This document shows positions 1 through 64,000 of a stretch of DNA of 64,000 bases, in pieces. This stretch comes from Cinnamomum chago (taxonomy: Eukaryota > Streptophyta > Magnoliopsida > Laurales > Lauraceae), in contig CP142457.1 in NCBI GenBank assembly GCA_038049695.1, forward strand, positions 21,962,501 to 22,026,500, read 5' to 3'. The notes below the pieces were generated by a model. The model was not told where the DNA came from and searched no databases. It was given only the letters and a program-made list of their open reading frames with translations. A program made the translations under genes and the position numbers. How positions within the stretch are numbered: the first letter of the stretch is position 1; each line of letters begins with the position of its first letter.

Positions 1-133
1 GATTCGCCCGAAACCCGTTTTAAACCGAAAAGTAGCTCGAAATATCTTAAAGAGCGCATCTCAACCCAGAATCCCTACAAATGGATTTGGACCCGTAAGG
101 AAACACAGAGACACCCGAAACCCCATTTAGAGT
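1..133 (+). repeat. Partial C monomer at window start
   Basis: This is the tail of a C monomer cut by the window edge. It ends at the C/A junction at 133/134. It carries two uncommon variants (GGACCCGT and AAACACAGAG near 88-108) that recur exactly 10368 bp downstream at about 10456-10476, showing that it belongs to a long duplicated segment. Confidence 0.9.
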
Positions 134-458
134 AAAACGCAATCCCGGATTTTTCCAAAGGGAGTCTTTGGACCAAGAGTCGCATGAAACACAGTGTTGA
201 CTCAACAACTTTCTAGAGTCGCACAGATTATGTTTTCGTTCAAAAGTACCGTACGACCCTCGCATGAAGTTCCGGTTTTCGCCCTAGCAAACACTGTACT
301 CCCCGAAAGTGATTTCCACACCCAAGATTCACCCGAAACCCGTAGTAAACCGAAGAGTAGCTCGGAATATCCTAAAAATCGCATCTCATCCCAAATTCCC
401 TTAATATGGATTTAGAGGCGTACGATAAGACAAGGACACCCGAAACCCTTTTTATTTT
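134..458 (+). repeat. Satellite monomer type A (reference copy)
   Basis: This is a 325-bp monomer. Diagnostic features are the start AAAACGCAATCCCGGA, the block CAACAACTTTCTAGAG, CCCTAGCAAACACTG, ATTTCCACACCCAAGATTCA and CCGTAGTAAACCGAAGAGTA. Its late segment exists in four variants across the window: CCCTTAATATGG, CCCTTCATATGG, CCCAAAATATGG and CCCTACATATGG. This copy has the first. The variants are useful markers of array history. A is the most diverged of the three types, and B and C resemble each other more closely in the second half. Confidence 0.95.
339..354 (-). other. CENP-B-box-like 16-mer in A monomer
   Basis: The minus strand reads TTCGGTTTACTACGGG. The mammalian CENP-B core is TTCG, four any, A, two any, CGGG. 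This motif has TTCG, the A at the right place and CGGG, but three bases instead of two before CGGG. It is present in the A monomers examined. Protein binding is conjecture. Confidence 0.4.
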
Positions 459-781
459 AAAACTTGATCCCGGATATTTCTAGATGTTGCCCTTTTACAC
501 AGAGTCGCAAGAAACACAGTGTGGAGTCAACAATTTCCATGAGCCGCAAAGATTCTGCTTTAGTACAAAAGTATCGTACGTCGAGCGCGAAGTTCGGGTT
601 TTCTCCTTTACAACCAGAGAACTCCCCGAAAGTGTTTACCATACCCAAGGTTCGCCCGAAACCCGTTTTAAACCGAAAAGTATCTCGAAATATCCTAAAA
701 GGTGCATCTCAACACAGAATACCTTCAAATGGATTTCGAGGCGTGAGACAAGAGAAGGACACCCGAAACCCCTTCTATAGT
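459..781 (+). repeat. Satellite monomer type B (reference copy)
   Basis: This is a 323-bp monomer. Diagnostic features are the start AAAACTTGATCCCGGATA, CGCAAGAAACACAG, CGCAAAGATTCTGCTTTAGT, TTTACAACCAGAGAACTCC, GTTTACCATACCCAAGG and a tail TTTCGAGGCGTGAGACAAGA. Its near-identity with C around CCCGTTTTAAACCGAAAAGT provides the homology at which B/C exchanges have happened. Confidence 0.95.
662..677 (-). other. CENP-B-box-like 16-mer in B monomer
   Basis: The minus strand reads TTCGGTTTAAAACGGG: same layout as in A and C, with one extra base relative to the mammalian CENP-B core. A few B copies are altered here, for example TTTTACATCG near 37601 and TTTTAAATCG near 13953. Confidence 0.4.
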
Positions 782-1105
782 AAAACAGGATCCTGGAATT
801 TTCTAGAGGGAGTCTTTGGACCAAGAGTCGCATTAAAACACAGTGTAGAGTCAACCATATTCTCGAGCCGCATAGATTGTGTTTTCGTACTAAAGGACCG
901 TACGACCCGCACGTAGTTCGGGTTTTCGCCTTTACAAACACTGAACTCCCCGAATGTGTTTTCCTTACCCAAGATTCGCCCGAAACCCGTTTTAAACCGA
1001 AAAGTAGCTCGAAATATCTTAAAGAGCGCATCTCAACCAAGAATCCCTTCAAATGGATTTGGAGCCGTAAGGAAAGACAGAGACACCCGAAACCCAATTT
1101 AGAGT
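782..1105 (+). repeat. Satellite monomer type C (reference copy)
   Basis: This is a 324-bp monomer. Diagnostic features are GATCCTGGAATTTTCTAGAG, CATATTCTCGAGCCGCATAG, TACTAAAGGACCGTACG, GAATGTGTTTTCCTTACCC and the tail GGATTTGGAGCCGTAAGG. Hand count: 78 C, 65 G and 19 CpG in 324 bp. Two subtypes alternate in many places: alpha (TTTGGACC, CGTACGACCC, AACCAAGAAT) and beta (TTTAGACC or TTTAGACT, CGTACGTCCC, CCCTACAAAT). This copy is alpha, with a private change ACGTAGTTCG near 911 that recurs 10368 bp downstream. Confidence 0.95.
986..1001 (-). other. CENP-B-box-like 16-mer in C monomer
   Basis: The minus strand reads TTCGGTTTAAAACGGG. It is centred on a TTTAAA palindrome and lies in the longest stretch shared by B and C, where the fusion monomers switch type. 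Confidence 0.4.
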
Positions 1106-2841
1106 AAAACGCAATCCCGGATTTTTCCAAAGGGAGTCTTTGGACCAAGAGTCGCATGAAACACAGTGTTGACTCAACAACTTTCTAGAGCCGCACAGAT
1201 TATGTTTTCGTTCAAAAGTACCGTACGACCCTCGCATGAAGTTCCGGTTTTCGCCCTAGCAAACACTGAACTCCCCGAAAGTGATTTCCACACCCAAGAT
1301 TCACCCAAAACCCGTAGTAAACCGAAGAGTAGCTCGGAATATCCTAAAAATCGTATCTCATCCCAAAATCCCTTCATATGGATTTAGAGGCGTACGATAA
1401 GAAAAGGACACCCGAAACCCTTTTTAGTTTAAAACTTGATCCCGGATATTTCTAGATGTTGCCTTTGTACACAGAGTCGCAAGAAACACAGTGTGGAGTG
1501 AATAATTTCCTAGAGCCGCAAAGATTCTGCTTTAGTACAAAAGTATCGTACGTCCCGCGCGAAGTTCGGGTTTTCTCCTTTACAACCAGAGAACTCCCCG
1601 AAAGTGTTTACCATACCCAAGGTTCGCCCGAAACCCGTTTTAAACCGAAAAGTATCTCGAAATATCCTAAAAGGTGCATCTCAACCCAGAATACATTCAA
1701 ATGGATTTCTAGGCGTGAGACAAGAGAAGGACACCCGAAACCCCTTCTATAGTAAAACGTGATCCTGGAATTTTCTAGAGGGAGTCTTTAGACCAAGAGT
1801 CGCATTAAAACACAGTGTAGAGTCAGCTATATTCTCGAGCCGCATAGATTGTGTTTTCGTACTAAAGGACCGTACGTCCCGCACGAAGTTCGGGTTTTCG
1901 CCTTTACAAGCACTGAACTCCCCGAATGTGTTTTCCTTACCCAAGATTCGCCCGAAACCCGTTTTAAACCGAAAAGTAGCTCGAAATATCTTAAAGAGCG
2001 CATCTCAACCCAGAATCCCTACAAATGGATTTGGAGCCGTAAGGAAAGACAGAGACACCCGAAACCCCATTTAGAGTAAAACGCAATCCCGGATTTTTCC
2101 AAAGGGAGTCTTTGGACCAAGAGTCGCATGAAACACAGTGTTGACTCAACAACTTTCTAGAGTCGCACAGATTATGTTTTCGTTCAAAAGTACCGTACGA
2201 CCCTCGCATGAAGTTCCGGTTTTCGCCCTAGCAAACACTGAACTCCTCGAAAGTGATTTCCACACCCAAGATTCACCCGAAACCCGTAGTAAACCGAAGA
2301 GTAGCTCGGAATATCCTAAAAATCGCATCTCATCCCAAAATCCCAAAATATGGATTTAGAGACGTACGATAAGACAAGGACACCCGAAAACCTTTTTAGT
2401 TTAAAACTTGATCCCGGATATTTCTAGATGTTGCCTTTGTACACAGAGTCGCAAGAAACACAGTGTTGAGTTAACAATTTCCTAGAGCCGCAAAGATTCT
2501 GCTTTAGTACAAAAGTATCGTACGTCCCGCGCGAAGTTCGGGTTTTCTCCTTTACAACCAGAGAACTCCCCGAAAGTGTTTACCATACCCAAGGTTCGCC
2601 CGAAACCCGTTTTAAACCGAAAAGTAGCTCGAAATATCCTAAAAGGTACATCTCAACCCAGAATACCTTCAAATGGATTTCGAGGCGTGAGACAAGAGAA
2701 GGACACCCGAAACCCCTTCTATAGTAAGACGTGATCCTGGAATTTTCTAGAGGGAGTCTTTGGACCAAGAGTCGCATTAAAACGCAGTGTAGAGTCAGCC
2801 ATATTCTCGAGCCGCATAGATTGTGTTTTCGTACTAAAGGA

Positions 2842-2865
2842 CCGTACGACCCGCACGAAGTACGG
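2842..2865. other. Inverted repeat in C monomers with the AAGTACGGG variant
   Basis: CCGTAC at 2842-2847 and GTACGG at 2860-2865 form perfect 6-bp arms around a 12-base spacer. C copies with AAGTTCGGG have one mismatch in the arm. The variant is frequent in C/B fusion monomers. Confidence 0.55.
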
Positions 2866-4993
2866 GTTTTCGCCTTTACAAACACTGAACTCCCCGAACG
2901 TGTTTTCCTTACCCAAAATTCACCCGAAACCCGTTATAAACCGAAAAGTAGCTCGAAATATCTTAAAGAGCGCATCTCAACCCAGAATCCCTTCAAATGG
3001 ATTTGGAGCCGTTAGGAAAGACAGAGACACCCGAAACCCCATTTAGAGTAAAACGCAATCCCGGATTTTTCCAAAGGGAGTCTTTGGACCAAGAGTCGCA
3101 TGAAACACAGTGTTGACTCAACAACTTTCTAGAGCCGCACAGATTATTTTTTCGTTCAAAAGTACCGTACGACCCTCGCATGAAGTTCCGGTTTTCGCCC
3201 TAGCAAACACTGAACTCCCCGAAAGTGATTTCCACACCCAAGATTCACCCGAAACCCGTAGTAAACCGAAGAGTAGCTCGGAATATCCTAAAAATCGCAT
3301 CTCATCCCAAAATCCCTTAATATGGATTTAGAGGCGTACGATAAGACAAGGACACCCGAAACCCTTTTTATTTTAAAACTTGATCCCGGATATTTCTAGA
3401 TGTTGCCCTTTTACACAGAGTCGCAAGAAACACAGTGTGGAGTCAACAATTTCCTAGAGCCGCAAAGATTCTGCTTTAGTACAAAACTATCGTACGTCCC
3501 GCGCGAAGTTCGGGTTTTCTCCTTTACAACCAGAGAACTCCCCGAAAGTGTTTACCATACCCAAGGTTCGCCCGAAACCCGTTTTAAACCGAAAAGTATC
3601 TCGAAATATCCTAAAAGGTGCATCTCAACACAGAATACCTTCAAATGGATTTCGAGGCATGAGACAAGAGAAGGACACCCGAAACCCCTTCTATAGTAAA
3701 ACATGATCCTGGAATTTTCTAGAGGGAGTCTTTGGACCAAGAGTCGCATTAAAACGTAGTGTAGAGTCAGCCATATTCTCGAGCCGCATAGATTGTGTTT
3801 TCGTACTAAAGGACCGTACGACCCGCACGAAGTTCGGGTTTTCGCCTTTACAAACACTGAACTCCCCGAATGTGTTTTCCTTACCCAAGAGTCGCCCGAA
3901 ACCCGTTTTAAACCGAAAAGTAGCTCGAAATATCTTAAAGAGCGCATCTCAACCCAGAATCCCTTCAAATGAATTTGGAGCCGTAAGGAAAGACAGAGAC
4001 AGTCGAAACCCCATTTAGAGTAAAATGCAATCCCGGATTTTTCCAAAGGGAGTCTTTGGACCAAGAGTCGCATGAAACACAGTGTTGACTCAACAACTTT
4101 CTAGAGCCGCACAGATTATGTTTTCGTTCAAAAGTACCGTACGACCCTCGCATGAAGTTCCGGTTTTCGCCCTAGCAAACACTGAACTCCCCGAAAGTGA
4201 TTTCCACACCCAAGATTCACCCGAAATCCGTAGTAAACCGAAGAGTAGCTCGGAATATCCTAAAAATCGCATCTCATCCCAAAATCCCTTCATATGGATT
4301 TAGAGGCGTACGATAAGACAAGGACACCCGAAACCCTTTTTAGTTTAAAACTTGATCCCGGATATTTCTAAAGGTTGCCTTTGTTCACAGAGTCGCAAGA
4401 AACACAGTGTGGAGTCAACAATTTCCTGGAGCCGCAAAGATTCTGCTTTAGTACAAAAGTATCGTACGTCCCGCGCAAAGTTCGGGTTTTCTTCTTTACA
4501 ACCAGAGAACTCCCCGAAAGTGTTTACCATACCCAAGGTTCGCCCGAAACCCGTTTTAAACCGAAAAGTTTCTCGAAATATCCTAAATGGTGCATCTCAA
4601 ACCTGAATACCTTCAAATGGATTTCGAGGCATGAGACAAGAGAAGGACACCCGAAACCCCTTATAGAGTGAAACGTGATCCTGGAATTTTCTAGAGGGAG
4701 ACTTTGGACCAAGAATCGCATTAAAACACAGTGTAGAGTCAACCATATTCTCGAGCCGCATAGATTGTGTTTTCGTACTAAAGGACCGTACGACCCGCAC
4801 GAAGTTCGGGTTTTCGCCTTTACAAACACTGAACTCCCCGAATGTGTTTTCCTTACCTAAGATTCGCCCGAAACCCGTTTTAAACCGAAAAGTAGCTCGA
4901 AATATCTTAAAGAGCGCATCTCAACCCAGAATCCCTTCAAATGGATTTGGAGCCGTAAGGAAAGACAGAGACACCCGAAACCCCATTTAGAGT

Positions 4994-5641
4994 AAAACGC
5001 AATCCCGGATTTTTCCAAAGGGAGTCTTTGGACCAAGAGTCGCATGAAACACAGTGTTGACTCAACAACTTTCTAGAGCCGCGTAGATTATGTTTTCGTT
5101 CAAAAGTACCGTACGACCCTCGCATGAAGTTCCGGTTTTCGCCCTAGCAAACACTGAACTCTTCGAAAGTGATTTCCACACCCAAGATTCACCCGAAACC
5201 CGTAGTAAACCGAAGAGTAGCTCGGAATATCCTAAAAATCGCATCTCATCCCAAAATCCCTTCATATGGATTTAGAGGCGTACGATAAGACAAGGACACC
5301 CGAAAACCTTTTTAGTTTAAAACTTGATCCCGGATATTTCTAGATGTTGCCTTTGTACACAGAGTCGCAAGAAACACAGTGTGGAGTTAACAATTTCCTA
5401 GAGCCACAAAGATTCTGCTTTAGTACAAAAGTATCGTACGTCCCGCGCGAAGTTCGGGTTTTCTCCTTTACAACCAGAGAACTCCCCGAAAGTGTTTACC
5501 ATACCCAAGGTTCGCCCGAAACCCGTTTTAAACCGAAAAGTAGCTCGAAATATCTTAAAGAGCGCATCTCAACCCAGAATCCCTACAAATGGATTTGGAG
5601 CCGTAAGGAATGACAGAGACACCCGAAACCGCATTTAGAGT
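4994..5641 (+). repeat. 648-bp dimer HOR (A plus B/C fusion)
   Basis: The next A start comes after 648 bp instead of 972. The unit is an A monomer followed by one fusion monomer, so one monomer equivalent has been lost. The A copy has private changes GCCGCGTAGATT near 5078 and AACTCTTCGAAAG near 5157. Confidence 0.9.
5319..5641 (+). repeat. B/C fusion monomer
   Basis: The first part is B (start AAAACTTGATCCCGG, GCTTTAGTACAAAAG, GTTTACCATACCCAAGG). The end is C (CTTAAAGAGCGCATC, GGATTTGGAGCCGTAAGG). The switch lies in the B/C-identical stretch around TTCGCCCGAAACCC to AAAAGTA (about 5512-5543). This is the deletion product of an out-of-register exchange between a B and a C. Confidence 0.9.
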
Positions 5642-8600
5642 AAAACGCAATCCCGGATTTTTCCAAAGGGAGTCTTTGGACCAAGAGTCGCATGAAACAC
5701 AGTGTTGACTCAACAACTTTCTAGAGCCGCACAGATTATGTTTTCGTTCAAAAGTACCGTACGAATCTCGCATGAAGTTCCGGTTTTCGCCCTAGCAAAC
5801 ACTGAACTCCCCGAAAGTGATTTCCACACTCAAGATTCACCCGAAACCCGTAGTAAACCGAAGAGTAGCTCGGAATATCCTAAAAATCGCATCTCATCCC
5901 AAAATCCCTTCATATGGATTTTGAGGCGTACGATAAGACAAGGACACCCGAAACCCTTTTTAGTTTAAAACTTGATCCCGGATATTTCTAAAGGTTGCCT
6001 TTGTACACAGAGTCGCAAGAAACACAGTGTGGAGTCAACAATTTCCTAGAGCCGCAAAGATTCTGCTTTAGTACAAAAGTGTCGTACGTCCCGCGCGAAG
6101 TTCGGGTTTTCTCCTTTACAACCAGAGAACTCCCCGAAAGTGTTTACCATACCCAAGGTTCGCCCGAAACCCGTTTTAAACCGAAAAGTATCTCGAAATA
6201 TCCTAAAAGGTGCATCTCAACCCAGAATACCTTCAAATGGATTTCGAGGCGTGAGACAAGAGAAGGACACCCGAAACCCCTTATAGAGTGAAACGTGATC
6301 CTGGAATTTTCTAGAGGGAGACTTTGGACCAAGAATCGCATTAAAACACAGTGTAGAGTCAACCATATTCTCGAGCCGCATAGATTGTGTTTTCGTATTA
6401 AAGGACCGTACGACCCGCACGAAGTTCGGGTTTTCGCCTTTACAAACACTGAACTCCCCGAATGTGTTTTCCTTACCCAAGATTCGCCCGAAACCCGTTT
6501 TAAACCGAAAAGTAGCTCGAAATATCTTAAAGAGCGCATCTCAACCAAGAATCCCTTCAAATGGATTTGGAGCCGTAAGGAAAGACAGAGACACCCGAAA
6601 CCCAATTTAGAGTAAAACGCAATCCCGGATTTTTCCAAAGGGAGTCTTTGGACCAAGAGTCGCATGAAACACAGTGTTGACTCAACAACTTTCTAGAGCC
6701 GCACAGATTATGTTTTCGTTCAAAAGTACCGTACGATCCTCGCATGAAGTTCCGGTTTTCGCCCTAGCAAACACTGAACTCCCCGAAAGTGATTTCCACA
6801 CCCAAGATTCACCCAAAACCCGTAGTAAACCGAAGAGTAGCTCGGAATATCCTAAAAATCGCATCTCATTCCAAAATCCCTTCATATGGATGTAGAGGCG
6901 TACGATAAGACAAGGACACCCGAAACCCTTTTTAGTTTAAAACTTGATCCCGGATATTTCTAGATGTTGCCTTTGTACACAGAGTCGCAAGAAACACAGT
7001 GTGGAGTGATTAATTTCCTAGAGCCGCAAAGATTCTGCTTTAGTACAAAAGTATCGTACGTCCCGCGCGAAGTTCGGATTTTCTCCTTTACAACCAGAGA
7101 ACTCCCCGAAAGTGTTTACCATACCCAAGGTTCGCCCGAAACCCGTTTTAAACCGAAAAGTATCTCGAAATATCCTAAAAGGTGCATCTCAACCCAGAAT
7201 ACATTCAAATGGATTTCGAGGCGTGAGACAAGAGAAGGACACCCGAAACCCCTTCTATAGTAAAACGTGATCCTGGAATTTTCTAGAGGGAGTCTTTAGA
7301 CCAAGAGTCGCATTAAAACACAGTGTAGAGTCAGCCATATTCTCGAGCCGCATAGATTGTGTTTTCGTACTAAAGGACCGTACGTCCCGCACGAAGTTCG
7401 GGTTTTCTCCTTTACAAACACTGAACTCCCCGAATGTGTTTTCCTTACCCAAGATTCGTCCGAAACCCGTTTTAAACCGAAAAGTAGCTCGAAATATCTT
7501 AAAGAGCGCATCTCAACCCAGAATCCCTACAAATGGATTTGGAGCCGTAAGGAAAGACAGAGACACCCGAAACCCCATTTAGAGTAAAACGCAATCCCGG
7601 ATTTTTCCAAAGGGAGTCTTTCGACCAAGAGTCGCATGAAACACAGTGTTGACACAACAACTTTCTAGAGTCGCACAGATTATGTTTTCGTTCAAAAGTA
7701 CCGTACGACCCTCGCATGAAGTTCCGGTTTTCGCCCTAGCAAACACTGAACTCCCCGAAAGTGATTTCCACACCCAAGATTCACCCGAAACCCGTAGTAA
7801 ACCGAAGAGTAGCTCGGAATATCCTAAAAATCGCATCTCATCCCAAAATCCCTTAATATGGATTTAGAGGCGTACGATAACACAAGGACACCCGAAACCC
7901 TTTTTATTTTAAAACTTGATCCCGGATATTTCTAGATGTTGCCCTTTTACACAGAGTCGCAAGAAACACAGTGTGGAGTCAACAATTTCCATGAGCCGCA
8001 AAGATTCTGCTTTAGTACAAAAGTATCGTACGTCCCGCGCGAAGTTCGGGTTTTCTCCTTTACAACCAGAGAACTCCCCGAAAGTGTTTACCATACCCAA
8101 GGTTCGCCCGAAACCCGTTTTAAACCGAAAAGTATCTCGAAATATCCTAAAAGGTGCATCTCAACCCAGAATACATTCAAATGGATTTCTAGGCGTGAGA
8201 CAAGAGAAGGACACCCGAAACCCCTTCTATAGTAAAACGTGATCCTGGAATTTTCTAGAGGGAGTCTTTAGACCAAGAGTCGCATTAAAACACAGTGTAG
8301 AGTCAGCAATATTCTCGAGCCGCATAGATTGTGTTTTCGTACTAAAGGACCGTACGTCCCGCACGAAGTTCGGGTTTTCGCCTTTACAAGCACTGAACTC
8401 CCCGAATGTGTTTTCCTTACCCAAGATTCGCCCGAAACCCGTTTTAAACCGAAAAGTAGCTCGAAATATCTTAAAGAGCGCATCTCAACCCAGAATCCCT
8501 ACAAATGGATTTGGAGCCGTAAGGAAAGACAGAGACACCCGAAACCCCATTTAGAGTAAAACGCAATCCCGGATTTTTCCAAAGGGAGTCTTTGGACCAA

Positions 8601-11600
8601 GAGTCGCATGAAACACAGTGTTGACTCAACAACTTTCTAGAGCCGCACAGATTATTTTTTCGTTCAAGAGTACCGTACGACCCTCGCATGAAGTTCCGGT
8701 TTTCGCCCTAGCAAACACTGAACTCCCCGAAAGTGATTTCCACACCCAAGATTCACCCGAAACCCGTAGTAAACCGAAGAGTAGCTCGGAATATCCTAAA
8801 AATCGCATCTCATCCCAAAATCCCTTAATATGGATTTAGAGGCGTACGATAACACAAGGACACCCGAAACCCTTTTTATTTTAAAACTTGATCCCGGATA
8901 TTTCTAGATGTTGCCCTTTTACACAGAGTCGCAAGAAACACAGTGTGGAGTCAACAATTTCCATGAGCCGCAAAGATTCTGCTTTAGTACAAAAGTATCG
9001 TACGTCCCGCGCGAAGTTCGGGTTTTCTCCTTTACAACCAGAGAACTCCCCGAAAGTGTTTACCATACCCAAGGTTCGCCCGAAACCCGTTTTAAACAGA
9101 AAAGTAGCTCGAAATATCCTAAAAGGTGCATCTCAACCCAGAATACCTTCAAATGGATTTCGAGGCGTGAGACAAGAGAAGGACACCCGAAACCCCTTCT
9201 ATAGTAAAACGTGATCCTGGAATTTTCTAGAGGGAGACTTTGGACCAAGAGTCGCATTAAAACACAGTGTAGAGTCAGCCATATTCTCGAGCCGCATAGA
9301 TTGTGTTTTCGTACTAAAGGACCGTACGACCCGCACGAAGTTCGGGTTTTCGCCTTTACAAACACTGAACTTCCCGAATGTGTTTTCCTTACCCAAGATT
9401 CGCCCGAAACCCGTTTTAAACCGAAAAGTAGCTCGAAATATCTTAAAGAGCGCATCTCAACCAAGAATCCCTTCAAATGGATTTGGAGCCGTAAGGAAAG
9501 ACAGAGACACCCGAAACCCAATTTAGAGTAAAACGCAATCCCGGATTTTTCCAAAGGGAGTCTTTGGACCAAGAGTCGCATGAAACACAGTGTTGACTCA
9601 ACAACTTTCTAGAGCCGCACAGATTATGTTTTCGTTCAAAAGTACCGTACGACCCTCGCATGAAGTTCCGGTTTTCGCCCTAGCAAACACTGAACTCCCC
9701 GAAAGTGATTTCCACACCCAAGATTCACCCAAAACCCGTAGTAAACCGAAGAGTAGCTCGGAATATCCTAAAAATCGCATCTCATCCCAAAATCCCTTCA
9801 TATGGATTTAGAGGCGTACGATAAGACAAGGACACCCGAAACCCTTTTTAGTTTAGAACTTGATCCCGGATATTTCTAGATGTTGCCTTTGTACACAGAG
9901 TCGCAAGAAACACAGTGTGGAGTGAATAATTTCCTAGAGCCGCAAAGATTCTGCTTTAGTACAAAAGTATCGTACGTCCCGCGCGAAGTTCGGGTTTTCT
10001 CCTTTACAACCAGAGAACTCCCCGAAAGTGTTTACCATACCCGAGGTTCGCCCGAAACCCGTTTTAAACCGAAAAGTATCTCGAAATATCCTAAAAGGTG
10101 CATCTCAACCCAGAATACATTCAAATGGATTTCGAGGCGTGACACAAGAGAAGGACACCCGAAACCCCTTCTATAGTAAAACGTGATCCTGGAATTTTCT
10201 AGAGGGAGTCTTTAGACCAAGAGTCGCATTAAAACACAGTGTAGAGTCAGCCATATTCTCGAGCCGCATAGATTGTGTTTTCGTACTAAAGGACCGTACG
10301 TCCCGCACGAAGTTCGGGTTTTCGCCTTTACAAACACTGAACTCCCCGAATGTATTTTCCTTACCCAAGATTCGCCCGAAACCCGTTTTAAACCGAAAAG
10401 TAGCTCGAAATATCTTAAAGAGCGCATCTCAACCCAGAATCCCTACAAATGGATTTGGACCCGTAAGGAAACACAGAGACACCCGAAACCCCATTTAGAG
10501 TAAAACGCAATCCCGGATTTTTCCAAAGGGAGTCTTTGGACCAAGAGTCGCATGAAACACAGTGTTGACTCAACAACTTTCTAGAGTCGCACAGATTATG
10601 TTTTCGTTCAAAAGTACCGTACGACCCTCGCATGAAGTTCCGGTTTTCGCCCTAGCAAACACTGTACTCCCCGAAAGTGATTTCCACACCCAAGATTCAC
10701 CCGAAACCCGTAGTAAACCGAAGAGTAGCTCGGAATATCCTAAAAATCGCATCTCATCCCAAATTCCCTTAATATGGATTTAGAGGCGTACGATAAGACA
10801 AGGACACCCGAAACCCTTTTTATTTTAAAACTTGATCCCGGATATTTCTAGATGTTGCCCTTTTACACAGAGTCGCAAGAAACACAGTGTGGAGTCAACA
10901 ATTTCCATGAGCCGCAAAGATTCTGCTTTAGTACAAAAGTATCGTACGTCGAGCGCGAAGTTCGGGTTTTCTCCTTTACAACCAGAGAACTCCCCGAAAG
11001 TGTTTACCATACCCAAGGTTCGCCCGAAACCCGTTTTAAACCGAAAAGTATCTCGAAATATCCTAAAAGGTGCATCTCAACACAGAATACCTTCAAATGG
11101 ATTTCGAGGCGTGAGACAAGAGAAGGACACCCGAAACCCCTTCTATAGTAAAACAGGATCCTGGAATTTTCTAGAGGGAGTCTTTGGACCAAGAGTCGCA
11201 TTAAAACACAGTGTAGAGTCAACCATATTCTCGAGCCGCATAGATTGTGTTTTCGTACTAAAGGACCGTACGACCCGCACGTAGTTCGGGTTTTCGCCTT
11301 TACAAACACTGAACTCCCCGAATGTGTTTTCCTTACCCAAGATTCGCCCGAAACCCGTTTTAAACCGAAAAGTAGCTCGAAATATCTTAAAGAGCGCATC
11401 TCAACCAAGAATCCCTTCAAATGGATTTGGAGCCGTAAGGAAAGACAGAGACACCCGAAACCCAATTTAGAGTAAAACGCAATCCCGGATTTTTCCAAAG
11501 GGAGTCTTTGGACCAAGAGTCGCATGAAACACAGTGTTGACTCAACAACTTTCTAGAGCCGCACAGATTATGTTTTCGTTCAAAAGTACCGTACGACCCT

Positions 11601-14600
11601 CGCATGAAGTTCCGGTTTTCGCCCTAGCAAACACTGAACTCCCCGAAAGTGATTTCCACACCCAAGATTCACCCAAAACCCGTAGTAAACCGAAGAGTAG
11701 CTCGGAATATCCTAAAAATCGTATCTCATCCCAAAATCCCTTCATATGGATTTAGAGGCGTACGATAAGAAAAGGACACCCGAAACCCTTTTTAGTTTAA
11801 AACTTGATCCCGGATATTTCTAGATGTTGCCTTTGTACACAGAGTCGCAAGAAACACAGTGTGGAGTGAATAATTTCCTAGAGCCGCAAAGATTCTGCTT
11901 TAGTACAAAAGTATCGTACGTCCCGCGCGAAGTTCGGGTTTTCTCCTTTACAACCAGAGAACTCCCCGAAAGTGTTTACCATACCCAAGGTTCGCCCGAA
12001 ACCCGTTTTAAACCGAAAAGTATCTCGAAATATCCTAAAAGGTGCATCTCAACCCAGAATACATTCAAATGGATTTCTAGGCGTGAGACAAGAGAAGGAC
12101 ACCCGAAACCCCTTCTATAGTAAAACGTGATCCTGGAATTTTCTAGAGGGAGTCTTTAGACCAAGAGTCGCATTAAAACACAGTGTAGAGTCAGCTATAT
12201 TCTCGAGCCGCATAGATTGTGTTTTCGTACTAAAGGACCGTACGTCCCGCACGAAGTTCGGGTTTTCGCCTTTACAAGCACTGAACTCCCCGAATGTGTT
12301 TTCCTTACCCAAGATTCGCCCGAAACCCGTTTTAAACCGAAAAGTAGCTCGAAATATCTTAAAGAGCGCATCTCAACCCAGAATCCCTACAAATGGATTT
12401 GGAGCCGTAAGGAAAGACAGAGACACCCGAAACCCCATTTAGAGTAAAACGCAATCCCGGATTTTTCCAAAGGGAGTCTTTGGACCAAGAGTCGCATGAA
12501 ACACAGTGTTGACTCAACAACTTTCTAGAGTCGCACAGATTATGTTTTCGTTCAAAAGTACCGTACGACCCTCGCATGAAGTTCCGGTTTTCGCCCTAGC
12601 AAACACTGAACTCCTCGAAAGTGATTTCCACACCCAAGATTCACCCGAAACCCGTAGTAAACCGAAGAGTAGCTCGGAATATCCTAAAAATCGCATCTCA
12701 TCCCAAAATCCCAAAATATGGATTTAGAGACGTACGATAAGACAAGGACACCCGAAAACCTTTTTAGTTTAAAACTTGATCCCGGATATTTCTAGATGTT
12801 GCCTTTGTACACAGAGTCGCAAGAAACACAGTGTTGAGTTAACAATTTCCTAGAGCCGCAAAGATTCTGCTTTAGTACAAAAGTATCGTACGTCCCGCGC
12901 GAAGTTCGGGTTTTCTCCTTTACAACCAGAGAACTCCCCGAAAGTGTTTACCATACCCAAGGTTCGCCCGAAACCCGTTTTAAACCGAAAAGTAGCTCGA
13001 AATATCCTAAAAGGTACATCTCAACCCAGAATACCTTCAAATGGATTTCGAGGCGTGAGACAAGAGAAGGACACCCGAAACCCCTTCTATAGTAAGACGT
13101 GATCCTGGAATTTTCTAGAGGGAGTCTTTGGACCAAGAGTCGCATTAAAACGCAGTGTAGAGTCAGCCATATTCTCGAGCCGCATAGATTGTGTTTTCGT
13201 ACTAAAGGACCGTACGACCCGCACGAAGTACGGGTTTTCGCCTTTACAAACACTGAACTCCCCGAACGTGTTTTCCTTACCCAAAATTCACCCGAAACCC
13301 GTTTTAAACCGAAAAGTAGCTCGAAATATCTTAAAGAGCGCATCTCAACCCAGAATCCCTTCAAATGGATTTGGAGCCGTAAGGAAAGACAGAGACACCC
13401 GAAACCCCATTTAGAGTAAAACGCAATCCCGGATTTTTCCAAAGGGAGTCTTTGGACCAAGAGTCGCATGAAACATAGTGTTGACTCAACAACTTTCTAG
13501 AGCCGCACAGATTATGTTTTCGTTCAAAAGTACCGTACGACCCTCGCATGAAGTTCCGATTTTCGTCCTAGCAAACACTGAACTCCCCGAAAGTGATTTC
13601 CACACCCAAGATTCACCCGAAACCCGTAGTAAACCGAAGAGTAGCTCGGAATATCCTAAAAATCGCATCTCATCCCAAAATCCCAAAATATGGATTTAGA
13701 GACGTACGATAAGACAAGGACACCCGAAACCCTTTTTAGTTTAAAACTTGATCCCGGATATTTCTAGATGTTGCCTTTGTACACAAAGTCGCAAGAAACA
13801 CAGAGTGGAGTGAATAATTTCCTAGAGCCGCAAAGATTCTGCTTTAGTACAAAAGTATCGTACGTCCCGCGCGAAGTTCGGGTTTTCTCCTTTACAACCA
13901 CAGAACTCCCCGAAAGTGTTTACCATACCCAAGGTTCGCCCGAAACCCGTTTTAAATCGAAAAGTATCTCGAAATATCCTAAATGGTGCATCTCAACCCA
14001 GAATACATTCAAATGGATTTCGAGGCGTGAGACAAGAGAAGGACACCCGAAACCCCTTCTATAGTAAAACGTGAATCTGGAATTTTCTAGAGGGAGTCTT
14101 TCGACCAAGAGTCGCATTAAAACACAGTGTAGAGTCAGCCATATTCTCGAGCCGCATAGATTGTGTTTTCGTACTAAAGGACCGTACGACCCGCAGGAAG
14201 TACGGGTTTTCGCCTTTACAAACACTGAACTCCCCGAATGTGTTTTCCTTACCCAAGATTCGCCCGAAACCCGTTTTAAACCGAAAAGTAGCTCGAAATA
14301 TCTTAAAGAGCGCATCTCAACCCAGAATCCCTACAAATGGATTTGGAGCCGTAAGGAAAGACAGAGACACCCGAAACCCCATTTAGAGTAAAACGCAATC
14401 CCGGATTTTTCCAAAGGGAGTCTTTGGACCAAGAGTCGCATGAAACACAGTGTTGACTCAACAACTTTCTAGAGCCGCACAGATTATTTTTTCGTTCAAA
14501 AGTACCGTACGACCCTCGCATGAAGTTCCGGTTTTCTCCCTAGCAAACACTGAACTCCTCGAAAGTGATTTCCACACCCAAGATTCACCCGAAACCCGCA

Positions 14601-15361
14601 GTAAACCGAAGAGTAGCTCGGAATATCCTAAAAATCCCATCTCATCCCAAAATCCCAAAATATGGATTTAGAGACGTACGATAAGACAAGGACACCCGAA
14701 AACCTTTTTAGTTTAAAACTTGATCCCGGATATTTCTAGATGTTGCCTTTGTACACAGAGTCGCAAGAAACACAGTGTGGAGTTAACAATTTCCTAGAGC
14801 CGCAAAGATTCTGCTTTAGTACAAAAGTATCGTACGTCCCGCGCGAAGTTCGGGTTTTCTCCTTTACAACCAGAGAACTCCCCGAAAGTGTTTACCATAC
14901 CCAAGGTTCGCCCGAAACCCGTTTTAAACCGAAAAGTATCTCGAAATATCCTAAAAGGTGCATCTCAACCCAGAATACCTTCAAATGGATTTCGAGGCGT
15001 GAGACAAGAGAAGGACACCCGAAACCCCTTCTATAGTAAAACGTGATCCTGGAATTTTCTAGAGGGAGTCTTTGGACCAAGAGTCGCATTAAAACACAGT
15101 GTAGAGTCAACCATATTCTCGAGCCGCATAGGTTGTGTTTTCGTACTAAAGGACCGTACGACCCGCACGAAGTTCGGGTTTTCGCCTTTACAAACACTGA
15201 ACTCCCCGAATGTGTTTTCCTTACCCAAGATTCGCCCGAAACCCGTTTTAAACCGAAAAGTAGCTCGAAATATCTTAAAGAGCGCATCTCAACCAAGAAT
15301 CCCTTCAAATGGATTTGGAGCCGTAAGGAAAGACAGAGACACCCGAAACCCAATTTAGAGT
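5642..15361 (+). repeat. Ten regular A-B-C trimer HOR units
   Basis: Units start at 5642, 6614, 7586, 8558, 9530, 10502, 11474, 12446, 13418 and 14390, all exactly 972 bp. Alpha-like and beta-like C subtypes often alternate, for example alpha at 9206 and beta at 10178, so a 1944-bp hexamer is visible under the trimer. The TTAATATGG variant of A occurs at 7586, 8558 and 10502 and is then absent until 62.3 kb. Confidence 0.92.
10369..13303 (+). repeat. Segmental duplication copy 2 (offset 10368 bp)
   Basis: This matches 1-2935 in every stretch I compared, including rare variants such as ACACTGTACTCC near 10660 and CGTCGAGCGCGAAG near 10938. The copy ends inside the C monomer near 13303. Beyond that the two sides carry different A variants (TTAATATGG at 3050, AAAATATGG at 13418). 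Confidence 0.88.
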
Positions 15362-16981
15362 AAAACGCAATCCCGGATTTTTCCAAAGGGAGTCTTTGGA
15401 CCAAGAGTCGCATGAAACACAGTGTTGACTCAACAACTTTCTAGAGCCGCACAGATTATGTTTTCGTTCAAAAGTATCGTACGACCCTCGCATGAAGTTC
15501 CGATTTTCGCCCTAGCAAACACTGAACTCCCCGAAAGTGATTTCCACACCCAAGATTCACTCAAAACCCGTAGTAAACCGAAGAGTAGCTCGGAATATCT
15601 AAAAAATCGCATCTCATCCCAAAATCCCTACATATGGATTTAGAGGCGTACGATAAGAAAAGGACACCCGAAACCCTTTTTAGTTTAAAACTTGATCCCG
15701 GATATTTCTAGATGTTGCCTTTGTACACAGAGTCGCAAGAAACACAGTGTGGAGTGAATAATTTCCTAGAGCCGCAAAGATTCTGCTTTAGTACAAAAGT
15801 ATCGTACGTCCCGCGCGAAGTTCGGGTTTTCTACTTTACAACCAGAGAACTCCCCGAAAGTGTTTACCATACCCAAGGTTCGCCCGAAACCCGTTTTAAA
15901 CCGAAAAGTATCTCGAAATATCTTAAAGAGCGCATCTCAACCAAGAATCCCTTCAAATGGATTTGGAGCCGTAAGGAAAGACAGAGACACCCGAAACCCA
16001 ATTTAGAGTAAAACGCAATCCCGGATTTTTCCAAAGGGAGTCTTTGGACCAAGAGTCGCATGAAACACAGTGTTGACTCAACAACTTTCTAGAGTCGCAC
16101 AGATTATGTTTTCGTTCAAAAGTACCGTACGACCCTCGCATGAAGTTCCGGTTTTCGCCCTCGCAAACACTGAACTCCTCGAAAGTGATTTCCACACCCA
16201 AGATTCACCCGAAACCCGTAGTAAACCGAAGAGTAGCTCGGAATATCCTAAAAATCGCATCTCATCCCAAAATCCCAAAATATGGATTTAGAGACGTACG
16301 ATAAGACAAGGACACCCGAAAACCTTTTTAGTTTAAAACTTGATCCCGGATATTTCTAGATGTTGCCTTTGTACACAGAGTCGCAAGAAACACAGTGCTG
16401 AGTTAACAATTTCCTAGAGCCGCAAAGATTCTGCTTTAGTACAAAAGTATCGTACGTCCCGCGCGAAGTTCGGGTTTTCTCCTTTACAACCAGAGAACTC
16501 CCCGAAAGTGTTTACCATACCCAAGGTTCGCCCGAAACCCGTTTTAAACCGAAAAGTAGCTCGAAATATCCTAAAAGGTGCATCTCAACCCAGAATACCT
16601 TCAAATGGATTTCGAGGCGTGAGACAAGAGAAGGACACCCGAAACCCCTTCTATAGTAAAACGTGATCCTGGAATTTTCTAGAGGGAGTCTTTGGACCAA
16701 GAGTCGCATTAAAACACAGTGTAGAGTCAGCCATATTCTCGAGCCGCATAGATTGTGATTTCGTACTAAAGGACCGTACGACCCGCACGAAGTACGGGTT
16801 TTCGCCTTTACAAACACTGAACTCCCCGAACGTGTTTTCCTTACCCAAGATTCGCCCGAAACCCGTTTTAAACCGAAAAGTAGCTCGAAATATCTTAAAG
16901 AGCGCATCTCAACCAAGAATCCCTTCAAATGGATTTGGAGCCGTAAGGAAAGACAGAGACACCCGAAACCCAATTTAGAGT
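15362..16981 (+). repeat. 1620-bp pentamer HOR, copy 1
   Basis: Order: A, B/C fusion, A, B, C (A starts at 15362 and 16010). The first A has the rare CCCTACATATGG and GAATATCTAAAAAATCGC variants, and the second has CCCAAAATATGG. It differs from the next copy at only a few positions seen by eye, for example about 15478, 15503, 16397 and 16831. Confidence 0.9.
15687..16009 (+). repeat. B/C fusion monomer
   Basis: It begins as B and keeps the B-specific GTATCTCGAAATATC, then switches to C at TTAAAGAGCGCATC. The switch is therefore at about 15911-15923, downstream of where the 5.3-kb fusion can first be called C-like. This may be an independent event or a B variant, since some B copies also have GTAGCTCG. 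Confidence 0.88.
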
Positions 16982-17306
16982 AAAACGCAATCCCGGATTT
17001 TTCCAAAGGGAGTCTTTGGACCAAGAGTCGCATGAAACACAGTGTTGACTCAACAACTTTCTAGAGCCGCACAGATTATGTTTTCGTTCAAAAGTACCGT
17101 ACGACCCTTGCATGAAGTTCCGGTTTTCGCCCTAGCAAACACTGAACTCCCCGAAAGTGATTTCCACACCCAAGATTCACTCAAAACCCGTAGTAAACCG
17201 AAGAGTAGCTCGGAATATCTAAAAAATCGCATCTCATCCCAAAATCCCTACATATGGATTTAGAGGCGTACGATAAGAAAAGGACACCCGAAACCCTTTT
17301 TAGTTT

Positions 17307-17629
17307 AAAACTTGATCCCGGATATTTCTAGATGTTGCCTTTGTACACAGAGTCGCAAGAAACACAGTGTGGAGTGAATAATTTCCTAGAGCCGCAAAGA
17401 TTCTGCTTTAGTACAAAAGTATCGTACGTCCCGCGCGAAGTTCGGGTTTTCTACTTTACAACCAGAGAACTCCCCGAAAGTGTTTACCATACCCAAGGTT
17501 CGCCCGAAACCCGTTTTAAACCGAAAAGTATCTCGAAATATCTTAAAGAGCGCATCTCAACCAAGAATCCCTTCAAATGGATTTGGAGCCGTAAGGAAAG
17601 ACAGAGACACCCGAAACCCAATTTAGAGT
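17307..17629 (+). repeat. B/C fusion monomer
   Basis: This has the same fusion structure and switch point as 15687-16009, including the shared B variant TTTCTACTTTACAACC near 17449. It was copied with the pentamer rather than formed anew. Confidence 0.88.
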
Positions 17630-18925
17630 AAAACGCAATCCCGGATTTTTCCAAAGGGAGTCTTTGGACCAAGAGTCGCATGAAACACAGTGTTGACTCA
17701 ACAACTTTCTAGAGTCGCACAGATTATGTTTTCGTTCAAAAGTACCGTACGACCCTCGCATGAAGTTCCGGTTTTCGCCCTCGCAAACACTGAACTCCTC
17801 GAAAGTGATTTCCACACCCAAGATTCACCCGAAACCCGTAGTAAACCGAAGAGTAGCTCGGAATATCCTAAAAATCGCATCTCATCCCAAAATCCCAAAA
17901 TATGGATTTAGAGACGTACGATAAGACAAGGACACCCGAAAACCTTTTTAGTTTAAAACTTGATCCCGGATATTTCTAGATGTTGCCTTTGTACACAGAG
18001 TCGCAAGAAACACAGTGTTGAGTTAACAATTTCCTAGAGCCGCAAAGATTCTGCTTTAGTACAAAAGTATCGTACGTCCCGCGCGAAGTTCGGGTTTTCT
18101 CCTTTACAACCAGAGAACTCCCCGAAAGTGTTTACCATACCCAAGGTTCGCCCGAAACCCGTTTTAAACCGAAAAGTAGCTCGAAATATCCTAAAAGGTG
18201 CATCTCAACCCAGAATACCTTCAAATGGATTTCGAGGCGTGAGACAAGAGAAGGACACCCGAAACCCCTTCTATAGTAAAACGTGATCCTGGAATTTTCT
18301 AGAGGGAGTCTTTGGACCAAGAGTCGCATTAAAACACAGTGTAGAGTCAGCCATATTCTCGAGCCGCATAGATTGTGATTTCGTACTAAAGGACCGTACG
18401 ACCCGCACGAAGTACGGGTTTTCGCCTTTACAAACACTGAACTCCCCGAATGTGTTTTCCTTACCCAAGATTCGCCCGAAACCCGTTTTAAACCGAAAAG
18501 TAGCTCGAAATATCTTAAAGAGCGCATCTCAACCCAGAATACCTTCAAATGGATTTCGAGGCGTGAGACAAGAGAAAGACACCCGAAACCCCTTCTATAG
18601 TAAAACGTGATCCTGGAATTTTCTAGAGGGACTCTTTAGACCAAGAGTCGCATTAAAACACAGTGTAGAGTCAGACATATTCTCGAGCCGCATAGATTGT
18701 GTTTTCGTACTAAAGGACCGTACGTCCCGCACGAAGTTCGGGTTTTCGCCTTTACAAACACTGAACTCCCCGAATGTGTTTTCCTTACCCAAGATTCGCC
18801 CGAAACCCGTTTTAAACCGAAAAGTAGCTCGAAGTATCTTAAAAAGCGCATCTCAACCCAGAATCCCTTCAAATGGATTTGGAGCCGTAAGGAAAGACAG
18901 AGACACCCGAAACCCCATTTAGAGT
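17630..18925 (+). repeat. First 1296-bp tetramer HOR
   Basis: Order: A, B, C/B fusion, C. This is the first of nine such tetramers. The following trimer (A at 18926) still has the full CGTACGACCCTCGC, whereas the A after every later tetramer has lost one C. This tetramer thus looks ancestral to those in the super-HOR. Confidence 0.88.
18278..18601 (+). repeat. C/B fusion monomer (subtype 1)
   Basis: It starts as C (GATCCTGGAATTTTC, TCTCGAGCCGCATAG) and remains C through CTTAAAGAGCGCATC. After CAACCCAGAAT it becomes B (ACCTTCAAATGGATTTCGAGG, GTGAGACAAGAGAAAGAC). A second, complete C follows directly. This is the gain product reciprocal to the B/C fusions. Subtype 1 is marked by GAGAAAGACACCC and by GGGACTCTTTAG in the next C. 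Confidence 0.9.
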
Positions 18926-21900
18926 AAAACGCAATCCCGGATTTTTCCAAAGGGAGTCTTTGGACCAAGAGTCGCATGAAACACAGTGTTGACTCAACAA
19001 CTTTCTAGAGCCGCACAGATTATGTTTTCGTTCAAAAGTACCGTACGACCCTCGCATGAAGTTTCGGTTTTCGCCCTAGCGAACACTGAACTCCCCGAAA
19101 GTGATTTCCACACCCAAGATTCACCCGAAACCCGTAGTAAACCGAAGAGTAGCTCGGAATATCCTAAAAATCGCATCTCATCCCAAAATCCCAAAATATG
19201 GATTTAGAGACGTACGATAAGACAAGGACACCCGAAACCCTTTTTAGTTTAAAACTTGATCCCGGATATTTCTAGATGTTGCCTTTGTACACAGAGTCGC
19301 AAGAAACACAGAGTGGAGTGAATAATTTCCTAGAGCCGCAAAGATTCTGCTTTAGTACAAAAGTATCGTACGTCCCGCGCGAAGTTCGGGTTTTCTCCTT
19401 TACAACCACAGAACTCCCCGAAAGTGTTTACCATACCCAAGGTTCGCCCGAAACCCGTTTTAAATCGAAAAGTATCTCGAAATATCCTAAATGGTGCATC
19501 TCAACCCAGAATACCTTCAAATGGATTTCGAGGCGTGAGACAATAGAAGGACACCCGAAACCCCTTCTATAGTAAAACATGATCCTGGAATTTTCTTGAG
19601 GGAGTCTTTCGACCAAGAGTCGCATTAAAACACAGTGTAGAGTCAGCCATATTCTCGAGCCGCATAGATTGTGTTTTCGTACTAAAGGACCGTACGACCC
19701 GCACGAAGTACGGGTTTTCGCCTTTACAAACACTGAACTCCCCGAATGTGTTTTCCTTACCCAAGATTCGCCCGAAACCCGTTTTAAACCGAAAAGTAGC
19801 TCGAAGTATCTTAAAAAGCGCATCTCAACCCAGAATCCCTTCAAATGGATTTGGAGCCGTAAGGAAAGACAGAGACACCCGAAACCCCATTTAGAGTAAA
19901 ACGCAATCCCGGATTTTTCCAAAGGGAGTCTTTGGACCAAGAGTCGCATGAAACACAGTGTTGACTCAACAACTTTCTAGAGCCGCACAGATTATGTTTT
20001 CGTTCAAAAGTACCGTACGACCCTCGCATGAAGTTTCGGTTTTCGCCCTAGCGAACACTGAACTCCCCGAAAGTGATTTCCACACCCAAGATTCACCCGA
20101 AACCCGTAGTAAACCGAAGAGTAGCTCGGAATATCCTAAAAATCGCATCTCATCCCAAAATCCCAAAATATGGATTTAGAGACGTACGATAAGACAAGGA
20201 CACCCGAAACCCTTTTTAGTTTAAAACTTGATCCCGGATATTTCTAGATGTTGCCTTTGTACACAGAGTCGCAAGAAACACAGAGTGGAGTGAATAATTT
20301 CCTAGAGCCGCAAAGATTCTGCTTTAGTACAAAAGTATCGTACGTCCCGCGCGAAGTTCGGGTTTTCTCCTTTACAACCACAGAACTCCCCGAAAGTGTT
20401 TACCATACCCAAGGTTCGCCCGAAACCCGTTTTAAATCGAAAAGTATCTCGAAATATCCTAAATGGTGCATCTCAACCCAGAATACCTTCAAATGGATTT
20501 CGAGGCGTGAGACAATAGAAGGACACCCGAAACCCCTTCTATAGTAAAACATGATCCTGGAATTTTCTTGAGGGAGTCTTTCGACCAAGAGTCGCATTAA
20601 AACACAGTGTAGAGTCAGCCATATTCTCGAGCCGCATAGATTGTGTTTTCGTACTAAAGGACCGTACGACCCGCACGAAGTACGGGTTTTCGCCTTTACA
20701 AACACTGAACTCCCCGAATGTGTTTTCCTTACCCAAGATTCGCCCGAAACCCGTTTTAAACCGAAAAGTAGCTCGAAATATCTTAAAGAGCGCATCTCAA
20801 CCCAGAATCCCTACAAATGGATTTGGAGCCGTAAGGAAAGACAGAGACACCCGAAACCCCATTTAGAGTAAAACGCAATCCCGGATTTTTCCAAAGGGAG
20901 TCTTTGGACCAAGAGTCGCATGAAACACAGTGTTGACTCAACAACTTTCTAGAGCCGCACAGATTATGTTTTCGTTCAAAAGTACCGTACGACCCTCGCA
21001 TGAAGTTTCGGTTTTCGCCCTAGCGAACACTGAACTCCCCGAAAGTGATTTCCACACCCAAGATTCACCCGAAACCCGTAGTAAACCGAAGAGTAGCTCG
21101 GAATATCCTAAAAATCGCATCTCATCCCAAAATCCCAAAATATGGATTTAGAGACGTACGATAAGACAAGGACACCCGAAAACCTTTTTAGTTTAAAACT
21201 TGATCCCGGATATTTCTAGATGTTGCCTTTGTACACAGAGTCGCAAGAAACACAGTGTGGAGTTAACAATTTCCTAGAGCCGCAAAGATTCTGCTTTAGT
21301 ACAAAAGTATCGTACGTCCCGCGCGAAGTTCGGGTTTTCTCCTTTACAACCAGAGAACTCCCCGAAAGTGTTTACCATACCCAAGGTTCGCCCGAAACCC
21401 GTTTTAAACCGAAAAGTATCTCGAAATATCCTAAAAGGTGCATCTCAACCCAGAATACCTTCAAATGGATTTCGAGGCGTGAGACAAGAGAAGGACACCC
21501 GAAACCCCTTCTATAGTAAAACGTGATCCTGGAATTTTCTAGAGGGAGTCTTTGGACCAAGAGTCGCATTAAAACACAGTGTAGAGTCAACCATATTCTC
21601 GAGCCACATAGATTGGGTTTTCGTACTAAAGGACCGTACGACCCGCACGAAGTACGGGTTTTCGCCTTTACAAACACTGAACTCCCCGAATGTGTTTTCC
21701 TTACCCAAGATTCGCCCGAAACCCGTTTTAAACCGAAAGTAGCTCGAAATATCTTAAAGAGCGCATCTCAACCCAGAATCCCTACAAATGGATTTGGAGC
21801 CGTAAGGAAAGACAGAGACACCCGAAACCCCATTTAGAGTAAAACGCAATCCCGGATTTTTCCAAAGGGAGTCTTTGGACCAAGAGTCGCATGAAACACA

Positions 21901-23784
21901 GTGTTGACTCAACAACTTTCTAGAGCCGCACAGATTATGTTTTCGTTCAAAAGTACCGTACGACCCTCGCATGAAGTTCCGGTTTTCGCCCTAGCAAACA
22001 CTGAACTCCTCGAAAGTGATTTCCACACCCAAGATTCACCCGAAACCCGTAGTAAACCGAAGAGTAGCTCGGAATATCCTAAAAATCGCATCTCATCCCA
22101 AAATCCCAAAATATGGATTTAGAGACGTACGATAAGACAAGGACACCCGAAAACCTTTTTAGTTTAAAACTTGATCCCGGATATTTCTAGATGTTGCCTT
22201 TGTACACAGAGTCGCAAGAAACACGGTGTGGAGTTAACAATTTCCTAGAGCCGCAAAGATTCTGCTTTAGTACAAAAGTATCGTATGTCCCGCGCGAAGT
22301 TCGGGTTTTCTCCTTTACAACCAGAGAACTCCCCGAAAGTGTTTACCATACCCAAGGTTCGCCCGAAACCCGTTTTAAACCGAAAAGTATCTCGAAATAT
22401 CCTAAAAGGTGCATCTCAACCCAGAATACCTTCAAATGGATTTCGAGGCGTGAGACAAGAGAAGGACACCCGAAACCCCTTCTATAGTAAAACGTGATCC
22501 TGGAATTTTCTAGAGGGAGTCTTTGGACCAAGAGTCGCATTAAAACACAGTGTAGAGTCAACCATATTCTCGAGCCGCATAGATTGTGTTTTCGTACTAA
22601 AGGACCGTACGACCCGCACGAAGTTCGGGTTTTCGCCTTTACAAACACTGAACTCCCCGAATGTGTTTTCCTTACCCAAGATTCGCCCGAAACCCGTTTT
22701 AAACCGAAAAGTAGCTCGAAATATCTTAAAGAGCGCATCTCAACCAAGAATCCCTTCAAATGGATTTGGAGCCGTAAGGAAAGACAGAGACACCCGAAAC
22801 CCAATTTAGAGTAAAACGCAATCCCGGATTTTTCCAAAGGGAGTCTTTGGACCAAGAGTCGCATGAAACACAGTGTTGACTCAACAACTTTCTAGAGCCG
22901 CATAGATTATGTATTCGTTCAAAAGTACCGTACGACCCTCGCATGAAGTTCCGGTTTTCGCCCTAGCAAACACTGAACTCCACGAAAGTGATTTCCACAC
23001 CCAAGATTCACCCAAAACCCGTAGTAAACCGAAGAGTAGCTCGGAATATCCTAAAAATCGCATCTCATCCCAAAATCCCTTCATATGGATTTAGAGGCGT
23101 ACGATAAGAAAAGGACACCCGAAACCCTTTTTAGTTTAAAACTTGATCCCGGATATTTCTAGATGTTGCCTTTGTACACAGAGTCGCAAGAAACACAGTG
23201 TGGAGTGAATAATTTCCTAGAGCCGCAAAGATTCTGCTTTAGTACAAAAGTATCGTACGTCCCGCGCGAAGTTCGGGTTTTCTCCTTTACAACCAGAGAA
23301 CTCCCCGAAAGTGTTTACCATACCCAAGGTTAGCCCGAAACCCGTTTTAAACCGAAAAGTATCTCGAAATATCCTAAAAGGTGCATCTCAACCCAGAATA
23401 CATTCAAATGGATTTCGAGGCGTGAGACAAGAGAAGGACACCCGAAACCCCTTCTATAGTAAAACGTGATCCTGGAATTTTCTAGAGGGAGTCTTTAGAC
23501 TAAGAGTCGCATTAAAACACAGTGTAGAGTCAGCCATATTCTCGAGCCGCATAGATTGTGTTTTCGTACTAAAGGACCGTACGTCCCGCACGAAGTTCGG
23601 GTTTTCGCCTTTACAAACACTGAACTCCCCGAATGTGTTTTCCTTACCCAAGATTCGCCCGAAACCCGTTTTAAACCGAAAAGTAGCTCGAAATATCTTA
23701 AAGAGCGCATCTCAACCCAGAATCCCTACAAATGGATTTGGAGCCGTAAGGAAAGACAGAGACACCCGAAACCCCATTTAGAGT
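18602..23784 (+). repeat. C monomer and five trimer HORs
   Basis: After the complete C at 18602-18925, trimers start at 18926, 19898, 20870, 21841 and 22813. About 18.77-19.80 kb and 19.74-20.77 kb look identical at offset 972, sharing GAAGTATCTTAAAAAGCGC, AAGTTTCGG, CCTAGCGAACACTG and GACAATAGAAGG. The C in the 20870 unit has lost one A in the AAAA of CCGAAAAGT (21736-21738), making that unit 971 bp. Confidence 0.9.
21841..23784 (+). repeat. 1944-bp hexamer HOR (alpha plus beta trimers), upstream copy
   Basis: Trimer alpha (A with AAAATATGG, B with CACGGTGTGGAGTT, C with TTTGGACC and AACCAAGAAT) is followed by trimer beta (A with TATGTATTCG, CTCCACGAAAG and TTCATATGG; B with GTGAATAAT and ATACATTC; C with TTTAGACT and CGTACGTCCC). 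The same hexamer builds the downstream half of most super-HOR units. Confidence 0.88.
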
Positions 23785-26700
23785 AAAACGCAATCCCGGA
23801 TTTTTCCAAAGGGAGTCTTTGGACCAAGAGTCGCATGAAACACAGTGTTGACTCAACAACTTTCTAGAGTCGCACAGAATATGTTTTCGTTCAAAAGTAC
23901 CGTACGACCCTCGCATGAAGTTCCGGTTTTCGCCCTAGCAAACACTGAACTCCTCGAAAGTGATTTCCACACCCAAGATTCACCCGAAACCCATAGTAAA
24001 CCGAAGAGTAGCTCGGAATATCCTAAAAATCGCATCTCATCCCAAAATCCCAAAATATGGATTTAGAGACGTACGATAAGACAAGGACACCCGAAAACCT
24101 TTTTAGTTTAAAACTTGATCCCGGATATTTCTAGATGTTGCCTTTGTACACAGAGTCGCAAGAAACACAGTGTTGAGTTAACAATTTCCTAGAGCCGCAA
24201 AGATTCTGCTTTAGTACAAAAGTATCGTACGTCCCGCGCGAAGTTCGGGTTTTCTCCTTTACAACCAGAGAACTCCCCGAAAGTGTTTACCATACCCAAG
24301 GTTCGCCCGAAACCCGTTTTAAACCGAAAAGTAGCTCGAAATATCCTAAAAGGTGCATCTCAACCCAGAATACCTTCAAATGGATTTCGAGGCGTGAGAC
24401 AAGAGAAGGACACCCGAAACCCCTTCTATAGTAAAACGTGATCCTGGAATTTTCTAGAGGGAGTCTTTGGACCAAGAGTCGCATTAAAACACAGTGTAGA
24501 GTCAGCCATATTCTCGAGCCGCATAGATTGTGTTTTTGTACTAAAGGACCGTACGACCCGCACGAAGTACGGGTTTTCGCCTTTACATACACTGAACTCC
24601 CCGAATGTGTTTTCCTTACCCAAGATTCGCCCGAAACCCGTTTTAAACCGAAAAGTAGCTCGAAATATCTTAAAGAGCGCAACTCAACCCAGAATACCTT
24701 CAAATGGATTTCGAGGCGTGAGACAAGAGAAAGACACCCGAAACCCCTTCTATAGTAAAACGTGATCCTGGAATTTTCTAGAGGGACTCTTTAGACCAAG
24801 AGTCGCATTAAAACACAGTGTAGAGTCAGACATATTCTCGAGCCGCATAGATTGTGTTTTCGTACTAAAGGACCGTACGTCCCGCACGAAGTTCGGGTTT
24901 TCGCCTTTACAAACACTGAACTCCCCGAATGTGTTTTCCTTACCCAAGATTCGCCCGAAACCCGTTTTAAACCGAAAAGTAGCTCGAAATATCTTAAAGA
25001 GCGCATCTCAACCCAGAATCCCTTCAAATGGATTTGGAGCCGTAAGGAAAGACAGAGTCACCCGAAACCCCATTTAGAGTAAAACGCAATCCCGGATTTT
25101 TCCAAAGGGAGTCTTTGGACCAAGAGTCGCATGAAACACAGTGTTGACTCAACAACTTTCTAGAGCCGCACAGATTATGTTTTCGTTCAAAAGTACCGTA
25201 CGACCTCGCATGAAGTTCCGGTTTTCGCCCTAGCGAACACTGAACTCCCCGAAAGTGATTTCCACACCTAAAATTCACCCGAAACCCGTAGTAAACCGAA
25301 GAGCAGCTCGGAATATCCTAAAAATCGCATCTCATCCCAAAATCCCAAAATATGGATTTAGAGACGTACGATAAGACAAGGACACCCGAAACCCTTTTTA
25401 GTTTAAAACTTGATCCCGGATATTTCTAGATGTTGCCTTTGTACACAGAGTCGCAAGAAACACAGAGTGGAGTGAATAATTTCCTAGAGCCGCAAAGATT
25501 CTGCTTTAGTACAAAAGTATCGTACGTCCCGCGCGAAGTTCGGGTTTTCTCCTTTACAACCAGAGAACTCCCCGAAAGTGTTTACCATACCCAAGGTTCG
25601 CCCGGAACCCGTTTTAAATCAAAAAGTATCTCGAAATATCCTAAATGGTGCATCTCAACCCAGAATACCTTCAAATGGATTTCGAGGCGTGAGACAAGAG
25701 AAGGACACCCGAAACCCCTTCTATAGTAAAACGTGATCCTGGAATTTTCTAGAGGGAGTCTTTCGACCAAGAGTCGCATTAAAACACAGTGTAGAGTCAG
25801 CCATATTCTCGAGCCGCATAGATTGTGTTTTCGTACTAAAGGACCGTACGACCCGCACGAAGTACGGGTTTTCACCTTTACAAACACTGAACTCCCCGAA
25901 TGTGTTTTCCTTACCCAAGATTCGCCCGAAACCCGTTTTAAACCGAAAAGTAGCTCGAAATATCTTAAAGAGCGCATCTCAACCCAGAATCCCTACAAAT
26001 GGATTTGGAGCCGTAAGGAAAGACAGAGACACCCGAAACCCCATTTAGAGTAAAACGCAATCCCGATTTTTCCAAAGGGAGTCTTTGGACCAAGAGTCGC
26101 ATGAAACACAGTGTTGACTCAACAACTTTCTAGAGCCGCACAGATTATGTTTTCGTTCAAAAGTACCGTACGACCCTCGCATGAAGTTCCGGTTTTCGCC
26201 CTAGCAAACACTGAACTCCTCGAAAGTGATTTCCACACCCAAGATTCACCCGAAACCCGTAGTAAACCGAAGAGTAGCTCGGAATATCCTAAAAATCGCA
26301 TCTCATCCCAAAATCCCAAAATATGGATTTAGAGACGTACGATAAGACAAGGACACCCGAAAACCTTTTCAGTTTAAAACTTGATCCCGGATATTTCTAG
26401 ATGTTGCCTTTGTACACAGAGTCGCAAGAAACACAGTGTTGAGTTAACAATTTCCTAGAGCCGCAAAGATTCTGCTTTAGTACAAAAGTATCGTACGTCC
26501 CGCGCGAAGTTCGGGTTTTCTCCTTTACAACCAGAGAACTCCCCGAAAGTGTTTACCATACCCAAGGTTCGCCCGAAACCCGTTTTAAACCGAAAAGTAG
26601 CTCGAAATATCCTAAAAGGTGCATCTCAACCCAGAATACCTTCAAATGGATTTCGAGGCGTGAGACAAGAGAAGGACACCCGAAACCCCTTCTATAGTAA

Positions 26701-27994
26701 AACGTGATCCTGGAATTTTCTAGAGGGAGACTTTGGTCCAAGAGTCGCATTAAAACACAGTGTAGAGTCAGCCATATTCTCGAGCCGCATAGATTGTGTT
26801 TTCGTACTAAAGGACCGTACGACCCGCACGAAGTACGGGTTTTCGCCTTTACAAACACTGAACTCCCCGAATGTGTTTTCCTTACCCAAGATTCGCCCGA
26901 AACCCGTTTTAAACCGAAAAGTAGCTCGAAATATCTTAAAGAGCGCATCTCAACCAAGAATCCCTACAAATGGATTTGGAGCCGTAAGGAAAGACAGAGA
27001 CACCCGAAACCCCATTTAGAGTAAAACGCAATCCCGGATTTTTCCAAAGGGAGTCTTTGGACCAAGAGTCGCATGAAACACAGTGTTGACTCAACAACTT
27101 TCTAGAGCCGCACAGATTATGTTTTCGTTCAAAAGTACCGTACGACCCTCGCATGAAGTTCCGGTTTTCGCCCTAGCGAACACTGAACTCCCCGAAAGTG
27201 ATTTCCACACCCAAGATTCACCCGAAACCCGTAGTAAACCGAAGAGTAGCTCGGAATATCCTAAAAATCGCATCTCATCCCAAAATCCCAAAATATGGAT
27301 TTAGAGACGTACGATAAGACAAGGACACCCGAAAACCTTTTTAGTTTAAAACTTGATCCCGGATATTTCTAGATGTTGCCTTTGTACACAGAGTCGCAAG
27401 AAACACAGTGTGGAGTTAACAATTTCCTAGAGCCGCAAAGATTCTGCTTTAGTACAAAAGTATCGTACGTCCCGCGCGAAGTTCGGGTTTTCTCCTTTAC
27501 AACCAGAGAACTCCCCGAAAGTGTTTACCATACCCAAGGTTCGCCCGAAACCCGTTTTAAACCGAAAAGTATCTCGAAATATCCTAAAAGGTGCATCTCA
27601 ACCCAGAATACCTTCAAATGGATTTCGAGGCGTGAGACAAGAGAAGGACACCCGAAACCCCTTCTATAGTAAAACGTGATCCTGGAATTTTCTAGAGGGA
27701 GTCTTTGGACCAAGAGTCGCATTAAAACACAGTGTAGAGTCAACCATATTCTCGAGCCGCATAGATTGGGTTTTCGTACTAAAGGACCGTACGACCCGCA
27801 CGAAGTACGGGTTTTCGCCTTTACAAACACTGAACTCCCCGAATGTGTTTTCCTTACCCAAGATTCGCCCGAAACCCGTTTTAAACCGAAAAGTAGCTCG
27901 AAATATCTTAAAGAGCGCATCTCAACCCAGAATCCCTACAAATGGATTTGGAGCCGTAAGGAAAGACAGAGACACCCGAAACCCCATTTAGAGT
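23785..27994 (+). repeat. Super-HOR unit S1 (13 monomers, 4210 bp)
   Basis: A starts are 23785, 25081, 26052 and 27023. The 7-mer part is tetramer 23785-25080 plus the one-base-deleted trimer 25081-26051; the 6-mer part is 26052-27994. It is one base shorter than other units because the A at 26052 has TCCCGATTTT (one G lost at about 26065). The tetramer carries the subtype-1 fusion and closely resembles those of S6 and S7 25.9 kb away. Confidence 0.9.
24433..24756 (+). repeat. C/B fusion monomer (subtype 1)
   Basis: C head, B tail, switch after CAACCCAGAAT. Subtype-1 marks GAGAAAGACACC and the following GGGACTCTTTAG are present, plus GCGCAACTCAACC and TTTACATACACTG, which are shared with the fusions at 50347 and 54558. 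Confidence 0.9.
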
Positions 27995-28642
27995 AAAACG
28001 CAATCCCGGATTTTTCCAAAGGGAGTCTTTGGACCAAGAGTCGCATGAAACACAGTGTTGACTCAACAACTTTCTAGAGCCGCACAGATTATTTTTTCGT
28101 TCAAAAGTACCGTACGACCCTCGCATGAAGTTCCGGTTTTCGCCCTAGCAAACACTGAACTCCTCGAAAGTGATTTCCACACCCAAGATTCACCCGAAAC
28201 CCGTAGTAAACCGAAGAGTAGTTCGGAATATCCTAAAAATCGCAACTCATCCCAAAATCCCAAAATATGGATTTAGAGACGTACGATAAGACAAGGACAC
28301 CCGAAAACCTTTTTAGTTTAAAACTTGATCCCGGATATTTCTAGATGTTGCCTTTGTACACAGAGTCGCAAGAAACACAGTGTGGAGTGAACAATTTCCT
28401 AGAGCCGCAAAGATTCTGCTTTAGTACAAAAGTATCGTACGTCCCGCGCGAAGTTCGGGTTTTCTCCTTTACAACCAGAGAACTCCCCGAAAGTGTTTAC
28501 CATACCCAAGGTTCGCCCGAAACCCGTTTTAAATCGAAAAGTATCTCGAAATATCCTAAATGGTGCATCTCAACCCAGAATACCTTCAAATGGATTTCGA
28601 GGCGTGAGACAAGAGAAGGACACCCGAAACCCCTTCTATAGT

Positions 28643-28966
28643 AAAACGTGATCCTGGAATTTTCTAGAGGGAGTCTTTCGACCAAGAGTCGCATTAAAAC
28701 ACAGTGTAGAGTCAGCCATATTCTCGAGCCGCATAGATTGTGTTTTCGTACTAAAGGACCGTACGACCCGCACGAAGTACGGGTTTTCACCTTTACAAAC
28801 ACTGAACTCCCCGAATGTGTTTTCCTTACCCAAGATTCGCCCGAAACCCGTTTTAAACCGAAAAGTAGCTCGAAATATCTTAAAGAGCGCATCTCAACCC
28901 AGAATACCTTCAAATGGATTTCGAGGCGTGAGACAAGAGAAGGACACCCGAAACCCCTTCTATAGT
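28643..28966 (+). repeat. C/B fusion monomer (subtype 2)
   Basis: C head and B tail with GAGAAGGACACCC. The following C (28967-29290) begins with GGGAGTCTTTGGACC but continues with CAGACATATTC and a private AAGGACAGTACGTCCC. This combination defines subtype 2 and looks like a mosaic of alpha and subtype-1 C copies. Confidence 0.9.
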
Positions 28967-30261
28967 AAAACGTGATCCTGGAATTTTCTAGAGGGAGTCT
29001 TTGGACCAAGAGTCGCATTAAAACACAGTGTAGAGTCAGACATATTCTCGAGCCGCATAGATTGTGTTTTCGTACTAAAGGACAGTACGTCCCGCACGAA
29101 GTTCGGGTTTTCGCCTTTACAAACACTGAACTCCCCGAATGTGTTTTCCTTACCCAAGATTCGCCCGAAACCCGTTTTAAACCGAAAAGTAGCTCGAAAT
29201 ATCTTAAAGAGCGCATCTCAACCCAGAATCCCTTCAAATGGATTTGGAGCCGTAAGGAAAGACAGAGACACCCGAAACCCCATTTAGAGTAAAACGCAAT
29301 CCCGGATTTTTCCAAAGGGAGTCTTTGGACCAAGAGTCGCATGAAACACAGTGTTGACTCAACAACTTTCTAGAGCCGCACAGATTATGTTTTCGTTCAA
29401 AAGTACCGTACGACCTCGCATGAAGTTCCGGTTTTCGCCCTAGCGAACACTGAACTCCCCGAAAGTGATTTCCACGCCTAAGATTCACCCGAAACCCGTA
29501 GTAAACCGAAGAGTAGCTCGGAATATCCTAAAAATCGCATCTCATCCCAAAATCCCAAAATATGGATTTAGAGACGTACGATAAGACAAGGACACCCGAA
29601 ACCCTTTTTAGTTTAAAACTTGATCCCGGATATTTCTAGATGTTGCCTTTGTACACAGAGTCGCAAGAAACACAGAGTGGAGTGAATAATTTCCTAGAGC
29701 CGCAAAGATTCTGCTTTAGTACAAAAGTATCGTACGTCCCGCGCGAAGTTCGGGTTTTCTCCTTTACAACCAGAGAACTCCCCGAAAGTGTTTACCATAC
29801 CCAAGGTTCGCCCGAAACCCGTTTTAAATTGAAAAGTATCTCGAAATATCCTAAATGGTGCATCTCAACCCAGAATACCTTCAAATGGATTTCGAGGCGT
29901 GAGACAAGAGAAGGACACCCGAAACCCCTTCTATAGTAAAACGTGATCCTGGAATTTTCTAGAGGGAGTCTTTCGACCAAGAGTCGCATTAAAACACAGT
30001 GTAGAGTCAGCCATATTCTCGAGCCGCATAGATTGTGTTTTCGTACTAAAGGACCGTACGACCCGCACGAAGTACGGGTTTTCACCTTTACAAACACTGA
30101 ACTCCCCGAATGTGTTTTCCTTACCCAAGATTCGCCCGAAACCCGTTTTAAACCGAAAAGTAGCTCGAAATATCTTAAAGAGCGCATCTCAACCCAGAAT
30201 CCCTACAAATGGATTTGGAGCCGTAAGGAAAGACAGAGACACCCGAAACCCCATTTAGAGT

Positions 30262-32205
30262 AAAACGCAATCCCGGATTTTTCCAAAGGGAGTCTTTGGA
30301 CCAAGAGTCGCATGAAACACAGTGTTGACTCAACAACTTTCTAGAGCCGCACAGATTATGTTTTCGTTCAAAAGTACCGTACGACCCTCGCATGAAGTTC
30401 CGGTTTTCGCCCTAGCAAACACTGAACTCCTCGAAAGTGATTTCCACACCCAAGATTCACCCGAAACCCGTAGTAAACCGAAGAGTAGCTCGGAATATCC
30501 TAAAAATCGCATCTCATCCCAAAATCCCAAAATATGGATTTAGAGACGTACGATAAGACAAGGACACCCGAAAACCTTTTTAGTTTAAAACTTGATCCCG
30601 GATATTTCTAGATGTTGCCTTTGTACACAGAGTCGCAAGAAACACGGTGTGGAGTTAACAATTTCCTAGAGCCGCAAAGATTCTGCTTTAGTACAAAAGT
30701 ATTGTACGTCCCGCGCGAAGTTCGGGTTTTCTCCTTTACAACCAGAGAACTCCCCGAAAGTGTTTACCATACCCAAGGTTCGCCCGAAACCCGTTTTAAA
30801 CCGAAAAGTATCTCGAAATATCCTAAAAGGTGCATCTCAACCCAGAATACCTTCAAATGGATTTCGAGGCGTGAGACAAGAGAAGGACACCCGAAACCCC
30901 TTCTATAGTAAAACGTGATCCTGGAATTTTCTAGAGGGAGTCTTTGGACCAAGAGTCGCATTAAAACACAGTGTAGAGTCAGCCATATTCTCGAGCCGCA
31001 TAGATTGTGTTTTCGTATTAAAGGACCGTACGACCCGCACGAAGTTCGGGTTTTCGCCTTTACAAACACTGAACTCCCCGAATGTGTTTTCCTTACCCAA
31101 GATTCGCCCGAAACCCGTTTTAAACCGAAAAGTAGCTCGAAATATCTTAAAGAGCGCATCTCAACCAAGAATCCCTTCAAATGGATTTGGAGCCGTAAGG
31201 AAAGACAGAGACACCCGAAACCCAATTTAGAGTAAAACGCAATCCCGGATTTTTCCAAAGGGAGTCTTTGGACCAAGAGTCGCATGAAACACAGTGTTGA
31301 CTCAACAACTTTCTAGAGCCGCATAGATTATGTATTCGTTCAAAAGTACCGTACGACCCTCGCATGAAGTTCCGGTTTTCGCCCTAGCAAACACTGAACT
31401 CCACGAAAGTGATTTCCACACCCAAGATTCACCCAAAACCCGTAGTAAACCGAAGAGTAGCTCGGAATATCCTAAAAATCGCATCTCATCCCAAAATCCC
31501 TTCATATGGATTTAGAGGCGTACGATAAGAAAAGGACACCCGAAACCCTTTTTAGTTTAAAACTTGATCCCGGATATTTCTAGATGTTGCCTTTGTACAC
31601 AGAGTCGCAAGAAACACAGTGTGGAGTGAATAATTTCCTAGAGCCGCAAAGATTCTGCTTTAGTACAAAAGTATCGTACGTCCCGCGCGAAGTTCGGGTT
31701 TTCTCCTTTACAACCAGAGAACTCCCCGAAAGTGTTTACCATACCCAAGGTTCGCCCGAAACCCGTTTTAAACCGAAAAGTATCTCGAAATATCCTAAAA
31801 GGTGCATCTCAACCCAGAATACATTCAAATGGATTTCGAGGCGTGAGACAAGAGAAGGACACCCGAAACCCCTTCTATAGTAAAACGTGATCCTGGAATT
31901 TTCTAGAGGGAGTCTTTAGACTAAGAGTCGCATTAAAACACAGTGTAGAGTCAGCCATATTCTCGAGCCGCATAGATTGTGTTTTCGTACTAAAGGACCG
32001 TACGTCCCGCACGAAGTTCGGGTTTTCGCCTTTACAAACACTGAACTCCCCGAATGTGTTTTCCTTACCCAAGATTCGCCCGAAACCCGTTTTAAACCGA
32101 AAAGTAGCTCGAAATATCTTAAAGAGCGCATCTCAACCCAGAATCCCTACAAATGGATTTGGAGCCGTAAGGAAAGACAGAGACACCCGAAACCCCATTT
32201 AGAGT
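30262..32205 (+). repeat. Hexamer 1 of S2 (1944 bp)
   Basis: Alpha plus beta trimers, A starts 30262 and 31234. It resembles 21841-23784, sharing TATGTATTCG, CTCCACGAAAG and CACGGTGTGG. It lacks the GGGAATCTTT and CCCTCACATG changes of the next two hexamers. Confidence 0.9.
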
Positions 32206-34149
32206 AAAACGCAATCCCGGATTTTTCCAAAGGGAGTCTTTGGACCAAGAGTCGCATGAAACACAGTGTTGACTCAACAACTTTCTAGAGCCGCACAGAT
32301 TATGTTTTCGTTCAAAAGTACCGGACGACCCTCGCATGAAGTTCCGGTTTTCGCCCTAGCAAACACTGAACTCCTCGAAAGTGATTTCCACACCCAAGAT
32401 TCACCCGAAACCCGTAGTAAACCGAAGAGTAGCTCGGAATATCCTAAAAATCGCATCTCATCCCAAAATCCCAAAATATGGATTTAGAGACGTACGATAA
32501 GACAAGGACACCCGAAAACCTTTTTAGTTTAAAACTTGATCCCGGATATTTCTAGATGTTGCCTTTGTACACAGAGTCGCAAGAAACACGGTGTGGAGTT
32601 AACAATTTCCTAGAGCCGCAAAGATTCTGCTTTAGTACAAAAGTATCGTACGTCCCGCGCGAAGTTCGGGTTTTCTCCTTTACAACCAGAGAACTCCCCG
32701 AAAGTGTTTACCATACCCAAGGTTCGCCCGAAACCCGTTTTAAACCGAAAAGTATCTCGAAATATCCTAAAAGGTGCATCTCAACCCAGAATACCTTCAA
32801 ATGGATTTCGAGGCGTGAGACAAGAGAAGGACACCCGAAACCCCTTCTATAGTAAAACGTGATCCTGGAATTTTCTAGAGGGAATCTTTGGACCAAGAGT
32901 CGCATTAAAACACAGTGTAGAGTCAACCATATTCTCGAGCCGCATAGATTGTGTTTTCGTACTAAAGGACCGTACGACCCGCACGAAGTTCGGGTTTTCG
33001 CCTTTACAAACACTGAACTCCCCGAATGTGTTTTCCTTACCCAAGATTCGCCCGAAACCCGTTTTAAACCGAAAAGTAGCTCGAAATATCTTAAAGAGCG
33101 CATCTCAACCAAGAATCCCTTCAAATGGATTTGGAGCCGTAAGGAAAGACAGAGACACCCGAAACCCAATTTAGAGTAAAACGCAATCCCGGATTTTTCC
33201 AAAGGGAGTCTTTGGACCAAGAGTCGCATGAAACACAGTGTTGACTCAACAACTTTCTAGAGCCGCATAGATTATGTATTCGTTCAAAAGTACCGTACGA
33301 CCCTCACATGAAGTTCCGGTTTTCGCCCTAGCAAACACTGAACTCCACGAAAGTGATTTCCACACCCAAGATTCACCCAAAACCCGTAGTAAACCGAAGA
33401 GTAGCTCGGAATATCCTAAAAATCGCATCTCATCCCAAAATCCCTTCATATGGATTTAGAGGCGTACGATAAGAAAAGGACACCCGAAACCCTTTTTAGT
33501 TTAAAACTTGATCCCGGATATTTCTAGATGTTGCCTTTGTACACAGAGTCGCAAGAAACACAGTGTGGAGTGAATAATTTCCTAGAGCCGCAAAGATTCT
33601 GCTTTAGTACAAAAGTATCGTACGTCCCGCGCGAAGTTCGGGTTTTCTCCTTTACAACCAGAGAACTCCCCGAAAGTGTTTACCATACCCAAGGTTCGCC
33701 CGAAACCCGTTTTAAACCGAAAAGTATCTCGAAATATCCTAAAAGGTGCATCTCAACCCAGAATACATTCAAATGGATTTCGAGGCGTGAGACAAGAGAA
33801 GGACACCCGAAACCCCTTCTATAGTAAAACGTGATCCTGGAATTTTCTAGAGGGAGTCTTTAGACTAAGAGTCGCATTAAAACACAGTGTAGAGTCAGCC
33901 ATATTCTCGAGCCGCATAGATTGTGTTTTCGTACTAAAGGACCGTACGTCCCGCACGAAGTTCGGGTTTTCGCCTTTACAAACACTGAACTCCCCGAATG
34001 TGTTTTCCTTACCCAAGATTCGCCCGAAACCCGTTTTAAACCGAAAAGTAGCTCGAAATATCTTAAAGAGCGCATCTCAACCCAGAATCCCTACAAATGG
34101 ATTTGGAGCCGTAAGGAAAGACAGAGACACCCGAAACCCCATTTAGAGT
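32206..34149 (+). repeat. Hexamer 2 of S2 (1944 bp)
   Basis: A starts 32206 and 33178. It is nearly identical to hexamer 3, sharing GGGAATCTTTGG near 32880, CCCTCACATG near 33301 and TACCGGACGACC near 32319. These two copies are the newest part of the S2 expansion. Confidence 0.9.
32320..32348. other. Inverted repeat in A monomers with the CCGGACG variant
   Basis: ACCGGA at 32320-32325 and TCCGGT at 32343-32348 pair perfectly across 17 bases. Ordinary A copies have ACCGTA, which pairs over four bases only. The variant occurs in the A monomers at 32206, 34150, 36094, 41277, 45488, 49699 and 53910. Confidence 0.55.
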
Positions 34150-36093
34150 AAAACGCAATCCCGGATTTTTCCAAAGGGAGTCTTTGGACCAAGAGTCGCA
34201 TGAAACACAGTGTTGACTCAACAACTTTCTAGAGCCGCACAGATTATGTTTTCGTTCAAAAGTACCGGACGACCCTCGCATGAAGTTCCGGTTTTCGCCC
34301 TAGCAAACACTGAACTCCTCGAAAGTGATTTCCACACCCAAGATTCACCCGAAACCCGTAGTAAACCGAAGAGTAGCTCGGAATATCCTAAAAATCGCAT
34401 CTCATCCCAAAATCCCAAAATATGGATTTAGAGACGTACGATAAGACAAGGACACCCGAAAACCTTTTTAGTTTAAAACTTGATCCCGGATATTTCTAGA
34501 TGTTGCCTTTGTACACAGAGTCGCAAGAAACACGGTGTGGAGTTAACAATTTCCTAGAGCCGCAAAGATTCTGCTTTAGTACAAAAGTATCGTACGTCCC
34601 GCGCGAAGTTCGGGTTTTCTCCTTTACAACCAGAGAACTCCCCGAAAGTGTTTACCATACCCAAGGTTCGCCCGAAACCCGTTTTAAACCGAAAAGTATC
34701 TCGAAATATCCTAAAAGGTGCATCTCAACCCAGAATACCTTCAAATGGATTTCGAGGCGTGAGACAAGAGAAGGACACCCGAAACCCCTTCTATAGTAAA
34801 ACGTGATCCTGGAATTTTCTAGAGGGAATCTTTGGACCAAGAGTCGCATTAAAACACAGTGTAGAGTCAACCATATTCTCGAGCCGCATAGATTGTGTTT
34901 TCGTACTAAAGGACCGTACGACCCGCACGAAGTTCGGGTTTTCGCCTTTACAAACACTGAACTCCCCGAATGTGTTTTCCTTACCCAAGATTCGCCCGAA
35001 ACCCGTTTTAAACCGAAAAGTAGCTCGAAATATCTTAAAGAGCGCATCTCAACCAAGAATCCCTTCAAATGGATTTGGAGCCGTAAGGAAAGACAGAGAC
35101 ACCCGAAACCCAATTTAGAGTAAAACGCAATCCCGGATTTTTCCAAAGGGAGTCTTTGGACCAAGAGTCGCATGAAACACAGTGTTGACTCAACAACTTT
35201 CTAGAGCCGCATAGATTATGTATTCGTTCAAAAGTACCGTACGACCCTCACATGAAGTTCCGGTTTTCGCCCTAGCAAACACTGAACTCCACGAAAGTGA
35301 TTTCCACACCCAAGATTCACCCAAAACCCGTAGTAAACCGAAGAGTAGCTCGGAATATCCTAAAAATCGCATCTCATCCCAAAATCCCTTCATATGGATT
35401 TAGAGGCGTACGATAAGAAAAGGACACCCGAAACCCTTTTTAGTTTAAAACTTGATCCCGGATATTTCTAGATGTTGCCTTTGTACACAGAGTCGCAAGA
35501 AACACAGTGTGGAGTGAATAATTTCCTAGAGCCGCAAAGATTCTGCTTTAGTACAAAAGTATCGTACGTCCCGCGCGAAGTTCGGGTTTTCTCCTTTACA
35601 ACCAGAGAACTCCCCGAAAGTGTTTACCATACCCAAGGTTCGCCCGAAACCCGTTTTAAACCGAAAAGTATCTCGAAATATCCTAAAAGGTGCATCTCAA
35701 CCCAGAATACATTCAAATGGATTTCGAGGCGTGAGACAAGAGAAGGACACCCGAAACCCCTTCTATAGTAAAACGTGATCCTGGAATTTTCTAGAGGGAG
35801 TCTTTAGACTAAGAGTCGCATTAAAACACAGTGTAGAGTCAGCCATATTCTCGAGCCGCATAGATTGTGTTTTCGTACTAAAGGACCGTACGTCCCGCAC
35901 GAAGTTCGGGTTTTCGCCTTTACAAACACTGAACTCCCCGAATGTGTTTTCCTTACCCAAGATTCGCCCGAAACCCGTTTTAAACCGAAAAGTAGCTCGA
36001 AATATCTTAAAGAGCGCATCTCAACCCAGAATCCCTACAAATGGATTTGGAGCCGTAAGGAAAGACAGAGACACCCGAAACCCCATTTAGAGT
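34150..36093 (+). repeat. Hexamer 3 of S2 (1944 bp)
   Basis: A starts 34150 and 35122. I noticed no difference from hexamer 2 in the stretches compared, including the GGGAATCTTT and CCCTCACATG marks at offset 1944. Confidence 0.9.
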
Positions 36094-37065
36094 AAAACGC
36101 AATCCCGGATTTTTCCAAAGGGAGTCTTTGGACCAAGAGTCGCATGAAACACAGTGTTGACTCAACAACTTTCTAGAGCCGCACAGATTATGTTTTCGTT
36201 CAAAAGTACCGGACGACCCTCGCATGAAGTTCCGGTTTTCGCCCTAGCAAACACTGAACTCCTCGAAAGTGATTTCCACACCCAAGATTCACCCGAAACC
36301 CGTAGTAAACCGAAGAGTAGCTCGGAATATCCTAAAAATCGCATCTCATCCCAAAATCCCAAAATATGGATTTAGAGACGTACGATAAGACAAGGACACC
36401 CGAAAACCTTTTTAGTTTAAAACTTGATCCCGGATATTTCTAGATGTTGCCTTTGTACACAGAGTCGCAAGAAACACGGTGTGGAGTTAACAATTTCCTA
36501 GAGCCGCAAAGATTCTGCTTTAGTACAAAAGTATCGTACGTCCCGCGCGAAGTTCGGGTTTTCTCCTTTACAACCAGAGAACTCCCCGAAAGTGTTTACC
36601 ATACCCAAGGTTCGCCCGAAACCCGTTTTAAACCGAAAAGTATCTCGAAATATCCTAAAAGGTGCATCTCAACCCAGAATACATTCAAATGGATTTCGAG
36701 GCGTGAGACAAGAGAAGGACACCCGAAACCCCTTCTATAGTAAAACGTGATCCTGGAATTTTCTAGAGGGAGTCTTTAGACCAAGAGTCGCATTAAAACA
36801 CAGTGTAGAGTCAGCCATATTCTCGAGCCGCATAGATTGTCTTTTCGTACTAAAGGACCGTACGTCTCGCACGAAGTTCGCGTTTTCGCCTTTACAAACA
36901 CTGAACTCCCCGAATGTGTTTTCCTTACCCAAGATTCGCCCGAAACCCATTTTAAACCGAAAAGTAGCTCGAAATATCTTAAAGAGCGCATCTCAACCCA
37001 GAATCCCTACAAATGGATTTGGAGCCGTAAGGAAAGACAGAGACACCCGAAACCCCATTTAGAGT
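36094..37065 (+). repeat. Fused alpha/beta trimer ending S2
   Basis: A and the start of B are alpha (TACCGGACGACC, CACGGTGTGGAGTT). From ATACATTCAAATGG (about 36681) the B and C are beta (TTTAGACC, CCCTACAAAT). One trimer was therefore lost by an in-register B-to-B exchange between the halves of a hexamer, between about 36486 and 36681. The C has rare GATTGTCTTTTCG and AACCCATTTTAAACC changes, shared only with the C at 57797-58120. Confidence 0.85.
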
Positions 37066-40000
37066 AAAACGCAATCCCGGATTTTTCCAAACGGAGTCTT
37101 TGGACCAAGAGTCGCATGAAACACAGTGTTGACTCAACAACTTTCTAGAGTCGCACAGATTATGTTTTCGTTCAAAAGTACCGTACGACCCTCGCATGAA
37201 GTTCCGGTTTTCGCCCTAGCAAACACTGAACTCCTCGAAAGTGATTTCCACACCCAAGATTCACCCGAAACCCGTAGTAAACCGAAGAGTAGCTCGGAAT
37301 ATCCTAAAAATCGCATCTCATCCCAAAATCCCAAAATATGGATTTAGAGACGTACGATAAGACAAGGACACCCGAAAACCTTTTTAGTTTAAAACTTGAT
37401 CCCGGATATTTCTAGATGTTGCCTTTGTACACAGAGTCGCAAGAAACACAGTGTTGAGTTAACAATTTCCTAGAGCCGCAAAGATTCTGCTTTAGTACAA
37501 AAGTATCGTACGTCCCGCGCGAAGTTCGGGTTTTCTCCTTTACAAACAGAGAACTCCCCGAAAGTGTTTACCATACCCAAGGTTCGCCCGAAACCCGTTT
37601 TACATCGAAAAGTATCTCGAAATATCCTAAATGGTGCATCTCAACCCAGAATACCTTCAAATGGATTTCGAGGCGTGAGACAAGAGAAGGACACCCGAAA
37701 CCCCTTCTATAGTAAAACGTGATCCTGGAATTTTCTAGAGGGAGTCTTTCGACCAAGAGTCGCATTAAAACACAGTGTAGAGTCAGCCATATTCTCGAGC
37801 CGCATAGATTGTGTTTTCGTACTAAAGGACCGTACGACCCGCACGAAGTACGGGTTTTCACCTTTACAAACACTGAACTCCCCGAATGTGTTTTCCTTAC
37901 CCAAGATTCGCCCGAAACCCGTTTTAAACCGAAAAGTAGCTCGAAATATCTTAAAGAGCGCATCTCAACCCAGAATACCTTCAAATGGATTTCGAGGCGT
38001 GAGACAAGAGAAGGACACCCGAAACCCCTTCTATAGTAAAACGTGATCCTGTAATTTTCTAGAGGGAGTCTTTGGACCAAGAGTCGCATTAAAACACAGT
38101 GTAGAGTCAGACATATTCTCGAGCCGCATAGATTGTGTTTTCGTACTAAAGGACAGTACGTCCCGCACGAAGTTCGGGTTTTCGCCTTTACAAACACTGA
38201 ACTCCCCGAATGTGTTTTCCTTACCCAAGATTCGCCCGAAACCCGTTTTAAACCGAAAAGTAGCTCGAAATATCTTAAAGAGCGCATCTCAACCCAGAAT
38301 CCCTTCAAATGGATTTGGAGCCGTAAGGAAAGACAGAGACACCCGAAACCCCATTTAGAGTAAAACGCAATCCCGGATTTTTCCAAAGGGAGTCTTTGGA
38401 CCAAGAGTCGCATGAAACACAGTGTTGACTCAACAACTTTCTAGAGCCGCACAGATTATGTTTTCGTTCAAAAGTACCGTACGACCTCGCATGAAGTTCC
38501 GGTTTTCGCCCTAGCGAACACTGAACTCCCCGAAAGTGATTTCCACACCTAAGATTCACCCGAAACCCGTAGTAAACCGAAGAGTAGCTCGGAATATCCT
38601 AAAAATCGCATCTCATCCCAAAATCCCAAAATATGGATTTAGAGACGTACGATAAGACAAGGACACCCGAAACCCTTTTTAGTTTAAAACTTGATCCCGG
38701 ATATTTCTAGATGTTGCCTTTGTACACAGAGTCGCAAGAAACACAGAGTGGAGTGAATAATTTCCTAGAGCCGCAAAGATTCTGCTTTAGTACAAAAGTA
38801 TCGTACGTCCCGCGCGAAGTTCGGGTTTTCTCCTTTACAACCAGAGAACTCCCCGAAAGTGTTTACCATACCCAAGGTTCGCCCGAAACCCGTTTTAAAT
38901 TGAAAAGTATCTCGAAATATCCTAAATGGTGCATCTCAACCCAGAATACCTTCAAATGGATTTCGAGGCGTGAGACAAGAGAAGGACACCCGAAACCCCT
39001 TCTATAGTAAAACGTGATCCTGGAATTTTCTAGAGGGAGTCTTTCGACCAAGAGTCGCATTAAAACACAGTGTAGAGTCAGCCATATTCTCGAGCCGCAT
39101 AGATTGTGTTTTCGTACTAAAGGACCGTACGACCCGCACGAAGTACGGGTTTTCACCTTTACAAACACTGAACTCCCCGAATGTGTTTTCCTTACCCAAG
39201 ATTCGCCCGAAACCCGTTTTAAACCGAAAAGTAGCTCGAAATATCTTAAAGAGCGCATCTCAACCCAGAATCCCTACAAATGGATTTGGAGCCGTAAGGA
39301 AAGACAGAGACACCCGAAACCCCATTTAGAGTAAAACGCAATCCCGGATTTTTCCAAAGGGAGTCTTTGGACCAAGAGTCGCATGAAACACAGTGTTGAC
39401 TCAACAACTTTCTAGAGCCGCACAGATTATGTTTTCGTTCAAAAGTACCGTACGACCCTCGCATGAAGTTCCGGTTTTCGCCCTAGCAAACACTGAACTC
39501 CTCGAAAGTGATTTCCACACCCAAGATTCACCCGAAACCCGTAGTAAACCGAAGAGTAGCTCGGAATATCCTAAAAATCGCATCTCATCCCAAAATCCCA
39601 AAATATGGATTTAGAGACGTACGATAAGACAAGGACACCCGAAAACCTTTTTAGTTTAAAACTTGATCCCGGATATTTCTAGATGTTGCCTTTGTACACA
39701 GAGTCGCAAGAAACACGGTGTGGAGTTAACAATTTCCTAGAGCCGCAAAGATTCTGCTTTAGTACAAAAGTATCGTACGTCCCGCGCGAAGTTCGGGTTT
39801 TCTCCTTTACAACCAGAGAACTCCCCGAAAGTGTTTACCATACCCAAGGTTCGCCCGAAACCCGTTTTAAACCGAAAAGTATCTCGAAATATCCTAAAAG
39901 GTGCATCTCAACCCAGAATACCTTCAAATGGATTTCGAGGCGTGAGACAAGAGAAGGACACCCGAAACCCCTTCTATAGTAAAACGTGATCCTGGAATTT

Positions 40001-41276
40001 TCTAGAGGGAGTCTTTGGACCAAGAGTCGCATTAAAACACAGTGTAGAGTCAACCATATTCTCGAGCCGCATAGATTGTGTTTTCGTACTAAAGGACCGT
40101 ACGACCCGCACGAAGTTCGGGTTTTCGCCTTTACAAACACTGAACTCCCCGAATGTGTTTTCCTTACCCAAGATTCGCCCGAAACCCGTTTTAAACCGAA
40201 AAGTAGCTCGAAATATCTTGAAGAGCGCATCTCAACCAAGAATCCCTTCAAATGGATTTGGAGCCGTAAGGAAAGACAGAGACACCCGAAACCCAATTTA
40301 GAGTAAAACGCAATCCCGGATTTTTCCAAAGGGAGTCTTTGGACCAAGAGTCGCATGAAACACAGTGTTGACTCAACAACTTTCTAGAGCCGCATAGATT
40401 ATGTATTCGTTCAAAAGTACCGTACGACCCTCGCATGAAGTTCCGGTTTTCGCCCTAGCAAACACTGAACTCCACGAAAGTGATTTCCACACCCAAGATT
40501 CACCCAAAACCCGTAGTAAACCGAAGAGTAGCTCGGAATATCCTAAAAATCGCATCTCATCCCAAAATCCCTTCATATGGATTTAGAGGCGTACGATAAG
40601 AAAAGGACACCCGAAACCCTTTTTAGTTTAAAACTTGATCCCGGATATTTCTAGATGTTGCCTTTGTACACAGAGTCGCAAGAAACACAGTGTGGAGTGA
40701 ATAATTTCCTAGAGCCGCAAAGATTCTACTTTAGTACAAAAGTATCGTACGTCCCGCGCGAAGTTCGGGTTTTCTCCTTTACAACCAGAGAACTCCCCGA
40801 AAGTGTTTACCATACCCAAGGTTCGCCCGAAACCCGTTTTAAACCGAAAAGTATCTCGAAATATCCTAAAAGGTGCATCTCAACCCAGAATACATTCAAA
40901 TGGATTTCGAGGCGTGAGACAAGAGAAGGACACCCGAAACCCCTTCTATAGTAAAACGTGATCCTGGAATTTTCTAGAGGGAGTCTTTAGACTAAGAGTC
41001 GCATTAAAACACAGTGTAGAGTCAGCCATATTCTCGAGCCGCATAGATTGTGTTTTCGTACTAAAGGACCGTACGTCCCGCACGAAGTTCGGGTTTTCGC
41101 CTTTACAAACACTGAACTCCCCGAATGTGTTTTCCTTACCCAAGATTCGCCCGAAACCCGTTTTAAACCGAAAAGTAGCTCGAAATATCTTAAAGAGCGC
41201 ATCTCAACCCAGAATCCCTACAAATGGATTTGGAGCCGTAAGGAAAGACAGAGACACCCGAAACCCCATTTAGAGT
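37066..41276 (+). repeat. Super-HOR unit S3 (13 monomers, 4211 bp)
   Basis: A starts 37066, 38362, 39333 and 40305. The A at 38362 has CGTACGACCTCGC, with one C missing from CCC near 38485, which makes the period 4211 rather than 4212. The first A is the AGTCGCACAG type without CCGGACG, unlike S4-S7. A private change CCTGTAATTTT is near 38049. Confidence 0.93.
37714..38037 (+). repeat. C/B fusion monomer (subtype 2)
   Basis: C head, B tail, next C with GGACAGTACGTCCC. The upstream B has a rare TTTTACATCGAAAAG, shared with the B at 41602 and 45813. Confidence 0.92.
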
Positions 41277-44200
41277 AAAACGCAATCCCGGATTTTTCCA
41301 AAGGGAGTCTTTGGACCAAGAGTCGCATGAAACACAGTGTTGACTCAACAACTTTCTAGAGCCGCACAGATTATGTTTTCGTTCAAAAGTACCGGACGAC
41401 CCTCGCATGAAGTTCCGGTTTTCGCCCTAGCAAACACTGAACTCCTCGAAAGTGATTTCCACACCCAAGATTCACCCGAAACCCGTAGTAAACCGAAGAG
41501 TAGCTCGGAATATCCTAAAAATCGCATCTCATCCCAAAATCCCAAAATATGGATTTAGAGACGTACGATAAGACAAGGACACCCGAAAACCTTTTTAGTT
41601 TAAAACTTGATCCCGGATATTTCTAGATGTTGCCTTTGTACACAGAGTCGCAAGAAACACAGTGTTGAGTTAACAATTTCCTAGAGCCGCAAAGATTCTG
41701 CTTTAGTACAAAAGTATCGTACGTCCCGCGCGAAGTTCGGGTTTTCTCCTTTACAACCAGAGAACTCCCCGAAAGTGTTTACCATACCCAAGGTTCGCCC
41801 GAAACCCGTTTTACATCGAAAAGTATCTCGAAATATCCTAAATGGTGCATCTCAACCCAGAATACCTTCAAATGGATTTCGAGGCGTGAGACAAGAGAAG
41901 GACACCCGAAACCCCTTCTATAGTAAAACGTGATCCTGGAATTTTCTAGAGGGAGTCTTTCGACCAAGAGTCGCATTAAAACACAGTGTAGAGTCAGCCA
42001 TATTCTCGAGCCGCATAGATTGTGTTTTCGTACTAAAGGACCGTACGACCCGCACGAAGTACGGGTTTTCACCTTTACAAACACTGAACTCCCCGAATGT
42101 GTTTTCCTTACCCAAGATTCGCCCGAAACCCGTTTTAAACCGAAAAGTAGCTCGAAATATCTTAAAGAGCGCATCTCAACCCAGAATACCTTCAAATGGA
42201 TTTCGAGGCGTGAGACAAGAGAAGGACACCCGAAACCCCTTCTATAGTAAAACGTGATCCTGGAATTTTCTAGAGGGAGTCTTTGGACCAAGAGTCGCAT
42301 TAAAACACAGTGTAGAGTCAGACATATTCTCGAGCCGCATAGATTGTGTTTTCGTACTAAAGGACAGTACGTCCCGCACGAAGTTCGGGTTTTCGCCTTT
42401 ACAAACACTGAACTCCCCGAATGTGTTTTCCTTACCCAAGATTCGCCCGAAACCCGTTTTAAACCGAAAAGTAGCTCGAAATATCTTAAAGAGCGCATCT
42501 CAACCCAGAATCCCTTCAAATGGATTTGGAGCCGTAAGGAAAGACAGAGACACCCGAAACCCCATTTAGAGTAAAACGCAATCCCGGATTTTTCCAAAGG
42601 GAGTCTTTGGACCAAGAGTCGCATGAAACACAGTGTTGACTCAACAACTTTCTAGAGCCGCACAGATTATGTTTTCGTTCAAAAGTACCGTACGACCTCG
42701 CATGAAGTTCCGGTTTTCGCCCTAGCGAACACTGAACTCCCCGAAAGTGATTTCCACACCTAAGATTCACCCGAAACCCGTAGTAAACCGAAGAGTAGCT
42801 CGGAATATCCTAAAAATCGCATCTCATCCCAAAATCCCAAAATATGGATTTAGAGACGTACGATAAGACAAGGACACCCGAAACCCTTTTTAGTTTAAAA
42901 CTTGATCCCGGATATTTCTAGATGTTGCCTTTGTACACAGAGTCGCAAGAAACACAGAGTGGAGTGAATAATTTCCTAGAGCCGCAAAGATTCTGCTTTA
43001 GTACAAAAGTATCGTACGTCCCGCGCGAAGTTCGGGTTTTCTCCTTTACAACCAGAGAACTCCCCGAAAGTGTTTACCATACCCAAGGTTCGCCCGAAAC
43101 CCGTTTTAAATTGAAAAGTATCTCGAAATATCCTAAATGGTGCATCTCAACCCAGAATACCTTCAAATGGATTTCGAGGCGTGAGACAAGAGAAGGACAC
43201 CCGAAACCCCTTCTATAGTAAAACGTGATCCTGGAATTTTCTAGAGGGAGTCTTTCGACCAAGAGTCGCATTAAAACACAGTGTAGAGTCAGCCATATTC
43301 TCGAGCCGCATAGATTGTGTTTTCGTACTAAAGGACCGTACGACCCGCACGAAGTACGGGTTTTCACCTTTACAAACACTGAACTCCCCGAATGTGTTTT
43401 CCTTACCCAAGATTCGCCCGAAACCCGTTTTAAACCGAAAAGTAGCTCGAAATATCTTAAAGAGCGCATCTCAACCCAGAATCCCTACAAATGGATTTGG
43501 AGCCGTAAGGAAAGACAGAGACACCCGAAACCCCATTTAGAGTAAAACGCAATCCCGGATTTTTCCAAAGGGAGTCTTTGGACCAAGAGTCGCATGAAAC
43601 ACAGTGTTGACTCAACAACTTTCTAGAGCCGCACAGATTATGTTTTCGTTCAAAAGTACCGTACGACCCTCGCATGAAGTTCCGGTTTTCGCCCTAGCAA
43701 ACACTGAACTCCTCGAAAGTGATTTCCACACCCAAGATTCACCCGAAACCCGTAGTAAACCGAAGAGTAGCTCGGAATATCCTAAAAATCGCATCTCATC
43801 CCAAAATCCCAAAATATGGATTTAGAGACGTACGATAAGACAAGGACACCCGAAAACCTTTTTAGTTTAAAACTTGATCCCGGATATTTCTAGATGTTGC
43901 CTTTGTACACAGAGTCGCAAGAAACACGGTTTGGAGTTAACAATTTCCTAGAGCCGCAAAGATTCTGCTTTAGTACAAAAGTATCGTACGTCCCGCGCGA
44001 AGTTCGGGTTTTCTCCTTTACAACCAGAGAACTCCCCGAAAGTGTTTACCATACCCAAGGTTCGCCCGAAACCCGTTTTAAACCGAAAAGTATCTCGAAA
44101 TATCCTAAAAGGTGCATCTCAACCCAGAATACCTTCAAATGGATTTCGAGGCGTGAGACAAGAGAAGGACACCCGAAACCCCTTCTATAGTAAAACGTGA

Positions 44201-45487
44201 TCCTGGAATTTTCTAGAGGGAGTCTTTGGACCAAGAGTCGCATTAAAACACAGTGTAGAGTCAACCATATTCTCGAGCCGCATAGATTGTGTTTTCGTAC
44301 TAAAGGACCGTACGACCCGCACGAAGTTCGGGTTTTCGCCTTTACAAACACTGAACTCCCCGAATGTGTTTTCCTTACCCAAGATTCGCCCGAAACCCGT
44401 TTTAAACCGAAAAGTAGCTCGAAATATCTTGAAGAGCGCATCTCAACCAAGAATCCCTTCAAATGGATTTGGAGCCGTAAGGAAAGACAGAGACACCCGA
44501 AACCCAATTTAGAGTAAAACGCAATCCCGGATTTTTCCAAAGGGAGTCTTTGGACCAAGAGTCGCATGAAACACAGTGTTGACTCAACAACTTTCTAGAG
44601 CCGCATAGATTATGTATTCGTTCAAAAGTACCGTACGACCCTCGCATGAAGTTCCGGTTTTCGCCCTAGCAAACACTGAACTCCACGAAAGTGATTTCCA
44701 CACCCAAGATTCACCCAAAACCCGTAGTAAACCGAAGAGTAGCTCGGAATATCCTAAAAATCGCATCTCATCCCAAAATCCCTTCATATGGATTTAGAGG
44801 CGTACGATAAGAAAAGGACACCCGAAACCCTTTTTAGTTTAAAACTTGATCCCGGATATTTCTAGATGTTGCCTTTGTACACAGAGTCGCAAGAAACACA
44901 GTGTGGAGTGAATAATTTCCTAGAGCCGCAAAGATTCTACTTTAGTACAAAAGTATCGTACGTCCCGCGCGAAGTTCGGGTTTTCTCCTTTACAACCAGA
45001 GAACTCCCCGAAAGTGTTTACCATACCCAAGGTTCGCCCGAAACCCGTTTTAAACCGAAAAGTATCTCGAAATATCCTAAAAGGTGCATCTCAACCCAGA
45101 ATACATTCAAATGGATTTCGAGGCGTGAGACAAGAGAAGGACACCCGAAACCCCTTCTATAGTAAAACGTGATCCTGGAATTTTCTAGAGGGAGTCTTTA
45201 GACTAAGAGTCGCATTAAAACACAGTGTAGAGTCAGCCATATTCTCGAGCCGCATAGATTGTGTTTTCGTACTAAAGGACCGTACGTCCCGCACGAAGTT
45301 CGGGTTTTCGCCTTTACAAACACTGAACTCCCCGAATGTGTTTTCCTTACCCAAGATTCGCCCGAAACCCGTTTTAAACCGAAAAGTAGCTCGAAATATC
45401 TTAAAGAGCGCATCTCAACCCAGAATCCCTACAAATGGATTTGGAGCCGTAAGGAAAGACAGAGACACCCGAAACCCCATTTAGAGT
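41277..45487 (+). repeat. Super-HOR unit S4 (13 monomers, 4211 bp)
   Basis: A starts 41277, 42573 (one-base-deleted), 43544 and 44516. It is nearly identical to S5. The only differences I found are at 43931 (T here, G at 48142), 43291 (A here, G at 47502) and 44205 (G here, A at 48416). Confidence 0.94.
41925..42248 (+). repeat. C/B fusion monomer (subtype 2)
   Basis: Same structure and marks as 37714-38037, repeated at offset 4211. Confidence 0.92.
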
Positions 45488-48400
45488 AAAACGCAATCCC
45501 GGATTTTTCCAAAGGGAGTCTTTGGACCAAGAGTCGCATGAAACACAGTGTTGACTCAACAACTTTCTAGAGCCGCACAGATTATGTTTTCGTTCAAAAG
45601 TACCGGACGACCCTCGCATGAAGTTCCGGTTTTCGCCCTAGCAAACACTGAACTCCTCGAAAGTGATTTCCACACCCAAGATTCACCCGAAACCCGTAGT
45701 AAACCGAAGAGTAGCTCGGAATATCCTAAAAATCGCATCTCATCCCAAAATCCCAAAATATGGATTTAGAGACGTACGATAAGACAAGGACACCCGAAAA
45801 CCTTTTTAGTTTAAAACTTGATCCCGGATATTTCTAGATGTTGCCTTTGTACACAGAGTCGCAAGAAACACAGTGTTGAGTTAACAATTTCCTAGAGCCG
45901 CAAAGATTCTGCTTTAGTACAAAAGTATCGTACGTCCCGCGCGAAGTTCGGGTTTTCTCCTTTACAACCAGAGAACTCCCCGAAAGTGTTTACCATACCC
46001 AAGGTTCGCCCGAAACCCGTTTTACATCGAAAAGTATCTCGAAATATCCTAAATGGTGCATCTCAACCCAGAATACCTTCAAATGGATTTCGAGGCGTGA
46101 GACAAGAGAAGGACACCCGAAACCCCTTCTATAGTAAAACGTGATCCTGGAATTTTCTAGAGGGAGTCTTTCGACCAAGAGTCGCATTAAAACACAGTGT
46201 AGAGTCAGCCATATTCTCGAGCCGCATAGATTGTGTTTTCGTACTAAAGGACCGTACGACCCGCACGAAGTACGGGTTTTCACCTTTACAAACACTGAAC
46301 TCCCCGAATGTGTTTTCCTTACCCAAGATTCGCCCGAAACCCGTTTTAAACCGAAAAGTAGCTCGAAATATCTTAAAGAGCGCATCTCAACCCAGAATAC
46401 CTTCAAATGGATTTCGAGGCGTGAGACAAGAGAAGGACACCCGAAACCCCTTCTATAGTAAAACGTGATCCTGGAATTTTCTAGAGGGAGTCTTTGGACC
46501 AAGAGTCGCATTAAAACACAGTGTAGAGTCAGACATATTCTCGAGCCGCATAGATTGTGTTTTCGTACTAAAGGACAGTACGTCCCGCACGAAGTTCGGG
46601 TTTTCGCCTTTACAAACACTGAACTCCCCGAATGTGTTTTCCTTACCCAAGATTCGCCCGAAACCCGTTTTAAACCGAAAAGTAGCTCGAAATATCTTAA
46701 AGAGCGCATCTCAACCCAGAATCCCTTCAAATGGATTTGGAGCCGTAAGGAAAGACAGAGACACCCGAAACCCCATTTAGAGTAAAACGCAATCCCGGAT
46801 TTTTCCAAAGGGAGTCTTTGGACCAAGAGTCGCATGAAACACAGTGTTGACTCAACAACTTTCTAGAGCCGCACAGATTATGTTTTCGTTCAAAAGTACC
46901 GTACGACCTCGCATGAAGTTCCGGTTTTCGCCCTAGCGAACACTGAACTCCCCGAAAGTGATTTCCACACCTAAGATTCACCCGAAACCCGTAGTAAACC
47001 GAAGAGTAGCTCGGAATATCCTAAAAATCGCATCTCATCCCAAAATCCCAAAATATGGATTTAGAGACGTACGATAAGACAAGGACACCCGAAACCCTTT
47101 TTAGTTTAAAACTTGATCCCGGATATTTCTAGATGTTGCCTTTGTACACAGAGTCGCAAGAAACACAGAGTGGAGTGAATAATTTCCTAGAGCCGCAAAG
47201 ATTCTGCTTTAGTACAAAAGTATCGTACGTCCCGCGCGAAGTTCGGGTTTTCTCCTTTACAACCAGAGAACTCCCCGAAAGTGTTTACCATACCCAAGGT
47301 TCGCCCGAAACCCGTTTTAAATTGAAAAGTATCTCGAAATATCCTAAATGGTGCATCTCAACCCAGAATACCTTCAAATGGATTTCGAGGCGTGAGACAA
47401 GAGAAGGACACCCGAAACCCCTTCTATAGTAAAACGTGATCCTGGAATTTTCTAGAGGGAGTCTTTCGACCAAGAGTCGCATTAAAACACAGTGTAGAGT
47501 CGGCCATATTCTCGAGCCGCATAGATTGTGTTTTCGTACTAAAGGACCGTACGACCCGCACGAAGTACGGGTTTTCACCTTTACAAACACTGAACTCCCC
47601 GAATGTGTTTTCCTTACCCAAGATTCGCCCGAAACCCGTTTTAAACCGAAAAGTAGCTCGAAATATCTTAAAGAGCGCATCTCAACCCAGAATCCCTACA
47701 AATGGATTTGGAGCCGTAAGGAAAGACAGAGACACCCGAAACCCCATTTAGAGTAAAACGCAATCCCGGATTTTTCCAAAGGGAGTCTTTGGACCAAGAG
47801 TCGCATGAAACACAGTGTTGACTCAACAACTTTCTAGAGCCGCACAGATTATGTTTTCGTTCAAAAGTACCGTACGACCCTCGCATGAAGTTCCGGTTTT
47901 CGCCCTAGCAAACACTGAACTCCTCGAAAGTGATTTCCACACCCAAGATTCACCCGAAACCCGTAGTAAACCGAAGAGTAGCTCGGAATATCCTAAAAAT
48001 CGCATCTCATCCCAAAATCCCAAAATATGGATTTAGAGACGTACGATAAGACAAGGACACCCGAAAACCTTTTTAGTTTAAAACTTGATCCCGGATATTT
48101 CTAGATGTTGCCTTTGTACACAGAGTCGCAAGAAACACGGTGTGGAGTTAACAATTTCCTAGAGCCGCAAAGATTCTGCTTTAGTACAAAAGTATCGTAC
48201 GTCCCGCGCGAAGTTCGGGTTTTCTCCTTTACAACCAGAGAACTCCCCGAAAGTGTTTACCATACCCAAGGTTCGCCCGAAACCCGTTTTAAACCGAAAA
48301 GTATCTCGAAATATCCTAAAAGGTGCATCTCAACCCAGAATACCTTCAAATGGATTTCGAGGCGTGAGACAAGAGAAGGACACCCGAAACCCCTTCTATA

Positions 48401-49698
48401 GTAAAACGTGATCCTAGAATTTTCTAGAGGGAGTCTTTGGACCAAGAGTCGCATTAAAACACAGTGTAGAGTCAACCATATTCTCGAGCCGCATAGATTG
48501 TGTTTTCGTACTAAAGGACCGTACGACCCGCACGAAGTTCGGGTTTTCGCCTTTACAAACACTGAACTCCCCGAATGTGTTTTCCTTACCCAAGATTCGC
48601 CCGAAACCCGTTTTAAACCGAAAAGTAGCTCGAAATATCTTGAAGAGCGCATCTCAACCAAGAATCCCTTCAAATGGATTTGGAGCCGTAAGGAAAGACA
48701 GAGACACCCGAAACCCAATTTAGAGTAAAACGCAATCCCGGATTTTTCCAAAGGGAGTCTTTGGACCAAGAGTCGCATGAAACACAGTGTTGACTCAACA
48801 ACTTTCTAGAGCCGCATAGATTATGTATTCGTTCAAAAGTACCGTACGACCCTCGCATGAAGTTCCGGTTTTCGCCCTAGCAAACACTGAACTCCACGAA
48901 AGTGATTTCCACACCCAAGATTCACCCAAAACCCGTAGTAAACCGAAGAGTAGCTCGGAATATCCTAAAAATCGCATCTCATCCCAAAATCCCTTCATAT
49001 GGATTTAGAGGCGTACGATAAGAAAAGGACACCCGAAACCCTTTTTAGTTTAAAACTTGATCCCGGATATTTCTAGATGTTGCCTTTGTACACAGAGTCG
49101 CAAGAAACACAGTGTGGAGTGAATAATTTCCTAGAGCCGCAAAGATTCTACTTTAGTACAAAAGTATCGTACGTCCCGCGCGAAGTTCGGGTTTTCTCCT
49201 TTACAACCAGAGAACTCCCCGAAAGTGTTTACCATACCCAAGGTTCGCCCGAAACCCGTTTTAAACCGAAAAGTATCTCGAAATATCCTAAAAGGTGCAT
49301 CTCAACCCAGAATACATTCAAATGGATTTCGAGGCGTGAGACAAGAGAAGGACACCCGAAACCCCTTCTATAGTAAAACGTGATCCTGGAATTTTCTAGA
49401 GGGAGTCTTTAGACTAAGAGTCGCATTAAAACACAGTGTAGAGTCAGCCATATTCTCGAGCCGCATAGATTGTGTTTTCGTACTAAAGGACCGTACGTCC
49501 CGCACGAAGTTCGGGTTTTCGCCTTTACAAACACTGAACTCCCCGAATGTGTTTTCCTTACCCAAGATTCGCCCGAAACCCGTTTTAAACCGAAAAGTAG
49601 CTCGAAATATCTTAAAGAGCGCATCTCAACCCAGAATCCCTACAAATGGATTTGGAGCCGTAAGGAAAGACAGAGACACCCGAAACCCCATTTAGAGT
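45488..49698 (+). repeat. Super-HOR unit S5 (13 monomers, 4211 bp)
   Basis: A starts 45488, 46784 (one-base-deleted), 47755 and 48727. It is nearly identical to S4. Its beta trimer shares GATTCTACTTTAGTAC (near 49146) with S3 and S4, so S3-S5 form one subfamily of super-HOR copies. Confidence 0.94.
46136..46459 (+). repeat. C/B fusion monomer (subtype 2)
   Basis: Same structure and marks as the fusions 4211 and 8422 bp upstream. Confidence 0.92.
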
Positions 49699-52600
49699 AA
49701 AACGCAATCCCGGATTTTTCCAAAGGGAGTCTTTGGACCAAGAGTCGCATGAAACACAGTGTTGACTCAACAACTTTCTAGAGCCGCACAGATTATGTTT
49801 TCGTTCAAAAGTACCGGACGACCCTCGCATGAAGTTCCGGTTTTCGCCCTAGCAAACACTGAACTCCTCGAAAGTGATTTCCACACCCAAGATTCACCCG
49901 AAACCCGTAGTAAACCGAAGAGTAGCTCGGAATATCCTAAAAATCGCATCTCATCCCAAAATCCCAAAATATGGATTTAGAGACGTACGATAAGACAAGG
50001 ACACCCGAAAACCTTTTTAGTTTAAAACTTGATCCCGGATATTTCTAGATGTTGCCTTTGTACACAGAGTCGCAAGAAACACGGTGTTGAGTTAACAATT
50101 TCCTAGAGCCGCAAAGATTCTGCTTTAGTACAAAAGTATCGTACGTCCCGCGCGAAGTTCGGGTTTTCTCCTTTACAACCAGAGAACTCCCCGAAAGTGT
50201 TTACCATACCCAAGGTTCGCCCGAAACCCGTTTTAAACCGAAAAGTAGCTCGAAATATCCTAACAGGTGCATCTCAACCCAGAATACCTTCAAATGGATT
50301 TCGAGGCGTGAGACAAGAGAAGGACACCCGAAACCCCTTCTATAGTAAAACGTGATCCTGGAATTTTCTAGAGGGAGTCTTTGGACCAAGAGTCGCATTA
50401 AAACACAGTGTAGAGTCAGCCATATTCTCGAGCCGCATAGATTGTGTTTTTGTACTAAAGGACCGTACGACCCGCACGAAGTACGGGTTTTCGCCTTTAC
50501 ATACACTGAACTCCCCGAATGTGTTTTCCTTACCCAAGATTCGCCCGAAACCCGTTTTAAACGGAAAAGTAGCTCGAAATATCTTAAAGAGCGCAACTCA
50601 ACCCAGAATACCTTCAAATGGATTTCGAGGCGTGAGACAACAGAAAGACACCCGAAACCCCTTCTATAGTAAAACGTGATCCTGGAATTTTCTCGAGGGA
50701 CTCTTTAGACCAAGAGTCGCATTAAAACACAGTGTAGAGTCAGACATATTCTCGAGCCGCATAGATTGTGTTTTCGTACTAAAGGACCGTACGTCCCGCA
50801 CGAAGTTCGGGTTTTCGCCTTTACAAACACTGAACTCCCCGAATGTGTTTTCCTTACCCAAGATTCGCCCGAAACCCGTTTTAAACCGAAAAGTAGCTCG
50901 AAATATCTTAAAGAGCGCATCTCAACCCAGAATCCCTTCAAATGGATTTGGAGCCGTAAGGAAAGACAGAGACACCCGAAACCCCATTTAGAGTAAAACG
51001 CAATCCCGGATTTTTCCAAAGGGAGTCTTTGGACCAAGAGTCGCATGAAACACAGTGTTGACTCAACAACTTTCTAGAGCCGCACAGATTATGTTTTCGT
51101 TCAAAAGTACCGTACGACCTCGCATGAAGTTCCGGTTTTCGCCCTAGCGAACACTGAACTCCCCGAAAGTGATTTCCACACCTAAGATTCACCCGAAACC
51201 CGTAGTAAACCGAAGAGTAGCTCGGAATATCCTAAAAATCGCATCTCATCCCAAAATCCCAAAATATGGATTTAGAGACGTACGATAAGACAAGGACACC
51301 CGAAACCCTTTTTAGTTTAAAACTTGATCCCGGATATTTCTAGATGTTGCCTTTGTACACAGAGTCGCAAGAAACACAGAGTGGAGTGAATAATTTCCTA
51401 GAGCCGCAAAGATTCTGCTTTAGTACAAAAGTATCGTACGTCCCGCGCGAAGTTCGGGTTTTCTCCTTTACAACCAGAGAACTCCCCGAAAGTGTTTACC
51501 ATACCCAAGGTTCGCCCGGAACCCGTTTTAAATCGAAAAGTATCTCGAAATATCCTAAATGGTGCATCTCAACCCAGAATACCTTCAAATGGATTTCGAG
51601 GCGTGAGACAAGAGAAGGACACCCGAAACCCCTTCTATAGTAAAACGTGATCCTGGAATTTTCTAGAGGGAGTCTTTCGACCAAGAGTCGCATTAAAACA
51701 CAGTGTAGAGTCAGCCATATTCTCGAGCCGCATAGATTGTGTTTTCGTACTAAAGGACCGTACGACCCGCACGAAGTACGGGTTTTCACCTTTACAAACA
51801 CTGAACTCCCCGAATGTGTTTTCCTTACGCAAGATTCGCCCGAAACCCGTTTTAAACCGAAAAGTAGCTCGAATTATCTTAAAGAGCGCATCTCAACCCA
51901 GAATCCCTACAAATGGATTTGGAGCCGTAAGGAAAGACAGAGACACCCGAAACCCCATTTAGAGTAAAACGCAATCCCGGATTTTTCCAAAGGGAGTCTT
52001 TGGACCAAGAGTCGCATGAAACACAGTGTTGACTCAACAACTTTCTAGAGCCGCACAGATTATGTTTTCGCTCAAAAGTACCGTACGACCCTCGCATGAA
52101 GTTCCGGTTTTCGCCCTAGCAAACACTGAACTCCTCGAAAGTGATTTCCACACCCAAGATTCACCCGAAACCCGTAGTAAACCGAAGAGTAGCTCGGAAT
52201 ATCCTAAAAATCGCATCTCATACCAAAATCCCAAAATATGGATTTAGAGACGTACGATAAGACAAGGACACCCGAAAACCTTTTTAGTTTAAAACTTGAT
52301 CCCGGATATTTCTAGATGTTGCCTTTGTACACAGAGTCGCAAGAAACACAGTTTGGAGTTAACAATTTCCTAGAGCCGCAAAGATTCTGCTTTAGTACAA
52401 AAGTATCGTACGTCCCGCGCTAAGTTCGGGTTTTCTCCTTTACAACCAGAGAACTCCCCGAAAGTGTTTACCATACCCAAGGTTCGCCCGAAACCCGTTT
52501 TAAACCGAAAAGTATCTCGAAATATCCTAAAAGGTGCATCTCAACCCAGAATACCTTCAAATGGATTTCGAGGCGTGAGACAAGAGAAGGACACCCGAAA

Positions 52601-53909
52601 CCCCTTCTATAGTAAAACGTGATCCTGGAATTTTCTAGAGGGAGTCTTTGGACCAAGAGTCGCATTAAAACACAGTGTAGAGTCAACCATATTCTCGAGC
52701 CACATAGATTGTGTTTTCGTACTAAAGGACCGTACGACCCGCACGAAGTTCGGGTTTTCGCCTTTACAAACACTGAACTCCCCGAATGTGTTTTCCTTAC
52801 CCAAGATTCGCCCGAAACCCGTTTTAAACCGAAGAGTAGCTCGAAATATCTTAAAGAGCGCATCTCAACCAAGAATCCCTTCAAATGGATTTGGAGCCGT
52901 AAGGAAAGACAGAGACACCCGAAACCCAATTTAGAGTAAAACGCAATCCCGGATTTTTCCAAAGGGAGTCTTTGGACCAAGAGTCGCATGAAACACAGTG
53001 TTCACTCAACAACTTTCTAGAGCCGCACAGATTATGTTTTCGTTCAAAAGTACCGTACGACCCTCGCATGAAGTTCCGGTTTTCGCCCTAGCAAACACTG
53101 AACTCCCCGAAAGTGATTTCCACACCCAAGATTCACCCAAAACCCGTAGTAAACCGAAGAGTAGCTCGGAATATCCTAAAAATCGCATCTCATCCCAAAA
53201 TCCCTTCATATGGATTTAGAGGCGTACGATAAGAAAAGGACACCCGAAACCCTTTTTAGTTTAAAACTCGATCCCGGATATTTCTAGATGTTGCCTTTGT
53301 ACACAGAGTCGCAAGAAACACAGTGTGGAGTGAATAATTTCCTAGAGCCGCAAAGATTCTGCTTTAGTACAAAAGTATCGTACGTCCCGCACGAAGTTCG
53401 GGTTTTCTCCTTTACAACCAGAGAACTCCCCGAAAGTGTTTACCATACCCAAGGTTCGCCCGAAACCCGTTTTAAACCGAAAAGTATCTCGAAATATCCT
53501 AAAAGGTGCATCTCAACCCAGAATACATTCAAATGGATTTCGAGGCGTGAGACAAGAGAAGGACACCCGAAACCCCTTCTATAGTAAAACGTGATCCTGG
53601 AATTTTCTAGAGGGAGTCTTTAGACTAAGAGTCGCATTAAAACACAGTGTAGAGTCAGCCATATTCTCGAGCCGCATAGATTGTGTTTTCGTACTAAAGG
53701 ACCGTACGTCCCGCACGAAGTTCGGGTTTTCGCCTTTACAAACACTGAACTCCTCGAATGTGTTTTCCTTACCCAAGATTCGCCCGAAACCCGTTTTAAA
53801 CCGAAAAGTAGCTCGAAATATCTTAAAGAGCGCATCTCAACCCAGAATCCCTACAAATGGATTTGGAGCCGTAAGGAAAGACAGAGACACCCGAAACCCC
53901 ATTTAGAGT
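49699..53909 (+). repeat. Super-HOR unit S6 (13 monomers, 4211 bp)
   Basis: A starts 49699, 50995 (one-base-deleted), 51966 and 52938. The identity run with S7 at offset 4211 extends from about 49544 to 53625. Shared rare variants are TTACGCAAGATTC near 51827, TTTTCGCTCAAAAG near 52065, CGCGCTAAGTTC near 52427 and GTGTTCACTCAAC near 52999. Confidence 0.94.
50347..50670 (+). repeat. C/B fusion monomer (subtype 1)
   Basis: Subtype-1 marks are present: GAAAGACACCC, GCGCAACTCAACC, TTTACATACACTG, and GGGACTCTTTAG in the next C. AAACGGAAAAGTAGC near 50561 and GAGACAACAGAAAG near 50634 are shared only with the fusion at 54558. Confidence 0.92.
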
Positions 53910-56900
53910 AAAACGCAATCCCGGATTTTTCCAAAGGGAGTCTTTGGACCAAGAGTCGCATGAAACACAGTGTTGACTCAACAACTTTCTAGAGCCGCAC
54001 AGATTATGTTTTCGTTCAAAAGTACCGGACGACCCTCGCATGAAGTTCCGGTTTTCGCCCTAGCAAACACTGAACTCCTCGAAAGTGATTTCCACACCCA
54101 AGATTCACCCGAAACCCGTAGTAAACCGAAGAGTAGCTCGGAATATCCTAAAAATCGCATCTCATCCCAAAATCCCAAAATATGGATTTAGAGACGTACG
54201 ATAAGACAAGGACACCCGAAAACCTTTTTAGTTTAAAACTTGATCCCGGATATTTCTAGATGTTGCCTTTGTACACAGAGTCGCAAGAAACACGGTGTTG
54301 AGTTAACAATTTCCTAGAGCCGCAAAGATTCTGCTTTAGTACAAAAGTATCGTACGTCCCGCGCGAAGTTCGGGTTTTCTCCTTTACAACCAGAGAACTC
54401 CCCGAAAGTGTTTACCATACCCAAGGTTCGCCCGAAACCCGTTTTAAACCGAAAAGTAGCTCGAAATATCCTAACAGGTGCATCTCAACCCAGAATACCT
54501 TCAAATGGATTTCGAGGCGTGAGACAAGAGAAGGACACCCGAAACCCCTTCTATAGTAAAACGTGATCCTGGAATTTTCTAGAGGGAGTCTTTGGACCAA
54601 GAGTCGCATTAAAACACAGTGTAGAGTCAGCCATATTCTCGAGCCGCATAGATTGTGTTTTTGTACTAAAGGACCGTACGACCCGCACGAAGTACGGGTT
54701 TTCGCCTTTACATACACTGAACTCCCCGAATGTGTTTTCCTTACCCAAGATTCGCCCGAAACCCGTTTTAAACGGAAAAGTAGCTCGAAATATCTTAAAG
54801 AGCGCAACTCAACCCAGAATACCTTCAAATGGATTTCGAGGCGTGAGACAACAGAAAGACACCCGAAACCCCTTCTATAGTAAAACGTGATCCTGGAATT
54901 TTCTCGAGGGACTCTTTAGACCAAGAGTCGCATTAAAACACAGTGTAGAGTCAGACATATTCTCGAGCCGCATAGATTGTGTTTTCGTACTAAAGGACCG
55001 TACGTCCCGCACGAAGTTCGGGTTTTCGCCTTTACAAACACTGAACTCCCCGAATGTGTTTTCCTTACCCAAGATTCGCCCGAAACCCGTTTTAAACCGA
55101 AAAGTAGCTCGAAATATCTTAAAGAGCGCATCTCAACCCAGAATCCCTTCAAATGGATTTGGAGCCGTAAGGAAAGACAGAGACACCCGAAACCCCATTT
55201 AGAGTAAAACGCAATCCCGGATTTTTCCAAAGGGAGTCTTTGGACCAAGAGTCGCATGAAACACAGTGTTGACTCAACAACTTTCTAGAGCCGCACAGAT
55301 TATGTTTTCGTTCAAAAGTACCGTACGACCTCGCATGAAGTTCCGGTTTTCGCCCTAGCGAACACTGAACTCCCCGAAAGTGATTTCCACACCTAAGATT
55401 CACCCGAAACCCGTAGTAAACCGAAGAGTAGCTCGGAATATCCTAAAAATCGCATCTCATCCCAAAATCCCAAAATATGGATTTAGAGACGTACGATAAG
55501 ACAAGGACACCCGAAACCCTTTTTAGTTTAAAACTTGATCCCGGATATTTCTAGATGTTGCCTTTGTACACAGAGTCGCAAGAAACACAGAGTGGAGTGA
55601 ATAATTTCCTAGAGCCGCAAAGATTCTGCTTTAGTACAAAAGTATCGTACGTCCCGCGCGAAGTTCGGGTTTTCTCCTTTACAACCAGAGAACTCCCCGA
55701 AAGTGTTTACCATACCCAAGGTTCGCCCGGAACCCGTTTTAAATCGAAAAGTATCTCGAAATATCCTAAATGGTGCATCTCAACCCAGAATACCTTCAAA
55801 TGGATTTCGAGGCGTGAGACAAGAGAAGGACACCCGAAACCCCTTCTATAGTAAAACGTGATCCTGGAATTTTCTAGAGGGAGTCTTTCGACCAAGAGTC
55901 GCATTAAAACACAGTGTAGAGTCAGCCATATTCTCGAGCCGCATAGATTGTGTTTTCGTACTAAAGGACCGTACGACCCGCACGAAGTACGGGTTTTCAC
56001 CTTTACAAACACTGAACTCCCCGAATGTGTTTTCCTTACGCAAGATTCGCCCGAAACCCGTTTTAAACCGAAAAGTAGCTCGAATTATCTTAAAGAGCGC
56101 ATCTCAACCCAGAATCCCTACAAATGGATTTGGAGCCGTAAGGAAAGACAGAGACACCCGAAACCCCATTTAGAGTAAAACGCAATCCCGGATTTTTCCA
56201 AAGGGAGTCTTTGGACCAAGAGTCGCATGAAACACAGTGTTGACTCAACAACTTTCTAGAGCCGCACAGATTATGTTTTCGCTCAAAAGTACCGTACGAC
56301 CCTCGCATGAAGTTCCGGTTTTCGCCCTAGCAAACACTGAACTCCTCGAAAGTGATTTCCACACCCAAGATTCACCCGAAACCCGTAGTAAACCGAAGAG
56401 TAGCTCGGAATATCCTAAAAATCGCATCTCATACCAAAATCCCAAAATATGGATTTAGAGACGTACGATAAGACAAGGACACCCGAAAACCTTTTTAGTT
56501 TAAAACTTGATCCCGGATATTTCTAGATGTTGCCTTTGTACACAGAGTCGCAAGAAACACAGTTTGGAGTTAACAATTTCCTAGAGCCGCAAAGATTCTG
56601 CTTTAGTACAAAAGTATCGTACGTCCCGCGCTAAGTTCGGGTTTTCTCCTTTACAACCAGAGAACTCCCCGAAAGTGTTTACCATACCCAAGGTTCGCCC
56701 GAAACCCGTTTTAAACCGAAAAGTATCTCGAAATATCCTAAAAGGTGCATCTCAACCCAGAATACCTTCAAATGGATTTCGAGGCGTGAGACAAGAGAAG
56801 GACACCCGAAACCCCTTCTATAGTAAAACGTGATCCTGGAATTTTCTAGAGGGAGTCTTTGGACCAAGAGTCGCATTAAAACACAGTGTAGAGTCAACCA

Positions 56901-58120
56901 TATTCTCGAGCCACATAGATTGTGTTTTCGTACTAAAGGACCGTACGACCCGCACGAAGTTCGGGTTTTCGCCTTTACAAACACTGAACTCCCCGAATGT
57001 GTTTTCCTTACCCAAGATTCGCCCGAAACCCGTTTTAAACCGAAGAGTAGCTCGAAATATCTTAAAGAGCGCATCTCAACCAAGAATCCCTTCAAATGGA
57101 TTTGGAGCCGTAAGGAAAGACAGAGACACCCGAAACCCAATTTAGAGTAAAACGCAATCCCGGATTTTTCCAAAGGGAGTCTTTGGACCAAGAGTCGCAT
57201 GAAACACAGTGTTCACTCAACAACTTTCTAGAGCCGCACAGATTATGTTTTCGTTCAAAAGTACCGTACGACCCTCGCATGAAGTTCCGGTTTTCGCCCT
57301 AGCAAACACTGAACTCCCCGAAAGTGATTTCCACACCCAAGATTCACCCAAAACCCGTAGTAAACCGAAGAGTAGCTCGGAATATCCTAAAAATCGCATC
57401 TCATCCCAAAATCCCTTCATATGGATTTAGAGGCGTACGATAAGAAAAGGACACCCGAAACCCTTTTTAGTTTAAAACTCGATCCCGGATATTTCTAGAT
57501 GTTGCCTTTGTACACAGAGTCGCAAGAAACACAGTGTGGAGTGAATAATTTCCTAGAGCCGCAAAGATTCTGCTTTAGTACAAAAGTATCGTACGTCCCG
57601 CACGAAGTTCGGGTTTTCTCCTTTACAACCAGAGAACTCCCCGAAAGTGTTTACCATACCCAAGGTTCGCCCGAAACCCGTTTTAAACCGAAAAGTATCT
57701 CGAAATATCCTAAAAGGTGCATCTCAACCCAGAATACATTCAAATGGATTTCGAGGCGTGAGACAAGAGAAGGACACCCGAAACCCCTTCTATAGTAAAA
57801 CGTGATCCTGGAATTTTCTAGAGGGAGTCTTTAGACCAAGAGTCGCATTAAAACACAGTGTAGAGTCAGCCATATTCTCGAGCCGCATAGATTGTCTTTT
57901 CGTACTAAAGGACCGTACGTCCCGCACGAAGTTCGGGTTTTCGCCTTTACAAACACTGAACTCCCCGAATGTGTTTTCCTTACCCAAGATTCGCCCGAAA
58001 CCCATTTTAAACCGAAAAGTAGCTCGAAATATCTTAAAGAGCGCATCTCAACCCAGAATCCCTACAAATGGATTTGGAGCCGTAAGGAAAGACAGAGACA
58101 CCCGAAACCCCATTTAGAGT
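53910..58120 (+). repeat. Super-HOR unit S7 (13 monomers, 4211 bp)
   Basis: A starts 53910, 55206 (one-base-deleted), 56177 and 57149. It is a near-perfect copy of S6 until 57836. From there the final C changes to the rare GATTGTCTTTTCG and AACCCATTTTAAACC form also found at the end of S2. Confidence 0.94.
54558..54881 (+). repeat. C/B fusion monomer (subtype 1)
   Basis: I saw no difference from 50347-50670 in the stretches compared, at offset 4211. Confidence 0.92.
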
Positions 58121-61100
58121 AAAACGCAATCCCGGATTTTTCCAAAGGGAGTCTTTGGACCAAGAGTCGCAAGAAACACAGTGTTGACTCAACAACTTTC
58201 TAGAGTCGCACAGATTATGTTTTCGTTCAAAAGTACCGTACGACCCTCGCATGAAGTTCCGGTTTTCGCCCTAGCAAACACTGAACTCCTCGAAAGTGAT
58301 TTCCACACCCAAGATTCACCCGAAACCCGTAGTAAACCGAAGAGTAGCTCGGAATATCCTAAAAATCGCATCTCATCCCAAAATCCCAAAATATGGATTT
58401 AGAGACGTACGATAAGACAAGGACACCCGAAAACCTTTTTAGTTTAAAACTTGATCCCGGATATTTCTAGATGTTGCCTTTGTACACAGAGTCGCAAGAA
58501 ACACAATGTTGAGTTAACAATTTCCTAGAGCCGCAAAGATTCTGCTTTAGTACAAAAGTATCGTACGTCCCGCGCGAAGTTCGGGTTTTCTCCTTTACAA
58601 CCAGAGAACTCCCCGAAAGTGTTTACCATACCCAAGGTTCGCCCGAAACCCGTTTTAAACCGAAAAGTAGCTCGAAATATCCTAAAAGGTGCATCTCAAC
58701 CCAGAATACCTTCAAATGGATTTCGAGGCGTGAGACAAGAGAAGGACACCCGAAACCCCTTCTATAGTAAAACGTGATCCTGGAATTTTCTAGAGGGAGA
58801 CTTTGGACCAAGAGTCGCATTAAAACACAGTGTAGAGTCAGCCATATTCTCGAGCCGCATAGATTGTGTTTTCGTACTAAAGGACCGTACGACCCGCACG
58901 AAGTACGGGTTTTCGCCTTTACAAACACTGAACTCCCCGAATGTGTTTTCCTTACCCAAGATTCGCCCGAAACCCGTTTTAAACCGAAAAGTAGCTCGAA
59001 ATATCTTAAAGAGCGCATCTCAACCCAGAATACCTTCAAATGGATTTCGAGGCGTGAGACAAGAGAAGGACACCCGAAACCCCTTCTATAGTAAAACGTG
59101 ATCCTGGAATTTTCTAGAGGGAGTCTTTGGACCAAGAGTCGCATTAAAACACAGTGTAGAGTCAGACATATTCTCGAGCCGCATAGATTGTGTTTTCGTA
59201 CTAAAGGACCGTACGTCCCGCACGAAGTTCGGGTTTTCGCCTTTACAAACACTGAACTCCCCGAATGTGTTTTCCTTACCCAAGATTCGCCCGAAACCCG
59301 TTTTAAACCAAAAAGTAGCTCGAAATATCTTAAAGAGCGCATCTCAACCCAGAATCCCTTCAAATGGATTTGGAGCCGTAAGGAAAGACAGAGACACCCG
59401 AAACCCCATTTAGAGTAAAACGCAACCCCGGATTTTTCCAAAGGGAGTCTTTGGACCAAGAGTCGCATGAAACACAGTGTTGACTCAACAACTTTCTAGA
59501 GCCGCACAGATTATGTTTTCGTTCAAAAGTACCGTACGACCTCGCATGAAGTTCCGGTTTTCGCCCTAGCGAACACTGAACTCCTCGAAAGTGATTTCCA
59601 CACCTAAGATTCACCCGAAACCCGTAGTAAACCGAAGAGTAGCTCGGAATATCCTAAAAATCGCATCTCATCCCAAAATCCCAAAATATTGATTTAGAGA
59701 CGTACGATAAGACAAGGACACCCGAAACCCTTTTTAGTTTAAAACTTGATCCCGGATATTTCTAGATGTTGCCTTTGTACACAGAGTCGCAAGAAACACA
59801 GAGTGGAGTGAATAATTTCCTAGAGCCGCAAAGATTCTGCTTTAGTACAAAAGTATCGTACGTCCCGCGCGAAGTTCGGGTTTTCTCCTTTACAACCAGA
59901 GAACTCCCCGAAAGTGTTTACCATACCCAAGGTTCGCCCGAAACCCGTTTTAAATCGAAAAGTATCTCGAAATATCCTAAACGGTGCATCTCAACCCAGA
60001 ATACCTTCAAATGGATTTCGAGGCGTGAGACAAGAGAAGGACACCCGAAACCCCTTCTATAGTAAAACGTGATCCTGGAATTTTCTAGAGGGAGTCTTTC
60101 GACCAAGAGTCGCATTAAAACACAGTGTAGAGTCAGCCATATTCTCGAGCCGCATAGATTGTGTTTTCGTACTAAAGGACCGTACGACCCGCACGAAGTA
60201 CGGGTTTTCACCTTTACAAACACTGAACTCCCCGAATGTGTTTTCCTTACCAAAGATTCGCCCGAAACCCGTTTTAAACCGAAAAGTAGCTCGAAATATC
60301 TTAAAGAGCGCATCTCAACCCAGAATCCCTTCAAATGGATTTGGAGCCGTAAGGAAAGACAGAGACACCCGAAACCCCATTTAGAGTAAAACGCAATCCC
60401 GGATTTTTCCAAAGGGAGTCTTTGGACCAAGAGTCGCATGAAACACAGTGTTGACTCAACAACTTTCTAGAGCCGCACAGATTATGTTTTCGTTCAAAAG
60501 TACCGTACGACCCTCGCATGAAGTTCCGGTTTTCGCCCTAGCAAACACTGAACTCCTCGAAAGTGATTTCCACACCCAAGATTCACCCGAAACCCGTAGT
60601 AAACCGAAGAGTAGCTCGGAATATCCTAAAAATCGCAACTCATCCCAAAATCCCAAAATATGGATTTAGAGACGTACGATAAGACAAGGACACCCGAAAA
60701 CCTTTTTAGTTTAAAACTTGATCCCGGATATTTCTAGATGTTGCCTTTGTACACAGAGTCGCAAGAAACACAGTGTGGAGTGAACAATTTCCTAGAGCCG
60801 CAAAGATTCTGCTTTAGTACAAAAGTATCGTACGTCCCGCGCGAAGTTCGGGTTTTCTCCTTTACAACCAGAGAACTCCCCGAAAGTGTTTACCATACCC
60901 AAGTTCCCCCGAAACCCGTTTTAAACCGAAAAGTATCTCGAAATATCCTAAAAGGTGCATCTCAACCCAGAATACCTTCAAATGGATTTCGAGGCGTGAG
61001 ACAAGAGAAGGACACCCGAAACCCCTTCTATAGTAAAACGTGATCCTGGAATTTTCTAGAGGGAGTCTTTGGACCAAGAGTCGCATTAAAACACAGTGTA

Positions 61101-62330
61101 GAGTCAACCATATTCTCGAGCCGCATAGATTGTGTTTTCGTACTAAAGGACCGTATGACCCGCACGAAGTACGGGTTTTCGCCTTTACAAACACTGAACT
61201 CCCCGAATGTGTTTTCTTTACCCAAGATTCGCCCGAAACCCGTTTTAAACCGAAAAGTAGCTCGAAATATCTTAAAGAGCGCATCTCAACCTAGAATCCC
61301 TTCAAATGGATTTGGAGCCGTAAGGAAAGACAGAGACACCCGAAACCCAATTTAGAGTAAAACGCAATCCCGGATTTTTGCAAAGGGAGTCTTTTGACCA
61401 AGAGTCGCCTGAAACACAGTGTTGACTCAACAACTTTCTAAAGCCGCACAGATTATGTTTTCGTTCAAAAGTACCGTACGACCCTCGCATGAAGTTCCGG
61501 TTTTCGCCCTAGCAAACACTGAACTCCCCGAAAGTGATTTCCACACCCAAGATTCACCCGAAACCCGTAGTAAACCGAAGAGTAGCTCGGAATATCCTAA
61601 AAATCGCATCTCATCCCAAAATCCCATCATATGGATTTAGAGGCGTACGATAAGACAAGGACACCCGAAACCCTTTTTAGTTTAAAACTTGATCCCGGAT
61701 ATTTCTAGATGTTGCCTTTGTACACAGAGTCGCAAGAAACACAGTGTGGAGTCAACAATTTCCTAGAGCCGCAAAGATTCTGCTTTAGTACAAAAGTATC
61801 GTACGTCCCGCGCGAAGTTCGGGTTTTCTCCTTTACAACCAGAGAACTCCCCGAAAGTGTTTACCATACCCAAGGTTCGCCCGAAACCCGTTTTAAACCG
61901 AAAAGTAGCTCGAAATATCCTAAAAGGTGAATCTCAACACAGAATACCTTCAAACGGATTTCGAGGCGTGAGACAAGAGAAGGACACCTGAAACCCCTTC
62001 TAGAGTAAAACGTGATCCTGGAATTTTCTAGAGGGAGTCTTTGGACCAAGAGTCGCATTAAAACACAGTGTAGAGTCAACCATATTCTCGAGCCGCATAG
62101 ATTGTGTTTTCGTACTAAAGGACTGTACGACCCGCACGAAGTTCGGGTTTTCGCCTTTACAAACACTGAACTCCCCGAATGTGTTTTCCTTACCCAAGAT
62201 TCGCCCGAAACCCGTTTTAAACCGAAAAGTAGCTCGAAATATCTTAAAGAGCGCATCTCCACCCAGAATCCCTACAAATGGATTTGGAGCCTTAAGGAAA
62301 GACAGAGACACCCGAAACCCCATTTAGAGT
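58121..62330 (+). repeat. Super-HOR unit S8, decaying (4210 bp)
   Basis: A starts 58121, 59417 (one-base-deleted), 60388 and 61359. The 13-monomer order is kept but private changes accumulate: CACAATGTTGAG near 58503, GCAACCCCGGATT near 59423, AATATTGATTTAG near 59687, CCCAAGTTCCCCCG near 60898 (one base lost) and TTTTTGCAAAGG near 61376. The extra lost base makes it 4210 bp. Confidence 0.9.
58769..59092 (+). repeat. C/B fusion monomer (subtype 2-like)
   Basis: C head and B tail with GAGAAGGACACC. The following C has GGGAGTCTTTGGACC and CAGACATATTC, but the normal GGACCGTACGTCCC rather than GGACAGTACG. It may be the precursor state of subtype 2. Confidence 0.9.
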
Positions 62331-62978
62331 AAAACGCAATCCCGGATTTTTCCAAAGGGAGTCTTTGGACCAAGAGTCGCATGAAACACAGTGTTGACTC
62401 AACGACTTTCTAGAGTCGCACAGATTATATTTTCGTTCAAAAGTACCGTACGACCCTCGCATGAAGTTCTGGTTTTCGACCTAGCAAACACTGAACTCCC
62501 CGAAAGTGATTTCCACACTCAAGATTCACCCGAAACCCGTAGTAAACCGAAGAGTAGCTCGGAATATTCTAAAAATCGCATCTCATCCCAAAATCCCTTA
62601 ATATGAATTTAGAGGCGTACGATAAGACAAGGACACCCGAAACCCTTTTTATTTTAAAACTTGATCCCGGATATTTCTAGATGTTGCCTTTTTACAAAGA
62701 GTCGCAAGAAACACAGTGTGGAGTCAACAATTTCCTAGAGCCGAAAAGATTATGCTTTAGTACAAAAGTATCGTACGTCCCGCGCGAAGTTCGGGTTTTC
62801 TCCTTTACGACCAGAGAACTCCCCGAAATTGTTTACCATACCCAACGTTCGCCCGAAACCCGTTTTAAACCGAAAAGTAGCTCGAAATATCTTAAAGAGC
62901 TCATCTCAACCCAGAATCCCTTCAAATGGATTTGGAGCCGTAAGGAAAGACAAAGACACCTGAAACCCCATTTAGAGT
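62331..62978 (+). repeat. 648-bp dimer HOR with B/C fusion, right flank
   Basis: A at 62331 (TTAATATGAATT variant; private ATTATATTTTCG, GTTCTGGTTTTCGACC) is followed by the fusion monomer 62656-62978. Together with the previous trimer this is among the most diverged sequence in the window. Confidence 0.88.
62656..62978 (+). repeat. B/C fusion monomer
   Basis: B head (GCCTTTTTACAAAGAG, CCATACCCAACG), then C tail from CTTAAAGAGCTCATC. The switch again falls near the shared CCCGTTTTAAACCGAAAAGT block. Its many private changes make it older than, or independent of, the fusions at 15687 and 17307. Confidence 0.88.
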
Positions 62979-63949
62979 AAAACGCAATCCCGGAGTTTTC
63001 CAAAGGGAGTCTTTGGATTAAGAGTCGCATGAAACACAGTGTTGAGTAAACAACTTTCTAGAGCCGCACAGATTATGTTTTCGTTCAAAAGTACCGTAAT
63101 ACCCTCGCACGAAGTTCCGGTTTTCGCCCTAGCAAACACAGAACTCCCCGAAAGTGATTTCCACACTCAAGATTCACCCGAAACCCGTAGTAAACCGAAG
63201 AGTAGCTCGGAATATCCTAAAAATCGCATCTCATCCCAAAATCCCTTAGTATGGATTTAGAGGCATACGATAAGCAAGGACAACCGAAACCCTTTTTATT
63301 TTAAAACTTGATCCCGGATATTTCTAGATGTTGCCTTTTTACACAGAGTCGCAAGAAACACAGTGTGGAGTCAACAATTTCCTAGAGCCGCAAAGATTCT
63401 GCTTTAGTACAAAAGTATCGTACGTCCCGCGCGAAGTTCGGGTTTTCTCCTTTACAACCAGAGAACTCCCCGAAAGTGTTTACCATACCCAAGGTTCGCC
63501 CGAAACCCGTTTTAAACCGAAAAGTTGCTCGAAATATCCTAAAAGGTGCATCTCAACCCAGAATACCTTCAAATTGATTTCGAGGCGTGAGACAAGAGAA
63601 GGACACCCGAAACCCCTTCTATAGTAAAACGTGATCCTGGAATTTTCTAGAGGGAGTCTTTGGACCAAGAGTCGCATTAAAACACAGTGTAGAGTCAACC
63701 ATATTCTCGAGCCGCATAGATTGTGTTTTCGTACTAAAGGACCGTACGACCCGCACGAAGTTCGGGTTTTCGCCTTTACAAACACTGAACTCCCCGAATG
63801 TGTTTTCCTTACCCAAGATTCGCCCGAAACCCGTTTTAAACCGAAAAGTAGCTCGAAATATCTTAAAGAGCGCATCTCAACCAAGAATCCCTTTAAATGG
63901 ATTTGGAGCCGTAAGGAAAGACAGAGACACCCGAAACCCAATTTAGAGT
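62979..63949 (+). repeat. Trimer HOR unit (971 bp), right flank
   Basis: The A has several private changes (GGAGTTTTCC, GGATTAAGAGTC, GTAATACCCTCGCACG, GGCATACGATAAGCAAGG) and one base lost in ATAAGACAAGG near 63274. B starts at 63303. B and C then return to near-consensus sequence, with C of alpha subtype. Confidence 0.88.
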
Positions 63950-64000
63950 AAAACGCAATCCCGGATTTTTCCAAAGGGAGTCTTTGGACCAAGAGTCGCA
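63950..64000 (+). repeat. Partial A monomer at window end
   Basis: This is the first 51 bases of an A monomer, cut by the window edge. The array therefore continues to the right. Confidence 0.92.

Follow-up and report, generated by a model that had tools for sequence, protein, structure and literature searches.

The window analysed here, a 64-kb stretch of Cinnamomum chago DNA, contains eight copies of a 13-monomer higher-order repeat (HOR) of 4211 bp. We interpret them as a local, recent tandem amplification within a megabase-size plant satellite array, probably a centromere, and assign this reading a probability of about 85%. All eight copies appear to trace to one misaligned recombination event, as units 1-8 share a breakpoint interval with a further tetramer, S0, that lies upstream of them. 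The case belongs to the ordinary turnover of higher-order repeats, through either unequal exchange or break-induced replication, and represents no new kind of element.

Period and layout of the super-repeat

The whole window (1..64000, forward strand) is a satellite array, recognised by TRF as a single array of period 324 bp. The monomers form three clusters, A, B and C, and follow each other mostly as an A-B-C trimer of 972 bp (autocorrelation 0.804 at lag 972). Origin of the monomer from a 162-bp half-monomer was rejected (lag-162 identity 0.218). On C7, a chromosome of 64 Mb, the satellite starts at 21.819 Mb and continues on the same strand to 23.5 Mb or further; among 20 probes placed between 20.0 and 26.0 Mb, ten matched the family, and these span 21.82-23.5 Mb. 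A 24-mer of the family occurs at 39,259 sites in the genome of 12 chromosomes. Internal sites on C4 (65.5-66.0 Mb out of 98.6 Mb) and C1 (76.4 Mb out of 130 Mb) also carry the family, and the A-B-C trimer is present on C4 as well. A literature search for a 324-bp satellite with HORs found none among the matches listed.

Between positions 23785 and 62330 the highest autocorrelation peak among lags 1-19999 is at 4211 (0.838), above lag 972 (0.772) and lag 8422 (0.771). In the contiguous block 37066-62330, identity at lag 4211 is 0.951, the top value among lags 300-12699, where the median is 0.252. When the order of the 78 monomers of this block was shuffled in 200 trials, identity at the same lag averaged 0.378 and reached 0.502 at most. 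Autocorrelation, the check named in the original prediction, thus returned the predicted 4211-bp repeat. The nested reading, from 324 via 972 to 4211 bp, is also supported, and the predicted plan of a tetramer followed by three trimers (A-B-C-C, then three times A-B-C) was confirmed.

The eight units, all on the forward strand, form two blocks. The first block (23785-32205) consists of unit 1 (23785..27994) and unit 2 (27995..32205), and the second (37066-62330) of units 3 (37066..41276), 4 (41277..45487), 5 (45488..49698), 6 (49699..53909), 7 (53910..58120) and 8 (58121..62330). Judging by start spacings, the length is 4211 bp in six units and 4210 bp in the other two, units 1 and 8. The blocks are separated by a 4860-bp spacer (32206..37065, forward strand) of five plain A-B-C trimers with no 13-mer, most of which belongs to a local repeat of 1944 bp (31221-36566; mean identity of the run 0.9999). 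The predicted count of eight units is therefore retained, but they form neither one continuous run nor a series of uniform length. In the 264 kb examined, 13-mer units are confined to 23785-62330. As in HORs generally, the copies are more alike than their constituent monomers: the units are 98.4-99.9% identical, as against 78-82% between A, B and C (one monomer of each compared). As in cascading HORs, the 13 monomers represent fewer types, namely A, B, C and a C/B chimera.

Chimeric monomer and one-base deletion

The tetramer has the structure A-B-(C/B)-C, the extra monomer having a C-type 5' part and a B-type 3' end. In unit 3 this monomer (37714..38037, forward strand) agrees with a C-to-B chimera at 53 of 54 diagnostic columns, compared to 41 for pure C and 12 for pure B, and its counterparts are present in the other seven units. 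The S0 tetramer (17630..18925, forward strand) contains the same chimera, with its CC pair starting at 18278 and the breakpoint in the same interval. Eleven genuine CC pairs were found in 264 kb. Ten of them (S0, units 1-8 and C7:22030985) show the C-to-B switch at 52-54 of 54 columns with a single common breakpoint interval, and the eleventh (C7:21914244) fits at 51 of 54 columns with a different breakpoint. Two additional matches of the junction, C7:21836648 and 21846408, are not tetramers: in one, an A comes after a full-length C (97.2%), and the other matches C up to position 301.

Defects of the opposite sign, with one monomer missing, have a similar appearance. All 11 B-A junctions fit B-to-C chimeras (49-54 of 54 columns) with two breakpoint intervals, and are copies rather than 11 independent events; the one remaining A-C step, C7:21894487, also fits a B-to-C chimera (53 of 54 columns). 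These counts exclude seven of 18 CC pairs and seven of eight A-C steps. All lie in the right flank and are artefacts of ungapped labelling, the monomer concerned being of B type at 48-49 of the 54 columns.

The tetramer probably arose by an exchange between partners shifted by one monomer, and the C/B chimera, missed in the original prediction, points to this founding event. The 31-mer of the reciprocal junction has no matches in the genome, so that the complementary product was not found; a later loss or a one-sided event could account for this.

The A monomer after the tetramer carries a one-base deletion, marked in unit 3 by the 13-mer CGTACGACCTCGC (38478..38490, forward strand). This 13-mer occurs at exactly eight positions of the window (25197, 29407, 38478, 42689, 46900, 51111, 55322 and 59533), so that searching for it, as had been proposed for counting units along the array, gives one copy per unit. 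The undeleted form is at 19042, inside the A (18926) behind the S0 tetramer. Beyond the window there are two more copies, C7:22028510 and 22080623, without a tetramer directly before them. The earlier description of the deletion as a clean clonal marker is thus correct as to its absence from the A at 18926, its presence in all eight units and its use for tracing lineage, but the match between marker and tetramer breaks down in these two copies. Of 13 exact matches in the genome, ten are in the C7 array, all within 93 kb, and three are in sequence that does not resemble the satellite; the exact genome search found none in other arrays. The marks are nested, as S0 has the chimera without the deletion and units 1-8 have both, which suggests that the chimera preceded the deletion and the deletion preceded the amplification.

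Divergence of the units and other local repeats

Over 4212 aligned columns, pairs of units differ at 3-68 sites. Four groups can be distinguished (units 2-5, units 6-7, unit 1 and unit 8), with 37-68 differences between groups. Units 3-5 differ from each other at 3-7 columns and from unit 2 at 14-16, units 6 and 7 differ at four, and units 1 and 8 differ from the others at 53-68. The units are mosaic, without a single clean breakpoint. In the region 539-1089, units 6 and 7 agree with unit 1 at all 12 informative columns; they alternate in 1273-3408 (six columns with unit 1, 14 with units 2-5), and agree with units 2-5 at 16 of 16 columns after 3408. In total they side with units 2-5 at 32 of 50 columns, a count that includes changes private to unit 1.

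These differences bear on the possibility that reads tiled several times, or two haplotypes placed in tandem, created extra 4211-bp copies. The few differences among units 3-5 are near the resolution limit of long reads, and identities of 99.96-99.99% are reached by certain other local duplications; the 10368-bp one above all might be partly an assembly error. On the other hand, the units form four groups with mosaic structure, whereas one would expect only two from haplotype tiling, and units 1 and 8 lack a base compared to the other six. Because of such unit-specific differences we consider an artefact very unlikely, although the copy number could be off by one or two.

Runs of constant near-identity in 264 kb occur at eleven distances: 1944, 2915/2916, 3888, 4211, 4536, 5830, 8747, 9394, 10368, 11289 and 12262 bp. 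Together with one LTR pair they cover 134,622 of 264,000 bases, about half. Part of the 10368-bp (32-monomer) duplication occupies positions 1..13724 (forward strand; mean identity 0.9996-0.9999) and continues to the left of the window. The best partner lies at most 25 kb away for 456 of the 512 windows of this region that have one, the range of distances considered (up to 120 kb) favouring local partners.

Many human chromosomes have one predominant HOR, and by analogy the 4211-bp unit could be a stable, functional third-level HOR, the selected repeat of the C7 centromere. The height of the autocorrelation peak and the low divergence among units agree with this. However, the marker occurs in satellite DNA nowhere outside one 93-kb stretch, its ten copies compare with 546 exact A-type 37-mers, and there are ten further super-periods in the same 264 kb; this explanation seems very improbable. 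The 4211-bp unit prevails locally, in this stretch, and is not an array-wide third level; of the original description as a third-level super-HOR, the nesting stands, but the level applies to one among eleven local super-periods.

Known systems, the probable centromere and the proposed history

The HORs of Arabidopsis CEN178 are mainly local. Like CEN178, which has very many HOR block pairs according to one account, the array described here is a plant satellite, but in C. chago the local blocks are built on a clear trimer of three types (PMC10199239). Switchgrass centromeres are described as having HORs with altered monomers as well; however, the monomers are of 175/166 bp, the HORs of 0.8-1.1 kb, and the altered monomers are truncations (PMC4053949). 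The super-repeat resembles the complex or cascading HORs and superHORs of great-ape alpha satellite, reported examples in orangutan being 45- to 84-mers, in having a many-monomer unit, recurring types and near-identical head-to-tail copies; it differs in its unrelated 324-bp monomer and in having eight copies in two blocks rather than tens to hundreds (PMC12428378), and is confined to one stretch of one array. Alpha satellite itself was ruled out by the monomer length (324, not 171 bp), the lag-171 identity of 0.218 and the lack of a full CENP-B box. Hybrid monomers of human centromeres join a prefix of one type to a suffix of another, as the chimera does with C and B, and have been suggested to be a focal point of centromere evolution; unlike those described there, the C. 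chago hybrid is in every copy of the amplified unit, and would mark the founding of a local HOR (PMC8336445).

The C7 array is probably a centromere, given its size, internal position and abundance; C4 and C1, at the sampled sites, resemble C7 in carrying the family internally. Alternatively, it could be a non-centromeric (pericentromeric or knob-like) heterochromatic satellite subject to the same local amplification. No centromere-specific retrotransposon was recognised in the two inserted stretches examined, one an LTR element without an ORF longer than 96 aa between the LTRs and the other with a copia-type gag ORF. However, the satellite is megabase-scale and internal on C7, and the observed/expected CpG ratio is 1.22 in the window, compared to 0.23-0.70 in non-array DNA. 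Centromeric satellite has been described as less methylated in Arabidopsis, maize and rice cen11, with the opposite in other rice centromeres. On balance we regard a non-centromeric array as rather unlikely.

Candidate protein-binding motifs were also considered. The CENP-B box motif used for comparison has nine core positions. None of the consensus monomers matches all nine, the best matches being eight in A and seven in B and C. Of 1000 shuffled C monomers, 505 have at least seven and 38 at least eight. A CENP-B-box-like motif was rejected, as there is no full match and the eight positions in A, although uncommon, were obtained once among three monomers. A conserved binding box shared by monomers of C1, C4 and C7 was rejected too: the most invariant 20-column stretch in 14 monomers scores 0.60, below the mean permutation maximum of 0.62, and this score was reached in 78.6% of 1000 permutations.

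The preferred reading, local amplification within a probable centromere, may be described as follows. A 324-bp family with older types A, B and C would have given rise to the 972-bp trimer, which C4 and C7 at least have in common. Pairing of trimers with an offset of one monomer, followed by exchange within the C/B alignment, may then have produced A-B-(C/B)-C with one extra monomer, after which the downstream A would have lost one base. Repeated duplication would have multiplied the tetramer with three trimers (13 monomers, 4211 bp), whether through out-of-register exchange, gene conversion or break-induced replication involving the sister or the homologue, and the copies would have been reshuffled into mosaics. 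Local duplications of other lengths would have arisen likewise in the same array. The sequence states of all these steps are observed, and we infer the order from the exchange onwards, as well as the enzymatic route and the identity of the array as a centromere.

The super-repeat alone leaves existing knowledge unchanged. Its interest is as a legible case of HOR birth, in which the chimera would record the misaligned exchange, the one-base loss the lineage, and the near-identical units amplification with mosaic recombination. It is still a matter of debate whether unequal exchange or break-induced replication gives birth to HORs, and local series of this kind could be traced in related individuals. 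Tentatively, the array may be a patchwork of short-lived super-HORs of about 2-12 kb, each born in place by an out-of-register event and replaced before takeover, with turnover outpacing CpG decay. If so, chimeric monomers would be a readable founding record for ordering and dating HOR births in a plant centromere.

A local 13-monomer unit

The entire window, C7:21962501-22026500, is a single head-to-tail array of a 324-bp monomer, whose three types A, B and C (78-82% identical in gapped alignments of example monomers) are arranged as a 972-bp trimer. The 4211-bp periodicity of the original prediction was recovered as the highest autocorrelation peak over the reported span (0.838). At this spacing the value in 37066-62330 is 0.951, against at most 0.502 in 200 random rearrangements of its 78 monomers. 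The plan of 13 monomers, a tetramer A-B-C-C followed by three A-B-C trimers, also holds, and the marker, a 1-bp loss in the A after the tetramer, is present in all eight units. The units start at 23785, 27995, 37066, 41277, 45488, 49699, 53910 and 58121. Six of them have 4211 bp, but units 1 and 8 have 4210 bp, and the eight form two blocks rather than one run, since five plain trimers (4860 bp) stand between units 2 and 3. The earlier reading was thus real and mostly measured correctly, but mis-scaled, as the super-HOR is local.

In 264 kb (the window and 100 kb on each side), partners of overlapping 972-bp windows were sought at identity of at least 90% and distances up to 120 kb, a search that favours near partners. 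They were found for 512 of 542 windows, the inserted element and right flank being among the 30 partnerless ones, and the best partner lay within 25 kb in 456 of the 512. Runs of at least four windows with one constant distance of at least 1500 bp and identity of at least 99% numbered 28, covering 134,622 of 264,000 bases. The eleven satellite super-periods are 1944, 2915/2916, 3888, 4211, 4536, 5830, 8747, 9394, 10368, 11289 and 12262 bp. The two longest correspond to 34.84 and 37.85 monomers of 324 bp rather than to whole numbers, and fall in a stretch where monomer tracking broke too. The distance 5354, outside this set, is the LTR pair of the inserted element. The marker has 13 exact matches in the genome: eight in the window, two to its right in the C7 array, and three on C10 and C12, where the surrounding sequence has no similarity to the satellite. 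Since there are eleven super-periods, and the ten satellite copies of the marker are confined to this array, the 4211-bp unit is one of several local winners and not the third level of the array. The array is a patchwork, and the birth of this local super-HOR within it can still be read.

A 10368-bp tandem duplication of 32 monomers (mean identity 0.9996-0.9999) occupies C7:21957757-21976225, starting left of the window and taking in window 1-13724. It is no older than the 4211-bp units, and is either a very recent event or a piece of assembly worth checking.

Chimeric monomers and the history of the units

The tetramer does not contain two full C monomers: the first of the pair is C-type until about 60-75 bases from its end and B-type thereafter. 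The C and B consensus sequences, from 766 monomers in the 264 kb, differ in 54 columns. Ungapped labelling yielded 18 CC pairs in this region; seven, in the right flank, were rejected as ordinary A-B-C with a mislabelled B. Ten of the remaining 11 (the earlier tetramer S0, whose CC pair starts at 18278, units 1-8, and C7:22030985) fit a switch from C to B in one common interval at 52-54 of the 54 columns, whereas a pure C matches 41-42 columns and a pure B 11-12. The eleventh, at C7:21914244, has another C/B breakpoint (51/54 columns) and is the single such case within 264 kb. The opposite defect, A-B-A with C absent, occurs 11 times, many of these being copies of each other; the B fits a B-to-C chimera in all (49-54/54 columns), with breakpoints in either of two intervals. 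The chimeras match the +1 and -1 products expected of trimers that pair one monomer off-register, with the exchange falling inside monomers.

An exact 31-mer spanning the C/B junction has nine matches in the genome, all on C7, seven of which are tetramers of the 13-mer lineage. Units 1, 6 and 7 escape it because of one common substitution (column 897). The matches around C7:21836648 and C7:21846408 were rejected as tetramers, the former being an ordinary C and the latter a C where the match ends early. The reciprocal junction 31-mer has no matches in the genome.

The chimera occurs without the deletion in S0 (17630-18925) and at C7:22030985, together with it in units 1-8, and the deletion occurs without a chimera directly before it at C7:22028510 and 22080623. 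In the simplest order, the chimera would have come first, then the deletion, then amplification, the two marks being parted by later exchange. Pairwise differences number 3-7 among units 3-5, four between units 6 and 7, 14-16 between unit 2 and units 3-5, 37-47 between units 6-7 and 2-5, and 53-68 between unit 1 or 8 and the remaining units.

Repeated tiling of one read could also produce unit copies. We considered the 50 columns in which unit 1 departs from a state common to units 2-5 and in which units 6 and 7 are identical to each other. The pair 6/7 sides with unit 1 in 18 of them and with units 2-5 in 32, the latter including some changes private to unit 1. The matches are clustered: 12/12 informative columns in 539-1089 follow unit 1, 16/16 beyond column 3408 follow units 2-5, and the columns in between are mixed (six and 14, respectively). 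Such clustering is not expected under single-read tiling and is the pattern given by recombination between units.

Satellite family, CpG content and inserted elements

The assembly comprises 1.061 Gb in 14 contigs, twelve of 56-134 Mb, taken to be the chromosomes of a flowering plant with n=12, and two of 707,525 and 152,753 bases, sizes consistent with mitochondrion and plastid. A C7 A-type 37-mer has 546 exact matches, all on the plus strand; the 100 listed are all on C7, the first at 21818973. Twenty probes were placed on C7 from 20.0 to 26.0 Mb. Ten contain the satellite, always on the plus strand (21.82 Mb and nine at 22.14-23.5 Mb). Of the ten without it, six lie at 20.0-21.78 Mb and three at 24-26 Mb, and the last, at 21.85 Mb, sits inside the array. 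A family 24-mer has 39,259 genome sites with at most two mismatches (34,678 plus, 4,581 minus; reversed control, 0). The wider array size and family spread point to the C7 array as a probable centromere.

All three types are present on C4 (92-95% identity), where the two pieces read have local periods of 1944 and 2910 bp; the trimer therefore occurs beyond the C7 array too, and the super-units seen are local. At C4:66001701-66007700 the 2910-bp period consists of nine monomers with short deletions. The 2-kb piece C1:76375471-76377494 carries a divergent branch on the opposite strand, 75-83% identical to the C7 types, which belongs to none of the types A, B and C.

The CpG observed/expected ratio over the window is 1.22, with 1.13-1.29 for the C1 and C4 satellite pieces; non-array pieces have 0.66-0.70, the copia-side stretch 0.31 and the LTR element within the array 0.23. 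The stretch interrupting the array on the right contains a copia gag family ORF (Pfam PF14223, E 1.5e-17). The LTR element (C7:22095034-22103337) has two LTRs of about 2.9 kb, 99.97% identical, with no ORF above 96 aa between them; no target-site duplication was found by eye, and its two flanks are at different monomer positions. The insertion is recent and apparently non-autonomous; given its recency, its low CpG reflects the past of its family and not decay in the array. Methylation of centromeric satellites, according to a review, is lower in some plants, with the opposite in some rice centromeres (PMC8997354). The satellite CpG may be kept either by low methylation or by rapid turnover.

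Mechanism and comparison with known HORs

The same review derives HORs by two routes, unequal exchange and break-induced replication, and finds complex HORs harder to account for by exchange or conversion (PMC8997354). The chimeric +1 and -1 monomers point to pairing that kept register inside the monomer but was shifted by one whole monomer; they can arise by either route. That the reciprocal junction is absent from the genome leans, slightly and weakly, towards a one-sided founding event.

Hybrid monomers are described in a study of human centromeres (PMC8336445), another on great apes calls units with recurring monomer types "cascading" (PMC12428378), and two papers report HORs as widespread in plants (PMC4053949; PMC10199239). 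The C7 super-HOR is of the same kind as these, although its monomer is unrelated. The 4211-bp super-HOR is thus ordinary in kind and valuable as an example.
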